A stretch of 64,000 nt of DNA from Rhodopseudomonas pseudopalustris (lineage in GTDB: Bacteria > Pseudomonadota > Alphaproteobacteria > Rhizobiales > Xanthobacteraceae). This document shows, in pieces, positions 1 through 64,000 of the stretch. Position numbers and translations under genes: made by a program. The stretch is from positions 62,001 through 126,000 of the forward strand of contig NZ_FODT01000007.1 in NCBI RefSeq assembly GCF_900110435.1, given 5' to 3'. Positions within the stretch are counted from its first letter, which is position 1. Every line of letters starts with the position of its first letter. Below the pieces are notes generated by a model that did not search any database, was not told where the DNA came from, and saw only the letters and a list, made by a program, of their open reading frames with translations.

Positions 1-720
1 GCCCGGCCGGTCGCGGTGCAGGAAGCCAACCGCGGGATCCAGGCCGACCGCTTCAGCGGCGCTTCGGCAGTCATGTGTCAACAACACGTAGATGAAGGAA
101 AGTACGGCATTGACGGCGTCGCGCGGCGGCCTGCGACTGCGACCGCCGAATTGCATCTCCTTGTCAGTTACGCGGATCAGATGCCCGAACACCGAGAAGT
201 AGCCGAGCGCGGCTTCACCCTCGGCGCCACGCAAAGCGTCGACTCCCAGGTTCGCCAAAGTGACTCGCCGCACGATGCCGGCCATGCGATCAACCACGGC
301 CTCGATCTGCGCGCGCGGGCCGGCCGCCATCTCGGCCCCATAGTCCCGCAGCGATCGCTGCAGCACCGCCCGCTGGTTTGCCACCTTGGCCGAGACCAGG
401 CTGCGAACCACGTCGTCGGCTTGCTCCGACATTCGATATTGAGCACGGCGCAGCAGCACATTGCCGCTCACAGGTCCTTCGATCCGCGCCTGAAACCGGC
501 CCGCGCGATCGAGCAGAACGATGGTGATGCCACGCGGCGCCAGCGCCTGGATCAGCGGCGGCGACAGATAGACCCCGCCAAATACAACGACCGACGACAG
601 CATGTGAAATGGCACGCGCGCACGTTCCTCCTTGTCCACCTCAGCGACGAGGTTCTCTCCGTCCTTCCGCAGTGATGCGCCCTCGGCGGTGACGTATAGC
701 GTGTTGAGAAGCTTCTTCAC
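1..720 (-). CDS. cas1: CRISPR-associated integrase Cas1, type I-C (partial, runs off left edge)
   Basis: Cas1 is the metal-dependent integrase that, with Cas2, inserts new spacers into a CRISPR array. The visible 240 N-terminal residues start MKKLLNTLYVT and contain the Cas1 core around GAEGEAA, where Glu167 fits the first metal-binding glutamate of the family. The His and Asp ligands, nearer the C terminus, fall at or beyond the window edge. The start is a GTG at 718-720 (complement) overlapping the cas4 stop (717-719) by two bases, so translation is probably coupled. Type I-C Cas1 is usually about 340 residues, so roughly 100 are missing. Cas2 and the array should follow to the left of position 1. 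Confidence 0.93.
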   Translation of the reverse strand, partial: MKKLLNTLYVTAEGASLRKDGENLVAEVDKEERARVPFHMLSSVVVFGGVYLSPPLIQALAPRGITIVLLDRAGRFQARIEGPVSGNVLLRRAQYRMSEQADDVVRSLVSAKVANQRAVLQRSLRDYGAEMAAGPRAQIEAVVDRMAGIVRRVTLANLGVDALRGAEGEAALGYFSVFGHLIRVTDKEMQFGGRSRRPPRDAVNAVLSFIYVLLTHDCRSAAEAVGLDPAVGFLHRDRPG

Positions 721-1388
721 GGCATGTCGCTCCGTGGCGTGTCCGCGAGCGCGTCCTGGATCGCACGATTGCGGAAGTCGGCGGCGGATTCCCGCGCGAG
801 TTTCGGCCGGCATAGATCGAGCAAGGAACACGCGTTGCAGCGATCGGCTCGGAAGTTCGCTGCCGGCGTCCGGCCCGCATCCACCAGCGCGCGGAAGCTG
901 ATGGCGACGTCTTCGGTCAATCGGCGCAGTTCGGCGTCGAACGGCACGCCGACGCGGCGGCGCGTACTGGCGTAGAACAGCGCGCCTTCGGGCACCGGGC
1001 GGCCGGTCATTTCCTCAAGGCACAGCGCCTGCGCGCAGAGCTGCACTTCATCAGCGCGGTGCAGCTTGGCCTTGCCGCGTTTGTATTCGACGGGGAAAGC
1101 GGTCTCGCCATCGGGCCCATCGCGAAATTCAACCAGATCGGCGGTGCCGGCGAGATTCAGTCGTCGGCAGGCCAGCGGCATGGCGCTGACGCGCCGGATG
1201 CTGCCGCGGCGATGGTCGGCAGCCTCGTGCACGCTGTTATGCAGCACCCGGCCTTCGGCGGTGAAGCGGTTCTCCTCCCACATTCGTTCGATGTGGATCA
1301 GCGCCGCCTGGCGCAGGCAATACACCGCATGCTGCAGCGCCGACAGCGCAATCGGATCGTCGAGCTCGGGTGCAGCGCCTGGCAGCAT
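717..1388 (-). CDS. cas4: CRISPR-associated exonuclease Cas4, type I-C
   Basis: A 223-residue Cas4/RecB-family nuclease that trims and selects PAM-bearing prespacers for Cas1-Cas2. A conserved N-terminal cysteine (AVYCLRQ) and a C-terminal cysteine cluster (CNACSLLDLC) fit the Fe-S site, and TADLVEF followed by VEYKRGK fits the RecB Asp and Glu-X-Lys nuclease motifs. The ATG at 1388 is chosen because it lies 16 bases after the cas7 stop; an upstream extension in the same frame would overlap cas7 and shows no family similarity. It sits between cas7 and cas1, the normal I-C order. Confidence 0.92.
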   Translation of the reverse strand: MLPGAAPELDDPIALSALQHAVYCLRQAALIHIERMWEENRFTAEGRVLHNSVHEAADHRRGSIRRVSAMPLACRRLNLAGTADLVEFRDGPDGETAFPVEYKRGKAKLHRADEVQLCAQALCLEEMTGRPVPEGALFYASTRRRVGVPFDAELRRLTEDVAISFRALVDAGRTPAANFRADRCNACSLLDLCRPKLARESAADFRNRAIQDALADTPRSDMP

Positions 1389-1404
1389 GATCGCGTGCCA
1401 TCGA

Positions 1405-2352
1405 TCAGAACAGTTCGACCACCTCGATCCCGTCGGGCAGGGCGTCGCGGTCGATCGTGACCTCGTAGTCGGAGAACTGCCGTGCCGGCTTGGCGTTATC
1501 GAGGCGGGCGTCACCTGGCGCCATCAGATCGTCACCGCTGCGACGCCACACCTTGACGCGGTCGAACAGCGCCTGGGCGTGGGCATTGCCCAGCGCCGAA
1601 GCGTGCTTGAAGGCGATGCCGCGCCGCGACACCATCTCGCCGCGCGAAGCCGAGCGGTCGTGCTCGAACATCGAGGCCAGCGACGCGAACAGATGGTCGA
1701 GATCGTCCTGGCCAAAGCCGGTGCGCTCGGTGAGTTTGGCGTTGACGAAGATGTGGGCGCGGTACAGTCCGTAAGGGACGATGTGCTTGCGGCCCATGGT
1801 GCGGTTCTCGGTGCGCTCGTCGTCACCGCCCTTGTCGCGCTCGGCCTTTTCCTTCTCATTGGTGGCGGCCATGCGGGTGATCGAGATTTCCAGCGGCAGG
1901 ATCGGCTCGATCGAGGTGGCGAACGTCACCTGAACGGGGCCGCGCACCTGGCCGGCATTGATGCCGGTGCTCATCACCGCGCCGAACGTGCGGACGTCGA
2001 AGAAATTGTCGCACATGAACTTGGTCAGCGCGCGCGCCTCGTCGTCGCTTTGCGGGTTGAGCTTGTCTTTGGACGATTTGTCGCCGTCGCCGCGCACGGC
2101 CTTGTAAGCCTCGCGGTGCTTTTCGTTGAGGATCGCGCCTTCCTGCACATAGATGCGGTAGCCGGGTTGGTCGCCCTTGGCGAGCTCTGTGTAGTTGCGG
2201 ATCTTGCGTTTCAGGCAGACGTCGGTGACCAGGCCGAAATTGGTCTCGGGGTCGATCCGTGGCAAATTGCCGGCGTCGGGATCGCCGTTGGGATTGCCGC
2301 GGGTGACGTCGAACAGGAACACGATGTCATAGCGGTTGGTGAGCGAGGTCAT
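1405..2352 (-). CDS. cas7: Type I-C Cascade backbone protein Cas7 (Csd2)
   Basis: A 315-residue Cas7/Csd2 protein, the RAMP-fold subunit that polymerises along crRNA to form the Cascade backbone. It begins with the typical I-C start RYDIVFLFDVTRGNPNGDPD and carries the following NLPRIDPETNFGLVTDVCLKRKIRN block, both characteristic of Csd2. Its start codon overlaps the cas8c stop (ATGA at 2349-2352), so the two are translationally coupled. Length matches the family (about 280-320 residues), and no defect is visible. Confidence 0.95.
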   Translation of the reverse strand: MTSLTNRYDIVFLFDVTRGNPNGDPDAGNLPRIDPETNFGLVTDVCLKRKIRNYTELAKGDQPGYRIYVQEGAILNEKHREAYKAVRGDGDKSSKDKLNPQSDDEARALTKFMCDNFFDVRTFGAVMSTGINAGQVRGPVQVTFATSIEPILPLEISITRMAATNEKEKAERDKGGDDERTENRTMGRKHIVPYGLYRAHIFVNAKLTERTGFGQDDLDHLFASLASMFEHDRSASRGEMVSRRGIAFKHASALGNAHAQALFDRVKVWRRSGDDLMAPGDARLDNAKPARQFSDYEVTIDRDALPDGIEVVELF

Positions 2353-2771
2353 GGGGCAGTCTCCGAAACGGCAGCGGCATCCGCAGAGTCCGACTTGCGG
2401 AAAAATTCGTTGCGCTGGTGATAGTAACCAAGGGTGAACAACGCCTGGCTCTTGTCCGACAGGCTGGTGGGAAACGGATCGTCGCCAGGGTCCATCATGT
2501 CCATGATGGCGCCGATGGCTTTTTCCAGATTGACGCGGTGCCCCGGCCGCTGCTTGCCGATCTTCGACAAATGATTGCCCGCGCCGGAGCCGAGCAACGC
2601 AAACACCTTGCGCGGCTGGGCTGCGGCGGCGCCATAGTACTTGTCGCGGATGGTGGCGTTGACGTTGCGTCCCAGCGCCGCCTCCTGAATGTGCTCATAA
2701 ACGGCGAACAGCCGGCCGAGCAGATAGCCTTTGTCGGTAAAGTCCGGATCGAGCGCCACCGGAGCCTCCAT
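2349..2771 (-). CDS. cas11c: Probable internal Cas11c small subunit encoded within cas8c
   Basis: In type I-C systems the small Cascade subunit Cas11c is known to be translated from an internal start near the 3' end of cas8c. Here an in-frame ATG at 2769-2771 (complement) starts MEAPVALDPDFTDKGYLLGR and gives a 140-residue, largely helical product, about the size reported for Cas11c. The GYLLGRLFAVYEHIQEAAL stretch resembles the start of that region in other I-C systems. The upstream Shine-Dalgarno is weak (only an AAGAA-like stretch), so the exact start is inferred. Confidence 0.45.
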   Translation of the reverse strand: MEAPVALDPDFTDKGYLLGRLFAVYEHIQEAALGRNVNATIRDKYYGAAAAQPRKVFALLGSGAGNHLSKIGKQRPGHRVNLEKAIGAIMDMMDPGDDPFPTSLSDKSQALFTLGYYHQRNEFFRKSDSADAAAVSETAP

Positions 2772-4100
2772 TGCAAAATTCTTGATCAGGATCGATTTCA
2801 GCAGGCTGACGCGCAGCGCGTTGACGTCGTGATCGACGCGCAGCCGCATGATCACCGACGACAGCAGCGTCAGCGGGTAGTGCGTGTCGGCGAGGATGGC
2901 GCGCAGCCAGTCGCCGCCGAGATTGGGGGCGATGTTCTCGCTCTTGCGCAGCACTGCGGTCTCGATCAGATAGCGCCACAGTGACGGCGAAGGCTCGTGC
3001 GGCGGCGGTTCGATGCGCAGGCGCTGCAGATGGCGCAGATAGCGCGTGGCGATGACGTCGAAATCATCCTCGATATAGAAGCGCACCGATAGCCGCGCGG
3101 CATTCGGTGCCAGCCCAAGCACATGGAAGCGCACGCCGGGGGGCAACTCCGGCTTCAGATCGCTGACCGGCCGGCCTTGCGCGATCTTCTCAAGCAGCGC
3201 CCCGACCTTTTTGGACTCGGTGTTTTCGTTCACGGCCAGCAGCGAGGCGAATATTTGTTCGGCGGCGTCCGCGGCGGCCTGCTCGGTCGCCTCGGCCCAA
3301 AACATCGTCGAGGCATCGCCGACCTGCAAACGATGGCCGCTGCCGCGATCGAGAAAGCGGTTGAGCACCGAGGTGTAGGCGAAGGCCGATGCTTCGGAGA
3401 TAGGGGCAGTATCATGCCCGTATGAGGTGAATGCCGTCGCATTGAACGATACGATGAATGCACCAGAGGACTGCGCGCCCCAAACTCCTTTTATCGGCGG
3501 ATGAGATCGGGCGACTCGTCCAACCTCTCCAGTCAACAGACATTGGGCTTCGCTAGCTTGCTCCCTGGTGTAGAGGTCCATCCAAATCGAATGCGCGGCT
3601 TCCCTTTGGTGCAGAAGGCGTTCGTGATATTCGTCCTTCAGGGCGAAGACGATGTTCGCGTCCTTTATATCCTCCTGCCAGCCCAAGACGTTGAATCTTT
3701 CCGGCGTCCAGGTTTCGAGGAAACGCAAAAATGTCGCCAGTCCTGGATCTTGCGTGCCTGCCAGCAGGCGCTGGTGAAAACTCTTGAAATGCTCGTGTTC
3801 GTCGGCAGTTCTCTTGCCAGAACCGGCCGTGATCCCGAGGGAATAGGCGCTCTTATCCCAAAGGAAATTCGACGAGATGCCGGAGGTACGTTGAACCAAA
3901 GGTGTTGGTAGATTGAAAATTTTTCCAGTTCGCCGCTTGCCGGTACCTTCGCGCAAATCGATTGGAGGGAAAGCTGGGGCTCCATCGGTATCGAGTACTA
4001 CGCAAAAGCCAACTTCGGTGCGCGAATACCCGAACGGTGGCACCTCGCCGCGCGCGGCCATGCGATCATAGGCGCGGACTAGGGCGGCGAGCGCGCTCAT
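2349..4100 (-). CDS. cas8c: Type I-C Cascade large subunit Cas8c (Csd1)
   Basis: A 583-residue Csd1/Cas8c protein, the large subunit that recognises the PAM and positions target DNA. The N terminus (MSALAALVRAYDRMAA) and the internal FFGAP-like and FLWDKSAYSLG blocks resemble the Csd1 family, whose members are about 550-620 residues long. The start overlaps the cas5c stop (4097-4100) and the stop overlaps the cas7 start. The C-terminal 140 residues probably also encode the separate small subunit Cas11c from an internal start (see 2349-2771). Confidence 0.94.
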   Translation of the reverse strand: MSALAALVRAYDRMAARGEVPPFGYSRTEVGFCVVLDTDGAPAFPPIDLREGTGKRRTGKIFNLPTPLVQRTSGISSNFLWDKSAYSLGITAGSGKRTADEHEHFKSFHQRLLAGTQDPGLATFLRFLETWTPERFNVLGWQEDIKDANIVFALKDEYHERLLHQREAAHSIWMDLYTREQASEAQCLLTGEVGRVARSHPPIKGVWGAQSSGAFIVSFNATAFTSYGHDTAPISEASAFAYTSVLNRFLDRGSGHRLQVGDASTMFWAEATEQAAADAAEQIFASLLAVNENTESKKVGALLEKIAQGRPVSDLKPELPPGVRFHVLGLAPNAARLSVRFYIEDDFDVIATRYLRHLQRLRIEPPPHEPSPSLWRYLIETAVLRKSENIAPNLGGDWLRAILADTHYPLTLLSSVIMRLRVDHDVNALRVSLLKSILIKNFAMEAPVALDPDFTDKGYLLGRLFAVYEHIQEAALGRNVNATIRDKYYGAAAAQPRKVFALLGSGAGNHLSKIGKQRPGHRVNLEKAIGAIMDMMDPGDDPFPTSLSDKSQALFTLGYYHQRNEFFRKSDSADAAAVSETAP

Positions 4101-4792
4101 CGACGTAGCTCCGGCGAGCCGGGCGGGGGCACTTTGACGACGCCGTCAACCAGCGTGGCGCGAAACAGAATCGAGCCGCGGTCGCCGCCATGATCGATGT
4201 CGTACAGCATGAAGCCGAGGTCGCGCGGCGTGCCGAAGCCGAGCGTCGCAGAGCGATGTTGTTCGTCGGCCTGAGGCAGCGGCGCGCCGGGTTCGATCAA
4301 CTCGAAGCTTGCTGGGAATTCACGGGTGCCGAGGCTGGGCTGATGGAACGCCTGGCCCTTGCGCGCGCGCCGGTTGAAGGTGTCGAGGTGCTTGGCCTCG
4401 TTGTCCTCGGGGCCGGCTTTTGGCGTCATCACGAAATGAGCGGAGATCACATAGTCGACGTCACATAGCAGCGTCGCGGCACGCTGCTGGCGGTTGTCTT
4501 CGACCACCAAGGTGAGGTCGCCGACATGGCCACTCTTCATCGCCTTGCGGATCGCGGCGACCGGCGCCTTGGTGCCGACTTCGTTGCGGCGAAGCGACTC
4601 GAAGCGGATCGGCTTGAGAACGTGGATTTCGTCAATGACCCAGCGGATCGCGGGCTTCCAGTGAATCGCCTCGAGAATGCCGCGGGCCGCGGACGGCGTC
4701 ATCACATCATAGGAAACGCGTTCGACCTTCATTTCCGGGCGCGTGAACAACGCCCATCGCCCCGCAACGCGCAGGCGAATTCCATACGTCAT
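4097..4792 (-). CDS. cas5c: Type I-C crRNA-processing endoribonuclease Cas5c
   Basis: A 231-residue Cas5c (Cas5d). In type I-C this protein replaces Cas6, cutting pre-crRNA and then staying on the 5' handle in Cascade. The N terminus is a near-textbook match to the family: MTYGIRLRVAGRWALFTRPE, then KVERVSYDVMTPSAARGILE and IHWKPAIRW. The ATG at 4792 was chosen from that similarity; the frame stays open 28 codons further upstream, but that part is hydrophobic and unlike Cas5. The stop overlaps the cas8c start. About 100 bases separate it from cas3. Confidence 0.94.
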   Translation of the reverse strand: MTYGIRLRVAGRWALFTRPEMKVERVSYDVMTPSAARGILEAIHWKPAIRWVIDEIHVLKPIRFESLRRNEVGTKAPVAAIRKAMKSGHVGDLTLVVEDNRQQRAATLLCDVDYVISAHFVMTPKAGPEDNEAKHLDTFNRRARKGQAFHQPSLGTREFPASFELIEPGAPLPQADEQHRSATLGFGTPRDLGFMLYDIDHGGDRGSILFRATLVDGVVKVPPPGSPELRR

Positions 4793-4894
4793 ACCGGCCC
4801 CCAACACGCAACTGTGCGTTGATATCATGCATAGAAGCAATCCGAAAACAATCGTCCAAGTTGCGGTGTCGCGCATGCCGGCGGCGACAGGAGA

Positions 4895-7213
4895 TCATAC
4901 GATCCCCCATGTGAATTCGTCGGCGTCTTCCCAGCGCAGGCCGCTGGTGGCGGAGTAGAGAGCGGTGGTTTCGAGCACCGCAAACTGCTCGCCAAACCTG
5001 TCGGCCTCGACGAAACGAACGTGGCCGTTGTCGATCATCCGCTGGCGTTCGCGCGGCGGGACCTGCACCAGGTAGTTGCGCAGCCGCCGCGCCGCGGCCG
5101 TCGGCGGCAGGCCACCGCGCAGCGCCGCCAGCGTGTCGAGTGCTTCGGCGTCGGTCGGCACGATCACCGGCGCCATGCCGCTTTCGATCAGACGGAAGGC
5201 GTCGCCCACGGTGCGATAGCCAAAGCTGGGCTGCCCCGCGCTGACGCTGAACTGCTGCATGGTTTGCGCTGCGACCTTGCGGCCATCGGCATCGGCGATC
5301 TTGATGCGATCGAGCCCGTCGCTTTGCAGCCGCCAATGGACCTCGCCGAAATACGCTTCGACCGCCGCGGGCGCGAACAGATCGCCTTTGTGCGTCTCGA
5401 GGATGCGGTAGGTGTCACCGATCAGCGCTTCGATTTCCGCCGGCGGCTTGGCCTCCGCTGGCTTGAAAATGGTGACGATGCTGGCGTCGGCTGGCGCGCG
5501 GCCCTCGCGATTGCAGCGGCCGGCGGCCTGAACCACCTGATCGAGACCGGCTTCTGCGCGCCACACCCGCGGAAAGTCGAGATCGACACCGGCTTCCACC
5601 AGCGAGGTGGCGATCACCACGCACGGCACATTGTCCACCAGTCGCTGGCGAATGTCGGCGAGGATTAAGCGGCGGTCGGCTGCGATCTGCCGTGTGGTGA
5701 GATGGAGCAATCCATCGATGCCGCGCTGCTGCGCGCGTTCAAACAGCGCGAGCGCGTGCTTGCGGCTGTTGACGATCACCAGCGCCTGCGCCGTGCCCGA
5801 TTGCGCGATGTCCTCGAGCAATTGGTCATCGGTCATGGTGCCCGCGAGCCGCTGCGTCGTGCGCCGCAGTGCGTTGTGCAGCGCTGCCGGATCGGGCGCC
5901 AGCTCGCGATCGGGACTGATGACGAGGCCGCCCTTGAAACGGTCCGCGCCGAGCGCCGGCAGCGTCGCGGTACACAGCACGACCGTGCAGCCGTAATTGC
6001 GCACCAATTCGTCGAGTGCGGCGACGCAGGGACGCAGCAGATTCAGCGGAATGGTCTGCGCCTCGTCCAAAATGATCACCGCGTTGGCGAGATTGTGCAG
6101 CTTGCGGCAGCGCGCGCCGCGGCTGGCAAACAGGCTTTCAAAGAACTGGACATTGGTGGTGACCACGATCGGCGCGGCCCAATTCTCTGCTGCCAGCCGC
6201 AGCTTGCCGTCGCGCGCGCCATCATCAATGCCGTATTCTTCGCCGGCTTTGTTTTGGGCCTTGGATGGATCAAGCTCGATCGCCGAGTGATGCTCGAGCA
6301 GCACGTCGTCGCCTAGGACGTTGCGAAAGATGCCGGCGGTCTGCTCGATGATCGCGGTGAACGGGATCGTATAGACGATCCGGTCCATCTGATGCCGCTT
6401 GGCGTGGTTGAGCGCGAATGCCAGCGAGGCCAGCGTCTTGCCGCCGCCGGTCGGAACATTGAGCGTGAACACGCCGCGCGGCAGCTCGGCTTTTCTGCGG
6501 ACGTGATTGAGGATGTCGCGCCGCAGCGCGTTGAGGGGCGTGTTTGGCGCGTGCTGCTGCTTGTCGGCAATGTAGCTGTCGAAGCGCGCGTTCAACCCAT
6601 CGATGGATTGCGCCAGGCCGGGCCACGCGCGATCGACCTGACGTCCTTCGGTCCTGGCGTAAAACGCTTCGGTACACAGGAAGTCGGCATCGACCAGGCA
6701 GGAGAACAGCATTCGGCCGAGGAAGGCGAACTGAAATGCCATGCGCTCCGGCACGGCAGCGTCGCCCTGGTAGGGCTTGAACGGGGTCGGCAACAGCGCC
6801 GCCGCATTGAGCTGCAGCTCGCTGCGCCAGATCGCATCGATCGGCTCAAGCTGTTTCTTGAGCCGATCATCGAGCCCGGCTGAGCCGTGCTGATCGGGCA
6901 GGCCGCCATGGTGGCCTGCGATCGCATAGGCCAGCAGACGGGCGACCAGCCCATTGATTCCGGTGGCGAGCTTGATCACCTGCTGCGCACCGGCGCTCGC
7001 ATGATCGACGCCGCGCGCTCGCTGTCCACGGATGTATTCCTGAAACGCTGCCGCGTATTTTCCGAGATCGTGCAACAGGCCGGCGAGTTCGGCCGCGTTG
7101 CCGCCGCCGAATTTGCTGCCAAAGCTTCGCGCCAGCTCCGCGACCTCGTGCAGATGCCGAGCCAGCGGCTCCCAATTATCTTCGGTGGAATTTGTAGAGT
7201 GGGCGAAGTGCAT
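4895..7213 (-). CDS. cas3: CRISPR-associated nuclease-helicase Cas3
   Basis: A 772-residue Cas3 that is recruited to Cascade-bound DNA, unwinds it and degrades it. An N-terminal HD nuclease domain is present: HLHEVAELA, then LLHDLGKYAAAFQEYI with His48-Asp49, and AGHHGGLPD near residue 100. The SF2 helicase follows, with Walker A PTGGGKTLASLAF, the DEAQ box (VIILDEAQTIPLNLL), and TATLPAL and AGRCNREGRA in later helicase motifs. All catalytic motifs look intact. It is the first gene of the cas operon; the region 5' of it (7214-7643) contains an IS remnant. Confidence 0.95.
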   Translation of the reverse strand: MHFAHSTNSTEDNWEPLARHLHEVAELARSFGSKFGGGNAAELAGLLHDLGKYAAAFQEYIRGQRARGVDHASAGAQQVIKLATGINGLVARLLAYAIAGHHGGLPDQHGSAGLDDRLKKQLEPIDAIWRSELQLNAAALLPTPFKPYQGDAAVPERMAFQFAFLGRMLFSCLVDADFLCTEAFYARTEGRQVDRAWPGLAQSIDGLNARFDSYIADKQQHAPNTPLNALRRDILNHVRRKAELPRGVFTLNVPTGGGKTLASLAFALNHAKRHQMDRIVYTIPFTAIIEQTAGIFRNVLGDDVLLEHHSAIELDPSKAQNKAGEEYGIDDGARDGKLRLAAENWAAPIVVTTNVQFFESLFASRGARCRKLHNLANAVIILDEAQTIPLNLLRPCVAALDELVRNYGCTVVLCTATLPALGADRFKGGLVISPDRELAPDPAALHNALRRTTQRLAGTMTDDQLLEDIAQSGTAQALVIVNSRKHALALFERAQQRGIDGLLHLTTRQIAADRRLILADIRQRLVDNVPCVVIATSLVEAGVDLDFPRVWRAEAGLDQVVQAAGRCNREGRAPADASIVTIFKPAEAKPPAEIEALIGDTYRILETHKGDLFAPAAVEAYFGEVHWRLQSDGLDRIKIADADGRKVAAQTMQQFSVSAGQPSFGYRTVGDAFRLIESGMAPVIVPTDAEALDTLAALRGGLPPTAAARRLRNYLVQVPPRERQRMIDNGHVRFVEADRFGEQFAVLETTALYSATSGLRWEDADEFTWGIV

Positions 7214-7643
7214 TTCGCGTCCGATCTCTTTGCGTCTTAACCAGTTCGCTAGTCCGCAAGCCCAATTCTAAGTTGTCTGAATCGACCCGGGGTTGCCGGA
7301 GGCCATTAGATGTGAGTTACTTCGCCATGGACGGCTTTTCCAGCATGGCGTAGGGGTGTTGCGCGGTTTCGACCGGCGGGCTGTTGTCGATCGGCTCCAG
7401 GAGCGGTCGGTCACAGGTCGAAGGGGCGATCGGCAGCACTGTGGAGGTCGGCGACCCCATACGTCTCGTGATCATCATCGATGAAGGCCATCATGGCTTG
7501 GATCAGCGGTCGAGCTCCGCCGCCCCAAACTAGGTGCCGATCAAATCGTCATCGCCCGGAATCGATGAATTCGTGTCGCAGGCGGTTAGCTCCGAAATGC
7601 CGAACGTCCATCGGCTTGCCCAACTGCCTCACGAGAGCTGTCA
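7214..7643. other. Gene-poor gap between cas3 and the thioesterase gene
   Basis: About 430 bases without an intact gene. The middle holds the IS3-family remnant; the part next to cas3 (7214-7290) presumably contains the cas promoter, but no convincing -35/-10 pair or CRISPR repeat was recognised. Confidence 0.5.
7400..7535 (-). mobile_element. Degraded IS3-family transposase remnant
   Basis: On the minus strand three short pieces read like the OrfA/OrfB junction of an IS3-family transposase: FGAAELDR followed by a stop (OrfA end), then MMAFIDDDHETYGV (OrfB start), then, after a frame change, VLPIAPSTCDR. The usual OrfB reads approximately M-AFIDDHR--YGVEPIC-VLPIAPSTY, so order and spacing agree. 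Stops and frameshifts make it non-functional. No terminal inverted repeats or target duplication were recognised, so the original limits are unknown. Confidence 0.6.
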
Positions 7644-8057
7644 TCAACCCTGTGCCTCTCTGCTCTTCGCGGCCTTCTCGGCCACTTTCTTTCGCAGCTT
7701 TTCAATCTCGACGACAAATCGACTGTGGCTTCCGCGGCTGATTTCCTCGATCGCGTCGTTCGCCCTGAGCTCGAAGGTCACGAGGCGGCCTTCGATCTTG
7801 CTGACCGTCACCGTGATGTCGACGTGCATTCCACACAGCGTCGCGCCGCCGTGGGAGATGGTGATGCCGGTGCCGACAGAGTCCTCTCCTGGATCCGTAT
7901 GCGCAAGTATCAGCTCGCGGCATACGGTTTCGAAATCGCGCACCAGCTCCGGGGTGGCATAGACGCGTAGCGTCTCACCGAGAAAGTCGATGCTGCGTGC
8001 GGGATCGATTTCAATCCGATGGGATGCCGATAGGCCAGCGATCAGAGTCGGTCTCAT
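7644..8057 (-). CDS. FlK-family hot-dog acyl-CoA thioesterase
   Basis: A 137-residue hot-dog thioesterase that aligns along its length with fluoroacetyl-CoA thioesterase FlK. The three FlK catalytic residues are matched: Thr35 (YATPE), Glu43 (DFETVC) and His69 (ISHGGAT). The GEDSVGTGI, IEGRLVTF and EIEKLRKKV stretches also correspond. The substrate is probably a CoA thioester, hydrolysed in the cytoplasm; FlK homologues in other contexts are not limited to fluoroacetyl-CoA. The ATG at 8057 is preferred because AGGGGACAC precedes it; an 18-codon extension lacks similarity. It is divergent from the pad operon, so a role in releasing CoA from an aromatic intermediate is possible but only inferred. 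Confidence 0.72.
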   Translation of the reverse strand: MRPTLIAGLSASHRIEIDPARSIDFLGETLRVYATPELVRDFETVCRELILAHTDPGEDSVGTGITISHGGATLCGMHVDITVTVSKIEGRLVTFELRANDAIEEISRGSHSRFVVEIEKLRKKVAEKAAKSREAQG

Positions 8058-8475
8058 TGTGTCCCCTGGTGGTTGAAAGCCGAAAGTCGACGTCGATATG
8101 ATACAAAACATTCAAGAAGAAGCTCAAAAGATAAATCAAGATGGCTCAGTAGGAATTTCCTGATGTGGCTGGCTTTGGCTTTTGGAATTGTGCGTTGCAG
8201 TATGGTTGGGCGCGCCGCAGCAATATGGCGCTGATAATTTGATACATATCAATTGACATGATGGCCTCCAAAAGTATCCAATAATTCGGCATAGAAATAC
8301 CAAATAAGAATCCAGGCTGGGGTGCCGGAGGGCAGGAAGACGCAAGGATCGTGGATTGGCACGGTGCATCGTCGCGTTGGCGGCTGATGCCTGCGCGGGC
8401 CAGTTCCGTCCAATCGCTCCTGAAAGGCGCCTTGCGCTCGACGTGCATCCTGCACGGGCGCTCGAGGAGGAAGCG
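8058..8475. other. Intergenic regulatory region between the thioesterase gene and padB
   Basis: About 418 bases without a supported gene, separating divergent transcription units. It contains the FNR-type box at 8239-8252. Immediately 5' of padB a GAGGAGGAAG ribosome-binding site ends four bases before the ATG. Otherwise nothing was recognised. Confidence 0.6.
8239..8252 (+). promoter_or_regulatory. FNR/FixK/AadR-type binding site upstream of padB
   Basis: TTGATACATATCAA is a perfect match to the FNR-family consensus TTGAT-N4-ATCAA. Placed at the class II position (-41.5), it predicts a transcript start near 8287, about 190 bases before padB. It is the only such box seen before the long pad-liv gene run, which fits anaerobic induction. 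Confidence 0.75.
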
Positions 8476-11223
8476 ATGAGTGCGACGGAGGACGTCAAAC
8501 GCGTTCCGACCTTCTGCTACAATTGCGTATCCGGCCCGGACTTCATGAAAGTGAAGGTCGAGAAAGGCGTCGTCACCGAGGTCGAGCCGAATTTCGATGC
8601 CGAGCAGGTGCACCCGGGCCGCGGCCGGCCCTGCGTCAAGGCCTATGGCATCGTCCAGAAGACCTACAATCCCAACCGCGTCCTGACGCCGATGCGGCGC
8701 ACCAATCCGAAAAAGGGCCGCCATCAAGATCCGGGCTTCACGCCGATCTCATGGGATGAAGCGCTCGACACCATCGCCGAGCGGCTGAAGGGCATTCGCG
8801 CCAAGGGCATGATCGACGACGCCGGCCTGCCGCGGCTCGCCGCCAGCTTCGGCCATGGCGGCACGCCGGCGAACTACATGGGCTCGTTTCCGGCTTTCCT
8901 CGCCGCATGGGGCCCGGTGGATTACAGTTTCGGTTCGGGGCAGGGGGTCAAATGCACCCACTCCGAACATCTCTACGGCGAGTTCTGGCACCGCGCTTTC
9001 ACGGTCGCCGCCGATACGCCCACCACCCGCTATATCATTGCGTTCGGCGCCAATGTCGAAGTCACCGGCGGCCCGACCGCGGTCATCCGCCACGCCGATG
9101 CACGGATTCGCGGCTACAAGCGGGTGCAGGTCGAGCCGAGCCTGACCATCACCGGCGCCTGTTCGGCGGAGTGGGTGCCGATCCGGCCGAAGACCGATCC
9201 GGCCTTCATGTTCGCGCTGATCCATGTGCTGGTGCACGAGCACGGCCTCGATAGGCTCGACATTCCGTTCCTGCGCGATCGCACCGCATCGCCCTATCTG
9301 ATCGGCCCCGACGGGCTGTATCTGCGCGATCCGCTCAGCAACAAGCCGTTGCTGTGGGACGAGGTGACCGGCGGCGCGGTGGCGTTTGATGCGCTTGGGG
9401 CGATTCCGGTGGTCGCCGGACGCTTCCGCGTCGCGCGCGCCGTCACCATCGACGCCGATTCCGCGCGCCGCGACTATGCCGATGTCGAGGCCGTCACCGC
9501 CTATCAGGCGCTCACCGATCACATCAAACGCTACACGCCGGAATGGGCGGCGGAGGTCTGCGACGTTCCGGCGGCGACCATCCGCCGCATCGCCGGCGAA
9601 TATCTCGAGGCCGCCAGCATCGGCGCCACCACCGAGATCGACGGCGTCACCCTGCCGCTGCGGCCGGTGGCGGTGACGCTCGGCAAGTCGGTCAATAATG
9701 GCTGGGGCGCCTATGAATGCTGCTGGGCGCGCACCGTGCTCGCCATGCTGGTCGGCGCACTCGAGAATCCCGGTGGCACCGTCGGCACCACGGTGCGCCT
9801 CAACCGTCCGCAGGACAATCGCCACCTCAGCGTCAAGCCGGGCGACGACGGCTTCATGGTGCAGCACTTCAATCCGACCAGCAGCAACAGCTGGGAAGCG
9901 GAGCCGACCACGCGCAACCTGCACCGCACGCTGGTGCCGATCGTCGGCCGCAATGGCGGCTGGAGCCAGGCGCTCGGGCCGACCCAGCTCGCCTGGATGT
10001 TTCAGGAGAATCTGCCGCCCGACTGGACCATGCCCAAGCCGACCCATCCGGATCTGTGGTTCGTCTACCGCTCGAACCCGGCGATCTCGTTCTGGGATAC
10101 GCGCGCGCTGGCCGAGTCGGTCGCGCGCTTTCCGTTCATGGTCGCCTTCGCCTACACGGTCGACGAAACCAACTACATGGCCGACCTGCTGCTGCCGGAA
10201 GCGACCGATCTTGAATCGACGCAGCTGATCCGGATGGGCGCCACCAAGTATATGGAGCATTTCTGGGACTATCATGGCGTCGCGCTGCGCCAGAAAGCGG
10301 TCGAGCCGCAGGGCGATGCGCGCGACTTCACCTGGATCGCCACCGAACTCGCCAAGCGCACCGGGCTGCTCACCGGCTATGTCGAGCAGTTGAATCGCGG
10401 CATTGCCGGCGTGTCGCCGCTGAAGGGCAAGGACTATGATTTCAGTCTGGACCCGGCGCAGGCGCCCGAGCCCGAGCAGATCTGGGATTCGATCTGCCGC
10501 GCCGCGACCACGACGCTGTCCGACGGCAAGCACTGCCACGGGCTCGACTGGTTCAGGGAGCACGGCTTCTACGCCATCCCGATGTCCCGGCTGCAATGGT
10601 ACCTGACCCCGACGATGGAGCAGCAGGGGCTGCGCTACGAGCTCCCCTATCAGGAGCGGCTGCTGCGGGTCGGGCGCGAACTGGGCAATCGTCTGCACGA
10701 GCAGAAGATGCACTGGTGGGACGAGCAGCTCGCCGAATATGCGGCGCTGCCCGATTGGCACGACGTGCCCGGCCGGTGGGAGCGCGCGCTGGTCAATTCC
10801 GGCGCCCGCAGCGAGGATTTTCCGTTCTGGCTGCTGACCACCAAGAGTATGCAGTATCACTCCGGCGGCAATGCCGGGATCGCGCTGATGGACGAGGTGT
10901 CCGAGAATCTGCACGGCCACACCGGCGTCATCATCAATGTCGACACCGCGGCGAAACTCGGTATCGGCGAGGGCGAACGGGTCGAGGTCCGCTCGCATAT
11001 CGGCGCCACCTACGGCAAGGCCGCGCTGGTCAAGGGGGTGCGTCCGGATACGCTGGTGATCATCGGCCAATTCGACCATTGGGCGACGCCGTATATCAAG
11101 GATAGCGAGCGCGCCAGCCTCAACACCATCGCGCCGATGACGCTGGAACTCAGCGATGCAACCGGCTCCGGCGCCGATATCGTGCGCGTCGCCGTGCGCC
11201 GGATGCAGAGGCCGGCGGCATGA
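8476..11223 (+). CDS. padB: Phenylacetyl-CoA:acceptor oxidoreductase, molybdopterin subunit PadB
   Basis: A 915-residue DMSO-reductase-family molybdopterin protein. With PadC and PadD it is expected to oxidise phenylacetyl-CoA to phenylglyoxylate at the cytoplasmic membrane, passing electrons to quinone. Order with padC, padD and the phenylglyoxylate oxidoreductase genes matches Aromatoleum/Thauera pad clusters. The N-terminal Fe-S motif has only three obvious cysteines, Cys14, Cys17 and Cys53, not the usual four. A cysteine in GVKCTHSEHLYGEFWH is a candidate Mo ligand (inference). No twin-arginine signal is present, so the catalytic subunit should be cytoplasmic. The ATG at 8476 follows GAGGAGGAAG; upstream extension is not family-like. 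Confidence 0.85.
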   Translation: MSATEDVKRVPTFCYNCVSGPDFMKVKVEKGVVTEVEPNFDAEQVHPGRGRPCVKAYGIVQKTYNPNRVLTPMRRTNPKKGRHQDPGFTPISWDEALDTIAERLKGIRAKGMIDDAGLPRLAASFGHGGTPANYMGSFPAFLAAWGPVDYSFGSGQGVKCTHSEHLYGEFWHRAFTVAADTPTTRYIIAFGANVEVTGGPTAVIRHADARIRGYKRVQVEPSLTITGACSAEWVPIRPKTDPAFMFALIHVLVHEHGLDRLDIPFLRDRTASPYLIGPDGLYLRDPLSNKPLLWDEVTGGAVAFDALGAIPVVAGRFRVARAVTIDADSARRDYADVEAVTAYQALTDHIKRYTPEWAAEVCDVPAATIRRIAGEYLEAASIGATTEIDGVTLPLRPVAVTLGKSVNNGWGAYECCWARTVLAMLVGALENPGGTVGTTVRLNRPQDNRHLSVKPGDDGFMVQHFNPTSSNSWEAEPTTRNLHRTLVPIVGRNGGWSQALGPTQLAWMFQENLPPDWTMPKPTHPDLWFVYRSNPAISFWDTRALAESVARFPFMVAFAYTVDETNYMADLLLPEATDLESTQLIRMGATKYMEHFWDYHGVALRQKAVEPQGDARDFTWIATELAKRTGLLTGYVEQLNRGIAGVSPLKGKDYDFSLDPAQAPEPEQIWDSICRAATTTLSDGKHCHGLDWFREHGFYAIPMSRLQWYLTPTMEQQGLRYELPYQERLLRVGRELGNRLHEQKMHWWDEQLAEYAALPDWHDVPGRWERALVNSGARSEDFPFWLLTTKSMQYHSGGNAGIALMDEVSENLHGHTGVIINVDTAAKLGIGEGERVEVRSHIGATYGKAALVKGVRPDTLVIIGQFDHWATPYIKDSERASLNTIAPMTLELSDATGSGADIVRVAVRRMQRPAA

Positions 11224-11873
11224 GCAAACGCTATGTGATGGCGATCGATCTGCGCCGCTGCGTCGGCTGCCAGACCTGCACCGCGGCCTGCAAGAGCGCC
11301 AACGCGACAGCCCCCGGCGTGCAATGGCGGCGCGTGCTCGATCAGGAGACCGGCGAGTTTCCGGATGTGCGCCGCACCTTCCTGCCGGTGGCGTGCATGC
11401 ATTGCGCCAATCCGCCCTGCGTCGAGGTCTGCCCGACCACGGCGACCCGCCGGCGCGAGGATGGGCTGGTCACCATCGACTATGACATCTGCATCGGCTG
11501 CGCCAATTGCATCATGGCCTGCCCCTATGATGCGCGCTCGATCGAGCACCAGCCGCGCTACGCCTTCGGCAAGGCGATGACGCATGAGATCGCACGGTCC
11601 AGTCCCGAGCGGCTGTCGGTCGCCACCAAATGCACCTTCTGCCAGGGGCGCGTCGACCGCGCCGCCGCCACCGGCCAGATCCCCGGCGTCGATCCGGACG
11701 TGACGCCGGCCTGCGTCAATTCCTGCATCTCCGGCGCGATGCATTTCGGCGACGTTGCCGATCCGGACAGCAATGTTTCGCAATTGCTGGCCAGTTCGCA
11801 GCACTTCCGGATGCACGAGGAATTGGAGACCGATCCGTCGGTGTTTTACATCTGGGGCGGGAGCGAAACATGA
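11220..11873 (+). CDS. padC: Phenylacetyl-CoA:acceptor oxidoreductase, Fe-S subunit PadC
   Basis: A 217-residue NrfC/DmsB-type ferredoxin subunit that carries electrons from PadB to the membrane subunit. Four cysteine clusters are visible: CVGCQTCTAAC (about residue 14), CMHCANPPCVEVCP (about 60), CIGCANCIMACP (about 91), and CTFC with the later CVNSC, consistent with four [4Fe-4S] centres. It starts inside the last codons of padB (ATGA overlap at 11220-11223) and its own stop overlaps the padD start, indicating translational coupling and fixed stoichiometry. Confidence 0.88.
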   Translation: MSKRYVMAIDLRRCVGCQTCTAACKSANATAPGVQWRRVLDQETGEFPDVRRTFLPVACMHCANPPCVEVCPTTATRRREDGLVTIDYDICIGCANCIMACPYDARSIEHQPRYAFGKAMTHEIARSSPERLSVATKCTFCQGRVDRAAATGQIPGVDPDVTPACVNSCISGAMHFGDVADPDSNVSQLLASSQHFRMHEELETDPSVFYIWGGSET

Positions 11874-12757
11874 GCAGGCCGCACAAGATCATCGATCGGA
11901 TGATGCCGCGCCAGCAGACCTATTGGGACGCGCGGGCGGCGATCAACTTCATCTGCGTCGGCGCCGGCGGCGGCCTGCTGTTCGTCACCGCGCTGGCTTC
12001 GCCGGCCGCCGACGATCTGCGGCCGCTGCTGGTGCTGGCGCTGGCGCTGGTCGGCACCGGCATGACCGCGGTCTGGTTCGAGATCGGCCGGCCGCTGCGC
12101 GCGTTCAACGTCTATCGCAACGCGGCGACGTCGTGGATGACGCGCGAAGCGATCATCGTCCTGTTGCTGGTCGTGTCCGCCGCCGCCGCCATCGTGTTCG
12201 ACCAGCGGGCGGCGCTGGCGATCGCCGGTCTGCTCGGCCTCGCCGTCGCCTTCGCGCAGGGGCGCATTCTGCGCGCGCAAAAAGGCATCCCAGCTTGGCG
12301 ATGCTCGATCTGCGTCAGCATGATCGTGGTCAGCGGCCTGACCGAGGGCGCGGGCCTGCTCAGCCTTGCGGCGTTGTACTGGCCGGCGCTGCTGCCGTTC
12401 GGCATCCTGCTCGCCGGCCTTGCCGGCGTCCGCCTGCTGGTCTGGCGCAACTACCTCGCCACCTTGCGCCGCGATGGCGCGCCGTCCGGAACGTTGCAGG
12501 CGTTCGCCGCCATCGATCGCCGGTTCGTCTGGCTCGGCCACGCGCTGCCGATGCTACTTGCGGTGGCCGGCGTGGTCGCCGGATCGAGCTTGCTGATTGC
12601 GCTCGCCGGCGTGCTGGCCGCCGTTGCGGGAGGCTGGTTCAAATACACGCTGATCTGCCGTGCCGGATTCACCCAGGGGTTCGCCCTGCCGCGGACGCCC
12701 GAGCGCGGCGGCGGCGCGGCGGGTGCGGGCATCCAGCCTGGGTGGACGCGCGCTTAA
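11870..12757 (+). CDS. padD: Phenylacetyl-CoA:acceptor oxidoreductase, membrane anchor PadD
   Basis: A 295-residue, very hydrophobic NrfD/DmsC-like protein with about eight predicted transmembrane helices (roughly residues 22-42, 48-68, 90-110, 112-126, 145-165, 168-185, 214-235 and 237-255). It should anchor PadBC and transfer electrons to quinone. The start overlaps the padC stop (ATGA). The N-terminal MPRQQTYWDARAAINFICVG resembles anchors of related Mo enzymes. Membrane anchors diverge fast, so the name rests mainly on its position directly after padBC. Confidence 0.8.
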   Translation: MSRPHKIIDRMMPRQQTYWDARAAINFICVGAGGGLLFVTALASPAADDLRPLLVLALALVGTGMTAVWFEIGRPLRAFNVYRNAATSWMTREAIIVLLLVVSAAAAIVFDQRAALAIAGLLGLAVAFAQGRILRAQKGIPAWRCSICVSMIVVSGLTEGAGLLSLAALYWPALLPFGILLAGLAGVRLLVWRNYLATLRRDGAPSGTLQAFAAIDRRFVWLGHALPMLLAVAGVVAGSSLLIALAGVLAAVAGGWFKYTLICRAGFTQGFALPRTPERGGGAAGAGIQPGWTRA

Positions 12758-12808
12758 ATTATCGAGCCGACCTGCAAGGCGGGCGGCAGTGGCCAATGAG
12801 GGGATGCG

Positions 12809-13381
12809 ATGTACGAAGTCCGTCTACATGGTCGCGGAGGTCAGGGCGCGGTGATGGCCGCCGGCATACTCGCCGCCGGGCTGGTTGCCGAAGGCCGGTT
12901 TGCGGTGGCGATTCCCTCGTTCGGTTTCGAGCGGCGCGGCGCGCCGGTGGTTGCGTTCCTCCGCTCGGACGAGCGCGAAATCCGCCGCATGACCAACATC
13001 ACCTATCCGGACTGCGTGGTCTGCATCGACCCGACCGTGGCGCGGTCGGTGGACATCTTCGCCGGGCTGAAGCCGGGCGGCACGCTGGTGCAGACCACCA
13101 GCAAACCGCTTGCCGCGCTCGAACTATCGGATGCCGTCGGCACGGTCGGTTTGATCGACGCCATCCGCATCGCCATGGAAATCTTTCGCCGGCCGATCAC
13201 CAATACGCTGATGCTCGGCGCCTTCGCCCGCACCACCGGCGTGGTGTCGCTCGACGCGCTGAAACAGGCGCTGGCGGACTCCGATTTCCGCGATGCCGGG
13301 CTTGGCCAGAACCTGGCGGCGCTCGACCGCGGCTACCATGAAACCGAGGTGCATCGCCTTGGCTGCGAGGCCGCCGCATGA
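12809..13381 (+). CDS. padE: Phenylglyoxylate:acceptor oxidoreductase gamma subunit PadE
   Basis: A 190-residue gamma subunit of a 2-oxoacid:acceptor oxidoreductase. It starts MYEVRLHGRGGQGAVMAAGI, the hallmark of this domain, and carries SFGFERRGAPVVAFLR, also typical. With PadFGHI it should convert phenylglyoxylate, CoA and NAD to benzoyl-CoA, CO2 and NADH. It lies 51 bases after padD with no terminator between them, and its stop overlaps the padF start (ATGA). Length is normal for a free-standing gamma subunit. Confidence 0.87.
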   Translation: MYEVRLHGRGGQGAVMAAGILAAGLVAEGRFAVAIPSFGFERRGAPVVAFLRSDEREIRRMTNITYPDCVVCIDPTVARSVDIFAGLKPGGTLVQTTSKPLAALELSDAVGTVGLIDAIRIAMEIFRRPITNTLMLGAFARTTGVVSLDALKQALADSDFRDAGLGQNLAALDRGYHETEVHRLGCEAAA

Positions 13382-13680
13382 GCAGCCATCGCGCCTATCC
13401 GATGTTCGATCCGGGCCAGGCCGGCGTGCCCGACGATCTTTGCCCGATCGCGACCGACATCAACCCGATGCTGCCCGGCGACTGGCGCAGTATGCGGCCG
13501 GTGGTGGACCGCGACAAATGCGTCAAGTGCGCGGTGTGCTGGCTGTACTGCCCGGTGCAATGCATGGTCGAACGCCCGGCCTGGTTCGATGTCGATCTGC
13601 GCACCTGCAAGGGGTGCGGCATCTGCGCCAACGAATGTCCGCACCGCGCGATCGCCATGGTGGAGGAGACGGCGGGATGA
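13378..13680 (+). CDS. padF: Phenylglyoxylate:acceptor oxidoreductase ferredoxin-like delta subunit PadF
   Basis: A 100-residue protein with two [4Fe-4S] motifs, CVKCAVCWLYCPVQC (about residues 44-58) and CKGCGICANECP (about 77-88), the standard delta subunit of pyruvate-type oxidoreductases. It transfers electrons from the TPP site on PadI toward the flavoprotein PadH. It overlaps padE at its start and padG at its stop (13677-13680). Confidence 0.87.
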   Translation: MSSHRAYPMFDPGQAGVPDDLCPIATDINPMLPGDWRSMRPVVDRDKCVKCAVCWLYCPVQCMVERPAWFDVDLRTCKGCGICANECPHRAIAMVEETAG

Positions 13681-14921
13681 GCACAGCAATCCTGGAGAAG
13701 GACCACGCGGCATCCAACAAGCCACGCCACATCGTTTGCGAAGGCAACGAGGCGGCGGCGCTGGCGGTGGCGATGGTGCGGCCGGACATGGTGTCGGTCT
13801 ATCCGATCACGCCGCAGTCGAGCCTGGTCGAACATCTGGCCAAGCTGGTCGCCGACGGCCGGATGGACGCCGAGATCGTCGATGCCGAAGGTGAGCACTC
13901 CGTGCTCTCGGTGCTGCAGGGCGCCGCCCTCGCTGGCGGCCGGACGTTTACCGCCACCTGCGGTCCCGGACTGGCCTTCATGTTCGAACCGTATTTCCGG
14001 ACTTCCGGCATGCGGCTGCCGATCGTGATGGCGCTGGTCACGCGCGACGGCATCACGCCGCAATCGGTCTGGGGCGGTCATCAGGATGCGATGACCGTTC
14101 GCGAGGTCGGTTGGGTGCAGATGTATTGCGAGACGGTGCAGGAGGTGCTCGACACCACGATCATGGCGTTCCGCATCGCTGAACACCATGACGTCATGCT
14201 ACCGGTCAATATCTGCCTCGACGGCAACTATCTTTCCTACGGCGCCGCGCGGGTGACGCTGCCCGAGCAATCCGACGTCGACGCCTTCATGGGCGACAAG
14301 GACGTCAACTGGCACGCCGCGCTCGATCCGCTCCGGCCGATGGCGGTCGACCCGCTCACCGGCGGCTCCGGCGGCAAGGGGCCGGCCACCTTCGTGCGCT
14401 ATCGCAAGGGCCAGTGCCGCGGCATGCAGAATGCGCTGCGTGTGATCACCGAGGTGCACGCGGAATATGCCGCCCGGTTCGGCCGCAGCTTTGCGCCGCT
14501 GGTCGAGCAGTATCGCATGGACGACGCCGAGTTCGCGTTGATGACGCTCGGCAGCATGACCGGCGCCGCCAAGGATGCGGTCGACGAGGCGCGCGACGCC
14601 GGCAAGCGCGTCGGCATCGTCAAGATCAAGACCTTCAGTCCGTTTCCGGTCGAGGCGTTGCGGTCGGCGCTGTCCGGGATCAAGGCGCTCGGCGTGGTCG
14701 ATCGCTCGGTCGGTTTCCGGTGGAATTGCGGGCCGATGTATCAGGAGGTGCAGGGCGTGCTGTACCGGCTCGGCCGCCATGTCCCGGCCGCCAGTTTCAT
14801 CGGCGGGCTGGCCGGCGCCGACATCACGGTCGAGCATTTCCACTGCGTGATCGACCAGACCGAAGCCCTGCTCACCGGCGCCGTGCCGAGCGGGCCGGTC
14901 TGGATCAACGAGAACGATTGA
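13677..14921 (+). CDS. padG: Phenylglyoxylate:acceptor oxidoreductase alpha subunit PadG
   Basis: A 414-residue alpha subunit of a 2-oxoacid oxidoreductase. It has the pyrimidine-binding domain signature SVYPITPQSSLVEHLAKL near residue 42, then EGEHSVLSVLQGAALAGGRT and the substrate-side TRDGITPQSVWGGHQD region. The family core is complete and has no frameshift. It overlaps padF by four bases and is followed 10 bases later by padH. Substrate assignment to phenylglyoxylate comes from the adjacent padBCD and padJ, not from the motif itself. Confidence 0.86.
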   Translation: MSTAILEKDHAASNKPRHIVCEGNEAAALAVAMVRPDMVSVYPITPQSSLVEHLAKLVADGRMDAEIVDAEGEHSVLSVLQGAALAGGRTFTATCGPGLAFMFEPYFRTSGMRLPIVMALVTRDGITPQSVWGGHQDAMTVREVGWVQMYCETVQEVLDTTIMAFRIAEHHDVMLPVNICLDGNYLSYGAARVTLPEQSDVDAFMGDKDVNWHAALDPLRPMAVDPLTGGSGGKGPATFVRYRKGQCRGMQNALRVITEVHAEYAARFGRSFAPLVEQYRMDDAEFALMTLGSMTGAAKDAVDEARDAGKRVGIVKIKTFSPFPVEALRSALSGIKALGVVDRSVGFRWNCGPMYQEVQGVLYRLGRHVPAASFIGGLAGADITVEHFHCVIDQTEALLTGAVPSGPVWINEND

Positions 14922-14931
14922 GGGACGCGCG

Positions 14932-16179
14932 ATGATGCAAGCCCAATATCTCGTCGTCGGCAGCAGCCACGCGGCGTTGGAAGCCGTCGACGCCATTCGG
15001 ATGCATGATGCCGAGGGCAGCATCGCGCTGCTGACCCGCGACAGCCATTTGCCTTATTCGCCGACCGTGCTGCCCTATGTGGTGTCCGGCCGCTCGGCGC
15101 CGGACCATGTGTATCTGCGGACGCCGGCGTATTTCGCCGAGCGCCGCGTCTCCTACCTGCCGGGCCGCGCGCTGGCGCGGGTCGCGCCGGAGCGCAGCGC
15201 CGCGACGTTGTGCGATGGCGGCGAGATCACCTATGGCAAATTGCTGCTCGCCACCGGCGCGTCACCGGCGCTGCCGGCGATCCCCGGCATCGACGCCGTT
15301 CCCTATCATGTGCTGCGCACGCTGGACGATGCGCTGCGATTGAAAGCCGCGATCGCCGCCTCGCGCCGGGCGGTGGTGCTGGGCGGCGGGCTGGTCGGGA
15401 TGCACGCCGCCGAAAACCTGGTCAAGGCCGGCGCCGAGGTCAGCATCGTCGAGATGCAGAGCCAGGTGCTGGCGGCCTATTTCGATCCGGTGGCGGCCGG
15501 GCTGATCGAGCGCGCCTTCGCCGATAACGGCGCCCGCATCGTCACCGGCCACCGCGTCGTCAGGCTGTCGCCCGGGGCGGGCGGTGCGGTCGTGCATCTC
15601 GACGATGGCCAGACCCTCGACGCCGACCTGCTGCTGGTGGCGACCGGGGTGAAGCCACAGATGGACTATCTGGAAGGCAGCGGCGTCGCGCATGACGCCG
15701 GCATTCTGGTCGACGATTACATGCGCACCAACATCGACAATGTCTGGGCCGCGGGCGATTGCGCCCAGGGCAGGGACTTCTTCAGCGATCAGGCGGTGCT
15801 GAACGCGATTCTGCCCGACGCCGCCGAGCAGGGACGCATTGCCGGGATGGCGATGGCCGGCGATCCGGGGGTCAAGGGCTACGCCGGCGGGGTGCCGCTG
15901 AACACCTACAACTTCTTCGGCCGCCACGCGATCTCGGTCGGCGCTGCGCCTGCCGGCGCGGACGTGCGGGTGCGTTTCGATCCGGAGCGCGGCCGCTATC
16001 TGCGCGTCGTCAGCACCGATGGTCGGTTGCAGGGCGTGTTCGGCGTCAACGAGTTCTTCGACGCCGGCGTGATCCGGCAACTGATCCTGCGCCGCACCGA
16101 TCTGTCGGCGGCGCTCGACCGGCTGCTCGCCGATCCGCTGACCACCGCCCGCGAATTCATGTCTCGGTTGTGGAAGTGA
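14932..16179 (+). CDS. padH: NADH-linked flavoprotein subunit of phenylglyoxylate oxidoreductase PadH
   Basis: A 415-residue pyridine nucleotide-disulfide-oxidoreductase-type flavoprotein. An N-terminal FAD dinucleotide fold (QYLVVGSSHAALEAVDAIR), a central NAD-binding fold (RAVVLGGGLVGMHAAENL, about residue 145) and the second FAD motif NVWAAGDCAQG (about 270) are in order. In the pad complex this epsilon subunit hands electrons to NAD. AGGGACG lies just upstream of the ATG pair; either of the two consecutive ATGs may be used. It fits between padG and padI exactly as in Aromatoleum. Confidence 0.84.
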   Translation: MMQAQYLVVGSSHAALEAVDAIRMHDAEGSIALLTRDSHLPYSPTVLPYVVSGRSAPDHVYLRTPAYFAERRVSYLPGRALARVAPERSAATLCDGGEITYGKLLLATGASPALPAIPGIDAVPYHVLRTLDDALRLKAAIAASRRAVVLGGGLVGMHAAENLVKAGAEVSIVEMQSQVLAAYFDPVAAGLIERAFADNGARIVTGHRVVRLSPGAGGAVVHLDDGQTLDADLLLVATGVKPQMDYLEGSGVAHDAGILVDDYMRTNIDNVWAAGDCAQGRDFFSDQAVLNAILPDAAEQGRIAGMAMAGDPGVKGYAGGVPLNTYNFFGRHAISVGAAPAGADVRVRFDPERGRYLRVVSTDGRLQGVFGVNEFFDAGVIRQLILRRTDLSAALDRLLADPLTTAREFMSRLWK

Positions 16180-16181
16180 GC

Positions 16182-17510
16182 ATGGGACAGGCCTACACCA
16201 CGATCGCCTTCGACGCCGCCAAATGCGACGGCTGTCAGCAATGCATGAGCGCCTGCGCCACCGCCAAGAAAGGCGCCGACGACAGCGCACGGGCGCGCCT
16301 CCAGGTGCTGCCGACGGACAGCGGCTTCGAACTGGCGATGTGTCGCCAGTGTGGCGATCCGAAATGCGTCACCGTCTGTCCGGCCGGAGCACTGGCCAAG
16401 GACGGCGACACCGGCGTGATCGGATGGGACGCCGGCAAATGCGTCGATTGCCTGCTGTGCACGGTGGGCTGCGCCTATGCGGGGATCGCGCGCGACGCCG
16501 CTGACGGCCGCGTCGCCAAATGCGATATGTGCGATGGCGCGCCGGCCTGCGTCGCGGCCTGCCCGACCGCGGCGCTGAGCCACATCACCACCGCGCGGAT
16601 CTACAACGAAGTCGGCGACTGGGAGGATTTGTTCACGCCGGGCCTCGCCGGCTGTCAGGGCTGCAACACCGAACTGCTGATGCGTCACGCGCTGCGCCGC
16701 GTCGGTCCGGATACCGTGCTGGCAACGCCGCCGGGCTGCGTGCCGGGGATGGGATCGGTCGGCTATAACGGCCTGACCGGGACCAAGGTGCCGGTGTTTC
16801 ATCCACTCCTGACCAATACCGCGCCGATGCTGGCGGGGGTCAAGCGCCAGCTCAAGCGCAAGGGCCGCGAGGTGACGGCGATGGCGATCGCCGGCGACGG
16901 CGGCGCGTCCGACGTCGGCTTCCAGTCGCTGTCGGGCGCCGCCGAGCGCGGCGAAGAAATCCTGTTCATGGTGGTCGACAACGAAGGCTACATGAACACC
17001 GGGATGCAGCGATCGAGCTGCACGCCCTACGGCGCCTGGACCTCGACCACGCCGGTGGGACGCGAGTCCAAGGGCAAGACCCAGGACGCCAAGAACCTGC
17101 CGCTGCTGATGGTCAACCATCGCTGCGCCTATGTGGCGACCGCTTCCACCGCCTTCATGCAGGATCTCTACGACAAGCTCGACAAGGCGATCGCCGCCTC
17201 CAAACAAGGCTTCGCCTATCTGCATGTCTACTCGCCCTGCACCACCGGCTGGCGGTTTCCTACCGACCAGAACATGGAAGTGGCGCGCAAGGCGGTGGAG
17301 ACGAATTTCGTCATGCTCTGGGAATTCACTCCGAGCAATGGCCTGCATTTCACCCATCCGGTCGACGCGCCGCTGCCGATCACCGACTACCTCAAGGCGA
17401 TGGGGCGCTTCCGCCATCTCGACGCCGATCAGATCCGGCACATCCAGGCCAAGGTCGACGAGAACCGCGCCATCATCGAACAGCTCGCGACCGGGGTGAG
17501 AGCGGCCTGA
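16182..17510 (+). CDS. padI: Phenylglyoxylate:acceptor oxidoreductase beta subunit PadI (TPP and Fe-S)
   Basis: A 442-residue beta subunit in which an N-terminal polyferredoxin domain is fused to the TPP-binding domain. The Cys motifs are CDGCQQCMSAC, CRQCGDPKCVTVCP, CVDCLLCTVGC and CDMCDGAPACVAACP (residues about 14-130); the TPP signature is GDGGASDVGFQSLSG with NEGYMNTGMQ following. The ATG at 16182 is three bases after the padH stop; a GTG at 16176 overlapping that stop is an alternative in the same frame. It completes the padEFGHI set. Confidence 0.86.
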   Translation: MGQAYTTIAFDAAKCDGCQQCMSACATAKKGADDSARARLQVLPTDSGFELAMCRQCGDPKCVTVCPAGALAKDGDTGVIGWDAGKCVDCLLCTVGCAYAGIARDAADGRVAKCDMCDGAPACVAACPTAALSHITTARIYNEVGDWEDLFTPGLAGCQGCNTELLMRHALRRVGPDTVLATPPGCVPGMGSVGYNGLTGTKVPVFHPLLTNTAPMLAGVKRQLKRKGREVTAMAIAGDGGASDVGFQSLSGAAERGEEILFMVVDNEGYMNTGMQRSSCTPYGAWTSTTPVGRESKGKTQDAKNLPLLMVNHRCAYVATASTAFMQDLYDKLDKAIAASKQGFAYLHVYSPCTTGWRFPTDQNMEVARKAVETNFVMLWEFTPSNGLHFTHPVDAPLPITDYLKAMGRFRHLDADQIRHIQAKVDENRAIIEQLATGVRAA

Positions 17511-17537
17511 CGCGGCGCGCGCGCTACGCAACCAAGT

Positions 17538-17573
17538 AAGACCGAAAAGACCAAAAAGACCGAAAAGGCGAAA
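17538..17573 (+). repeat. Short imperfect purine-rich direct repeat
   Basis: Between padI and padJ the sequence contains three imperfect copies of a roughly 10-base unit built on AAGACC(G/A)AAA, followed by AAGGCGAAA. It lies in the 134-base gap and encodes nothing evident. It may be slippage-derived or an mRNA spacer. Confidence 0.6.
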
Positions 17574-17644
17574 CGGCTGAGGCAGAAAAAGTTCACAGCG
17601 TCCTCGAGGCGCGAACGACAGAACTTCGTAGCAGGGGGGACGGC

Positions 17645-18961
17645 ATGAATATCAGCGTCAATGCGAAAGGGATCGAACCGATCGAACTCGCCAGCCGCGA
17701 TGAACTGCAGGCCCTGCAGTTGCAGCGGCTGCAATGGACGTTGCGGCACGCCTACGACAACGTCGCGCATTATCGCGCCAAGTTCGATCAGGCCGGCGTC
17801 CATCCGGATGATCTGAAGTCGCTGGCCGATCTCGCCAAGTTTCCATTCACCACCAAGGATGACCTGCGCCAGACCTATCCGTTCGGGATGTTCGCGGTGC
17901 CGATGCGCGATATTGTCCGGGTGCACGCATCGTCGGGCACCACCGGCAAGCCGACCGTGGTCGGCTACACTGAGCGCGATATTTCGACCTGGGCCGGGCT
18001 GATGGCGCGGTCGCTGCGCGCCGCCGGCGCCACCGCCGACGACATCATCCTCAATTCCTACGGCTACGGCCTGTTCACCGGCGGACTCGGCGCCCACTAT
18101 GGCGGGGAGCGGCTCGGCGCGGCGGTGATACCAATGTCCGGCGGTCAAACCGAGCGGCAGGTGCAGCTGATCCAGGACTTCAAGCCGACCGTGCTGTTGT
18201 CGACGCCGTCCTATTCGCTGACCATCGCCGACGAGCTGACCCGCCAGAACGTCAAACCGGGCGGCACCAGCCTGCGGATCGGGCTGTTCGGCGCTGAACC
18301 CTGGACCAACGAGATGCGGCGGGAGATCGAGGCGCGGCTCGGCATCGACGCGGTCGACATCTATGGCCTGTCCGAAGTGATGGGGCCGGGCGTCGCCTGC
18401 GAATGCGTCGAGACCAAGGACGGTCCGCATATCTGGGAAGACCATTTCTATGCCGAGATCGTCGACTCGCTCACTGGCAAGCCGTTGCCGGATGGCGAGG
18501 AGGGCGAACTGGTGTTCACCTCGTTGACCAAGGAAGCGCTTCCGATCATCCGCTATCGCACCCGCGACCTGACCCGGCTGATGCCCGGCAGCGCGCGCAA
18601 CATGCGGCGGATGGGCAAGATCACCGGCCGCTCCGACGACATGCTGATCATTCGCGGGGTGAATCTGTTTCCGACTCAGATCGAGGAAATCCTGCTGCGG
18701 AATACGAGCCTCTGCGCGCAATACCAGCTGCAGGTCAGCCGCGATGGCAATCTGGATAAGCTCGACGTGTTCGTCGAACTGCAACCGGATTTGTCGGACC
18801 AGACCGAGCGCGAGCAGCGCGAGGCGATCGGCCGCGACGTCGCGCATCACATCAAATCGATGATCGGCGTCAGCGCCACCGTCCATGTGGTCGCGACCGA
18901 CACCATCGAGCGGACCATCGTCGGCAAAGCCAAGCGGGTGATCGACAAGCGCACGTCCTAG
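17645..18961 (+). CDS. padJ: Phenylacetate-CoA ligase (anaerobic pathway)
   Basis: A 438-residue PaaK/PadJ-type ligase that activates phenylacetate with ATP and CoA to phenylacetyl-CoA, the substrate of PadBCD. The ATP-binding loop is SSGTTGKPTVVGYT (about residue 99), followed by the family motifs SYGYGLFTGGLGAHYG and IYGLSEVMGPGVACEC, then YRTRDLTRLMPG and TGRSDDMLIIRGVNLFPTQIE near the C-terminal hinge. Length is typical (430-440). It is the ninth pad gene in order, 134 bases after padI and 33 bases before livH. Confidence 0.9.
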   Translation: MNISVNAKGIEPIELASRDELQALQLQRLQWTLRHAYDNVAHYRAKFDQAGVHPDDLKSLADLAKFPFTTKDDLRQTYPFGMFAVPMRDIVRVHASSGTTGKPTVVGYTERDISTWAGLMARSLRAAGATADDIILNSYGYGLFTGGLGAHYGGERLGAAVIPMSGGQTERQVQLIQDFKPTVLLSTPSYSLTIADELTRQNVKPGGTSLRIGLFGAEPWTNEMRREIEARLGIDAVDIYGLSEVMGPGVACECVETKDGPHIWEDHFYAEIVDSLTGKPLPDGEEGELVFTSLTKEALPIIRYRTRDLTRLMPGSARNMRRMGKITGRSDDMLIIRGVNLFPTQIEEILLRNTSLCAQYQLQVSRDGNLDKLDVFVELQPDLSDQTEREQREAIGRDVAHHIKSMIGVSATVHVVATDTIERTIVGKAKRVIDKRTS

Positions 18962-18994
18962 GTGCAGGCGCGCCGTTCCGGCGAAGGAGGCAAG

Positions 18995-19870
18995 ATGTTC
19001 TCGCAGATCCTGCAATTCATGTTTTCCGGCGTCACGGTAGGCGCGACCTATGCGCTGGCGGCGCTCGGCTTCACGCTGATCTACAACGCCAGCAACGTGA
19101 TCAACTTCGCGCAGGGCGAGTTCATCATGCTCGGCGGCATCCTCACCGTGTTCTTCTTCAAGACCGGCCTGCCGCTTCCGGTCGCGCTGTTGCTGGCGGT
19201 GGCAATTCCGGCGATGGTCGGCGTCCTGGTCGAGAAACTCGCGATCGAGCCGGCCAAGGGCGCCGGCGTCGAGAGCCTGATCATCATCACCATCGGCGCA
19301 TCGTTGGTGCTGCGCGGTCTGGTGCAGATCTCGTTCGGCAAGGGCGCCGCTTCCTTCCCGGCGTTTTCCGGCGACGCGCCGATCAACATCGGCGGCGCTG
19401 CGCTGGCGCCGCAGAGCCTGTGGGTGCTCGGAACCACGGCGGTGGTCGTGCTGGCGCTGTGGCTGTTCTTCAACAGGACCGTCGCCGGCAAGGCCATTCT
19501 GGCGACGTCCTACGATCCGCTCGCCGCGCAGTTGGTCGGGGTCAATACCCAGCTGGTGCTGCTGGTCAGTTTCGCGCTGTCGGCGGCGATCGGCGCGATG
19601 GGCGGGATTCTGCTGACGCCGATCACGATGACCTCCTACGATGTCGGGATCATGCTCGGCCTCAAGGGTTTCGTGGCGGCGGTGGTCGGCGGTCTCGGCT
19701 CCGGGCTCGGCGCTGTGGTCGGCGGATTGCTGGTCGGAATCGTCGAAGCGTTGACCGCCGGCTACGTCTCCTCGGCCTACAAGGACGCCGTGCCGTTCTT
19801 GCTGATCTTCGTCATCCTGTTCTTCATGCCGCGCGGCCTGTTCGGCGCCAAGACGACGGAGCGGGTATGA
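18995..19870 (+). CDS. livH: Branched-chain-type ABC transporter permease LivH
   Basis: A 291-residue inner-membrane permease with about eight hydrophobic helices. It begins MFSQILQFMFSGVTVGATYA and carries the LivH hallmark GFTLIYNASNVINFAQGEFI. The ATG at 18995 is chosen because GAAGGAGG sits five bases upstream. With livM, livG, livF and livK it forms a complete HAAT-type importer. Its place at the end of the pad operon suggests uptake of phenylacetate or a related aromatic acid rather than amino acids; this is inference from context. Confidence 0.88.
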   Translation: MFSQILQFMFSGVTVGATYALAALGFTLIYNASNVINFAQGEFIMLGGILTVFFFKTGLPLPVALLLAVAIPAMVGVLVEKLAIEPAKGAGVESLIIITIGASLVLRGLVQISFGKGAASFPAFSGDAPINIGGAALAPQSLWVLGTTAVVVLALWLFFNRTVAGKAILATSYDPLAAQLVGVNTQLVLLVSFALSAAIGAMGGILLTPITMTSYDVGIMLGLKGFVAAVVGGLGSGLGAVVGGLLVGIVEALTAGYVSSAYKDAVPFLLIFVILFFMPRGLFGAKTTERV

Positions 19871-20796
19871 AACGCGCCCATGCAGGCCTCCTCGTTCTCA
19901 CCGCGATCCTGCTGCTGTTGCCGCTGGTACTGCCGAACGCGTTCTATTTCGACATCGTCAACCGCATGGCGATCAATGCGGTGATCGTACTCGGGCTCAA
20001 TCTGCTGATCGGTTTTGCCGGCCAGATCAGTCTTGGCCACGCCGGCTTCTTCGGCATCGGCGCCTATGCGTCGGCGATTCTCACCACGCACTTCTCCTGG
20101 CCGCCGCTGGCGGCGCTGGCGGTCGGCGCGGTCGGCGCGGCGCTGCTGGCATTGGCGATCGCGCCGCCGATCTTCCGCCTGCGCGGCCACTATCTGGCGA
20201 TGGCGACGCTGGGGCTGGGGATCGTGATTTCGATCGTGCTCAAGAACGAGGCGGCCTATACCGGCGGCCCCGACGGCATGTCGGTGCCGCCGCTGACGCT
20301 GTTCGGGTTCGAGATCTATGGCGAGCGGCAATGGTACTGGCTGTTCGCCGCCATCCTGCTGTTCAGCGTCTGGGCCTGCCAGAACCTGATCGACTCGCCG
20401 TTCGGGCGGGCGCTGCGGGCGCTGCACGGCTCGGAAGTCGCCTCGCAGGTCGTCGGCGTCGACGTCGCCCGCTACAAGGTGGCGATCTTCGTGCTGTCGG
20501 CGTTCTTCGCCAGCATCATGGGCAGCCTGTCGGCGCATTATGTCGGCTTCGTCACCCCCAACGCCGCCGAATTCCTCCACTCGATCGAACTGATGACGAT
20601 GGTGGTGGTCGGCGGCATGGCCTCGGTCTACGGCTCGGTGATCGGCGCCGTGCTGCTGACCGCGTTGCCGCAGGCGCTGGCGACGTTCGAAGGCTGGGAG
20701 ACGGTGGCTTTCGGCGTCATCCTGATGGTGTCGATGATCTTCCTGCCGAAAGGGCTGGTGCCGACGATCGCCGCCAAACTGGGAAGGAAGCGCTGA
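19867..20796 (+). CDS. livM: Branched-chain-type ABC transporter permease LivM
   Basis: A 309-residue second permease, with about nine hydrophobic segments and the LivM-typical NLLIGFAGQISLGHAGFFGI and TGGPDGMSVPPL stretches. It begins at the ATG overlapping the livH stop (19867-19870) and its last base is shared with the livG start, so the transporter genes are translationally coupled. It should pair with LivH to form the transmembrane channel of the importer. Confidence 0.88.
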   Translation: MKRAHAGLLVLTAILLLLPLVLPNAFYFDIVNRMAINAVIVLGLNLLIGFAGQISLGHAGFFGIGAYASAILTTHFSWPPLAALAVGAVGAALLALAIAPPIFRLRGHYLAMATLGLGIVISIVLKNEAAYTGGPDGMSVPPLTLFGFEIYGERQWYWLFAAILLFSVWACQNLIDSPFGRALRALHGSEVASQVVGVDVARYKVAIFVLSAFFASIMGSLSAHYVGFVTPNAAEFLHSIELMTMVVVGGMASVYGSVIGAVLLTALPQALATFEGWETVAFGVILMVSMIFLPKGLVPTIAAKLGRKR

Positions 20797-21557
20797 TGGC
20801 GCTGCTCGAAATCTCCGATCTCAGCAAGACCTTCGGCGGCGTGCTGGCGGTGCAGAACGTCAGCTTCAGTGTCGACCAGGGCATCGTCTATTCGGTGATC
20901 GGCCCGAACGGCGCCGGCAAGACCACGTTGTTCAACCTGATCACCGGAATCTATACGCCCTGCGACGGCGAAATCCGCCTCGGCGGCGAGCTGGTGTCGG
21001 GGCTGGCACCGCATCAACTCGCGCGCAAGGGGATGGGACGGACGTTTCAGAATCTGCAGATCTGCATGAACATGACGGCGATCGAGAATGTGATGGTCGG
21101 CGGCCATCTGTCGCTCGATCGCAATCTGGTCAAGAGCATGTTGCGGTTCCCGTCGCTGCGCCGCGCCGACGCCGTGCTGCGGGAGCACGCGGCCGAGCTG
21201 ATGGTCTATGTCGGGCTCGAGCCCTATCTGAACAGCGAGGCCAGCGCCATGTCCTATGGCGCGCTGAAGCGGCTGGAAATCGCGCGGGCGCTGGCGGCCA
21301 AGCCCCGGATTCTGTTTCTCGACGAACCCGCCGCCGGATTCAATCCGAAGGAAACCGCCGAGATCGACAATCTGGTCAGAAAGATTGCCGATAGCGGCAT
21401 CACCGTCGTTCTGGTGGAGCACGACATGAAAATGGTGATGAACATCTCCGACCGCATCCTCGTGCTCAACTACGGCAGGAAGCTCACCGAGGGATCGGCG
21501 CGCGACGTTCGCGATAATCCCGAAGTGATTGCTGCCTATCTCGGCACGGCGGCGTGA
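20796..21557 (+). CDS. livG: Branched-chain-type ABC transporter ATPase LivG
   Basis: A 253-residue ABC ATPase. Walker A GPNGAGKTTLFNLITG (about residue 36), the Q-loop region GMGRTFQNLQ, a signature-like SYGALKRLEIARAL, Walker B ILFLDEPAAGFNP, and the switch-region EHDM are present. The signature reads MSYGALKRLEI instead of LSGGQ-, as is common in LivG proteins. The start shares one base with the livM stop. Confidence 0.9.
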   Translation: MALLEISDLSKTFGGVLAVQNVSFSVDQGIVYSVIGPNGAGKTTLFNLITGIYTPCDGEIRLGGELVSGLAPHQLARKGMGRTFQNLQICMNMTAIENVMVGGHLSLDRNLVKSMLRFPSLRRADAVLREHAAELMVYVGLEPYLNSEASAMSYGALKRLEIARALAAKPRILFLDEPAAGFNPKETAEIDNLVRKIADSGITVVLVEHDMKMVMNISDRILVLNYGRKLTEGSARDVRDNPEVIAAYLGTAA

Positions 21558-22357
21558 TCGCCATGACCGAGCCGTTGCAAACACCTCTCGTCGATCGCGT
21601 TCCGGGTCAGATCGGGCAACAGGATGCGGGCGGGCCGGCGTCGGCGACGCCGCTGCTCGACATCCGCGCACTGGGCAGCCACTACGGCCGGATCGCGACG
21701 CTACGCGGCGTCAATCTCGCGGTCGGCCGGCGGCAACTGGTCGCGTTGGTCGGCGCCAATGGCGCCGGCAAGACCACCTTGCTGCGCACCATCTCCGGTG
21801 TGCAGAAGGCGACCGGCGGCGGCATCCTGTTCGACGGCGAGGACATCACCGGGATGCGCGCCGACAGGCGGGTGCGGCTCGGTATCTGCCATGTGCCGGA
21901 AGGCCGCCGGGTGTTCGGTCCGCTGTCGGTGAAGGACAATCTGCGCCTCGGCGCCTATTGCCGCGCCGACGACGGCGAGATCGCGGACGATCTCGAGCGC
22001 ATGTATGCGATGTTTCCGATTCTCAAGCAGAAGGCCAGGCTGCCGGCCGGAACGCTGTCCGGCGGTCAGCAGCAGATGCTGGCCATCGCGCGCGCTTTGA
22101 TGGGGCGGCCCCGGCTTTTGCTGCTCGACGAGCCGTCGATGGGGCTGGCGCCGCTTCTGGTCGAGGAAATCTTCAGCGCCATTACCGAGCTGCGCAAGCA
22201 GGCGATGACGATTCTGCTGGTGGAGCAGAACGCGCACGCCGCGCTGGCGATCGCCGATCGGGCCTATGTCATCGAGACCGGCGAGATCGTGTTGTCGGGC
22301 AGCGGAAAGGAACTGCTCGATAATGAAAAGGTCCGCGAGGCCTATCTCGGGATTTGA
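21554..22357 (+). CDS. livF: Branched-chain-type ABC transporter ATPase LivF
   Basis: A 267-residue ABC ATPase with Walker A GANGAGKTTLLRTISG, a canonical LSGGQQQMLAIARAL signature, Walker B LLLLDEPSMGLAP and the following EQNA. The GTG at 21554 overlaps the livG stop; the ATG at 21563 is an alternative in frame. The first 35 residues are low in similarity and proline/alanine rich, longer than in standard LivF. It probably energises the LivHM importer together with LivG. Confidence 0.88.
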   Translation: MIAMTEPLQTPLVDRVPGQIGQQDAGGPASATPLLDIRALGSHYGRIATLRGVNLAVGRRQLVALVGANGAGKTTLLRTISGVQKATGGGILFDGEDITGMRADRRVRLGICHVPEGRRVFGPLSVKDNLRLGAYCRADDGEIADDLERMYAMFPILKQKARLPAGTLSGGQQQMLAIARALMGRPRLLLLDEPSMGLAPLLVEEIFSAITELRKQAMTILLVEQNAHAALAIADRAYVIETGEIVLSGSGKELLDNEKVREAYLGI

Positions 22358-22411
22358 GCAGAGCAAGTTTCAATCGTCGTCGTCGATATATCCAACGGGA
22401 GGAGCATTGGA

Positions 22412-23557
22412 ATGAATAGGTTTCTGACAACATGTCTGGCGGCCGCATTTGGGCTCGGCCTGGCCGTGCAGGCCAAGGCGGCCGAGCCGATCAAAATCGG
22501 CTCGGTGCTTTCGGTCACCGGCCCGGCCGCCTTCCTCGGCGATCCGGAGCTGAAGACCCTGCAGCTCTATGTCGAGAAGATCAATCAGGAGGGCGGCCTG
22601 CTCGGGCGGCCGGTGCAGCTCATCCATTACGATGACGGCTCCGACGCCACCAAGGCGAATAGTTTCGGCAAGCGCCTGATCGAGGACGACAAGGTCGACG
22701 TGCTGATCGGCGGCACCACCACCGGCTCGACGATGTCGATGGCGCCGCTGGTCGATCGCGCCGGAATTCCGTTCATTTCGCTGGCGGGCGGCGTGGTGAT
22801 CGTCGAGCCGGTGAAGAAATGGATGTTCAAGACGCCGCATACCGACCGCATGGCGGCCGAGCGGGTGTTCGGCGACATGAAGAAGCGCAACCTGACCAAG
22901 GTCGCGCTGTTGTCGGAGACCAGCGGCTTCGGTCAATCCGGCAAGAAGGAGAGCGAGGCGGCGGCGGCGCGGCTCGGCATCACGCTGGTCGCCAACGAGA
23001 CCTACGGTCCGAAAGATACCGACATGAGCCCGCAACTCACCAATATCAGGAGCACGGCGGGGGTGCAGGCGCTGTTTATTTTCGGCCTCGGTCAGGGACC
23101 GGCGATCGCCAACAAGAACGCCAAGATGCTCGGGCTGAGCCTTCCGATCTACCATGCGCATGGCGTGGCGTCGGAGGAGTTCATCAAGCTGTCGGATGGC
23201 GCCGCCGAAGGCATCCGCCTGCCGGCCGCCGCTCTGCTGGTGGCAAGCAAGTTGCCGGACAACGATCCGCAGAAGCCGATCGCGCTCGGCTACGCCAAGG
23301 CCTACACCGACCGCTACAAGGAAGAGGTTTCGACCTTCGGCGGCCATGCCTATGACGCGCTGATGATCATGGTGTCGGCGATCAAGCGCGCCGGCGACAC
23401 CGACAAGAACAAGGTGCGCGACGCGATCGAGCAGACCAAGGACCATATCGGCGCCGACGGCAAGTTCAACATGTCGCCGACCGACCATATGGGCCTCGAC
23501 CTGTCGGCGTTCCGGATACTCGAAGTCCGGAACGGCGACTGGGTGCTGGTCGATTGA
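22412..23557 (+). CDS. livK: Periplasmic substrate-binding protein of the aromatic-acid-type ABC importer
   Basis: A 381-residue periplasmic binding protein of the LivK/HAAT class. A clear signal peptide covers residues 1-23 (MNRFLTTCLAAAFGLGLAVQ then AKA/AEP). The mature part begins with IKIGSVLSVTGPAAFLGDP, typical of the family, and has SFGGHAYDALMIM near the C terminus. GGGAGGAGC precedes the ATG. Ligand is unknown from sequence; the pad context points to phenylacetate or a close relative. It is the last gene before a strong hairpin terminator. Confidence 0.85.
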   Translation: MNRFLTTCLAAAFGLGLAVQAKAAEPIKIGSVLSVTGPAAFLGDPELKTLQLYVEKINQEGGLLGRPVQLIHYDDGSDATKANSFGKRLIEDDKVDVLIGGTTTGSTMSMAPLVDRAGIPFISLAGGVVIVEPVKKWMFKTPHTDRMAAERVFGDMKKRNLTKVALLSETSGFGQSGKKESEAAAARLGITLVANETYGPKDTDMSPQLTNIRSTAGVQALFIFGLGQGPAIANKNAKMLGLSLPIYHAHGVASEEFIKLSDGAAEGIRLPAAALLVASKLPDNDPQKPIALGYAKAYTDRYKEEVSTFGGHAYDALMIMVSAIKRAGDTDKNKVRDAIEQTKDHIGADGKFNMSPTDHMGLDLSAFRILEVRNGDWVLVD

Positions 23558-23563
23558 TGGCTG

Positions 23564-23594
23564 GTCGCGTCCGGCGGCGGCCGGACGCGACTTT
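23564..23594 (+). terminator. Rho-independent-type terminator after livK
   Basis: A perfect 11-base inverted repeat GTCGCGTCCGG / CCGGACGCGAC with a six-base loop, followed by TTT, begins six bases after the livK stop. It would end the pad-liv transcript and insulate paaX. Confidence 0.75.
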
Positions 23595-23639
23595 CGCCAT
23601 CGCCTTTCGTCTCAGGGGGCGGACGCTGATAACTCCGCA

Positions 23640-23663
23640 GACTGTTGATTTTTCATCACAGTC
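23640..23663. promoter_or_regulatory. Dyad upstream of the PaaX-type gene, possible operator
   Basis: GACTGTTGAT and ATCACAGTC form an imperfect dyad (one base missing in the right arm) around a TTTTC centre, about 60 bases before the PaaX-type start. It could be an autoregulatory site; no experimental motif was available for comparison. Confidence 0.35.
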
Positions 23664-23720
23664 CTACGGATGAATGCCGAGAGGGTCGCCCCTGGCGATC
23701 CTCGGGGTTACAATGCCGTC

Positions 23721-24659
23721 ATGAAGAATCGCGTCTTGAGCCAGTGGATCGCAAAGCAACTGGCTGATCGCCCGTTGCGGGCGAACTCCCTGATCATCAC
23801 GATCTATGGCGACATGATTGCGCCGCTTGGCGGCACGGTGTGGCTCGGCGGCTTCATCCGGCTTGTGGAGCCGCTCGGACTCAACGCACGCGCGGTGCGC
23901 ACGTCAGTCTTTCGCCTGTCGCGCGAAAAATGGCTGGTCTCCGAGCAGATCGGGCGGCGTAGTTACTACAGCCTGACCGCGACAGGCCGCCGCCGCTTCG
24001 AACTTGCCTTCCGCCGAATCTACGAAGATGCGAGCATTTCCTGGGCCGGCGATTGGCAAGTGGTGTTGACGCCGGGCGTCAGTCTGACGCCGGCGCTGCG
24101 CAAGGAGCTGCTGTGGGCGGGCTATGCTGCTATTGCGCCGGGCGCTCTCGCCCATCCATCGGCGCAGACCGATGCATTGCTGGACATCCTGCAGAATGCC
24201 GGTGCGCACGACAAGGTCGTGGTCCTGCAGGCACGGACCTTCGGCGCGTTGTCCAGCCGACCGATCAAGGAGTTGGTCGACCAATGCTGGAATCTGGGCA
24301 AGGTCGCAGGCGAGTATCAGAGTTTTATCGATCGCTTTCGCAGCGTCGCGCGAGCGCTGCGCAGTACGTCGAATCTCGACCCGGAACAGTGCTTCATCAT
24401 CCGCACCCTGCTGATGCATGAGTTTCGCCGCGTGCAATTGCGCGACCCTTCTTTGCCACGGCAATTGCTGCCTGACGATTGGCCCGGCGACAAGGCGCGA
24501 GCGATGTGCCGGGATATCTACCGACTCTGCTGGGTGAAGACCGAAGAGCATCTGATGCAGATGCTGGAGACGTCGGATGGGCCATTGCCACCGGCGGAGA
24601 AGAGTTTCCATGCGCGGTTCGGCGGCGTGATCGACGAAGAGGCCGAACAGCGATCCTAG
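23721..24659 (+). CDS. paaX: PaaX-family transcriptional regulator
   Basis: A 312-residue PaaX-type regulator, close in length to E. coli PaaX (316). The N-terminal winged helix has the PaaX layout: NSLIITIYGDMIAPLGGTVWLG, then NARAVRTSVFRLSREKWLVSEQIGRRSYYSLT. The central and C-terminal ligand and dimer domains are present (about residues 100-312). PaaX in enteric bacteria represses aerobic phenylacetate genes and is released by phenylacetyl-CoA. Here it lies downstream of the anaerobic pad operon, whose PadJ makes the same effector, so it may control pad. The ATG at 23721 aligns with the family; an ATG 17 codons earlier is possible. Confidence 0.85.
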   Translation: MKNRVLSQWIAKQLADRPLRANSLIITIYGDMIAPLGGTVWLGGFIRLVEPLGLNARAVRTSVFRLSREKWLVSEQIGRRSYYSLTATGRRRFELAFRRIYEDASISWAGDWQVVLTPGVSLTPALRKELLWAGYAAIAPGALAHPSAQTDALLDILQNAGAHDKVVVLQARTFGALSSRPIKELVDQCWNLGKVAGEYQSFIDRFRSVARALRSTSNLDPEQCFIIRTLLMHEFRRVQLRDPSLPRQLLPDDWPGDKARAMCRDIYRLCWVKTEEHLMQMLETSDGPLPPAEKSFHARFGGVIDEEAEQRS

Positions 24660-24714
24660 TCAGGCGCTCCGCACTGCAATGCAACATAATTTGGCAGCGC
24701 AATACCAAAAATAG

Positions 24715-24728
24715 TTGATGGCGATCAA
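24715..24728 (+). promoter_or_regulatory. FNR/AadR-type binding site upstream of hbaR
   Basis: TTGATGGCGATCAA matches TTGAT-N4-ATCAA perfectly, 57 bases before the hbaR start. At -41.5 it places the transcript start near 24763. In R. palustris, AadR is known to be needed for hbaR expression, which agrees. Confidence 0.75.
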
Positions 24729-24785
24729 GGATCGGCAAATCCCGCATAGGCTCTAGTTGGGGCTGACAGGGAGTGAGCGTCCTCG

Positions 24786-25511
24786 ATGGCCTCGAAACTG
24801 ACCGGCGGTGATCTGCAGATCATCACGCGGATCGCCGTCTTTCGCGGACTGAAACCGGAAACCGTCGCGCATATGATAGCGCCGGCGACCGCGGTGAACG
24901 TGCGGGCGCGCGAGCCGATCGTCCGGCAGGACGAGCCGGCGACCGCGTTCTTCATCGTCATCGACGGCTGGGTCAAGCTGTTCCGCAGCAACCTTGCCGG
25001 CGACGAGGCGGTGATCGAGATCATGACCAAGGGCGGCAGCTTCGCCGAAGCCGCTGCGCTCACCGGCAGCCGCTATCTGGCGACGGCGGAGGCGGTAAGC
25101 GAGGCGCGGGTCGCGCGGATTCCGGCCGATCATCTGGTACGCTGTATCCGCCACAATCCCGATATTTCGATCTCGATGATCGCTTCGATCTGTCAGCACA
25201 TGCATTTCCTGGTGCAGCGGGTGGAGCAGCTCAAGGCGCAGAGCGGCGTGCAGCGGCTGGCCGAATTCCTCGTCTCGCTGGCTCTGAATCAGCAAGGGGC
25301 CTGCGCGCTGGTGCTGCCCTATGACAAGACCCTGATCGCCGGCGAATTGGGGCTGACGCCGGAATCGCTGTCGCGGGCCTTCGCCAAGCTGCGCTGCATC
25401 GGCGTTTCGGTCGACGCATCGCAGGTCGCGGTGCGCGACGTCGGCAGATTGCGCAAACTCGCCGCCGATGGCCGCAGCGCGGTGCGCGGCACGCTGCAGG
25501 TGGTGCGCTGA
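24786..25511 (+). CDS. hbaR: Crp/Fnr-family regulator HbaR (4-hydroxybenzoate-responsive)
   Basis: A 241-residue Crp/Fnr-type activator: an N-terminal cyclic-nucleotide-binding-like beta barrel (about residues 20-130), a dimer helix, and a C-terminal HTH LIAGELGLTPESLSRAFAKL. It has no FNR-type N-terminal cysteine cluster, so it should not sense oxygen itself; HbaR of R. palustris instead responds to 4-hydroxybenzoate and activates hba genes. It is next to hbaBCD-hbaA, the known targets, and is preceded by an FNR-type box. Confidence 0.88.
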   Translation: MASKLTGGDLQIITRIAVFRGLKPETVAHMIAPATAVNVRAREPIVRQDEPATAFFIVIDGWVKLFRSNLAGDEAVIEIMTKGGSFAEAAALTGSRYLATAEAVSEARVARIPADHLVRCIRHNPDISISMIASICQHMHFLVQRVEQLKAQSGVQRLAEFLVSLALNQQGACALVLPYDKTLIAGELGLTPESLSRAFAKLRCIGVSVDASQVAVRDVGRLRKLAADGRSAVRGTLQVVR

Positions 25512-25529
25512 GCGGCTGCGCGTTACTGA

Positions 25530-26504
25530 TCATGCCGCGAATAGCTCGCCGGTGAGGCGGCGGGCGATCGCGGCGGCAGCCAGCCGGCGGTAGTTGGACG
25601 ACATCAGCGTGGTGCGCATCGGCTGCACCTGCTGCTGCACCAACTGGTCGATCTCCTTCAGCATCTGGTCGTCGAGCGGGCGCTGCGCCAGCGCATCGGT
25701 GCCGGCGAGCAGGAACGGCCGCGAATTGGTGCCGGTCAGCGCGATGCGTAGCTGCGCGATGTCGGCGCCGGACCGCGCCAGCGCCACCGCGACACCGGCC
25801 AGCGGATAGTCGACGGCGCCGCGCACCCGCAGCTTCTGATAGGCCGAGGCGGCCGGATTGGCCGGTAGCCGGACCTTGACCACCAGCTCGCCCGGCTTCA
25901 GCGCCAGATGCGCCTTGCCGTCCTCGACATACAGCTCGGCGAGCGGAATCCGCCGGCTGCCGCCGGGTCCGGCGACGTCGATCTCGGCCCCGAGCACCAG
26001 CAGCGCCGGGGCGAGATCGCCGCTGAAGGCGGCGTGGCAGCGGTTGCCCTTGGGTGCGACGTGGCAGGTCTCGCCGTGGTTCTTCAGGCAGTAGGCGTTG
26101 GCGCGGCGCCACCATTCGCTCTGGTTGTAGTAGATGCAGCGGGTGTCGAGGCACAGATTGCCGCCCACCGTGCCGAGCCGGCGGTGGCCCGGGCCGGCGA
26201 TGGAGGCGGCCGCCTGCGCCAGCGCGCGATAGCGCGACGCGATCAGCGCGTCATCGGCAAGCGCGGCGATGGTGACGCCGGCGCCGATGATCAGCGCATC
26301 GCCGTCCACGCTCAGTTGCTTGAGCTCGGCGATGTTCGCGGCGTCGATCAGCAGATCGGGCTGCCTGACGCCGCGGCGGATGTTGACCAGAAGGTCGGTG
26401 CCGCCGGCGACCAGGCGGGCGTCGGGATGCTGCGCCAGCGCCGCGACCGCCTCGTCGATGCTGCCGGGCTGGAGCAGCCGCAGCGAGTGCAGCGCGTCGG
26501 TCAT
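25530..26504 (-). CDS. hbaD: 4-Hydroxybenzoyl-CoA reductase FAD/Fe-S subunit HbaD
   Basis: A 324-residue medium subunit of the xanthine-oxidase family with the FAD-binding domain ([34 protein letters not shown]). A roughly 40-residue insertion rich in cysteine (the C in [18 protein letters not shown] and GNRCHA) matches the extra [4Fe-4S] loop that distinguishes 4-hydroxybenzoyl-CoA reductase and allows it to run in the reductive direction. The start overlaps the hbaC stop (ATGA at 26501-26504). Confidence 0.92.
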
Positions 26505-28837
26505 GTTGCCGCCCTCGCAGGTTTGGCGCGTCTAGCCTCGCGCCGTCGCCGGATTAGCGCCTCGACGACGCGGTCCGGCGTCACCGGCAATTCATCGAGA
26601 TCGACGCCGATCGCATTGGCGACGGCATTGACCATCGCCGGCGGAAAACCGGCCAGCGCGCCCTCGCTGGCTTCCTTGGCGCCGAACGGGCCGAACGGAT
26701 CGTGGCTTTCGACGATCTGCACCTCGATCGGCGGCGATTCCGCCATCGTCGGCATCCGATATTCGAGAAAGCTGGCATGGGCCGGCAGGCCGTCGAGATA
26801 GCGGGTTTCCTCGCACATCGCCTGGCCCATGCCCATCCACACCGCGCCCTGCACCTGGCCGACCACCGCCAGCGGATTGATGGCGCGGCCGCAATCGAGC
26901 GCGGCCCACACCCTGTCGATGGTGATCAGGCCGGTGGCGTCGTCGACGCTGACTTCGACCACCTGGGCGGCGTAGCTGAAGCCCATGGTCGAGCCGACCG
27001 CGCCGCCGCGATGCTTGCCGCCCTGGGACTCCGGCGGGCAGGTGAAAGTGCCCTTGACGGTGATCGCCCCCTCGGCGACCAGCGCGGCCTTGACCACCTC
27101 CGCGAACGACAGCGCCGCCTGCGCGCCGCTGCCGACGTAGAACGTCTCGCCGGCGCATTCCACCTGATCCGGGCCGGCCTCGAGCTTGCGCGCCGCCGCC
27201 GCGACCAGAATCTCCTTCAACTGTCTGGCGGCGTCGATCGCGGCGTTGCCGACCATGAAGGTGATGCGCGACGAATAGGCGCCATTGTCCTTCGGCGTGA
27301 TCGCCGAGTCGCCGGAGATCACCCGCACCCGGTTCAGCGCGACGCCCAATGTCTCGGCGACCGTGATCGCCACCACCGTCGACGACCCCTGGCCGATATC
27401 GGCGGCGCCGGTCAGCGCGGTGACGCCGCCGTCGAAGTCCAGCCGCAGCGCCACCACCGCGTGCGGCTCGCCGGTGAAGTGGATCGGCTTGGCCGATCCG
27501 CTGACATAATGCGAGCAGGCCATGCCGAGACCCTTGCCGCGCGGCAGCCGGCCGATCCGCTCGCGCCAGCCGCTGGCGCGCTCGACCTTGGCGAGGCAAT
27601 CGCCGAGGCCGTAGCTGTTGACCATCAGGTCGTTCAGCGTCCGTGTCGGCGCGGTCAGCAGATTGGCGCGGCGGACCGCGAACGGATCGAGGCCGAGTTC
27701 GCGCGCCATCCGGTCGACCAGCGTTTCGAACGCGTGACGCACATTGACCGAACCATGCCCGCGCATCGCGCCGCACGGCGGCAGATTGGCATAGACGCGG
27801 TAGCCGTCATATTTGATCGCCGGAATGTCGTAGAGCCCCTGCAGCAGCGCGCCGGCATACAGGATGGTGACGATGCCATATCCGGCATAGGCGCCGCCGC
27901 GCTGCACCACTTCGCAGGCGCAGGCGGTGACCCGGCCCTCGCGCGTCATCCCGATCTTCAGCTTGATATCGGTCTGCGGCCGCGCCCGATGGGTGATGAA
28001 GGTTTCCTCGCGCGTCAGCTGCATCGACACTTTGCCGCCGACCTTGCGCGCCAGCAGAGCGGCGATGATCTCGAAGTTGAGAACCTCGACCCGCGCCCCG
28101 AATCCGCCGCCGACGAACGGCTTGATCACCCGGATACGCGACTGATCGATCTCGAGGCAGCGCGCCAACATCAGATGCAGGTAATAGCCGACCTGGGAGA
28201 CGCTCTGCGCGGTCAGCCTGCCGCTGACCGGATCATACTCCATCAGGCAGGCATGCGGCTCGATCTGGGCGTGATTGACTTCGGCGCAGTCGAAGACGTG
28301 CTCGCGCACCAGATCCGCCGCCTCGAAGCCGGCGCGCAGATCGCCGAACTCATTGTGCACCTCACGCTCGATATTGCCGGGCTTGTTGTCGTGCAGCAAC
28401 AGCGCATCGGCGGCGCGGGCGGAGTTTGAATCGTAGTAGGCCGGCAGCGGCCGCAGCTTCAATTCGATCAGATCGAGCGCGCGCTGCGCGGTTGCGGCGT
28501 CGATCGCCGCGACCGCGGCGACCGGCTCGCCGCGATAGCGGACCCGCCCGCGCGCCATCGGATATTCGTTCATCGCAATCGGCAGAACGCCATAGGTGCT
28601 GGCGCAATCCTCGCCGGTGACCACCGCCACCACGCCGTCGAGCGCGAGCGCCTTGCTGATATCAAGCACGACGATGTCGCCGTGGCTGACCGGACTGCGC
28701 AGGATGCGGCCGACCAGCGCGCCGGCATGGTCGAGGTCGGCGGTGTAGCGGGCCCGGCCGGTGACCTTGTCGATGCCGTCGATCAGCGGGACTCCGGCGC
28801 GGTCGAGGCCGCCCTGCGGCTGCGCGGCCGCGGTCAT
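26501..28837 (-). CDS. hbaC: 4-Hydroxybenzoyl-CoA reductase molybdenum subunit HbaC
   Basis: A 778-residue large, Mo-cofactor subunit of the xanthine-oxidase family. It removes the ring hydroxyl from 4-hydroxybenzoyl-CoA, giving benzoyl-CoA. Family landmarks are the N-terminal [26 protein letters not shown], the [10 protein letters not shown] region and the C-terminal [13 protein letters not shown] with the expected active-site Glu. The ATG at 28837 overlaps the hbaB stop; upstream frame reading belongs to the hbaB antiframe. The gene is intact and of normal length. Confidence 0.92.
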
Positions 28838-29325
28838 GGCGCTACGTCCGCGGCGGCCTGAACCGATTCGAGAATCTTGGCGTAGCCGGTGCACCGGCAC
28901 AGATTGCCGGACAGCGCCGTGCGGATCTCGGCTTCGGTGGGCGACGGATTGCGCCGCAACAAGCCTTCCGCCGCCATGATCATGCCCGGCGTACAGAAGC
29001 CGCATTGCGTGCCAAGCCGCTCGTGGAACGCCTGCTGCAGCCGGTTGAGCCGGCCATTGCCGGCCAGGCCTTCGATGGTCTCGACGTGGCGGTCCTCGCA
29101 GCGCACGGCCAGCGTGATGCAGGACGGCACCGGGTCGCCGTCGATCAGCACGGTGCAGGCGCCGCATTCGCCGCCATCGCAGCCGCTCTTGACCCCGGTC
29201 AGGCCGACGACGTCGCGCAAGTAATCGACCAGCAACAGGCCGTCGGCGACCGCGTCCTCGCGCCAGCGTCCGTTGACCTGCAGGCGTAGCAGTCGCTTGT
29301 GTCGCCGTGGCAGTGGTTCATGCAT
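28834..29325 (-). CDS. hbaB: 4-Hydroxybenzoyl-CoA reductase 2Fe-2S subunit HbaB
   Basis: A 163-residue small subunit with two [2Fe-2S] clusters: plant-type [15 protein letters not shown] near residue 50 and the [10 protein letters not shown] ... CRCTGYAKI domain at the C terminus. It passes electrons from ferredoxin via HbaD to the Mo site. The ATG at 29325 is chosen because AGGGAGCGG precedes it. It is the first gene of hbaBCD and is transcribed divergently from hbaA. Confidence 0.92.
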
Positions 29326-29372
29326 GGGCCGCTCCCTCGCCGCCAGACTGTCGGCGCCGACCAAATGCTTCC

Positions 29373-29437
29373 ATGACTAAAGTCAAGACGCATGAGGTCA
29401 CGAAGGATTTTGACTTTCCGTACCTGGCAAAAGTCAA
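29373..29437. promoter_or_regulatory. Repeated AAAGTCAA octamers in the hbaB-hbaA intergenic region
   Basis: The octamer AAAGTCAA occurs at 29379-29386 and 29430-29437, and its complement TTGACTTT at 29410-29417. The first copy is half of ATGACTAAAGTCAA, a degenerate FNR-family dyad (XTGAC-N4-GTCAA, 29373-29386). As HbaR activates these genes and is a Crp/Fnr member, this is a candidate HbaR operator serving both divergent promoters. Confidence 0.5.
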
Positions 29438-29492
29438 GGAAGCGGGCGCGATCAAGTGATAGCAGGAGAGGGACTCCAGCGCGGGAGAACGC

Positions 29493-31040
29493 ATGCCGCT
29501 TCGTGACTACAATGCGGCGGTCGATTTCGTGGATCGCAATGTCGCGGAAGGTCGGGGCGACAAGATCGCCTTCATCGATCCGTTGCGGAGCCTGTCCTAT
29601 GGCGAGCTACGCGACGCGGCGGCGCGGGTCGGCCCGATGCTGGCGCGGCTCGGCGTCGAGCAGGAAGACCGCATCGCGCTGGTGTTGCAGGACACCGTCG
29701 ATTTTCCGATCCTGTTCTGGGGAGCGATCCGCGCCGGCGTCGTCCCGGTGCTGCTCAACACAAGGCTGACCACCGATCAGTACCGATATCTTCTGGAGGA
29801 TTCGCGCGCGAAGGCGGTGTTCGTCTCGACCGATCTGCTGCCGCTGATCGAGGAGGCCGCGACCGACCTGTCGCATCTGCGCTCGATCATTGCGGTCGGC
29901 GAGGGAGCATCAGCGGCGGCGCGGCTGGCCGATCTGCTCGCCGCCGAAAACGAGGGCGGCGCGCCTGCCCGCACCTGCGCCGACGACGTCGCCTATTGGC
30001 AATATTCGTCCGGCACGACCGGAATGCCCAAGGGGGTGATGCACGTCCACTCCAGCCCGCGCGTCATGGCGACGAGCGCCGGCCAGCGCCGCATCGGCTA
30101 TCGCCAGGACGATATCGTGTTCTCGGCGGCGAAGCTGTTCTTCGCCTACGGCCTCGGCAACGCGATGTTCTGCTCGATGTGGGTCGGCGCAACCTCGGTG
30201 CTCTACCCGGAGCGGCCGACGGCGGAATCGGTGTTCGACGTGCTGCGGCTGCACCAGCCGACCCTGCTGTTCGCGGTGCCGACGCTGTATGCGGCGATCC
30301 TTGCCGATCGGCAGCGCAAGCACGAGCGGCTGCCGGAGCGGCTGCGGCTGTGCGTCTCCGCCGGCGAGCCGCTGCCGGCGCAGGTCGGATTGAACTGGCG
30401 CAATCGGTTCGGCCGCGACATCGTCAACGGCGTCGGCTCGACCGAGATGGGCCATCTGTTCCTGACCAATCTTCCGAGCGCGGTGGAATACGGCACGTCG
30501 GGGGTGCCCGTCGATGGGTATCGGCTGAAGCTGGTGGACGATCAGGGATGCGACATCGCCGACGGCGAAATCGGTGAACTGTTAGTGAATGGCGGCTCCG
30601 CCGCCGCGGGCTACTGGAATCAGCGCGACAAGTCGCGGATGACCTTCATCGGCGAGTGGACGCGAACGGGCGACAAGTATCACCGCCGTGCCGATGGCGT
30701 GTACACCTATCGCGGCCGCAGCGACGACATGTTCAAGGTGAGTGGCATCTGGGTGTCGCCGTTCGAAATCGAGGAGGCGCTGATGAGGCACCCCACGGTG
30801 GCCGAAGCGGCGGTGATCCCGGCCGAAGACATCGACGGGCTGATCAAGCCGAAGGCCTTCATCGTGCTCGCCTCGCAGGATGAAGACATCAACGTATTGA
30901 TCCAAGACCTCAAGGAGCACGTCAAACGCGCGATCGGTCCGTGGAAGTATCCACGCTGGATACGTGTCGTGAACGAGCTGCCGAAAACGTCCAGCGGCAA
31001 GCTGCAACGCTACATGTTGCGTGCGATGGTGCTGGACTAG
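29493..31040 (+). CDS. hbaA: 4-Hydroxybenzoate-CoA ligase HbaA
   Basis: A 515-residue benzoate/4-hydroxybenzoate-type acyl-CoA ligase that makes 4-hydroxybenzoyl-CoA. The ATP loop is YSSGTTGMPKGVMH (about 170-183); GVGSTEMGHLFLTN and RSDDMFKVSGIWVSPFEIE follow; the C-terminal PKTSSGKLQRYML carries the lysine acetylated by protein acetyltransferase in R. palustris HbaA. The purine-rich leader before the ATG contains no perfect Shine-Dalgarno. It is divergent from hbaBCD. Confidence 0.87.
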   Translation: MPLRDYNAAVDFVDRNVAEGRGDKIAFIDPLRSLSYGELRDAAARVGPMLARLGVEQEDRIALVLQDTVDFPILFWGAIRAGVVPVLLNTRLTTDQYRYLLEDSRAKAVFVSTDLLPLIEEAATDLSHLRSIIAVGEGASAAARLADLLAAENEGGAPARTCADDVAYWQYSSGTTGMPKGVMHVHSSPRVMATSAGQRRIGYRQDDIVFSAAKLFFAYGLGNAMFCSMWVGATSVLYPERPTAESVFDVLRLHQPTLLFAVPTLYAAILADRQRKHERLPERLRLCVSAGEPLPAQVGLNWRNRFGRDIVNGVGSTEMGHLFLTNLPSAVEYGTSGVPVDGYRLKLVDDQGCDIADGEIGELLVNGGSAAAGYWNQRDKSRMTFIGEWTRTGDKYHRRADGVYTYRGRSDDMFKVSGIWVSPFEIEEALMRHPTVAEAAVIPAEDIDGLIKPKAFIVLASQDEDINVLIQDLKEHVKRAIGPWKYPRWIRVVNELPKTSSGKLQRYMLRAMVLD

Positions 31041-31220
31041 GACGGTTCAGTATGATCCCGCCCGCTCGGTCGAGGAGAACTTGCTGGTCGCCGGACGTCT
31101 CAGGAGTCGTCGGCCGTATGAACACGTCAGGCGCATTTGTCGAATTGAATTGTAAGCCGGCCTCCAGGCAGCGGCGGAAGGCTCCGTCCGTCTGCTCGGC
31201 GCCACATCCGAGGTGACTTC

Positions 31221-32177
31221 ATGCCGAACACGCAAACGCAGTCGAATGTCGATCACGCGATCCGTCCGTTGACGCCGTCCGATCTCGAACGGGTGGTCGA
31301 GATCGATCGGGACAACACCGGGCATGCGCGCCGCGGATTTTTCGAGAATCGATTGACCGCCAGCCTGAACGAGCCGAATGCGTTTATCTCGCTCGCTTAC
31401 ATTGAGCACGACCGAGTCGAGGGCTTCGTCCTCGCCCATATGCTCGATGGCGAATTCGGCGGCTCCCGTCCCGCGACGATTCTCGATGCGATCGGAATAG
31501 CACAATCGGCGCGGGGGCATGGCGGCGCCCACGGGCTGTTACGCGAGCTTCAAGCCAAGGCGCGGCGGCGGGATGCGCTGGAGGTGCGAACGCAGGTGGT
31601 GTGGTCGGACCAGGCGATGACCCACTTCTTCGCGGGCCTCGGCTTCCGGCTGGGGACGCGGCTGGTGCTGGAGCGCGACTGCGCCATGTTGCCGGATGAG
31701 ACGGAAGCTCAGGCTGAACCCGGCGAGGATTTGTCGCGGGATCGGATCGCGGTGCGGTCGATGGCGGTGGAAGACCTTCACACCGTGATCGGCCTTGATC
31801 GCCGCATCACCGGGCGCGATCGTTCCACCTACTATCAGCGTAAAATGGGTGAGGCGTTGCGCAAGAACGGGATCCGGCTGTCGATGCTGGCAGAAATCGA
31901 CCAGACCCCGGCCGGGTTCGTCATGGCGCGGGTCGACTATGGCGAGTTCGGCCAGACCGAATTGGAGGCGGTGCTCGACACCATCGGGGTCGACGCGGAA
32001 TTTCGGACGCAGGGAGTCGGGTCGTTCCTGCTGGCGCAATTGCTGTCGCATCTGGCAAGCTTGCGCGTCGACCGCGTGAGGACCGTGGTCAATTGGAATG
32101 ACGTCACCCTGATCGGCTTTTTTGATCGACTGGGGTTCAGACCCACGCAGAATGTGGTTCTTGCCCTTGATCTTTAG
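31221..32177 (+). CDS. Tandem-GNAT acetyltransferase-like protein
   Basis: A 318-residue protein containing two GNAT folds in tandem, about residues 10-155 and 172-318. Each half ends in the usual GNAT layout: VRTQVVWSDQAMTHFFAGLGFR and VRTVVNWNDVTLIGFFDRLGFR are near-repeats, and TIGVDAEFRTQGVGSFLLAQLL fits an acetyl-CoA loop. The first half has AQSARGHGGAHGLL instead, so only one half may bind acetyl-CoA canonically. Substrate is unknown. Between hbaA and badM it is well placed to acetylate the acid-CoA ligases or aminobenzoates; R. palustris work names an acetyltransferase gene here badL, but which of the two copies corresponds is not clear from sequence. Confidence 0.72.
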   Translation: MPNTQTQSNVDHAIRPLTPSDLERVVEIDRDNTGHARRGFFENRLTASLNEPNAFISLAYIEHDRVEGFVLAHMLDGEFGGSRPATILDAIGIAQSARGHGGAHGLLRELQAKARRRDALEVRTQVVWSDQAMTHFFAGLGFRLGTRLVLERDCAMLPDETEAQAEPGEDLSRDRIAVRSMAVEDLHTVIGLDRRITGRDRSTYYQRKMGEALRKNGIRLSMLAEIDQTPAGFVMARVDYGEFGQTELEAVLDTIGVDAEFRTQGVGSFLLAQLLSHLASLRVDRVRTVVNWNDVTLIGFFDRLGFRPTQNVVLALDL

Positions 32178-32215
32178 GAGCAGGAACGATGCGTGGCGGT
32201 AATTGGGAGAACGTG

Positions 32216-32695
32216 ATGAGTGGCGAGAACAAGGTCGCCGTGGGCGAAGTCGCTCGCGAGGTGCATATCCGGCCGGCTGAAGCCGACGACCTGGCATGGA
32301 TTGTCAAGCTCGACGAATCCGCAACCGGACAGGCGAAGCCTCGCTATTGGCAGAACCTCTATGAGAGCTTTTCCCTCAATCGAACCGGTTGCCGCGCCTT
32401 TCTGGTGGCCGAGATCAACGGACAGGTCGTCGGGTTCATCTCCGGGGAGGTCCGGGATTTTGAATTTGGCGCGGAAAGCTGCGGCTGGGTGTTTGCGCTG
32501 ACCGTCGATCCTGCGATAAGGGTAAATAGCATCGGCACGCAACTGTTTGATGAAATTTGCAGAATCTTCGCGGACGCCGGGGTCAGGAAGGTTCGGACGA
32601 TGATCGAGCATGAGAACCAGCTGGTCATCGCTTTCTTCCGCAGTCAGGGCTTGATGGTCGGCCGATTCATCGGGATGGAGAAGGATCTCGACTAG
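32216..32695 (+). CDS. GNAT-family N-acetyltransferase (BadL-like candidate)
   Basis: A 159-residue single-domain GNAT acetyltransferase. REVHIRPAEADDLAWIVKLDE and the acetyl-CoA-side ALTVDPAIRVNSIGTQLFDEI are GNAT-like, ending in IEHENQLVIAFFRSQGL. It resembles each half of the tandem protein just upstream, suggesting a duplicated family. The ATG at 32216 is preceded by GGGAGAACGTG; an ATG at 32189 (AGGAGCAGGAACG) is equally plausible and adds nine residues. It sits 74 bases before badM. A name such as badL is possible but not assigned. Confidence 0.68.
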   Translation: MSGENKVAVGEVAREVHIRPAEADDLAWIVKLDESATGQAKPRYWQNLYESFSLNRTGCRAFLVAEINGQVVGFISGEVRDFEFGAESCGWVFALTVDPAIRVNSIGTQLFDEICRIFADAGVRKVRTMIEHENQLVIAFFRSQGLMVGRFIGMEKDLD

Positions 32696-32768
32696 GCGGG
32701 CTCGACCACTGGAGCGCGTGTCGTTCGGAACGACGGAAGTCGAGATCAAAAAGAAAAGTTTGAAGCCG

Positions 32769-33233
32769 ATGAAGCTGCAGAAATCGACGATGTGTGGACT
32801 GTATGCCGTGCTCGAGCTCGCGGCACACGCCGATCAGCAGATTTCCGCCGGCGACATCGCCAAGAAGTACGACATCTCGCTCAATCATCTGGCCAAGGTG
32901 CTGCGGACCCTGGTGCGCGCCCGCCTGATTGAATCGGTGCGTGGCCCCGGCGGCGGCTATACGTTCAGCGGCAATCCGAAGCGCGTCACGCTGCTCGACA
33001 TCATCGCCTTGTTCGAGGATACCGCGCCGGCTTCCGACCTGACCGCTTCCGACGATCATGAAGAAAGCCGCGCGCTGCACAAGGTGCTCGGCGATATCGA
33101 CGAGATCGCCATCACCACGCTGCGATCGGTCTCGCTCACCTCGCTGTTGAAGGTGATCGACATCGAGCGGCGCAAGAGCGAGCGGGCCGCGCACGGCCAA
33201 GCGGTGCGCCTGCCATCGGCCAGCAGAGCGTAG
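32769..33233 (+). CDS. badM: Rrf2-family repressor BadM
   Basis: A 154-residue Rrf2-family regulator with an N-terminal winged helix (MKLQKSTMCGLYAVLELAA, then ISAGDIAKKYDISLNHLAKV and the wing GPGGGY). BadM represses the benzoyl-CoA reductase operon in R. palustris and is relieved during anaerobic growth on benzoate. The protein has only one cysteine, at residue 9, and lacks the three-cysteine set used by IscR/NsrR to hold an Fe-S cluster, so it should not be a cluster sensor. The ATG at 32769 aligns with the family; an ATG 17 codons earlier is unlikely. Confidence 0.85.
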   Translation: MKLQKSTMCGLYAVLELAAHADQQISAGDIAKKYDISLNHLAKVLRTLVRARLIESVRGPGGGYTFSGNPKRVTLLDIIALFEDTAPASDLTASDDHEESRALHKVLGDIDEIAITTLRSVSLTSLLKVIDIERRKSERAAHGQAVRLPSASRA

Positions 33234-33295
33234 GCCGCTGCGCTACGCGCCAACCGGTACCGGCTCGCGCGAAACCGGTCTATCCAGCTGCGGCA

Positions 33296-33832
33296 TCATT
33301 CCGAATACAGCGGCGGATCGGGGTCTTCGTCCCAGCCCGGCTCGTCGGCGGGGAATTTCAGCAGCCACTGGTCGACCCAGGCGACGTGCTGGCGTTCCTC
33401 CTCGGCCATCTCCCTGGCGAAGCCGGCGATCGCCGGATCGGTTGCGGTCGCGGCGATCGCTTCGAAATAGCTGACCGCACGCTCCTCATTGTGACGCGCC
33501 AGCATCAGCGCCTGGCGCGGCGTCATCAAATAATGCAGTTGCTCGAGCTCGGTGGTTTCGGGGCCGTCCGGGGCGGTCCAACTGAAATTCGCCGGCCGAC
33601 CGGCGACCAGCGCATCGCCGGCGCGGCGCGCCACCTCGTCGCGGTGCTCGGATTCGATCGCCGCCATCTTGCGGAAGATCTCGGCGATCTCGCGGTTGTT
33701 ATGCACCTCCATCTGGTCTGCAAGCAGCGTGTAGCGTTCGGCTGCTTCCACCTCGATCGCGAGGGCCTGGGCAAAGAACTCCGCGACGCTGTCGAAGCTC
33801 GGAATCTGGTCGTGCTGCTGGACCTGGCTCAT
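33296..33832 (-). CDS. Ferritin-like/rubrerythrin-type diiron protein coupled to korB
   Basis: A 178-residue four-helix ferritin-like protein. Carboxylate and histidine motifs are in order: E-V-E-A-A-E-R-Y (about 27-34), ESEHRDE (about 60-66), EERAVSYFE (about 116-124) and EEERQHVAW (about 143-151), which could bind two irons. The C-terminal rubredoxin domain of classical rubrerythrin is absent. Its start overlaps the korB stop (33829-33832), so it is made with KorAB. A role in peroxide or oxygen protection of the oxygen-sensitive oxidoreductase, or as iron store, is inference. Confidence 0.72.
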   Translation of the reverse strand: MSQVQQHDQIPSFDSVAEFFAQALAIEVEAAERYTLLADQMEVHNNREIAEIFRKMAAIESEHRDEVARRAGDALVAGRPANFSWTAPDGPETTELEQLHYLMTPRQALMLARHNEERAVSYFEAIAATATDPAIAGFAREMAEEERQHVAWVDQWLLKFPADEPGWDEDPDPPLYSE

Positions 33833-34668
33833 ATTGCAAACTCGGACTCGAAATGGCTTGGCGTGAGGTTGGCGGAGGGGCGGGGCTGATACGGCAGTCG
33901 CTTGCCGCGATACAGCACCCCGAGATTGAATCCGTCATCGGTCATCAGCCGCCGGGCGGCCCGCGCCGGATCGTCGGTCTCCGGCACGATGGCTTCGCGC
34001 ACCAGGCTTTTCCAGGCCTTCTGCTGATCCGACCGGAAGGTGACGCAGGGGCTGAGGATCTGCACGAAGGAAAAGCCGGGGGTGCGGACCGCGTCGACGA
34101 TCAGCTTGGCGCAGCCGCCGACGTCGCCGGTGAAACCGCGGGCGATGAAATTGGCGCCCGATGCGAGCGCAATCACCAGCGGATGGAACGGGCTCAGCCC
34201 GGTGCCGCCGGGCGCGATCGCCGTGTCCCAATCCGATTCCGTGGTCGGCGACGGCTGCCCCTTGGTCATGCCGTAGATGCGATTGTCCATGACGATATAG
34301 GTCAGGTCGAGATTGCGCCGGCAGGCGTGCAGGAAGTGGTTGCCGCCGATCGAGAAGCCGTCGCCATCGCCGCTGGCGACCACCACGGTCAGATCCGGCC
34401 GCGCCACTTTCAGCCCCGAGGCCACCGCCAGCGCCCGACCATGGACGCCGTGGAAACCGTAGCAACTGGTGTAGGACGGGATGCGAGAGGAGCAGCCGAT
34501 GCCGGAGACGACGGCGACCTGTTCCGGCGGCAGCGCCAGCTCCGCCATCGCCCGCTGGAACGCGACCAGCACCGAATGATCGCCGCAGCCGGGACACCAG
34601 ACCGGCTTGACCGCGGATTTATAGTCGGCGGGCTTCAACGCCCTGACCTCGGTGGGGATCATATTCAT
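33829..34668 (-). CDS. korB: 2-Oxoacid:ferredoxin oxidoreductase beta subunit KorB
   Basis: A 279-residue TPP-binding beta subunit of a 2-oxoglutarate:ferredoxin-type oxidoreductase. WCPGCGDHSV near residue 25 and the following GIGCSSR carry Fe-S cysteines; GDGDGFSIGGNH is the TPP motif; DNRIYGMTKGQPSPT is the pyrophosphate-side block typical of KorB. It overlaps korA (ATGA). In Thauera aromatica an equivalent korAB sits beside the benzoyl-CoA reductase genes and regenerates the ferredoxin that powers the reductase; the same role is inferred here. Confidence 0.85.
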   Translation of the reverse strand: MNMIPTEVRALKPADYKSAVKPVWCPGCGDHSVLVAFQRAMAELALPPEQVAVVSGIGCSSRIPSYTSCYGFHGVHGRALAVASGLKVARPDLTVVVASGDGDGFSIGGNHFLHACRRNLDLTYIVMDNRIYGMTKGQPSPTTESDWDTAIAPGGTGLSPFHPLVIALASGANFIARGFTGDVGGCAKLIVDAVRTPGFSFVQILSPCVTFRSDQQKAWKSLVREAIVPETDDPARAARRLMTDDGFNLGVLYRGKRLPYQPRPSANLTPSHFESEFAI

Positions 34669-36398
34669 GCCAGTGCCCCTTGCTGGATATGCGCCAGAGC
34701 CTCGCCGGGCCGGATCGGCAGCGGGCCCGGACAGTGAATCGGCACGACGTCGTCGGGTAGTGCGTAGTGGGCGCGCAGATAGCGCCAGAACTGCCCGGCG
34801 TGGTTCTGCTCGATCACCAGCACGCGTTTGACGCCCTGCAACGCCGCGGCGAGCCGCTCCGGCTGGGTCGGCGAGATCAGCCGCAGGGCGATCAGCCTGA
34901 CCTGGATGCCGGCGGCGCGGGCGGCGGCGACCGCTTCACGCAGCGGCCCGCTCGACGACCCCCAGGTCAGCACCGCCAGATCGCCGTCGCCGTCGATCTC
35001 GGCCCAATGCGCGCCGAAATCGAAGCGGTCGAGCTTGCGTTGGCGCTTGTCCATCTGCTCGACATGGTCGCGGGCCTGGCTCGAGGGGGCGCCGCGCGGC
35101 GTGTGGGTCAGGCCGTCGGCGGTGTACTGGCCGCCGGCCGTGCCGGGGATCGCCATCGGCGACACGCCGGACTCGGTCTGCGCGTAACGCTGGTAGTTGG
35201 TCGGATCGCCCTCGAGCACCAGCCGCTTGCCCGCAAACTCGACATCCTCCGGCCGATCGATCACCGCTCGGGTCTGGCCGAGCGACTGGTCGGACAACAT
35301 GATCACCGGCGTCTGCAGGGTTTCCGCCAGATGCACCGACCATTGCGCGGTCAGCAGGCAATCGGCGATCGACAGCGGCGCGGTGACCACATGCGGTGCA
35401 TCGCCATGCAGGCCATAGACGGCGATGTTCAGGTCGCTCTGCTCCGACTTGGTGGCGATCCCGGTCGAAGGCCCCGAGCGCATCACGTCGATGACGACAA
35501 GCGGGATCTCCGAGGCCACGGCGAGGCCGAGCGTTTCGATCATCAACGACAGGCCGGGGCCGGCGGTCGCCGTCAACGAGGGCAGGCCGCCATAGCTCGC
35601 GCCGACGATCATGTTGATCGAGGCCAGCTCATCCTCGGCCTGCATCAGCACGCCGCCACACTGCGGCAATGCGCCGGCCAGCCATTCGAGAATCTCGGTG
35701 GCCGGGGTGATCGGATAGCCGCCGACGAATTTGACGCCGCCGCGCAGCGCGCCGAGGCCGGCGGCCTCGTTGCCGGTGATCGACCAGCGCGGGTGCGACC
35801 GCGGCTCGGCCGGCATTGCCAGCCGCGACACGCCACCGTCCGGCGCCTCGCTGGCGCCGAGGCGAACGGCGTTGGCGCTGGCCTCCATCGCCTCCGGCTT
35901 CTTCCGGCCGATCGAGGTGGCGATCGCGGCGATGATCGAGGATTCGGGCAGGCCGGTGAGCTTCGCCAGGATGCCGAGCGCGATCATCGCGACGCGGCCG
36001 CCGGCTATCGTCTTGGCGAGTTTCGCCATCGGCACGCCGGCCACCGCCGCTCCCGACGCGCGCAGGAATGCGGGGACCTCGCCGGCCGCCGGATCGACCA
36101 CGATCAGGCTGCCGGAATCCAGCGGCAGTTCGGCGGCGAAGCGTTCGACATTCTCGAAGTCGAGCGCGAGCAGCAGGTCGAAGCGGTCGCCGGGCGTTTG
36201 CACCGGCTGGGTGGCGAGCCGGATCATCGCCGCGGCTTCGCCGCCGCGGATCTGCGGTCCGCTCGATCGCGTCATCAGGCCGTAGAGCCCGCAATGCGCC
36301 GCGGCGTCGAGCAGGATCTGGCCGGCGGTCATCACGCCGGCGCCGCCTGATCCGGTGAGAGCGATCGACAGGGTGGTCGGCTGCAGCGGTTTGCTCAT
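34665..36398 (-). CDS. korA: 2-Oxoacid:ferredoxin oxidoreductase alpha (gamma-alpha fusion) subunit KorA
   Basis: A 577-residue fusion in which a gamma domain (SIALTGSGGAGVMTAGQIL, residues about 10-190) precedes the alpha domain (GGYPITPATEILEWLA, TATAGPGLSLM), the usual KorA arrangement. With KorB it oxidises a 2-oxoacid, probably 2-oxoglutarate, to the acyl-CoA and reduces ferredoxin. The ATG at 36398 is chosen by similarity; a longer open frame upstream has no likeness. It lies 78 bases after badB, the probable ferredoxin acceptor. Confidence 0.86.
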   Translation of the reverse strand: MSKPLQPTTLSIALTGSGGAGVMTAGQILLDAAAHCGLYGLMTRSSGPQIRGGEAAAMIRLATQPVQTPGDRFDLLLALDFENVERFAAELPLDSGSLIVVDPAAGEVPAFLRASGAAVAGVPMAKLAKTIAGGRVAMIALGILAKLTGLPESSIIAAIATSIGRKKPEAMEASANAVRLGASEAPDGGVSRLAMPAEPRSHPRWSITGNEAAGLGALRGGVKFVGGYPITPATEILEWLAGALPQCGGVLMQAEDELASINMIVGASYGGLPSLTATAGPGLSLMIETLGLAVASEIPLVVIDVMRSGPSTGIATKSEQSDLNIAVYGLHGDAPHVVTAPLSIADCLLTAQWSVHLAETLQTPVIMLSDQSLGQTRAVIDRPEDVEFAGKRLVLEGDPTNYQRYAQTESGVSPMAIPGTAGGQYTADGLTHTPRGAPSSQARDHVEQMDKRQRKLDRFDFGAHWAEIDGDGDLAVLTWGSSSGPLREAVAAARAAGIQVRLIALRLISPTQPERLAAALQGVKRVLVIEQNHAGQFWRYLRAHYALPDDVVPIHCPGPLPIRPGEALAHIQQGALA

Positions 36399-36476
36399 CG
36401 GCTCGCTCTTCGAATGACGCCGCTGCCGTCGACGCCCGATGTCCAAGTTGATTTCGTTGTCTCCATCATCTCGGAC

Positions 36477-36722
36477 TCAGGAATGCAGCTGATCGTATTT
36501 GACCTGCAATTCTTCCGGCGTTTCCGACCAATCCGGATTGGCGACGACGCAGCCGGCAGGGCAGACGAGGCGGCACTGCGGTTCGTCCTCCGCCCCGACG
36601 CATTCGGTGCAACGCAGTGCGTCGATCACGAACAACGGTTCGCCGGCGGCAATCGCCTCATTCGGACAGACCGGTCGGCATGCGTCGCACGCCGTGCAGT
36701 CGTCATTGATCATCAGCGCCAT
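36477..36722 (-). CDS. badB: Ferredoxin BadB (electron donor to benzoyl-CoA reductase)
   Basis: An 81-residue ferredoxin with two [4Fe-4S] motifs. The first is a standard CTACDACRPVCP; the second is CTECVGAEDEPQCRLVCP, with an eight-residue spacing between the second and third Cys, as in the low-potential Alvin-type ferredoxins. A C-terminal helix (TPEELQVKYDQLHS) follows. It should carry low-potential electrons to BadDEFG. Preceding gene badA is 32 bases away, and GGAGGATG lies just before the ATG. Confidence 0.9.
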   Translation of the reverse strand: MALMINDDCTACDACRPVCPNEAIAAGEPLFVIDALRCTECVGAEDEPQCRLVCPAGCVVANPDWSETPEELQVKYDQLHS

Positions 36723-36754
36723 CTCATCCTCCTTTTCGTCTTGTCGCTGCGACT

Positions 36755-38329
36755 TCAGCCCAACACGCCTTCGCGCAGCTTGAAGCGCTGGATCTTGCCG
36801 GTCGCGGTCTTCGGCAACTCATCGACGAACACCGTGCTGCGTGGATATTTGTAGGGCGCCAGCCGATCCTTGATGAAGGTCTTCAGTTCGGCCTCGGAGA
36901 CGGTCGTGCCCGGCCGCTGCACCACATAGGCCTTCGGCTTGGTCAGGCCGTGCTCGTCGGCAATGCCGACCACCGCGGCTTCCAGCACCGATGGATGCTG
37001 CACCAGCGTCGCCTCGATCTCGAACGGGCTGACATAGATGCCGCTGACCTTGAGCATGTCGTCGGTCCGGCCGGCATAGGTGTAGGAGCCGTCCTCATTG
37101 CGGATGTATTTGTCGCCGCTTTTGGTCCAGCCGCCCTGGAAGGTCTCCTGGCTCTTGGCGCGGTTGCCCCAATACATCGTCGCCGACGACGGTCCGTGAA
37201 TGTACAGATCGCCCGGCTCGCCGTCGGCCACCGCTCCGCCGGAATCGCCGCGCAGCTCGATCTGATAGCCCGGCACCGGCCATCCGGTGGTGCCGTAGCG
37301 CACCCGCTCGGGCCGGTTCGACAGGAAGATGTGCAGCATCTCGGTCGAGCCGATGCCATCGACGATGTCGAGGCCGAAATGGCGCTGGAAGCGCTGGCCG
37401 ATCTCCGCCGGCAGCGCCTCGCCCGCGGACGACGCCAGCCGCAGCACAAGCTGCTCGCGCGCCGGCAGGTTGGGCGACGCCAACATGCCCGCATAGCCGG
37501 TCGGCGCACCGAAGAACACCGTCGGCTTCAGGCCGGCGACGCCGCCGAGCCAGCGCTTGAACACGGCGTCCGGCGTCGGCCGCTCCGGCATCAGCAGCGT
37601 GGTCGCGCCCACTGTCAGAGGAAACGTCAGCGCGTTGCCGAGACCATAGGCGAAGAACAGCTTGGCGGCCGAGAAGCAGACATCGCTCTCCTGCAGCTGC
37701 AGCGTATTGCGGCCGTAGAGCTCGGCGCTCCAGTATGGATTTGCCTGGGTATGGACGACACCCTTCGGCCGCCCGGTCGAGCCGGAAGAATACAGCCAGA
37801 ACGCCGGATCGTCGGCGTGGGTGGCCGCGGGCTTTTCCAGGGGCGCATGCGCGCCGACGAAGGCCTCGAAGTCGACCTCGTTGGGTTCGAGCGGCGCGAT
37901 CGGATGAGACACGATCACCTTGTGCACTTCGTGATCGCTTTTGGTGAGCGCCGCCTTCAGCGTCGCCCGCAACCCGCCGCTGACCAGCACCGCCTGCGCC
38001 CGCGAATGCTCCAGCATGTAGGCGTAATCGTCCGCGGTGAGCAGCGTGTTGGCCGCGACCGGAACGACGCCGGCATAGATCGCGCCGAGAAACGCGACCG
38101 GCCAGTCGGTGCCGTCCAGCATCAGCAGGAAAACGCGCTCTTCGCGCTTCACACCGAGGGCGCGAAGGCCGGCCGCCATCCGCCGCGCTTTGTCGTCGAG
38201 TTCGGCGAAGGTGAGGGCGCTGGAATCGTCGACGAAGGCCAGCTTGTCCGGCCGGCTGCGATTGGCCGACAACAGATGCTGGGCAATGTTGAATCTCTCG
38301 GGCGGCGCCGCGACTACGGCAGCGTTCAT
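36755..38329 (-). CDS. badA: Benzoate-CoA ligase BadA
   Basis: A 524-residue benzoate-CoA ligase that activates benzoate with ATP and CoA in the first step of the anaerobic pathway. Landmarks are ERFNIAQHLLSANRSR at the N terminus, ATP loop YSSGSTGRPKGVVH, GIGSTEMLHIFLSN, RTDDMLKVSGIYVSPFEIE and the C-terminal PKTATGKIQRFKLRE, whose lysine is acetylated in R. palustris BadA. It follows badG by 105 bases and precedes badB, the known bad order DEFGAB. Confidence 0.92.
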   Translation of the reverse strand: MNAAVVAAPPERFNIAQHLLSANRSRPDKLAFVDDSSALTFAELDDKARRMAAGLRALGVKREERVFLLMLDGTDWPVAFLGAIYAGVVPVAANTLLTADDYAYMLEHSRAQAVLVSGGLRATLKAALTKSDHEVHKVIVSHPIAPLEPNEVDFEAFVGAHAPLEKPAATHADDPAFWLYSSGSTGRPKGVVHTQANPYWSAELYGRNTLQLQESDVCFSAAKLFFAYGLGNALTFPLTVGATTLLMPERPTPDAVFKRWLGGVAGLKPTVFFGAPTGYAGMLASPNLPAREQLVLRLASSAGEALPAEIGQRFQRHFGLDIVDGIGSTEMLHIFLSNRPERVRYGTTGWPVPGYQIELRGDSGGAVADGEPGDLYIHGPSSATMYWGNRAKSQETFQGGWTKSGDKYIRNEDGSYTYAGRTDDMLKVSGIYVSPFEIEATLVQHPSVLEAAVVGIADEHGLTKPKAYVVQRPGTTVSEAELKTFIKDRLAPYKYPRSTVFVDELPKTATGKIQRFKLREGVLG

Positions 38330-38434
38330 GGTGTCACTCCCTGACCACTCTTGCGTCCGGACGCGATCTTGATGCCGCTTTCCGATTTCATCATGCCGTT
38401 GCTACAGGCACCGGCGTGGTGCCCTGGCTACGGC

Positions 38435-39268
38435 TCAGGCCGCGTTCGCCATGTCGGCGAGCTTTTGGTGGCGGAACGCGCCCCACAATGCGGCGCCGAA
38501 AGCGCCGGCAAAGATCGCGTCCGGATGGCTCTCGAGCGGGACGTTGAACTTGGCCTTGGCGACCGCGTCCTGCATCGCCTCGACCAACCCCTTGTCGAGC
38601 GCCAGGCCGCCCGTCATCTGCACCACGCCGTCGATCGTGCCGAGGGTCTTGAGCAGCTTGGCGAGGCGATCGGCCATCGATTCATGGATGCCGCGCAGGA
38701 TGTTCGGCGCGGTGATGCCGCGTGACACCATGTTGATGACGTCGGTCTCGGCCAGCACCGCGCAGATGCCGGAGACCTTCTCCGGATTGTCGGCCTGCTT
38801 CGACAGCGAGCCGATCTCGTCCTGCGCGATGCCGAGATAGCGGGCGATGTTCTCCAGGAACTGGCCGGAGCCGGACGCGCACTGGCTGGTCATCTTGTAG
38901 GACAGCACCTTGCCGCGCTCATCCATCCGGATGGCGCGGCCGTGCAGCGCGCCGGTGTCGAGCACCGCGCGGGCATCCGGCCGCAGATAAATCGCGCCGC
39001 GGGCGTGTGTCGTCATCGAGTAGAAATGCCCGGTGTGGAAGGCCAGCGCCTCGCCTTCGCCGGTGGTGGCGCAATAGGCGATATCGCCGCGCGCCAATCC
39101 AGCCTCCTTCAGCACATTGTCGTAGACCTCGCCGGCAAGCTTGAGCGGATCGCGTTGCCGCACCCGCTCGACCTGCTTGCCGAGGCAGATCTCCTTGCCA
39201 TCATTCACCTCGAACAGCGCCACCTTGATGGCGCCGGTTCCGACATCGATCCCGGATGTGATCGGCAT
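38435..39268 (-). CDS. badG: Benzoyl-CoA reductase ATP-binding delta subunit BadG
   Basis: A 277-residue ASKHA-type ATPase subunit. The phosphate-binding motif GIDVGTGAIKVALFE is at the N terminus, and two cysteines (TSQCASGSG and SGICAVLAE) fit its share of the [4Fe-4S] cluster bridging BadF and BadG. ATP hydrolysis by this dimer drives low-potential electrons to the BadDE active-site half. AAGGAGG lies six bases before the ATG; badF stops 12 bases upstream. Confidence 0.94.
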   Translation of the reverse strand: MPITSGIDVGTGAIKVALFEVNDGKEICLGKQVERVRQRDPLKLAGEVYDNVLKEAGLARGDIAYCATTGEGEALAFHTGHFYSMTTHARGAIYLRPDARAVLDTGALHGRAIRMDERGKVLSYKMTSQCASGSGQFLENIARYLGIAQDEIGSLSKQADNPEKVSGICAVLAETDVINMVSRGITAPNILRGIHESMADRLAKLLKTLGTIDGVVQMTGGLALDKGLVEAMQDAVAKAKFNVPLESHPDAIFAGAFGAALWGAFRHQKLADMANAA

Positions 39269-39280
39269 AGAGAATCCTCC

Positions 39281-40594
39281 TTAGGCAGCGACGGCGCGGC
39301 GTGCGAACTCGGATGCGCCGAGCGCGCCGGTGTAGATCGAGTCGGGATTGATGTTGATCGTCACGTCGCCGTAGTTCTCCTTGATCAGCTTGCGCAGCTC
39401 GCGCACCGCCGCCTCGTTCTTGGCGACGCCGCCGGTGAAGGTGAACTGGTCGGTGACGCCGCCCGAGCGCGAAATGATCGAGATCGCGCGTAGGATGATG
39501 GCGCGGTGCAGGCCGGCGAGGATGTCCTCGCGCTTCTCGCCGAGCGACAGCCGGTCGCGCAGCTCGGCGCCGGCAAACACGGTGCAGGTCGAGTTGATCC
39601 GGGCCGGGCGGTTCGACTGCATCGCCAGCGGGCCGAGCTCGTGCAGGCCCATGTTCATTTCGTCGGCGATGTAGCCGAGATAGCGGCCGCAGCCGGCGGC
39701 GCAGCGGTCGTTCATCTGGAAATTCTCGACGATGCCATGGCCGTCGATCTGGATGCCCTTGGTGTCCTGGCCGCCGATGTCGAGTACGGTCCGGGTGCCC
39801 GGATACATCATGTGCGCGCCAAGGCCATGGCAGAGAATCTCCGAGCGGATGTGCTCCTTGGAGAACGGCAGGGTCACCCGGCCATAACCGGTGCCGACCA
39901 GATAGGTCTCCTCCAGCTCGATCTCGAGCGTGGCTTCGATCATTTTGGTGTAGTCGCCTTCGCCATCGGCGACGTGCGAATCGGCGTCGAGCATCCGCGC
40001 GGCGGCGCGCCGGAATTTCTCGCTGAGCTCGCCGCCCGGCGGACGGTTCTCGACCTCGATGATCGACTTGTCGTAGGCGTTCAGCACGATCTCGAGCGCC
40101 ACGCCCATCTCGCGCGCCACCGCTTCGGCATGGACGTGGAAGCGCGAGCCGGCGATGTCACGGAAGAAGTCGGACTTGCGCTTGGCGTCGGGGGCGTACA
40201 GCGCCGGCGCCTCGGCGCGCAGCCGGGTGAACACCTCGTGCAGCGCCTCTTTGAGCGCGCCGGCGACGGCGGCGAAGCGGTCGCTTTTCAGTTGGCCGTG
40301 GCAGGTCTCCTCCAGATCGTCGAGCTGTTCGAGGAACTGGACCAGGCGGAAGTTGCGCTCCAGCGCGGCCAGGAAGTCGCGGCTGTGTTCGTGGCCGGAC
40401 TCGCCGGCATGCAGCGCCCGGCGGAACAGGGTGAAGCGGGCGTCGATCCGCGCTTCCTCCGAGGCGACCCGCGCCGCTGTGGCGTAGTTCGACCGCGAAT
40501 TGGTGATGCCGCGGCCGATCACCTCTTTGTTCTCGTCGAGCAGCACCGCCTTGGTGGTGGTCGAGCCGAGATCGATACCGACAAAGGTACGCAT
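39281..40594 (-). CDS. badF: Benzoyl-CoA reductase ATP-binding alpha subunit BadF
   Basis: A 437-residue ASKHA-type subunit paired with BadG. It starts [20 protein letters not shown] and has cysteines in NDRCAAGCG and NSTCTVFAG that fit the bridging cluster. About 170 residues after the N-terminal motif are specific to the BcrA/BadF branch. GGGAGGG precedes two consecutive ATGs; the second, at 40594, has the better spacing. It lies eight to ten bases after badE, in the operon badDEFG. Confidence 0.94.
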
Positions 40595-40604
40595 CATCCC
40601 TCCC

Positions 40605-41915
40605 TCAGGCCGCGCCGCGCAGGCCGGCGCGCTTCTGCTCGATCATCTGGAAATAGCTCTCCAGCCGGTTCTTGACGTTGGCGGCGGAGAAATAGCGCGG
40701 GTCGACCAGGTCGGTTTCGATGAAGGCCGCCGGCTTGCCGGTGCGCTTCTCGACCTCGCGCATCATCAATAACTGGCCGGCCGAGAACGAATTGCAGCTC
40801 TTGATCGAGTTGATCAGCAGCCCGTCCGCCTCGTACTCATTCATGTAATTTTCGAGCATGTCGACGCGCATCGGAAGATTGCGGTTGGTGTAGACGTTGA
40901 GGCAATATTCGGCCAGCGACTCCAGCGGCCGGTCGGGATCGTGGCGGAAGCCGAAATCATAGGTGCCGCCGACCTTGGTGTAGCTGGAGGCGACCACCAC
41001 CGCGCCTTCGTCGTAGAACATCTTCCAGAACTGACGGAAGTTGGTGTAGTTCGGCGGCCCCTCGACCACCAGGCGATAGCGTTCCTTGCCCATGTCGCCG
41101 TCCGGCGTCACCGGCCCCTTGCCCTCGGCGATCCGCTGCTCGACCTCGGCGCGGAGGAACTTGTAGTAGTCGATCGCGTCGTCGGTGCCGCGAAACGCGC
41201 CGAAGATCGGCCCGATGTAATAGATGCCGCCGAAATAGGCGTCGATTGGCGACGGCTTGTTCTTCGCCGATTGCAGCACCCAGACGTGATCGTCCTCCGC
41301 CTTGGCGGATTTGCGCAGGTACTCGCGCAGCCGGTCGATGTCGAACTTGACGCCGGAGATCCGCTCCAGCTTCGGGATCACATCCTGCTTCAGCTGCTTC
41401 ACCATATAGGCGATCATGTCCTTGGTGATCTTGCCGTCGGCGAGATACGGCGTCTGGAACATGATGGTCTCGCAGCCATATTGGCGGCGCAGCAGTTCGA
41501 ACCACTTCATGAAGGTGAAACAGCCGGTATAGGACAGCAGCAGCACGTCCGGGTCCGGCAGCCTGCGGCCGTTCGGGCCGATATTGCCCTTCGCCATCAT
41601 GCCGATGTCCGACTTCACATAGGTGCAGACATCCTCGGAATGGCCGAGCTTCTCTGCCTCCATCACGAACGCGCCGCTCTGGCGACGCAGCCCGTTCTGG
41701 ATGGCGTTGACCTCCGGCAGGTTGTTGACCATGTCGAAGCACATCAGCAATTCGTTGAGATTGCCCGGCACGAAGGTGGCGGCGACCTTCTCGCCGCGCT
41801 CCTTGGCGTTGGCGAGACGATCGTAATGGGCGTTGACCATCTCCTTCTGCCGCGCCATCGAGGCGTCCTTGACGATTTCGGGCGGCCTGGTCTTCGGTCC
41901 GACGATGATGGTCAT
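40605..41915 (-). CDS. badE: Benzoyl-CoA reductase beta subunit BadE
   Basis: A 436-residue HgdB/BcrB-type subunit. With BadD it forms the half that binds benzoyl-CoA and carries the catalytic [4Fe-4S] centre for Birch-like two-electron ring reduction to cyclohexa-1,5-diene-carboxyl-CoA. Conserved cysteines include [20 protein letters not shown] and IKSCNSFS. The ATG at 41915 overlaps the badD stop (ATGA), giving the normal coupling. Length matches the family. Confidence 0.93.
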
Positions 41916-43096
41916 GCCCCGCTCCACAGTTTGATCGAATCGGCGAAGGTGCCGGCCTGCTCGCGGATCGGCTGCATCTGGCCGGAGTTCTCGGCGTATT
42001 TGAAGGCGATCTGCGGAATGCTGTGCTGCTTCAGCACCGCCTGCAGCATCGGCCGCTCGAGCAGTCCCGGATCGCAGAAGCTGGTCATCGCGAAGATCAC
42101 GCCCTCGGCGCGGTTCTTGCGCACGCTGTCGACCAGATACAGCCCCTTCTTCGCCTCGTCGGGCTCGTATTTCGGCGGCGTCGATTTGGAGTCGTGCAGA
42201 TAGGCGCGCGCCAGATTGCCGAGCGGATCGCCGTCCAGCGCGACGTCGGAGTTTTCCCAGCGGGCGACCAGGATGAAATCGTCATCGACGATGTAGCAGC
42301 CGGACAGTTCGATCGACTTGATCAGGTTGAGCGGCGGCTGTTCGCAGAACATGCCGCAGATCACCACCCGGGAATTGTCCTTGATCGGCTGCTGCTGCAG
42401 CCGGGCGGCGGCGAGATAGTCGGCGAGAATCTGGTTGTGCTCCTCGACCGGGATCACCATGCCGGCGCGCAGCAGCAGATACAGCTCGGAGGATGGCACG
42501 TGCCACGGCTCGGCCGCGCGCAGCGCATACAGCTCGCGGATCAGCCGGCGGTTCTCGTTGAACACCGCGATCGAGGCGCGCAGCGCCTCGCTGGTGATCG
42601 GCTTGCCCGTCATCCCGGACAGCCATTCGCAGGTCTCGCGCAATTCGCTGACATAGAACTCGCCGCCGAGGTCGTCGTCGAAATTGTGCGGCAGATCGAT
42701 GTAGCGCGCACCCTTGTCGGGAAACATCAGCTTCCACATCCCCGACAGATTGCGGATCACGTCGCAGATCGAGGGGAACATCATGCCGTCGACGAAATCG
42801 AGGCGGCCGGAGACGCCGAGCTCGATGGTCGAACGCGGGATCCGGCAGATGTAGCTCTGGTAGTAGGCGTCGCCGTGGATCACCTCGAGCTGGTCGCCGC
42901 CGCCGAAGATTCCGAGCGGCAGGCCGCCGGCGGCGTGCACCAGCTCGCGCGGAGCGTAATACGGCAGGAAGCCGACCACGATCCGGCCGGGCTTTGCCGC
43001 CTTCCATTCGCGCGCGGCGGAGAAACTGAGATCGGAAAACAGCGCCTCGCAGCGGTTGACGATGTCACCCGTGGTCTGGCGCGCCCTGTCGAGCAT
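41912..43096 (-). CDS. badD: Benzoyl-CoA reductase gamma subunit BadD
   Basis: A 394-residue HgdB/BcrC-type subunit that pairs with BadE. Characteristic blocks are GFLPYYAPRELVHAAGGLPLG, DGMMFPSICDVIRNL and VVICGMFCEQPPLNLIKSIE near residue 265. The start is ATG 43096, 10 bases after GGGAGG. Frames continue open for 306 codons upstream, but those lie on badC in a different frame. It is the first gene of badDEFGAB and is preceded by paired FNR-type boxes. Confidence 0.93.
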   Translation of the reverse strand: MLDRARQTTGDIVNRCEALFSDLSFSAAREWKAAKPGRIVVGFLPYYAPRELVHAAGGLPLGIFGGGDQLEVIHGDAYYQSYICRIPRSTIELGVSGRLDFVDGMMFPSICDVIRNLSGMWKLMFPDKGARYIDLPHNFDDDLGGEFYVSELRETCEWLSGMTGKPITSEALRASIAVFNENRRLIRELYALRAAEPWHVPSSELYLLLRAGMVIPVEEHNQILADYLAAARLQQQPIKDNSRVVICGMFCEQPPLNLIKSIELSGCYIVDDDFILVARWENSDVALDGDPLGNLARAYLHDSKSTPPKYEPDEAKKGLYLVDSVRKNRAEGVIFAMTSFCDPGLLERPMLQAVLKQHSIPQIAFKYAENSGQMQPIREQAGTFADSIKLWSGA

Positions 43097-43198
43097 ACCG
43101 ATGATCCTCCCTGTGCTCCGCAAGGTCGCTGAAGCGGTTGTTGCCCAGCTTCCCCGGACTATTAAATCGTAAACTAGTATTGGAATGCGAAAATAGAA

Positions 43199-43228
43199 TT
43201 GATCTGGATCAAATTCGATCTGGATCAA
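43199..43228 (-). promoter_or_regulatory. Paired FNR/AadR-type sites upstream of badD
   Basis: TTGATCTGGATCAA (43199-43212) is a perfect FNR-family box, and TCGATCTGGATCAA (43215-43228) is a second with one mismatch, two bases apart, with identical CTGG spacers. Read toward badD, the first predicts a transcript start near 43164, about 68 bases before the ATG. AadR is known to activate the R. palustris bad genes. Confidence 0.78.
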
Positions 43229-43302
43229 CGGCGCGGCGTCCGGGAGCGAAGATCTCTGCGCTTCGCCAGGGCGAGGGGGCGCTATGCCGCGCCCCGCTGT
43301 TG

Positions 43303-44322
43303 TTAGATATCGATGGCGATTTTGCCGAATTGCTCGCCGGATTCCAGCAGCGCAAAGGCATCGCGGACGTCGTCGAGCCGATAGCGGGCGTCGATCGGGG
43401 GGCGGAGCCGTCCTGCGGCGCACCATTCGATCAGTTCGGCGAATTCGTCGGGATTGCCGAGCGTCGATCCGAAGATCTGCAGCTGGCGGATGAACACCCG
43501 GCGCAGATCGGCGGACGGATTGTCGCCGATCGTTGCGCCACAGGTCGCGATCCGGCCGCCCCGCACCAGCGATTTCAGCGCCGCGCTCCACATCGCGCCG
43601 CCGACATTCTCGATCACCACATCGGCGCCGCGGCCGCCGGTCAGTCCCATCACCGCGGCGGGGATCTTGTCCGCCGGTGCATCGATCACCGCGTCGGCGC
43701 CGTGGGCGGTGGCGCGGTTCAGCTTCTCGGCGCTGCGCGAAGTCACCAGCACCCGCGCGCCGGCGGCTTTGGCGATCTGCAGCGCGGCGAACGACACGCC
43801 GCCGCCGATGCCGAACACCAGCACGGTTTCGCCCGGCTGTAGCTTCGCCTTGGTGAACAGCATCCGCCAGGCGGTGAGATAGTTCACGCCCAATGCCGCG
43901 CCCTGGGCGAAGTCGAGGCCGGCGGGAATTTCCAGCGCATTCGCGGCCGGGACGCAGACATATTCGGCCATGGTGCCGTCGCAATGCTCGCCGAGCAGGC
44001 GCATCTTGGCGCACAGCACCGGCTCGCCACGGGCACAGAATTCGCAGTGGCCGCAGACGAGGCCCGGGTAGATCGTGACGCGGCGGCCGATCAGCGCGCC
44101 GTCATCGGCCGCCTCGATCACCCCGGCGCCGTCGACGCCCATGATCTGCGGCAGCGTATGGGTGATCCCCGCGCCGCTGTCGCGCATATAGAGGTCGACG
44201 CGGTTGACGGTCGCCGCCTTCATCCGGACCAGAACCTCGCCCGGCTGACGTTGCGGCGTCGGCCGCTCGCCGACCACGATGACCTCGTTGCCGCCGTGGC
44301 CGGTCATAAAGGCTGCCTTCAT
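43303..44322 (-). CDS. badC: Zinc-type alcohol dehydrogenase-like protein BadC
   Basis: A 339-residue MDR-family dehydrogenase. The catalytic GHCEFC cluster and GEPVLCAKMRLLGEHCDG fit zinc alcohol dehydrogenases; the NAD fold contains VFGIGGGVSFAALQIAKAAGA. BadC lies between badR and badD in R. palustris but its exact reaction there is not settled. The start could be the ATG at 44322 (MKAAFMTGHGG) or at 44331 three codons earlier; the former aligns better with the family. It is 71 bases downstream of badR. Confidence 0.8.
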   Translation of the reverse strand: MKAAFMTGHGGNEVIVVGERPTPQRQPGEVLVRMKAATVNRVDLYMRDSGAGITHTLPQIMGVDGAGVIEAADDGALIGRRVTIYPGLVCGHCEFCARGEPVLCAKMRLLGEHCDGTMAEYVCVPAANALEIPAGLDFAQGAALGVNYLTAWRMLFTKAKLQPGETVLVFGIGGGVSFAALQIAKAAGARVLVTSRSAEKLNRATAHGADAVIDAPADKIPAAVMGLTGGRGADVVIENVGGAMWSAALKSLVRGGRIATCGATIGDNPSADLRRVFIRQLQIFGSTLGNPDEFAELIEWCAAGRLRPPIDARYRLDDVRDAFALLESGEQFGKIAIDI

Positions 44323-44392
44323 TGCTTCCATCCCATTTTGCTTTTGATCGTGTGTGCGTCGCAGCTGAAACCTCACCGCATGGCGACGCAGT

Positions 44393-44920
44393 TCAGTCCC
44401 GAGGTTCCTCATCCGCATCCAGGTCGGATGCGCCGTCGTCGATTCGCTTCATATTGTCGAGGATCTTGAGCAGGTAGTGCAGCGCATGCGTGGTGTCGTT
44501 GATCGAGAAATCCGCAAGTACCTGATCGTAATAGGCGCGGATTTTCGGTTGGGCGAGATCGTTCCAGACATGGCGGCCGGTTTCGGTCATCGTTACCAGG
44601 CGTGAACGACGGTCGCGCGCATCGGGCACGATCGCGACATGCCCGTCGCGTTCCATGCGGCCGATCAGCCCGGCGAGATTCTGCCGGCTCACCATCAGAT
44701 AGCGGGCGAGATCGCCGATGCTCATGCCCGCTTTCGCGACCGGGCGCGACAGCGCACCGAGCACGGCCCATTGCTGGGTGGTCAGCCCTTCCGCTTCGAC
44801 TGCGCGCGTTCCGGTTTTATGCAACATATTGGCGCATTGATAGAGCCGAAAAAACAATCGGTTAGCGAGCTCAGTCTTCGTTGTAGCGGTGTTAGATGCA
44901 GATTTTGTATTCCGTGCCAT
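44393..44920 (-). CDS. badR: MarR-family regulator BadR
   Basis: A 175-residue MarR-type regulator. The winged helix has MSIGDLARYLMVSRQNLAGLIGRMERDG and the wing PDARDRRSRLVTMTETG. BadR controls the benzoyl-CoA reductase operon and pathway genes in R. palustris. GAGGGAG precedes the ATG at 44920; a longer 16-codon extension is unlikely. It is divergent from badH, with a palindrome in the intergenic region. Confidence 0.88.
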   Translation of the reverse strand: MARNTKSASNTATTKTELANRLFFRLYQCANMLHKTGTRAVEAEGLTTQQWAVLGALSRPVAKAGMSIGDLARYLMVSRQNLAGLIGRMERDGHVAIVPDARDRRSRLVTMTETGRHVWNDLAQPKIRAYYDQVLADFSINDTTHALHYLLKILDNMKRIDDGASDLDADEEPRD

Positions 44921-44961
44921 CGACTCCCTCTTGCGGATTTCGGCCCAGCGCGATAGATATA

Positions 44962-44973
44962 ACAACATGTTGT
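44962..44973. promoter_or_regulatory. Palindrome in the badR-badH intergenic region, candidate BadR operator
   Basis: ACAACATGTTGT is a perfect 12-base palindrome between divergent badR and badH, 41 bases before the badR start. MarR-family dimers usually bind such dyads. The same sequence was not noticed in front of badD. Confidence 0.5.
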
Positions 44974-45053
44974 CCTAAAAGCCAAGCCATGGTCGGCGAC
45001 CGTCGGCCAAGAGCGGGGGCAAAGTCAAACACCGGGACAGGGAGCAAGCAGGG

Positions 45054-45821
45054 ATGGCGCGTCTGCAGAACAAGACAGTCGTGATCACGGGCGGCGGCGG
45101 CGGCATCGGCGGGGCGACGTGCCGCAAGTTTGCGCAAGAAGGCGCCAAGGTCGCTGTGCTGGACCTCAATCTCGAAGCCGCCGAGAAAGTCGCCGCCGAG
45201 ATCCGCGCGGCCGGTGGCGTCGCCGAAGCGTTCAAGTGCGACATCGCCGACCGGGCCAGCGTCGATGCCGCCGTGGCGGCGACACAAACCAAGCTCGGTC
45301 CGATCGACGTGCTGGTGAACAATGCCGGCTGGGACATCTTCAAGCCGTTCACCAAGTCCGATCCCGGCGAATGGGAGAAGCTGATCGCGATCAATTTGAC
45401 GGGCGCGCTGCATATGCATCACGCCATCCTGCCGGGCATGGTCGAGCGTCGCTACGGACGCATTGTCAATGTCGCCTCCGACGCCGCCCGTGTCGGCTCG
45501 TCGGGCGAGGCGGTGTATGCGGCGTGCAAGGGCGGTCTCGTCGCGTTCTCGAAGACGATCGCGCGCGAGCACTCCCGTCACGGCATCACCGTCAACGTCG
45601 TCTGTCCCGGCCCGACCGATACGGCGCTGCTGGCCGGCGTCACCAGCGGCGCGCCCAATCCGGAAAAGCTGGTCGAAGCCTTCACCAAGGCGATCCCGCT
45701 CGGACGCCTCGGCCAGCCGGACGATCTCGCTGGCGCGATCGTCTTCTTCGGCAGCGACGATGCGTCGTTCGTCACCGGCCAAGTGCTCAGCGTCTCCGGC
45801 GGGCTGACGATGAACGGTTGA
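45054..45821 (+). CDS. badH: 2-Hydroxycyclohexanecarboxyl-CoA dehydrogenase BadH
   Basis: A 255-residue short-chain dehydrogenase. The nucleotide motif TGGGGGIGGATC is at residues 11-22, NNAG near 88, and the catalytic Ser and Tyr-X3-Lys set in NVASDAARVGSSGEAVYAACK. It oxidises 2-hydroxycyclohexane-1-carboxyl-CoA to the 2-keto form, NAD-linked. It heads a plus-strand run, 27 bases before badI, and is divergent from badR. Confidence 0.92.
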   Translation: MARLQNKTVVITGGGGGIGGATCRKFAQEGAKVAVLDLNLEAAEKVAAEIRAAGGVAEAFKCDIADRASVDAAVAATQTKLGPIDVLVNNAGWDIFKPFTKSDPGEWEKLIAINLTGALHMHHAILPGMVERRYGRIVNVASDAARVGSSGEAVYAACKGGLVAFSKTIAREHSRHGITVNVVCPGPTDTALLAGVTSGAPNPEKLVEAFTKAIPLGRLGQPDDLAGAIVFFGSDDASFVTGQVLSVSGGLTMNG

Positions 45822-45848
45822 TCAGAACAAAACAGCGGGAGGATGCCC

Positions 45849-46631
45849 ATGAAGTTCGAGGACCTGATCTACGAAATCCGCAACGGCGTGGCCTGGATCA
45901 TCATCAACCGGCCCGACAAGATGAACGCGTTCCGCGGCACCACTTGCGACGAGCTGATCAAGGCGCTGTACAAGGCCGGCTATGACAAAGACGTCGGCTG
46001 CATCGTTCTGGCCGGCGCCGGCGACCGCGCGTTCTGCACCGGCGGCGATCAGTCGGCGCATGACGGCAATTACGATGGCCGCGGCACCGTCGGCCTGCCG
46101 ATGGAGGAGCTGCACACCGCGATCCGCGACGTGCCGAAGCCGGTGATCGCGCGGGTGCAGGGCTATGCGATCGGCGGCGGCAACGTGCTGGCGACGATCT
46201 GCGACCTGACGATCTGTTCGGAAAAGGCGATCTTCGGCCAGGTCGGCCCGAAGATGGGATCGGTCGATCCCGGCTACGGCACGGCTTTCCTGGCGCGCGT
46301 GGTCGGCGAGAAGAAGGCGCGCGAGATCTGGTACATGTGCCGCCGTTATTCCGGCAAAGAAGCGGAAGCCATGGGCCTCGCCAATCTCTGCGTGCCGCAC
46401 GAGGAACTCGACGCCGAAGTGCAGAAATGGGGCGAGGAGCTGTGCGAACGCAGCCCGACCGCGATCGCCATCGCCAAGCGCAGCTTCAACATGGACACCG
46501 CGCATCAGGCCGGCATCGCCGGCATGGGCATGTATGCGCTGAAGCTCTATTACGACACCGAGGAATCGCGCGAGGGCGTCAAGGCACTGCAGGAGAAGCG
46601 CAAGCCCGAATTCCGCAAATACGCCAAGTAG
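45849..46631 (+). CDS. badI: 2-Ketocyclohexanecarboxyl-CoA hydrolase BadI
   Basis: A 260-residue crotonase-family ring-cleaving hydrolase that forms pimelyl-CoA. It closely resembles the R. palustris BadI sequence as remembered: FEDLIYEIRNGVAWIIINRP, RAFCTGGDQSAHDGNYDGRG and MGSVDPGYGTAFLARVVGEK. The crotonase oxyanion-hole residues in CTGGDQ and YAIGGGNV are in place. The ATG at 45849 gives proper spacing from GGGAGG; an ATG six bases earlier is too close. Confidence 0.95.
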   Translation: MKFEDLIYEIRNGVAWIIINRPDKMNAFRGTTCDELIKALYKAGYDKDVGCIVLAGAGDRAFCTGGDQSAHDGNYDGRGTVGLPMEELHTAIRDVPKPVIARVQGYAIGGGNVLATICDLTICSEKAIFGQVGPKMGSVDPGYGTAFLARVVGEKKAREIWYMCRRYSGKEAEAMGLANLCVPHEELDAEVQKWGEELCERSPTAIAIAKRSFNMDTAHQAGIAGMGMYALKLYYDTEESREGVKALQEKRKPEFRKYAK

Positions 46632-46702
46632 CACATCGCTCCGGACATCGAATGACGCCGAGGACAGTCTCGGCGTCGGCGGGCAGTTAGGGAGGCGGAT
46701 CG

Positions 46703-47854
46703 GTGAATCCTTATCTGAACGACGATCTGGTCGCGCTCGGCGATCAGGTGCGGCGATTTGCAGCCGATCGCATCGCACCCGGATTCCAGGAGCGCGACCG
46801 GACGCGCGTGCTCGACCGCGGGCTGATGCGGGCGATGGGCGAGATGGGCTTCATCGCGCCGGAATTGCCGGAGCAGTTCGGCGGGCTGGGCCTGGGCTGC
46901 CTTGCCGCCGGCGTCATCCACGAGGAGGTCGCGCGCGCCGATCTCAGCATCTCCTACATCAATCTGCTGGCGTCGCTGAACGGACAGATCCTGTCGCAAT
47001 TCGGCCGGCCGGAGGTGGTGAAGCCGTGGCTTGCGCGTCTGACCGCGGGCGATGCGCTGGTGGCGATCGCGCTGACGGAAACGCGCGGCGGGTCGGACGC
47101 CGCCAATCTGCGGCTGCGCATCGCGCGCGACGGCGACGACTACATCGTCAACGGCGAGAAGACCTCGATCTCCGCCGCCGACCAGGCCGACGCAGCCGTG
47201 GTGTTCGGCCGCACCGGAACGGTGGAGGCCGGCGCGCACGGGGTGACGGCGCTGCTGATTCCGATGGACCTGCCGGGGATCAGCCGCAGCCGCTTCGACT
47301 GCCACGGCCAGCGCGCGATCGGCCGCGGCTCGCTGTTCTTCGAGAACGTCCGAGTCCCCGTTTCGCATCGCCTCGGCGACGAGAACAAGGGCTTCGTCCA
47401 GGTGATGCAGGGCTTCGACTTCTCCCGCGCGCTGATCGGACTGCAGGTGCTCGCGGTGGCGCGGGTCGCGCTGGAGGAAACCTGGGCGCATGTGGCCGAG
47501 CGGCAGGCCTTCGGCAAGCCGCTGTCGGCGTTCCAGGGCGTCGCGCATCCGCTCGCCGATCTCGACACAAAGGTCGAGGCCGCGCGCCTGCTGTGCCTGC
47601 AGGCGTTGTGGCTGAAGGACAAGGGCGCGCCGCACAGCGCCGAAGCGGCGATGTGCAAATGGTGGGCGCCCAAGCTCGCTTACGACGTCGTGCATCAATG
47701 CCTGCTGATGCACGGCCATGGCGGCTACGACCGCGGCGTGATGGAGCAGCGTTTGCGCGATGTGCTCGGCTTCCAGATCGGCGACGGCACCGCCCAGATC
47801 ATGAAGACCATCATTGCCCGCAGCCGGGCCGGCCGCGCCGCCGTGCCGGCCTGA
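46703..47854 (+). CDS. aliB: Cyclohexanecarboxyl-CoA dehydrogenase AliB
   Basis: A 383-residue acyl-CoA dehydrogenase. It oxidises cyclohexanecarboxyl-CoA to cyclohex-1-ene-1-carboxyl-CoA, using FAD. The FAD/substrate block ALTETRGGSDA and C-terminal MHGHGGYDRGVMEQRLRD are typical. The usual catalytic Glu of medium-chain enzymes (YEGT) is Asp here (IGDGTAQIMK), as in some cyclic acyl-CoA dehydrogenases. The start is a GTG after GGGAGGCGG. It lies between badI and aliA. Confidence 0.88.
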   Translation: MNPYLNDDLVALGDQVRRFAADRIAPGFQERDRTRVLDRGLMRAMGEMGFIAPELPEQFGGLGLGCLAAGVIHEEVARADLSISYINLLASLNGQILSQFGRPEVVKPWLARLTAGDALVAIALTETRGGSDAANLRLRIARDGDDYIVNGEKTSISAADQADAAVVFGRTGTVEAGAHGVTALLIPMDLPGISRSRFDCHGQRAIGRGSLFFENVRVPVSHRLGDENKGFVQVMQGFDFSRALIGLQVLAVARVALEETWAHVAERQAFGKPLSAFQGVAHPLADLDTKVEAARLLCLQALWLKDKGAPHSAEAAMCKWWAPKLAYDVVHQCLLMHGHGGYDRGVMEQRLRDVLGFQIGDGTAQIMKTIIARSRAGRAAVPA

Positions 47855-47904
47855 GCAGGGCTGCGGCCACGACAACGCGCGCCGATCACAACGGGGAGAT
47901 GACC

Positions 47905-49548
47905 ATGGAATTCGATGCCGTATTGCTGCCGGCGCGTCGGGCCGAGAGCATCGCCCGCGGGTTCTGGCACGACCGCACCATCAACGACGATCTCGATGCC
48001 TGCGTCGCCGCCTGCCCGGACAAGACCGCCCTGACGGCGGTGCGTCTCGACGGCGGTCAGCCGCGCCGTTTCAGCTATCGCGAACTCGCAATGCTCGCTG
48101 ATCGCGTCGCGGTCGGGCTGTCGCGGCTCGGGGTCGCGCGCAACGATGTGGTGGCGATGCAACTACCGAACTGGTGGCAGTTCAGCATTCTCTACCTCGC
48201 CTGTTCGCGCATCGGCGCGGTGCTCAATCCCTTGATGCCGATCTTCCGCGAGCGCGAATTGTCGTTCATGCTGAAGCACGGCGAGGCCAAGGTGCTCGTC
48301 GTTCCGAAGACCTTCCGCAATTTCGATCACGAAGCCATGGCGCGCGGGCTGCAGCCGTCTTTGCCGGCGCTGCAGCGGATCGTGGTGGTCGACGGCGGCG
48401 GGGCAGATGATTTCAACGCGCTACTGACCATCCCGGAATGGGAGCAGCAGCCGGACGCGCAGAAGATCCTGAGCAGCAACCGGCCGGGTCCGGACGACAT
48501 CACGCAACTGATCTACACCTCGGGGACCACGGGCGAGCCCAAGGGCGTGATGCACAGCGCCAACACGCTGATGGCCAATATCATTCCCTATGCCGAGCGG
48601 CTCCGGCTCGGCGCAGACGACGTCATCCTGATGGCCTCGCCGATGGCGCATCAGACCGGCTTCATGTACGGGCTGATGCTGCCGATCATGCTGAAGGCGA
48701 GCGCCGTGCTCCAGGACGTCTGGGACCCGGCCAAGGCGGCCGAACTGATCCGGGCGGAGCAAGTGAGCTTCACCATGGCCTCCACCCCGTTCCTCACCGA
48801 CCTCACCCGCGTCGTGAAGGAGAGCGCGCAGCCGGTTCCGAGCCTCAAGACCTTCCTCTGCGCCGGCGCGCCGATTCCGGGGCCGCTGGTCGAACAGGCG
48901 CAGATCGGCCTCGGCGCCAAGATCGTTTCTGCTTGGGGGATGACGGAGAACGGCGCCGTCACTCTGATCAAGCTCGACGATGACGACAGACTGGCCTCGA
49001 CCACCGACGGCTGCGCGCTGCCGGGCGTCGAGGTGAGGGTGGTCGACGGCGACGGCAACGCGTTGCCGGCCGGCCAGATAGGTCGCCTCGTGGTGCGGGC
49101 GTGCTCGAATTTCGGCGGCTATCTGAAACGCCCGCACTGGAACGCCACCGACGCTGAGGGCTGGTTCGACACCGGCGATCTCGCCTACATGACCGCCGAG
49201 GGCTACATCCGGATCAGCGGCCGCAGCAAGGACGTGATCATTCGCGGCGGCGAGAACATCCCGGTCGTCGAAGTCGAAGCCCTGCTCTACAAGCATCCTG
49301 CTGTCGCGCAGGTCGCCATCGTCGCCTATCCCGATGAGCGCCTCGGCGAGCGCGCCTGCGCCGTGGTGGTTCCCAGGAGCGGCGGGGCGATCGATTTCCC
49401 AGCGATGGTCGAGTTTCTGAAATCTCAGAAACTCGCGGTCCAGTACATTCCTGAACGGCTGATCGTTCGTGAAGCCATGCCCGCGACGCCTTCCGGCAAG
49501 ATTCAGAAATTCCGCCTGCGCGAGATGCTGCAGCAGAACGACCTTTAG
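47905..49548 (+). CDS. aliA: Cyclohexanecarboxylate-CoA ligase AliA
   Basis: A 547-residue AMP-forming acyl-CoA ligase that activates cyclohexanecarboxylate. The ATP loop is YTSGTTGEPKGVMHSANTL (about 200), followed by SAWGMTENGAVTLI, GWFDTGDLAYM and GRSKDVIIRGGENIPVVEVE, ending in TPSGKIQKFRLREML. The ATG at 47905 has the right spacing after GGGGAG; one six bases earlier is possible. Fits the R. palustris aliBA order in this neighbourhood. Confidence 0.88.
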   Translation: MEFDAVLLPARRAESIARGFWHDRTINDDLDACVAACPDKTALTAVRLDGGQPRRFSYRELAMLADRVAVGLSRLGVARNDVVAMQLPNWWQFSILYLACSRIGAVLNPLMPIFRERELSFMLKHGEAKVLVVPKTFRNFDHEAMARGLQPSLPALQRIVVVDGGGADDFNALLTIPEWEQQPDAQKILSSNRPGPDDITQLIYTSGTTGEPKGVMHSANTLMANIIPYAERLRLGADDVILMASPMAHQTGFMYGLMLPIMLKASAVLQDVWDPAKAAELIRAEQVSFTMASTPFLTDLTRVVKESAQPVPSLKTFLCAGAPIPGPLVEQAQIGLGAKIVSAWGMTENGAVTLIKLDDDDRLASTTDGCALPGVEVRVVDGDGNALPAGQIGRLVVRACSNFGGYLKRPHWNATDAEGWFDTGDLAYMTAEGYIRISGRSKDVIIRGGENIPVVEVEALLYKHPAVAQVAIVAYPDERLGERACAVVVPRSGGAIDFPAMVEFLKSQKLAVQYIPERLIVREAMPATPSGKIQKFRLREMLQQNDL

Positions 49549-49635
49549 GGGACCGCGCCACGAGGAGCAGAGCCGGCGGCGCTGGATCGTCCTCACTGGA
49601 AATCGGTGGCGGGAGACAACACCAGGAGCAAGCTC

Positions 49636-50412
49636 GTGCCAGAGAACGTGATCATCGTCGAAAGGGAAGGGCGGGTCGGGATCGTCACGCTCAATCGGCC
49701 TGAAGTCCTCAACGCGCTCAACGATGAGCTGATGGATGCGCTCGGCGCCGCGCTGCTCGACTTCGACGCAGACGACGGCATCGGCGCCATCGTGATTGCC
49801 GGTACGGCGCGGGCGTTTGCGGCAGGCGCCGACATCGCGGGCATGGCGGAATGGAGCTACAGCGACGTCTACAGTTCGAACTTCATCACCCGGAACTGGG
49901 AGACCATCAAACGGGTCCGCAAGCCGGTGCTGGCGTCGGTCGCGGGTCTCGCATTCGGGGGCGGATGCGAATTGGCGTTGGCGTGCGACATCATCATTGC
50001 CGCCCGCAACGCGAAGTTTGCGCTTCCGGAGATCAAGCTCGGCCTGCTGCCGGGCGCAGGCGGCACGCAGCGCCTGCCGCGCGCCATTGGCAAGGCCAAG
50101 GCGATGGACATGTGCCTGTCCGCACGCCCGCTCGACGCTGAAGAGGCCGATCGCTATGGCCTCGTCTCACGCGTGGTCGACGATGACAGGCTCCGCGAGG
50201 AAACCATGAAACTCGCCACGACGATCGCTTCGTTCTCGGCTCCGGCATTGATGGCGCTGAAGGAAAGTCTCAATCGCGCTTTTGAAATTCCGCTTGCGGA
50301 GGGCATCCTGTTCGAACGGCGCGAACTGCACGCCCGCTTCGCGACCGCCGATGCCCGCGAGGGCATTCGGGCCTTTCTGGAAAAGCGAAAGCCGAGCTTC
50401 GTCCATCGCTGA
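49636..50412 (+). CDS. badK: Cyclohex-1-ene-1-carboxyl-CoA hydratase BadK
   Basis: A 258-residue enoyl-CoA hydratase. It hydrates cyclohex-1-ene-1-carboxyl-CoA to the 2-hydroxy compound, the BadH substrate. Crotonase landmarks are AFAAGADIAGM, GGGCELALACDI and LPEIKLGLLPGAGGTQRLPR, which carry the oxyanion hole and two catalytic Glu. The GTG at 49636 is seven bases after AGGAG and gives the standard length; a GTG 10 codons earlier is less likely. Convergent with cbbO. Confidence 0.88.
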   Translation: MPENVIIVEREGRVGIVTLNRPEVLNALNDELMDALGAALLDFDADDGIGAIVIAGTARAFAAGADIAGMAEWSYSDVYSSNFITRNWETIKRVRKPVLASVAGLAFGGGCELALACDIIIAARNAKFALPEIKLGLLPGAGGTQRLPRAIGKAKAMDMCLSARPLDAEEADRYGLVSRVVDDDRLREETMKLATTIASFSAPALMALKESLNRAFEIPLAEGILFERRELHARFATADAREGIRAFLEKRKPSFVHR

Positions 50413-50498
50413 TCGCTCGGCGCCCGGCTTCGCAGCCGCAGCGCCGGTGCTCTTACCGGAATCTCCGGCGGGCGCACACTCGCAACGCATCCTTCGCG

Positions 50499-52820
50499 TC
50501 AGCGCGTCAGGCTGCCGAACAAGGTCGGCAAGCGTTCCGGCAGGCGGCTAACGTGATCGATCACCGCAAAGCCGCCGGCGCCGAAAATCCGTTCGACATA
50601 GCGGTCCGCCAGCGGATCGAGGCTGAGGCAATAGGTGCGGATGCCGTCGGTACGCAAATCTTCGACCGCCTTCTTGGTATCCATGCGCAGGTGCTGCGGA
50701 TCGCGCTCATCGACATCGGCCGGCGCGCCGTCGGTGATCACCAAGAGCAGCCGGTGCGCTTCGCGGCGCTGCGCCAGATAGCGGCCGGCATGGCGCATCG
50801 CGGCCCCCATGCGCGTCGATAGCCCGCCGGACATGCCGGCCAGTTTCGACTTGGCGTCGGCGTCGAAGCGCTGATCGAAATCCTTGAAGCGCATATAGCG
50901 CACGTCATGGCGGCCGTTCGAGGAGAAGCCGTGGATCGCGAACGGATCGCCGATTCCGGAGATCGCCGTCGACAGCAGCGCGCAGGCTTCGCGGGTCAGA
51001 TCGATCACCGAGCGGGTCGAACCATGCACCGGCTCATTGGTCGATTCCGACAGGTCGATCAGGATCAGCGCCGCCAGATCGCGGCGATGGATCACGTTGC
51101 GCATGGTGATGCGCGCATCCGGCTGGCGGCCGAGACGCAGCATCACCATGGCGTCGACCGCCGCGCCAAGATCAAGCTCCTCGCCGTCTTCGAGCCGGCG
51201 CACCCGCTGCAGCCCCTGCGGGCGCAGCTGATCGACGATGCGCCGCACCCGCTGGCCGACCGCCTTCTGCTCGGTCAGCATGGTGTCGATCACCGCCGGC
51301 GCGCCGCGGGTGGCGGCGTGCTCGCGCAGCGTCACCCAGTTCGGACGAGCCACCTGCATCTGGTAGTCCCATTCCGGATAGTGCACCGGCGCCGACACCT
51401 GCGGCCGGCCCTCGCGCTGATTGTAGGAGACGCCTTCGTCCTCGTAGGGGAACAGCTCGGTGCCGAGCACCCAGATTTCCTGGGCGTCATCGCCGGCGTT
51501 TTCGACATCGGTCTCGTTGATGAACTCCATCAGCCCGACCCGGCGGCGAATCTGCGCTTCGCCGGACGCGGCGCCGCCGAACATTTCCAGCCGGTCGAAA
51601 TGTTCCGGCTGCCACAGAAAGCGGTTGTCGTCGCGCCAGGGCAAACGAATCCGCTCCAGCAAGCGGAGGCTCGGCATGATCTTCTGCGCGGTCAGATGGT
51701 CGGCCAACGCCCGGCCAAGATTGAGCGAGATGTTTTCGCCTTGCTCGAGCGCGGCGTGGAAACGTGCCGCCAACGCATCGAGCTTGGCATCGCCAATGCG
51801 CTCGGCCGGATCGAGCAGCGCCAGCGCAAAGCGTTCCAGCACGGCGATGGTCGGATGGCTGGGAGGCGGGGTCGCCTCGGTCGGCATCAACGAGCGCCAC
51901 AGCCGGCGCAGGCCGGGGAAGCGTTTCACCGCCAGACGCTCGACGCGGGCGTCTTCGACAAAGCCGATCAGAAAGCGTTCGGCCGGCGTCAGCCCGTCGG
52001 CCACCGGCAGCCGGCCGGTATAGACCAGATGCGCCGCCAGATGCGCGGCCATGGCGCGATAGACATCGAGGCCCGACACCGTGCCATGCACGTCGGCGGC
52101 GTCCGGCAGATGCAGCCGGCCGTCCTCGATGAAGCAGCGGAAATCCTCGTGATCGCTGATCGTCGGCCGCAGCAGGAAGTCGCGGCCCCAGAATGCCCGC
52201 AGATAGGCCGACAGCCGGCGCTGCACATCGACAAACAAGGTGCCGCGGCGCTCGCGCTCCAGCACCGCGCGGCTGTCCTGCGATTCCAGCCCGAAATACG
52301 CGGCCTGCGCCGCGAGATTGCGCTGATGCGCCTCCGCGCCGAATTCGGCCCAGGCGCGCAGCCCCGACAGCGTCAGCCGGTTCAACAACTCGTCGATACG
52401 GCTGAGCATCGGCCGCAGCCCGCGCGGCACGCGGGCTGCAAGACGATGCAGCAGTTGCAGATAGACGGCCACCAGTTCCGCATCGCTGAAGCGGCTGGCG
52501 GCCGCCGGCAGGCTGGCGAAGGTCATCGCCAGCACGTCGCCGGAGGTCATCGAGGCAAGCTTCATCACCGCCAGGCGGCAATCGCGGATCGCTTCCTCGC
52601 CGCACTCGCGCGCCACCATCGGCATCGCGTCGAGATAGGCGACGACGACGGCGCTGCCTTTGCCGAGCCGGGCCAGGCCGCAGGCGCCGTCGAACAGGTC
52701 TTCGAGCCCGGCCGGCGACAATTGCCGGACCGCGTCGGCGTAAACAGCCTGAACCAGGTCGGAGAGCCCCGGCGCAGTGGTGTCGAGTTCGGCTTGGTAT
52801 GCTTCGAGCTTGATGGTCAT
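50499..52820 (-). CDS. cbbO: RuBisCO activation protein CbbO (von Willebrand A domain)
   Basis: A 773-residue CbbO/NorD-like protein. With the AAA+ protein CbbQ it forms the activase that clears inhibited RuBisCO active sites. The C-terminal von Willebrand A domain has a MIDAS-like DLSES (about residue 596) and ITDGAPADVDERD near 725. The N-terminal half is helical and family-like. It is 39 bases after cbbQ, so they are one operon, and convergent with badK. CbbQ/CbbO pairs go with form I (green type) or form II enzymes. Confidence 0.87.
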   Translation of the reverse strand: MTIKLEAYQAELDTTAPGLSDLVQAVYADAVRQLSPAGLEDLFDGACGLARLGKGSAVVVAYLDAMPMVARECGEEAIRDCRLAVMKLASMTSGDVLAMTFASLPAAASRFSDAELVAVYLQLLHRLAARVPRGLRPMLSRIDELLNRLTLSGLRAWAEFGAEAHQRNLAAQAAYFGLESQDSRAVLERERRGTLFVDVQRRLSAYLRAFWGRDFLLRPTISDHEDFRCFIEDGRLHLPDAADVHGTVSGLDVYRAMAAHLAAHLVYTGRLPVADGLTPAERFLIGFVEDARVERLAVKRFPGLRRLWRSLMPTEATPPPSHPTIAVLERFALALLDPAERIGDAKLDALAARFHAALEQGENISLNLGRALADHLTAQKIMPSLRLLERIRLPWRDDNRFLWQPEHFDRLEMFGGAASGEAQIRRRVGLMEFINETDVENAGDDAQEIWVLGTELFPYEDEGVSYNQREGRPQVSAPVHYPEWDYQMQVARPNWVTLREHAATRGAPAVIDTMLTEQKAVGQRVRRIVDQLRPQGLQRVRRLEDGEELDLGAAVDAMVMLRLGRQPDARITMRNVIHRRDLAALILIDLSESTNEPVHGSTRSVIDLTREACALLSTAISGIGDPFAIHGFSSNGRHDVRYMRFKDFDQRFDADAKSKLAGMSGGLSTRMGAAMRHAGRYLAQRREAHRLLLVITDGAPADVDERDPQHLRMDTKKAVEDLRTDGIRTYCLSLDPLADRYVERIFGAGGFAVIDHVSRLPERLPTLFGSLTR

Positions 52821-52859
52821 GCTGTTCGCCTTCTGCCGTCAGATCTCAGCGCTGGTGTC

Positions 52860-53669
52860 TCACCCGAAGAAGGTGTCGACCGCGGCGTCGAGGGTGTCCT
52901 GCATGTCCGGATCGTCGGTCAGCGGCCGCACCAGCGCGGTGCGGCAGGCGTCCGCCGGCGGAATGCCCATCGCGATCAGCCGGCCGGCATAGACCAAGAG
53001 ACGGGTCGAGATGCCTTCATCGAGGCCATGGCCGCGCAGATTGCGGCTGCGCTGCGCCACCTCGACCAGCTTGGCGGCGACGGCGGTGTCGACGCCGGCT
53101 TCGTGCGCGACAATCTCGGTCTCGACATCGGGATTGGGGAAGTCGAACACCATGGCGCCGAAGCGCTGCCGGGTTGACGGCTTCAGGTCCTTGGTCAGGC
53201 TCTGATAACCGGGGTTGTAGCTGATCACCACCTGGAAGTCGGGATGGGCTTCGACCACTTCGCCCTTCTTTTCCAGCGGCAGCGTGCGGCGGTGGTCGGT
53301 CAAAGAGTGGATCACCACCACGGTGTCCTGACGGGCTTCGACCACTTCGTCGAGATAGCAGATCGCGCCCATCCGCGCTGCCAAGGTGAGCGGGCCATCG
53401 CGCCAGGTGGTGCCGTTGATATCGAGCAGGAAGCGGCCGATCAGATCGGCGGCGGTCATGTCTTCGTTGCAGGCCACCGTGATCAGCGGGCGCTGCAGCT
53501 TCCAGGCCATGTATTCGACAAAGCGCGACTTGCCGCAGCCTGTCGGACCTTTCAGCATCATCGGCATGCGCGCCGCATAGGCGGCGGTGTAGAGGTCAAC
53601 CTCGTTGCCGACCGGGCGATAATAGGGTTGGGCTCCAATCCTGTAGGGGGCGCTGTCAATCTCGCTCAT
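52860..53669 (-). CDS. cbbQ: RuBisCO activase AAA+ ATPase CbbQ
   Basis: A 269-residue MoxR-type AAA+ ATPase. Walker A is GPTGCGKSRFVEYMA (about residue 40), Walker B CYLDEVVEARQD, sensor and arginine-finger regions HPDFQVVISYNPGYQ and PSTRQRFGAM. CbbQ forms hexamers that work with CbbO to remodel RuBisCO. It comes 151 bases after cbbS, with hairpins in between. Confidence 0.9.
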   Translation of the reverse strand: MSEIDSAPYRIGAQPYYRPVGNEVDLYTAAYAARMPMMLKGPTGCGKSRFVEYMAWKLQRPLITVACNEDMTAADLIGRFLLDINGTTWRDGPLTLAARMGAICYLDEVVEARQDTVVVIHSLTDHRRTLPLEKKGEVVEAHPDFQVVISYNPGYQSLTKDLKPSTRQRFGAMVFDFPNPDVETEIVAHEAGVDTAVAAKLVEVAQRSRNLRGHGLDEGISTRLLVYAGRLIAMGIPPADACRTALVRPLTDDPDMQDTLDAAVDTFFG

Positions 53670-53707
53670 CGCGTGTGTCCTGTGTGACCGGTGAGGCGAC
53701 CGGCGCG

Positions 53708-53783
53708 CCCTCAGAACTGGGCCCTGAGGGCCGCCGGGCGGAGGCCGGGGGCGCGCGACTGCGCTGCGCAGTCATGCGCCCCC
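53708..53783. terminator. Two hairpins between cbbS and cbbQ
   Basis: GCCCTCAG/CTGAGGGC (53708-53730) and a long, nearly perfect GC-rich stem 53747-53783 (GGGGGCGC on one side, GCGCCCCC on the other, with a GACTGCGC/GCGCAGTC core). Read in the cbb direction there is no U-tract. They may lower cbbQO expression relative to cbbLS or protect the cbbLS 3' end. Confidence 0.4.
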
Positions 53784-53820
53784 GTCCAGTTTTGATGTCA
53801 GGGGAGATCCGCAGCTGCGG

Positions 53821-54183
53821 TCAGACCTCGATCGGCGCGCGATACACCAGCATGCTGGTGCCTTGGGTCTGGACGACGTTGTCGTAGCCGATCAGTCGAA
53901 CGTGGTGGTTCGGATTGGCGGCGCGGCAGGCCTCGATTTCGGTGAGGACACGGTCGACGTCGGTTTCGCCGAACATCGGCAGCTTCCACATGTACCAGTA
54001 GTAACCGGTGGCATGGCTCGGCTCGGTGTGCTCGATCGCCGCCGTCCAGCCCTGGTTGACGATGTAGTTGATCTGCTTGCGCAGCTGCTCGGCATCCATC
54101 GGCGGTAGATAGGAGAAGGTGCCGAGCTTGCGGCTGTTCGGATCGGAGATACGGGACTGATAGTCCTTTATCGGAGTGGTCAT
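53821..54183 (-). CDS. cbbS: RuBisCO small subunit (form I) CbbS
   Basis: A 120-residue small subunit. [20 protein letters not shown] opens the conserved part and [15 protein letters not shown] with [13 protein letters not shown] is the SSU signature. Sequence is closest in feel to the green-type form IA small subunits. The ATG at 54183 gives the standard start; a TTG five codons earlier is unlikely. It follows cbbL by 42 bases. Confidence 0.93.
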
Positions 54184-54225
54184 GATGATCGTTTCCAAAA
54201 TTGGCGTGATGCAAGATGCAGTGGT

Positions 54226-55645
54226 TTAGCGGTGCGGCGCGTCGAGCTTGTCGACCACGTCGAACTCGAACTTGATCTCGCGCCAGGTTTCCATCGCCAC
54301 CTTCAGTTCCGGGCTCGACTGCGCGGCGGCGGTGAGGATGTCCTTGCCCTCGCGCTCCACATCGCGGCCTTCGTTACGGGCGCGCACGCAGGCTTCGAGC
54401 GCGACGCGGTTCGCGGCCGCACCGGCAGCGTTGCCCCACGGATGGCCGAGCGTACCGCCACCGAACTGGAACACCGCGTCGTCGCCGAAGATCGCGAGCA
54501 GCGCCGGCATGTGCCAGACGTGAATGCCGCCCGATGCGACCGGCATCACCGGCGCCATGTGGCCCCACGGCTGATCGAAGAACAGGCCGCGGCTGCGGTC
54601 TTCCTTGACGTGGCGCTCGCGCATCAGGTCGACCCAGCCGAGCGTCGCGGCACGGTCGCCTTCCAGCTTGCCGACCACGGTGCCGGAGTGCAGATGGTCA
54701 CCGCCGAGCAGGCGCAGCAGCTTGGCGAGCACGCGGAAGTTGATGCCGTGGCGCGGGTTGCGGTCGATCACGCCGTGCATCGCGCGGTGGACGTGCAGCA
54801 ACATGCCGTTGGCGCGGCACCAGCGCGACAGGCTGGAATGCGCCGCCCAGCCGATGGTCAGATAGTCGCTCATGATGATCGGCGAGCCGATCTCCTTGGC
54901 GAACTCGGCGCGGCGATAGATTTCCTCCATGTTCGGCGCGGTGACGTTGAGGTAGTGGCCCTTGCGCTCGCCGGTCTCCTGCTCGGCCTTCTCGATCGCT
55001 TCCTGGCAGAACTCGAAGCGGTCGCGCCAACGCATGAACGGCTGCGAGTTGACGTTCTCGTCGTCCTTGGTGAAGTCGAGGCCGCCACGCAGACACTCGT
55101 ACACGGCGCGGCCGTAGTTCTTGGCAGAGAGGCCGAGCTTCGGCTTGATGGTGCAGCCGAGCATCGGGCGGCCATACTTGTCGAGCTTGTCGCGCTCGAC
55201 CTGAATGCCGTGCGGGGGGGCCGTCGCAGGTGGTGACGAACCACAGCGGGAAGCGCACGTCTTCCAGGCGCAGCGCACGCACCGCCTTGAAGCCGAACAC
55301 GTTGCCGACCAGCGAGGTGAAGACGTTGACGATCGAGCCTTCTTCGAACAGGCCCATCGGATAGGCGACGAAAGCATAGAACGCTTCGTCGTCGCCGGGC
55401 ACGTCTTCGATGGCGTAAGCGCGGCCCTTGTAATAATCGAGATCGGTCAGCAGGTCGGTCCACACCGTCGTCCAGGTCGCGGTGGACGACTCGGCGCACA
55501 CGGCGGCGGCGGCTTCCTCGCGCGGCACCCCGGCCTGCGGGATCACCTTGAACACCGCGAGAATGTCGCTGTCCTTCGGCGTGTAATGAGGGTCCCAATA
55601 GGTTTCGCGGTATTCCCGCACTCCCGCCTGATAACTCTTCAGCAT
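54226..55645 (-). pseudogene. cbbL: RuBisCO large subunit (form IA-like) CbbL, frameshifted
   Basis: Two overlapping frames give one nearly complete large subunit, about 472 residues after correction. The N-terminal frame reads [16 protein letters not shown] to TTCDGPP; the second continues [16 protein letters not shown] through [14 protein letters not shown], the carbamylated Lys in [16 protein letters not shown] and [12 protein letters not shown]. The break is a run of seven G at 55214-55220 (plus strand); six would restore the frame. All active-site motifs are otherwise intact, so this could be a sequencing error or a recent mutation. The sequence type is green form IA, consistent with the cbbQO genes following. 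Confidence 0.9.
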
Positions 55646-55748
55646 TGCATGTCCCCTTTGGTGCCGGCCGCTTGAACCGGGCCGTCATGGCGGGGAACCT
55701 AGGAACTTGAGTTCATAAACAGAAATTGATAGTTTCAATCGTAACGAT

Positions 55749-55761
55749 TTACTGGATGTTA
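55749..55761 (+). promoter_or_regulatory. Possible CbbR site in the cbbL-cbbR intergenic region
   Basis: TTA-CTGGATG-TTA fits the LysR-type core TNA-N7-TNA reported for CbbR and overlaps the cbbR start. The AT-rich 55700-55760 region between divergent cbbL and cbbR is the likely control region. One motif copy only; low specificity. Confidence 0.35.
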
Positions 55762-56720
55762 TGATGGCGCGAATGCATCTGACCTTGCAGCAGCTTCGAC
55801 TGTTCGAAGCAGTATCAAGGCACCGGCACTTCACCCGCGCGGCCGAAGAGTTGCATCTGACCCAGCCCGCAGTGTCGATTCAGCTTCGGCGCCTCGAGGA
55901 GAACGTCGGCGCCAAGCTGTTCGAGCATATCGGGAAACGCTTTTTCCTCACCCCCGCCGGGCATGAGATGCAGGCCGCCTGTAATGATATCCTTGGTCGG
56001 CTGCAAGTGCTCGAGCAATCGCTCGACTCACTCGACGACACGCTGAAAGGTCCGTTGCGGCTGTCTGTAGTCACCAGTACCAAGTACTTTCTACCGCATC
56101 TGCTGGGCTCGTTCATCGTCGATCATCCGGCGGTGTTGCCGCGGTTGATCGTCACGAACCGCGAGCGCGTGATCGAGCGCCTGGTCGAGAATCTGGACGA
56201 TTTCGTCATCATGGGGCAGGCGCCCGACGACCTCGCGGTCGAAGCCCACCCGTTCTACGAAAACCTGATCGTCGTTGCGGCCCATACCCAGCACCCGTTG
56301 TCTGCGGTGCGTTCTATTCCGCCGTTGCAGATCGCCCGCGAACGTTGGCTTGTGCGCGAGGCCGGGTCCGGAACCCGTTCGGCGTTCGACCGCTATCTGA
56401 TCGAAAATGATCTGGCGATCACGCCTTACATGGAGCTCGGCAGCACCGAGGCGATCAAGCAGGGTGTGATGGCCGGGCTCGGCGTGTCGGTGCTGCCGAT
56501 CTCGAGCATGCAACTCGAACTGACCAACGGCTGCCTCGCGGTGCTCGACGTGCAGGGCTTTCCGCTGTGCCGGCGCTGGAACGCGGTGTGGTTGAAGGGC
56601 AAGACCCTGTCGCCCGTGGCGCGTGCATTCGTCGACTTCCTCCTTGCCGGCGCTTCGTCCGACCGAACGTCTCCGCTCGCCGGCGGCCGCCTCAGCGCAT
56701 CGAACGCGCCAGGGAACTGA
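55761..56720 (+). CDS. cbbR: LysR-family Calvin-cycle regulator CbbR
   Basis: A 319-residue LysR-type activator. The N-terminal HTH reads LTLQQLRLFEAVSRHRHFTR and LTQPAVSIQLRRLEENVGAKLFE; the substrate domain has KQGVMAGLGVSVLPISSM. Divergent from cbbL, which is the normal CbbR location. CbbR senses Calvin-cycle metabolites and activates cbb transcription. The start is one of two consecutive ATGs; the MHLT at codon 5 is also possible. Confidence 0.9.
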   Translation: MMARMHLTLQQLRLFEAVSRHRHFTRAAEELHLTQPAVSIQLRRLEENVGAKLFEHIGKRFFLTPAGHEMQAACNDILGRLQVLEQSLDSLDDTLKGPLRLSVVTSTKYFLPHLLGSFIVDHPAVLPRLIVTNRERVIERLVENLDDFVIMGQAPDDLAVEAHPFYENLIVVAAHTQHPLSAVRSIPPLQIARERWLVREAGSGTRSAFDRYLIENDLAITPYMELGSTEAIKQGVMAGLGVSVLPISSMQLELTNGCLAVLDVQGFPLCRRWNAVWLKGKTLSPVARAFVDFLLAGASSDRTSPLAGGRLSASNAPGN

Positions 56721-56798
56721 TGACGAAGAGAGGCTCGCCACCGCCAAGGTGATCCGCTGCGCTCGTCGTTGTCGAACCGCAATTATATCATGCGGGGT

Positions 56799-56812
56799 TT
56801 GATCGGAATCAA
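56799..56812 (+). promoter_or_regulatory. FNR/FixK-type binding site upstream of cstA
   Basis: TTGATCGGAATCAA is a perfect TTGAT-N4-ATCAA box, 79 bases before the cstA ATG. At -41.5 it predicts a transcript start near 56847. Confidence 0.7.
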
Positions 56813-56890
56813 CGCGGGATCTTTCGGTGGAGAATTCATGCTCAACCGACCGTCAGAAGTTCTGTCTGGCTGAGATCGAGAAGGAAAGAC

Positions 56891-58981
56891 ATGAGTTCGC
56901 TCGCCACCAAGGGAAGTTCGCTTCAGTCAAAGTTGCTCTGGGCCGCAGTGATCGCGCTTGGTGTGTTTTCGTTCGGAATTGTCGCGCTCAGCAGAGGCGA
57001 GAGCATCAACGCGGCATGGCTCGTCATCGCAGCGGTGTGCGTCTATTTCATCGCCTACCGTTTTTATGCGCTGTTCATTGCCACCAAAGTACTTGGCGTC
57101 GATCCTGCGCGGCAGACTCCTGCCTACCGCCACAATGACGGCCTCGACTACGTCCCGACCAACCGCTACGTGCTATTCGGTCATCACTTCGCGGCCATTG
57201 CAGGCGCCGGTCCCTTGGTCGGCCCTGTGCTTGCTGCCCAGATGGGCTACCTGCCTGGCACGCTATGGATACTCGCTGGCGTCGTCTTCGCCGGTGCGGT
57301 GCAGGATTTCATCGTGCTGTTTCTCTCGACGCGGCGCGACGGCCGCTCGCTCGGCGATATCGTGCGCGCCGAAATGGGCCCAGTGGCGGGGAGCATCGCG
57401 CTTGTCGGCGTATTGCTGATTATGGTGATCCTGCTCGCCGTGCTGGCGTTGGTGGTCGTCAAAGCACTGGTCGGCAGTCCGTGGGGCACCTTCACGGTGT
57501 TCTGCACCATTCCGATCGCCATGCTGATGGGCGTCTATGCCCGCTTCATCCGGGTCGGTCGCATCGCGGAAATGTCGGTGATCGGCGTAGTCCTGCTGCT
57601 GGCGTCGCTGATCTACGGCCGGACCGTGGCGGACAATCCGGCGCTGGCGGCCTGGTTTGATCTCAGCGGCGAAACGCTCGCGCTGATGATCATCGGCTAC
57701 GGCTTCGTGGCCTCGGTGTTGCCGGTGTGGCTGCTGCTGGCGCCGCGGGACTATCTGTCGACCTTCCTCAAGGTCGGCACCATGGCGCTGCTCGCGGTCG
57801 GCATCATCATCGTCCAGCCGGAATTGAAGATGCCGGCGCTCACCAAGTTCATCGACGGCACCGGCCCGGTTTGGTCGGGCGGCCTGTTCCCGTTCCTGTT
57901 CATCACCATCGCCTGCGGCGCGGTCTCAGGCTTTCATTCGCTGATCGCCTCCGGCACCACCCCGAAGATGGTGGAAAATGAGAGCCAGCTCCGGTTCATC
58001 GGCTATGGCGGAATGCTGACGGAATCCTTCGTCGCCATCATGGCGATGATCGGTGCCACCGTGCTCGAACCCGGAATTTATTTCGCGATCAACAGCCCGA
58101 GCGGTGTGATCGGCACCACCGCCGTGCAGGCCGCGCAGGTGATCTCGAGCTGGGGCTTCACCCTCACCCCCGACATGATCAACCAGCTCGCCCAGGACGT
58201 CGGTGAGAAGACGCTGCTATCGCGCACCGGCGGCGCCCCGACACTCGCGGTCGGCATGGCGCACATCCTGTCGGGCATGTTCGGTGGCCGCGCCTTGATG
58301 GGGCTGTGGTATCACTTCGCCATTCTGTTCGAAGCGCTGTTCATCCTGACCACGGTCGATGCCGGCACCCGCGTCGCCCGGTTCATGATCCAGGATATGA
58401 TCGGCAGCGTCGTGCCGTCGTTCCGCAAGACCGAGTCGTGGACCAACAATCTGATCGGATCGGCATTGGCGGTCGGCGCCTGGGGGTACTTCCTCTACCA
58501 AGGCGTGATCGACCCGATGGGTGGCATCAATACGCTCTGGCCGCTGTTCGGCATCTCCAATCAGATGCTGGCGGCGATCGCGTTGATCTTGTGCACGGTC
58601 GTCCTGTTCAAGATGAAGCGCCAGCGCTACGCCTGGGTCACGATCGTGCCGACCTTGTGGTTGCTGATCTGCACGCTGACGGCGGGGTTCCAGAAAATCT
58701 TCAGCGCCGAGCCGAAGATCGGCTTCGTTGCCCATGCGTGGAAGTTCAGCGACGCTGCCGCGGCCGGCAAGATCCTGGCGCCGGCGAAGACCATGGCGGA
58801 GATGAACCGCATCATCGTCAACGATTATGTCGACGCGACACTGTGCGCGATGTTCGTCGCCGTGGTGTTGTCGATGATCGTTTATGGCGCCATCGCTATC
58901 CGCCGGGCCTTGAGCGATCCGAGGATCACCGCCAACGAGGTTGGCATGCCTGCGAACATCCGAGGAGCCGACCTTGCGTGA
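56891..58981 (+). CDS. cstA: Carbon starvation protein CstA (pyruvate/peptide transporter family)
   Basis: A 696-residue, very hydrophobic inner-membrane protein with many helices, close to the length of E. coli CstA (701). Family blocks are visible: [27 protein letters not shown]-like positions replaced by [16 protein letters not shown], and YFAINSPSG. CstA homologues import peptides or pyruvate under carbon limitation. Its last base shares the start region of the small YbdD/YjiX-type gene (58974). A perfect FNR-type box precedes it. Confidence 0.88.
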
Positions 58982-59174
58982 CCTCATGGCGCTGAAAGAA
59001 TGGTCGGTACGCGCCGCGCGTCTGATGGTCGGCATTCCCGACTATCAGACTTACGTGGAGCACCGCCAGGAGCAGCATCCGGACAAGCCGATCATGAGCT
59101 ACGGCGAATTTTTCGTCGAACGCCAGAATGCGCGCTTCGCCGTCGGCAAAGGCCGCTTCCGCGGCTGTTGCTGA
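58974..59174 (+). CDS. YbdD/YjiX-family small protein, CstA partner
   Basis: A 66-residue protein of the YbdD/YjiX (DUF466) family: [25 protein letters not shown], then [15 protein letters not shown]. In enterics such proteins are encoded directly after cstA-type transporters and are required for their function. The chosen start is a TTG at 58974, with GAGGAG six bases upstream and overlapping the cstA stop; an ATG at 58986 is an alternative. Confidence 0.82.
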
Positions 59175-59192
59175 GCGGGGACGGCGAGGGCG

Positions 59193-59222
59193 CCGGCGGG
59201 CGAGGATCGAAGCGCCCGCCGG
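59193..59222. terminator. GC-rich hairpin after the YbdD/YjiX-type gene
   Basis: Perfect inverted repeat CCGGCGGGCG / CGCCCGCCGG with a 10-base loop, 18 bases past the stop. No U-tract follows. It could end the cstA transcript or the tetR one. Confidence 0.4.
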
Positions 59223-59237
59223 AGGCGATATCGTTCG

Positions 59238-59942
59238 TCACGATCGGCGAGGTCGAGGTGCGCTGGCATTGCCTGGAGACCGGCTGGTGTCGCGTTTGCG
59301 CTTGTGAGCGGCTGTCGGCGACAGAGCGGGTGTCGTCGGGCCATAGGCCGCTAGAAAAACATCGATGGCGCGTTCGATGGCCTGATCGATTTCGGTCGCG
59401 TTTTTATTCTCCTTGAGATCGAGCGTCGACGACCAAAAGGTCTCCGCCTCGAGCAGAAATCGCAGGTGGTGCGCCCCAACGGTCGGGTCCGGCACGTTGA
59501 GGCGGCCGACCTTGGTGGCTGCCGCCAGATAGGCCGCGAATGCCTCGACGCCTTTCCGCGGCCCGGCGTCATAGAAAACCTGGCCGAGGTTTCCGACCGA
59601 TCGTTGCGCCACCGCAAGACGTAAAGCAGTCACGGAACTGGGCGAAGTCACCAGCCTGATCAACTGCCTTCCGACATCGAAAATCACCTGGCGAGGGTCT
59701 TCGTCGGCCCGTTCCGCCATTCTGTGCAACGCGGGCATGATCTGTTTGGCGACGACCCGCAGGCTGACGTGGACGAACAACTCTTCCTTCGATGGGAAGT
59801 ACCCATAGAGAGTTGCCTTCGACCCCCCCAGCCGCTTGGCGATTTCGGACATGGAGGCGCCGTCGAGCCCACGTTCGCGGAACACTTCGGCCGCCGTCTC
59901 CAGGATTGCTTCCCGCTTTGCCTCTGTCCGTACCCTTACCAT
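59238..59942 (-). CDS. TetR-family regulator of the cytochrome b561-RND region
   Basis: A 234-residue TetR-type repressor with the N-terminal HTH LDGASMSEIAKRLGGSKATLYGYFPSKEELF. The C-terminal 25 residues are basic and low-complexity (KRKRDTSRS...RPRRS). The ATG at 59942 is chosen because it starts at the TetR domain; a 32-codon extension is Arg/His-rich. It is divergent from cytochrome b561 and the RND genes; two dyads lie between. Ligand unknown. Confidence 0.82.
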   Translation of the reverse strand: MVRVRTEAKREAILETAAEVFRERGLDGASMSEIAKRLGGSKATLYGYFPSKEELFVHVSLRVVAKQIMPALHRMAERADEDPRQVIFDVGRQLIRLVTSPSSVTALRLAVAQRSVGNLGQVFYDAGPRKGVEAFAAYLAAATKVGRLNVPDPTVGAHHLRFLLEAETFWSSTLDLKENKNATEIDQAIERAIDVFLAAYGPTTPALSPTAAHKRKRDTSRSPGNASAPRPRRS

Positions 59943-60081
59943 GACCGCTCCATGGGCGTGTTGCCTGGGCCCATGTCTGGCGCGCCGAAATCCGCGGAAT
60001 GGACAGCCGTTGATGCGATGCCGCCGGCCAGCCGTCAAACGCCGTCCACGGCCGACAAAGGGAGGCTCGTCGATGCAGCGT

Positions 60082-60108
60082 CAATACTGAACCGCTTGTA
60101 CAGTATTG
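60082..60108. promoter_or_regulatory. Dyad between tetR and cytochrome b561 gene
   Basis: CAATACTG and CAGTATTG form a perfect inverted repeat with an 11-base spacer. The half-site resembles the ends of the palindrome at 60143-60162, so both may be bound by the adjacent TetR-type protein. Confidence 0.5.
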
Positions 60109-60142
60109 TTTGACAGCTCCGGCGCGTCAAGCTAAAACATCT

Positions 60143-60162
60143 AATACCGTACGTACGGTATT
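60143..60162. promoter_or_regulatory. 20-base perfect palindrome, candidate TetR operator
   Basis: AATACCGTACGTACGGTATT is a perfect 20-base palindrome located 24 bases before the b561 ATG, in the position of a repressor site over the promoter or ribosome-binding region. Typical of TetR operators. Confidence 0.65.
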
Positions 60163-60185
60163 GTTTGTATCTTTTGGAGACGGCA

Positions 60186-60737
60186 ATGGAGACCACGGCG
60201 AACCCGCAGGAGCGCTACACGCGCATGGCCATTCTTCTGCATTGGGGGATGACGGCGATCATCTTCGGCTTGATCGGCGTTGGTTTCTACATGAGCAACT
60301 TGCCGCCTTCGCCGCAAAAATATGCGCTCTATGATCTGCACAAGTCGTTCGGCGTACTGGTGGTGTTGCTGCTCGCAGTGCGACTGGTGTGGCGTGCTGC
60401 GCACACCCCGCCAGAGCTTCCGGCGGCCTATTCGCCATTGCTGCGGAACGCCAGTCACCTCGGACACCTGCTGCTCTATGTCCTGATGTTCGCCGTTCCG
60501 GTCTCCGGTTGGGTGATGAGCGCAGCCGGTGGCCGTCCGGCCTCGCTGTTCGGATTGTCGATTCCTCCGCCGGTCGAAAAGAGCGAGCATCTCGCCGGCC
60601 TTTGGGGCGACATCCACTTCACGCTCGCTGCAGCCTTAGTGCTGCTCATCATCGGCCACACGCTGTTCGCGCTGAAGCATCACTTCATCGACAAGGATGG
60701 GCTGTTGAGGCGGATGTGGGGTGGCCTGCTCCCGTAA
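60186..60737 (+). CDS. Cytochrome b561 family di-heme membrane protein
   Basis: A 183-residue cytochrome b561 (YodB/CybB-like) with four membrane helices. Candidate heme-ligating His are in ILLHWGMTA, YDLHKSFGV, NASHLGHLLLYV and HFTLAAALVLLIIGHTLFALKHHF. It would pass electrons between quinone and an acceptor. The ATG at 60186 follows TTGGAGACGGCA; an upstream ATG seven codons earlier has no RBS. It sits between a TetR gene and an RND efflux operon, a combination without an obvious functional link. Confidence 0.82.
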   Translation: METTANPQERYTRMAILLHWGMTAIIFGLIGVGFYMSNLPPSPQKYALYDLHKSFGVLVVLLLAVRLVWRAAHTPPELPAAYSPLLRNASHLGHLLLYVLMFAVPVSGWVMSAAGGRPASLFGLSIPPPVEKSEHLAGLWGDIHFTLAAALVLLIIGHTLFALKHHFIDKDGLLRRMWGGLLP

Positions 60738-60833
60738 AGACCGCGTGAGGCGGGCTGTCCGATGCGGCGGGACGGTTCGCTCTGCGGCGCGATGATGCCG
60801 ATCGACCAAAACTCTCCATCAAGGCCAAGGGCG

Positions 60834-61946
60834 ATGAACAAGGCTCTCCTCTTCGGAAATACGCTCATCATCGTTATGGCGCTTGGGCTTGCGCTTGCGG
60901 CCTGCGACCCCGCCAGCCCTAAAGCCGAGCGCAAGGACGCGCCAACCCGCATGACGGATCGCCCGGTGCTGGTCACAGCAGTCCGCTTCGAGGACGATAC
61001 CAGAACGCGCAATTTCGCCGCGACGGTCCGCCCCAGCATCGAAAGCGACCTCGGCTTTCGCGTCGCCGGCAAAGTCGCACGGCGGATGGTCCGAAATGGC
61101 GACCTGGTACGCAAGGGGCAAGCCCTGCTGGTTCTCGATACCAACGACCTCGAGCTGCAACGCGAGCAGGCCCAAGCCGAGGTGAGGGCCGCGACCACCA
61201 GTCTGGCGCAGGCCGAAGCGGACGAAAAGCGCGTCACCGAGCTGCAAAGTAAAGGCTGGGCGGCCGCGGCTACCCTCGAAAAGGGCCGTGCTGCAGCCGA
61301 GGAGGCCCGAAGCCGGCTGACCCGAGCGCAGCGCTCGGTGGACCTTGCCGCTCACGCGCTCGACTACGCAACCCTCGAAGCCGACGCCGACGGCGTCATC
61401 ACCGCGACGCCGGTCGAGCCGGGCCAAGTGGTCGCGCCCGGCCAGGTCGCTGTTCGCCTTGCGCGACTGACCGAGATGGAAGCGCTGGTGGCACTGCCGG
61501 AAACTTTCGTCGAGCAGGCAAAAAGCGCGATCCCCAGCCTTTCGCTCTGGTCGCTGCCGGATCGAACCTACCGGGTGCGATTGCGCGAACTGGCGCTCGC
61601 GGCCGACCCGGCGACCCGCACCTATGCTGCCCGCTACAGTATCCTGGATGTCGACCAGGCCGTGCGGCTCGGTATGAGCGCGACGTTGACACTGAGCGAG
61701 TCGATCGGAGTGCGTGCGGCGCGATTGCCGCTCACTGCGCTGTTCAATCACGGCCAGGGTCCGTCGGTCTGGGTTGTCGATCAGGACGGCAAGTTGACGC
61801 CGCGCCGGGTGACGACCGCCCGCTATGACGACCGCAGCGTGCTGATCACGGCGGGGGTTTCCGAAGGCGAGACGGTGGTGCAGCTCGGGGTCGAAAAGCT
61901 CGACCCTGGTCTGACTGTCCGTCCGATCTCCGCGCTTGCCTTTTGA
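60834..61946 (+). CDS. RND efflux membrane-fusion (HlyD-type) lipoprotein
   Basis: A 370-residue periplasmic adaptor of an RND efflux system. The N terminus has a lipoprotein signal with the lipobox LAAC at about residues 19-22. The biotinyl-lipoyl halves FRVAGKVARRMVRNGDLVRKGQ and ADGVITATPVEPGQVVAPGQ flank a coiled-coil (RAATTSLAQAEADEKRVTELQ). It is 15 bases before the RND pump gene. Substrate unknown. Confidence 0.87.
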   Translation: MNKALLFGNTLIIVMALGLALAACDPASPKAERKDAPTRMTDRPVLVTAVRFEDDTRTRNFAATVRPSIESDLGFRVAGKVARRMVRNGDLVRKGQALLVLDTNDLELQREQAQAEVRAATTSLAQAEADEKRVTELQSKGWAAAATLEKGRAAAEEARSRLTRAQRSVDLAAHALDYATLEADADGVITATPVEPGQVVAPGQVAVRLARLTEMEALVALPETFVEQAKSAIPSLSLWSLPDRTYRVRLRELALAADPATRTYAARYSILDVDQAVRLGMSATLTLSESIGVRAARLPLTALFNHGQGPSVWVVDQDGKLTPRRVTTARYDDRSVLITAGVSEGETVVQLGVEKLDPGLTVRPISALAF

Positions 61947-61961
61947 TCCGCGGAGGCCGTG

Positions 61962-64000
61962 ATGCATCGCTTCAATCTCTCCGCCTGGGCTGTAGCCCAT
62001 CCCACCCTGATCCTGTTCCTGATCCTGATGATCGGTGTCGCGGGGACGCTGTCCTACCGCAATCTCGGACGCGCCGAGGATCCGTCCTACACCATCAAGG
62101 TCGCGGTGGTGACGGCAGCGTGGCCGGGCGCCACCGCGGAAGAGATGCAGTTCCAGGTCGCCGACCGGATCGAAAAGAAACTGCAGGAACTTCCGTCGTT
62201 CTACAAGGTGACGACTTATTCCAAGCCAGGCTTCGTCGCTGCGCAAATGGAGTTCCGCGACACCACGCCGCCCGGTCAGGTGCCGTGGCTGTTCTATCTG
62301 GTGCGCAAGAAGATGGTCGACCTGAAGCCCGACCTGCCGGATGGGGTGATCGGGCCGAACGTCAACGACGAATATGGCGACGTCGATTCCATCGTGTACA
62401 TGCTGAGATCGGAGAGCGCCGACTACGCTACGCTCAAGCGCGTCGCCGAGGCTGCCCGGCAGCGCCTGCTCAAGGTGAACAACGTCTCCAAGGTGACGAT
62501 CTATGGGACGCAGGACGAGCGGATCTTCGTCGATTTCGACCACGTCAAGCTCGCCAATCTCGGAATCGCGCCCCAGGCGATCTTCGACAGCCTCGCCAGA
62601 CAGAACGCATTGTCGTTAGCGGGGATGATGCAAACCGCTTCGACGCGGATTCCGCTGCGCGTCACCGGCGCGTTCGACGGCGTGAAGGCCGTCGAGGAAA
62701 CGCCGGTCGCCGCCAATGGCGCGGTGATCCGGCTGGGCGATATCGCCACGGTGAGCCGGGGCTTCATCGATCCACCGGAGTTTCTGGCGCGTCATCGCGG
62801 CGTCCCGGCGCTGGCGCTCGGAATCGTCATGCAGAAAGGCGCCAACATCCTCAAACTCGGCGGCGACGTCGAAGCGGTGATGACCGAGGTCGACCGAGCG
62901 ACGCCGGTCGGTCTCGTCTTCGAGCGGATGGCCAACCAGCCCGCGGTGGTCGCCGAGGCGGTCGACGACTTCATGCGCTCGTTCGTCGAAGCACTCGCGA
63001 TCGTGCTGATCGTCAGCTTCCTGTCGCTCGGCTGGCGCACCGGCATCGTGGTGGCGGCCTCGGTGCCGTTGGTGCTCGGGGTCGTGTTCAGCATCATGCT
63101 GATGATCGGCATCGACCTGCACCGGATCTCGCTCGGCGCGCTGATCATCGCGCTCGGCCTGTTGGTCGACGACGCCATCATTGCGGTCGAGATGATGGTG
63201 GTGAAGATGGAGCAGGGAGTTGGTCGCGCGGAGGCGGCCGCCTTCGCTTGGCAATCCACCGCGTTTCCGATGCTGACCGGGACCTTGGTCACGGCCGCCG
63301 GGTTCGTTCCGGTCGGGTTTGCGGCCAGCGGCACCGCGGAATACGCCGGCAGCATTTTCTGGGTGGTCGCTATTGCGCTGATCGCGTCCTGGGTGGTCGC
63401 CGTGATCTTCACGCCGTATCTCGGCTTCAAGCTGTTGCCGACCCTCAAAACGACCCATGCCGGCGATCCCGGCGCGATCTACCAGACCGGCATTTATCGC
63501 CGGCTGCGCAGCGTCGTCAGCTGGTGCGTGCAGCATCGGATCAAGGTCGTGGTGGCGACCTTTGCTATGTTCGCGCTATCCGTCATCGGCTTCGGCAAGG
63601 TATCGAAGCAGTTTTTCCCGGCGTCGGATCGGCCCGAGCTGTTTGTCCAGCTCCGGCTGCCGGAAGGCAGCGCGATCGGCGCCACGATCGAGGCGGCGAA
63701 GCGGGCTGAAGCACTCCTCGCCGGCGACGACGACGCCGCGACCTGGGCCAGCTTTATCGGGAAGGGGCCGCCCCGTTTCCTGCTCAATTTCAATCCTGCG
63801 CTGCCAAACGAGGCTTATGCGGAGATCGTGGTCGTCGCCAGAAGCGGCGAGGCGCGAGAGCGTATCAAGGCCAAGATCGAGCACGCGGTGGCCGATGGAG
63901 CAATTCCCGATGCCCGCGTGCGCGTCAATCGGCTCAGATATGGGCCGCCGATTGAATTTCCGGTCCAGTTCCGGGTCATCGGCGCCGATCCCAACACTGT
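61962..64000 (+). CDS. RND-family efflux pump (partial, runs off right edge)
   Basis: The visible 679 residues are the N-terminal two thirds of an AcrB/MexB-like RND pump (about 1,030 expected). TM1 follows MHRFNLSAWAVAHPTLILFL; the porter domain includes YRNLGRAEDPSYTIKVAVV; TM4 has the proton-relay pair in ALGLLVDDAIIAVEMM. CGGAGG precedes the ATG. It forms an operon with the adaptor. Substrate unknown. No outer-membrane factor lies within the window. Confidence 0.9.
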   Translation, partial: MHRFNLSAWAVAHPTLILFLILMIGVAGTLSYRNLGRAEDPSYTIKVAVVTAAWPGATAEEMQFQVADRIEKKLQELPSFYKVTTYSKPGFVAAQMEFRDTTPPGQVPWLFYLVRKKMVDLKPDLPDGVIGPNVNDEYGDVDSIVYMLRSESADYATLKRVAEAARQRLLKVNNVSKVTIYGTQDERIFVDFDHVKLANLGIAPQAIFDSLARQNALSLAGMMQTASTRIPLRVTGAFDGVKAVEETPVAANGAVIRLGDIATVSRGFIDPPEFLARHRGVPALALGIVMQKGANILKLGGDVEAVMTEVDRATPVGLVFERMANQPAVVAEAVDDFMRSFVEALAIVLIVSFLSLGWRTGIVVAASVPLVLGVVFSIMLMIGIDLHRISLGALIIALGLLVDDAIIAVEMMVVKMEQGVGRAEAAAFAWQSTAFPMLTGTLVTAAGFVPVGFAASGTAEYAGSIFWVVAIALIASWVVAVIFTPYLGFKLLPTLKTTHAGDPGAIYQTGIYRRLRSVVSWCVQHRIKVVVATFAMFALSVIGFGKVSKQFFPASDRPELFVQLRLPEGSAIGATIEAAKRAEALLAGDDDAATWASFIGKGPPRFLLNFNPALPNEAYAEIVVVARSGEARERIKAKIEHAVADGAIPDARVRVNRLRYGPPIEFPVQFRVIGADPNT

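Follow-up and report, generated by a model that had tools for sequence, protein, structure and literature searches.

Introduction

The closest described counterparts of the locus discussed here are the pad clusters of Aromatoleum and Thauera (padBCD, padEFGHI, padJ), where Aromatoleum loci also carry a PaaX-family gene near padB and a gene named padR has been associated with the cluster of A. aromaticum EbN1 (PMC9765128). A second point of comparison is the Escherichia coli paa catabolon, for which the reported PaaX binding site is TGATTC(N27)GAATCA and the reported inducer phenylacetyl-CoA, and in which paaX shares an operon with the thioesterase gene paaY (PMC9493321). For Rhodopseudomonas palustris, AadR is reported to activate badDEFGAB (PMC6191541), FixK boxes are given as TTGA(N6)TCAA (PMC3050613), and HAAT-type importers of aromatic acids (RPA0668/hbaE, RPA1789) are described near aromatic catabolic genes (PMC3223731).

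The locus in Rhodopseudomonas pseudopalustris, analysed within a 64-kb stretch of DNA (the window), has the enzymes and core order of the Aromatoleum/Thauera clusters, but places paaX at its 3' end, carries a HAAT importer inside the unit, adjoins the host's bad pathway and has no fdhD in the window. With the E. coli system it shares the regulator family and, in its operator-like site, a layout in which 27-29 bp separate two half-sites of six bases. Its enzymes, by contrast, are anaerobic, its half-site is TGATAC in place of TGATTC, and its thioesterase, encoded divergently from padB, is of the FlK type. The reading that I consider probable, as drawn from the DNA, is an operon for anaerobic conversion of phenylacetate to benzoyl-CoA, with import by liv, a PaaX-type repressor acting at a padB operator and a probable overlap with FNR/AadR-type control. 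The pathway is one already known, the host is unusual and the regulation is informative.

The gene run and the pathway that it probably encodes

7644..8057, minus strand: gene for an FlK-type thioesterase (hot-dog fold), transcribed away from padB; Pfam PF22636, 95.3 bits against a cut-off of 27
8099..8138, minus strand: second PaaX-type operator-like site, on the side of the thioesterase gene; 10 of 12 fixed bases match
8239..8252: TTGATACATATCAA, an FNR/FixK-type palindrome without mismatch; centre at -41.5 from the predicted start
8240..8278, plus strand: PaaX-type operator-like site, TGATACA-N27-GTATC, straddling the padB promoter elements TTGACA and TATCCA
8253..8280, plus strand: predicted padB promoter; -35 TTGACA 8253-8258, 16-bp spacer, -10 TATCCA 8275-8280, +1 near 8287
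8476..11223, plus strand: padB, molybdopterin subunit, phenylacetyl-CoA:acceptor oxidoreductase; Pfam PF00384, PF01568
11220..11873, plus strand: padC, iron-sulfur subunit, from profile matches and the gene order of relatives
11870..12757, plus strand: padD, membrane anchor, 6 hydrophobic segments by hydropathy; weak DmsC match, 25.5 against 22.3 bits
12809..13381, plus strand: padE, phenylglyoxylate dehydrogenase gamma subunit; NF045762, 338 bits against a cut-off of 300
13378..13680, plus strand: padF, phenylglyoxylate dehydrogenase small subunit, assigned by its position and by counterparts in loci L038-L117 (57-86% identical, where found)
13677..14921, plus strand: padG, alpha subunit; NF045764, 789.5 against 700
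14932..16179, plus strand: padH, NADH-linked epsilon subunit; NF045765, 730 against 475
16182..17510, plus strand: padI, beta subunit; NF045766, 839.3 against 700
17645..18961, plus strand: padJ/paaK, phenylacetate-CoA ligase; TIGR02155, 696.6 against 646.3
18995..22357, plus strand: livHMGF, HAAT-type ABC permeases and ATPases (livH 18995-19870, livM 19867-20796, livG 20796-21557, livF 21563-22357)
22412..23557, plus strand: livK, binding protein of the HAAT type; its N-terminus resembles a signal peptide
23564..23591, plus strand: hairpin between livK and paaX, perfect 12-bp GC stem, 4-nt loop, no T-run
23721..24659, plus strand: paaX, PaaX-family repressor; alternative ATG at 23670

An earlier note had described a single-strand pad-liv run with gaps of at most 134 bases, ATGA overlaps, an FNR-type box and a hairpin, and the coordinates bear it out: padBCD, padEFGHI, padJ and livHMGFK are co-oriented, the biggest gap is the 134 bp between padI and padJ, and ATGA overlaps join five pairs (padB/padC, padC/padD, padE/padF, padF/padG and livH/livM). 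The hairpin at which that note ended the unit is present as well, but the paaX gene on the same strand beyond livK had been overlooked. A tRNA-Gly called by ARAGORN inside livF (21858-21933) was rejected, having no Rfam match at gathering level.

Genes, their order, their conservation and the operator-like sites are obtained directly, and from the families I infer the enzyme activities. PadE, PadG, PadH, PadI and PaaK/PadJ pass their curated NCBIfam equivalog cut-offs, while PadBCD, which follow one another as molybdenum subunit, iron-sulfur subunit and membrane anchor, are orthologous by domains, similarity and gene order to those of known phenylacetate-degrading genera; their assignment leans on this orthology and on position because there is no equivalog model among their profile hits. 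Inspection of the PadB N-terminus revealed no Tat motif. Benzoyl-CoA reductase subunits A-D, BadH and BadI pass their cut-offs in the same 64-kb window. The anaerobic phenylacetate pathway claimed previously is thus supported as a prediction, in which PadJ would form phenylacetyl-CoA from phenylacetate, PadBCD would oxidise it at the membrane to phenylglyoxylate (probably with a quinone as electron acceptor), PadEFGHI would yield benzoyl-CoA, CO2 and NADH, and the neighbouring bad genes would provide for ring reduction.

PadG is above its cut-off in only one of 16 genus genomes, in line with the rarity suspected before, and anaerobic alpha-oxidation of phenylacetate is hereby extended to a genome whose 15 compared congeners lack it. 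The accompanying view that pad genes are mainly beta-proteobacterial and notable here holds for the genus, but it missed that Rhodoplanes and beta-proteobacteria have the pad-liv unit too: the order from padB to paaX is exact in Rhodoplanes serenus (L038) and a beta-proteobacterial MAG (L068), and that from padB to livK is found in L081 and seven more beta-proteobacterial loci. PadB is 85% identical in Rhodoplanes serenus, 71-74% in Aromatoleum/Azoarcus loci and 60% in Thauera loci, gene order being the same, and importer, ligase, oxidases and repressor recur as a set.

What the importer may carry

The HAAT-type ABC set is complete, with two permeases, two ATPases and a periplasmic binding protein that is likewise HAAT-type. 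It need not be an importer of branched-chain amino acids, because all five proteins score under the curated Liv cut-offs (LivH 139 against 379, LivM 179 against 366, LivG 290 against 362, LivF 262 against 441 and LivK 77 against 477 bits). The previous suggestion of phenylacetate or a relative gains predictive support from three sides. In the LivK tree there is a pad-linked clade of 14 sequences with support 1.0. Where 5.2 kb or more of sequence follows padJ (31 loci), the slot behind that gene is taken by this HAAT importer in 10 cases, by TRAP genes in 10 and by both in none; its occupation by one importer type or, elsewhere, the other lends support to phenylacetate import. Finally, the best solved relatives of LivK are 3sg0 and 4dqd, the latter, titled as a 3-phenylpyruvic acid complex, being among the near folds of a moderately confident LivK model (mean pLDDT 77.4; a single-sequence model with pLDDT 49.5 was set aside). 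LivK belongs with the R. palustris aromatic-acid importers in binding-protein fold family; it differs in being 22-28% identical to those R. palustris structures that are among its top 30 folds, and in its separate pad-linked clade. LivHMGFK would then take up phenylacetate or a close arylacetate.

LivK could nevertheless bind phenylglyoxylate or phenylpyruvate, and a competing account, which I judge rather unlikely, has the importer serving phenylglyoxylate, mandelate-derived acids or arylpyruvates, with entry at PadEFGHI or before PadJ. It draws on the 3-phenylpyruvic acid complex just mentioned, on the report of anaerobic growth of R. palustris on mandelate (PMC3223731), and on Magnetospirillum-type loci (L103, L108, L112) in which liv lies immediately before padEFGHI, L104 having no liv there and L110 starting inside the cluster. 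It also draws on a sister livKHMGF in two congeners that adjoins 2-oxoacid oxidoreductase genes and a paaK-like gene, where in one congener IOR alpha is above its cut-off and the PaaK match slightly under (613.9 against 646.3 bits). Against it, liv follows the phenylacetate ligase gene padJ in 10 loci as well as in the window, and TRAP genes do so in 10 others.

A repressor, its probable operator and a possible oxygen signal

The paaX product passes TIGR02277 (297.7 against 264.55 bits), matches at E 1.7e-59 the structure 8a39, whose entry names a transcriptional repressor of phenylacetic acid degradation, and is the sole match in its own genome at E <= 1e-20. At the padB promoter lie what appear to be its operator half-sites, paired, TGAT-type and 27-29 bp apart, with TGATAC rather than TGATTC; the window counterpart of the E. 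coli operator is TGATAC(N28)GTATCC. Of 38 stretches upstream of padB, searched over up to 1400 bp, 31 contain operator and promoter together when 2 mismatches or fewer are allowed, against 0 of 152 coding stretches (21 of 28 when the upstream stretch is cut at the gene-start choice), and a slightly wider search finds the layout in 0 of 1400 mononucleotide shuffles. The operator accompanies 31 of the 32 padB loci with paaX in the retrieved DNA and none of the 6 without, counts that ignore kinship (most are Rhodocyclales) and stretches that end early; the seven loci lacking it are L045, L069, L075, L076, L078, L080 and L106, of which L069 has a paaX-like gene and no site passing the full operator search. 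Its core pattern is found once in the host genome, at padB, and at 13 places across the 16 genus genomes. The window operator is among the weaker ones (2 mismatches, N27, 16-bp promoter spacer), with its 27/16 geometry identical in Rhodoplanes, and operator conservation may partly be that of the promoter itself, since the half near -10 overlaps promoter sequence. The repressor encoded at the 3' end of the unit would bind here and be released by phenylacetyl-CoA, the predicted inducer; the putative operator is defined exactly enough for gel-shift testing.

The upstream half of this operator coincides with the FNR-type box. The window has 4 perfect sites of the form TTGATnnnnATCAA, among them that at 8239-8252, where shuffled sequence would give 0.04; genome-wide such sites occupy 21 distinct places. 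A centre at -41.5 is the class II position of FNR, and oxygen control stays plausible because the palindrome is centred there from the predicted start. The assertion of the earlier note that the whole unit is induced without oxygen rests on one box, which overlaps the PaaX-type half-site; Rhodoplanes serenus, the nearest relative, has TTGACACACATAGA in its homologous promoter and does not keep the palindrome.

Could the unit then be mainly under oxygen control, through an FNR/AadR/FixK-type activator at 8239, with the PaaX-operator likeness incidental? Beyond the palindrome, its abundance and its position, this unlikely alternative can call on the AadR activation of badDEFGAB, the FixK box form, and Thauera loci L076, L078 and L080, which lack paaX in the retrieved DNA and have TTGACAAATATCAA or TTGACATTTATCAA 118-119 bp ahead of the predicted padB start; window aside, no others among the 38 loci match a relaxed FNR pattern within 450 bp. 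Yet the TGATAC half-site and -35/-10 layout are kept in 31 of 32 paaX loci, while the right half of the palindrome is not (0 to 4 of 5 letters matched, 3 in Rhodoplanes); paaX travels with the unit, and the second site on the thioesterase side would be left unexplained. Because the palindrome has no mismatch and its centre lies at -41.5, dual control is the better reading: the palindrome probably serves an FNR/AadR-type activator, and its overlap with the operator half leads me to propose that oxygen and substrate would be sensed at one place.

One transcript or several

A single transcription unit is likely, judging from the layout, because Rhodoplanes and beta-proteobacterial loci have the same gene order. 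This conserved order speaks for the single operon claimed before, but the livK-paaX gap (112 bp from ATG 23670, 163 bp from ATG 23721) with its strong hairpin could part two transcripts; as for the terminal hairpin, its stem is perfect, but it has no T-run and is absent from the terminator scan list. That the run comprises two or more transcripts (padBCD-padEFGHI, padJ-liv and paaX), with internal promoters in the padI-padJ gap, where there is an A-rich repeat, or past the hairpin ahead of paaX, seems improbable, given that the 64-kb window holds no operator site on either strand beyond the padB- and thioesterase-side ones, that promoter-like hits in 8000-25600 (4 against 3.1) and terminator hits are no more than in shuffles, that the padI-padJ gap is 0-37 bp in 30 of 38 relatives, an overlap in 4 and 72-178 bp in 4 (including Rhodoplanes, 101 bp), and that livK and paaX are 27 bp apart in Rhodoplanes and 45 bp in L068, by the convention giving 112 in the window.

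A linked thioesterase

The divergent thioesterase gene had been overlooked by the earlier note. FlK-type genes are linked to 32 of 41 padB loci; in the literature searched, outside which most subscription journals fall, I recognised no account of an FlK-type thioesterase in anaerobic phenylacetate clusters. A broader proposal, offered tentatively and doubtful as a whole, is that proteobacterial clusters for anaerobic phenylacetate degradation have in common, as a module so far overlooked, a PaaX-type repressor whose TGATAC-N28/29-GTATC operator lies round the first promoter, together with a dedicated linked FlK-type thioesterase, in some lineages co-regulated, which would hydrolyse phenylglyoxylyl-CoA or drain phenylacetyl-CoA and so reset the inducer; here the FNR palindrome would be laid over the operator, making a site that needs both the absence of oxygen and phenylacetyl-CoA. 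Membership of the thioesterase in the pathway, if real, would have implications for phenylglyoxylyl-CoA hydrolysis and for the resetting of inducer levels.

The thioesterase-side site is found in 5 of 6 divergent FlK-pad regions (window included; none in L038). From its start to the padB operator the distance is 141 bp in the window and in L081, and 142 bp in L068; in the L069 and L075 regions no other operator-like site was found. An operator general to pad-locus thioesterase genes found no support: window apart, a site with at most 2 mismatches occurs in 5 of 39 upstream stretches, some of these being the padB operator read from the opposite strand, against 49 of 3200 random ones. The best solved relatives of the protein are FlK structures (3p3f, E 4.7e-17), and it resembles the FlK fluoroacetyl-CoA thioesterase in PF22636 and in the triad residues, but there is no reason to expect fluoroacetyl-CoA as substrate here. 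Among 40 pad-linked proteins, the residues aligned with the Thr/Glu/His triad of FlK are conserved in all 40 for Thr and for Glu and in 39 for His, with a gap in the last one.

The pad-liv unit and its surroundings

All 14 pad and liv genes named by the earlier note were confirmed in the window as it gave them, and the pad-liv run (8476-23557, + strand) is genuine: it represents, in good preservation, a pathway already known, the anaerobic conversion of phenylacetate to benzoyl-CoA, in a host where it is unusual; the functional statements made here on the unit are drawn from protein families, gene order and conserved DNA. PadE, PadG, PadH, PadI and PaaK/PadJ score over their curated equivalog cut-offs in profile matches, PadB has molybdopterin domains and PadC 4Fe-4S domains, and PadD shows a weak DmsC match together with six hydrophobic segments. 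The genome comprises 5.27 Mb in 28 contigs, and the run lies with type I-C-like cas genes on one side and the hba-bad island (25530 onward) on the other. Two flanking genes absent from the earlier note, paaX and a thioesterase gene, are included in the following list.

Features of the window bearing on the pad-liv unit
717-7213, - strand: cas3, cas5, csd1, cas7 and cas4 (type I-C-like), by family matches
7644-8057, divergent from padB: FlK-type thioesterase gene (PF22636; FlK structures)
8240-8279, padB promoter: PaaX-type operator-like TGATAC(N28)GTATCC, with -35 TTGACA, -10 TATCCA and a spacer of 16
23721-24659, 3' of the hairpin: paaX (TIGR02277, 297.7 against a cut-off of 264.55 bits)
24715: perfect FNR palindrome before an hbaR-like gene
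43199: perfect FNR palindrome ahead of the gene for subunit C of benzoyl-CoA reductase (which, judging by its match, would start near 43072)
56799: perfect FNR palindrome before a cstA-like gene

The best solved relative of PaaX is 8a39, titled as a repressor of phenylacetic acid degradation. An ARAGORN call of tRNA-Gly inside livF (21858-21933, + strand) was taken as false, there being no Rfam match. At the left edge of the unit, between cas3 and the thioesterase gene, Rfam places an ALIL pseudoknot (7422-7536, - strand; 66.7 bits against 50), an element of the IS3 type and probably an insertion-sequence remnant. Beyond the unit, the stretch 33296-36446 (- strand) holds the alpha and beta genes of a 2-oxoacid:acceptor oxidoreductase (alpha matching TIGR03710 with 576.6 against 482.75 bits) and a rubrerythrin-like gene, adjoined by a benzoate-CoA-ligase-family gene, and could possibly feed reduced ferredoxin to benzoyl-CoA reductase. 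Further along are a RuBisCO large-subunit-like gene (54226-55377, - strand), matched by its model only from position 143 onward, and a CbbR-like regulator gene (55761-56720, + strand) scoring under its cut-off.

Rarity and recurrence of the unit

The earlier note had thought the presence of pad genes beside an R. palustris-type hba/bad island notable, and they are indeed rare in the genus: PadG exceeds its cut-off in 1 of 16 genomes, and likewise in 5 of 391 sampled genomes of the family, 1 of 385 of the class and 1 of 398 of the phylum, this genome being included in each count. No pad gene occurs within the 20 kb fetched from three congeners (G004-G006), which keep hbaA, hbaC, hbaD and an hbaR-like gene at 72-87%. 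Aerobic paaA is common, with a match in 14 of the 16 genus genomes, 13 of them over the cut-off and this one included, and paaX is found in two, here and in G013, there beside paaA; this genome's sole match to paaX is therefore the one that accompanies the pad genes.

Outside the genus, among the best 80 of 119 loci from a scan with PadG, the order from padB to livK and then paaX is reproduced exactly in Rhodoplanes serenus (PadB 85%, LivK 83% and PaaX 80% identical to the window) and in a beta-proteobacterial MAG (L068); in a third locus, L081, padB to livK are present and paaX starts at the very end of the fetched stretch. Seven beta-proteobacterial loci (L040, L042, L043, L049, L054, L065, L067) combine padB-J and liv with an upstream, divergent paaX, and three Magnetospirillum-type loci (L103, L108, L112) have liv immediately upstream of padEFGHI; in L104, of the same type, liv is not directly before padEFGHI, and the L110 stretch starts within the cluster. 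In the PadE, G, H and I tree, which has 70 sequences, the window groups with those from Rhodoplanes (support 0.963) and Rhodoblastus sphagnicola (0.997), adjoining beta-proteobacterial and unplaced MAG sequences and apart from the Magnetospirillum-type loci, with weak support at the next deeper nodes (0.65 and 0.38). Transfer among these groups is likely.

In 28 loci (among L040-L073) and in L081, fdhD, the gene of a Mo-cofactor sulfuration factor, stands immediately upstream of padB, which hints that PadB requires a sulfurated Mo site. Rhodoplanes has fdhD behind its thioesterase gene (L038:2843-3745); the window has none, and the genome carries one copy elsewhere (G000:C17:140497-141207).

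A probable PaaX-type operator at the padB promoter

Of the 28 loci whose fdhD-padB genes are preceded by a divergent paaX, 19 carry in the intergenic region the nine-base word TGATACAAA, the left half of TGATACA-N28-GTATCGT, and in these relatives the TTG of the -35 lies exactly 17 bases before the -10 TATCGT. The pattern was first framed by eye and then searched for (at most two mismatches, N27 or N28, spacer 16-18), giving operator and promoter layout together in 31 of 38 padB upstream stretches and in none of 152 coding stretches, each 1400 bases long; no site passed in L045, L069, L075, L076, L078, L080 or L106. Where the fetched DNA includes a paaX-like gene, 31 of 32 loci have the operator; where it includes none, 0 of 6 do (Fisher p 2.5e-6, a value that ignores relatedness of loci and short stretches). 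Rhodoplanes shares the geometry of the window, with half-sites TGACACA and GTATCAT, and TGATACA-N25-30-GTATC has a single place in this genome, the padB promoter, and 13 places (less than one per genome) in the 16 genus genomes together, against 1 for the backwards control pattern. E. coli PaaX is reported, in PMC9493321, to bind TGATTC(N27)GAATCA, from which the predicted window site differs as TGATAC(N28)GTATCC. The half-site TGATACAAA also appears upstream of padE, before padEFGHI, in Magnetospirillum sp. SS-4 (L112:8956).

The earlier note had ascribed anaerobic control to one FNR-type box. The box, TTGATACATATCAA at 8239-8252, is indeed a perfect palindrome; the genome has 21 distinct places of this kind, four of which are in the window, and the centre of this one lies 41.5 bases upstream of the predicted +1 of padB, the class II position. 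It also includes the PaaX-type half-site, and its right half is not conserved in the padB promoters of relatives; the reading favoured here is an FNR-type site superimposed, in this lineage, on a PaaX half-site. Regulation is where the earlier note misread the unit: the box makes better sense as one component of a PaaX-type operator, and oxygen control would be a putative addition and not the sole control. Elsewhere among pad clusters, oxygen control is favoured by FNR-like boxes in three Thauera loci whose fetched DNA holds no paaX. In R. palustris, according to PMC6191541, FixK activates aadR and AadR activates badDEFGAB.

The importer and the thioesterase

Among the 31 loci whose DNA reaches 5.2 kb or more beyond padJ, compared for HAAT, TRAP and CoA-ligase-like genes, the slot after padJ holds a HAAT set as in the window in ten, a TRAP DctP/DctM set resembling the one in L044 in ten and both in none; the rest have a CoA-ligase-like gene (eight), a distant HAAT (L069) or none of these (L074, L075). 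The TRAP assignment relies on Pfam for L044 and for the DctP of L047, and elsewhere on tblastn with the L044 proteins. LivK of the window falls with that of ten pad loci and three Magnetospirillum-type loci in a clade of 14 sequences (support 1.0) that adjoins LivK of nine congeners; in two of these, G001 and G003, the transporter has 2-oxoacid oxidoreductase genes and a paaK-like gene as neighbours, and the genes scanned upstream in congener G004 (UDP-sugar dehydrogenase, metK, ahcY) belong to unrelated housekeeping functions. The nearest solved structures are 3sg0 and 4dqd by sequence and 7ylt, 3sg0 and 4dqd by fold, 4dqd being titled as a 3-phenylpyruvic acid complex, and binding proteins of R. 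palustris whose titles mention p-coumarate and "caff..." come higher by fold than entries titled as leucine-binding, so an aromatic acid is the likely ligand; phenylacetate would be the likeliest because of the slot after padJ, in keeping with the earlier proposal of phenylacetate or a relative.

Within the fetched DNA, FlK-type genes accompany 32 of the 41 padB loci and, when every pad locus among the best 80 of 119 is counted, 39 of these 80, on both sides of the cluster and in both orientations; none was found in the fetched DNA, some of it short, of padB loci L040, L049, L052, L059, L066, L076, L080, L106 and L112. The positions aligned with the catalytic Thr, Glu and His of FlK are conserved in 40, 40 and 39 of 40 pad-linked proteins, the remainder being one gap. 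On the side of the thioesterase gene a second operator-like site starts 141 (window), 142 (L068) and 141 (L081) bases from the padB operator; over all 39 loci, however, a site of any kind lies upstream of the thioesterase gene in only 5. Phenylglyoxylyl-CoA is named as an intermediate in PMC9765128, and the likeliest role of the thioesterase would be its hydrolysis, or CoA release and inducer resetting.
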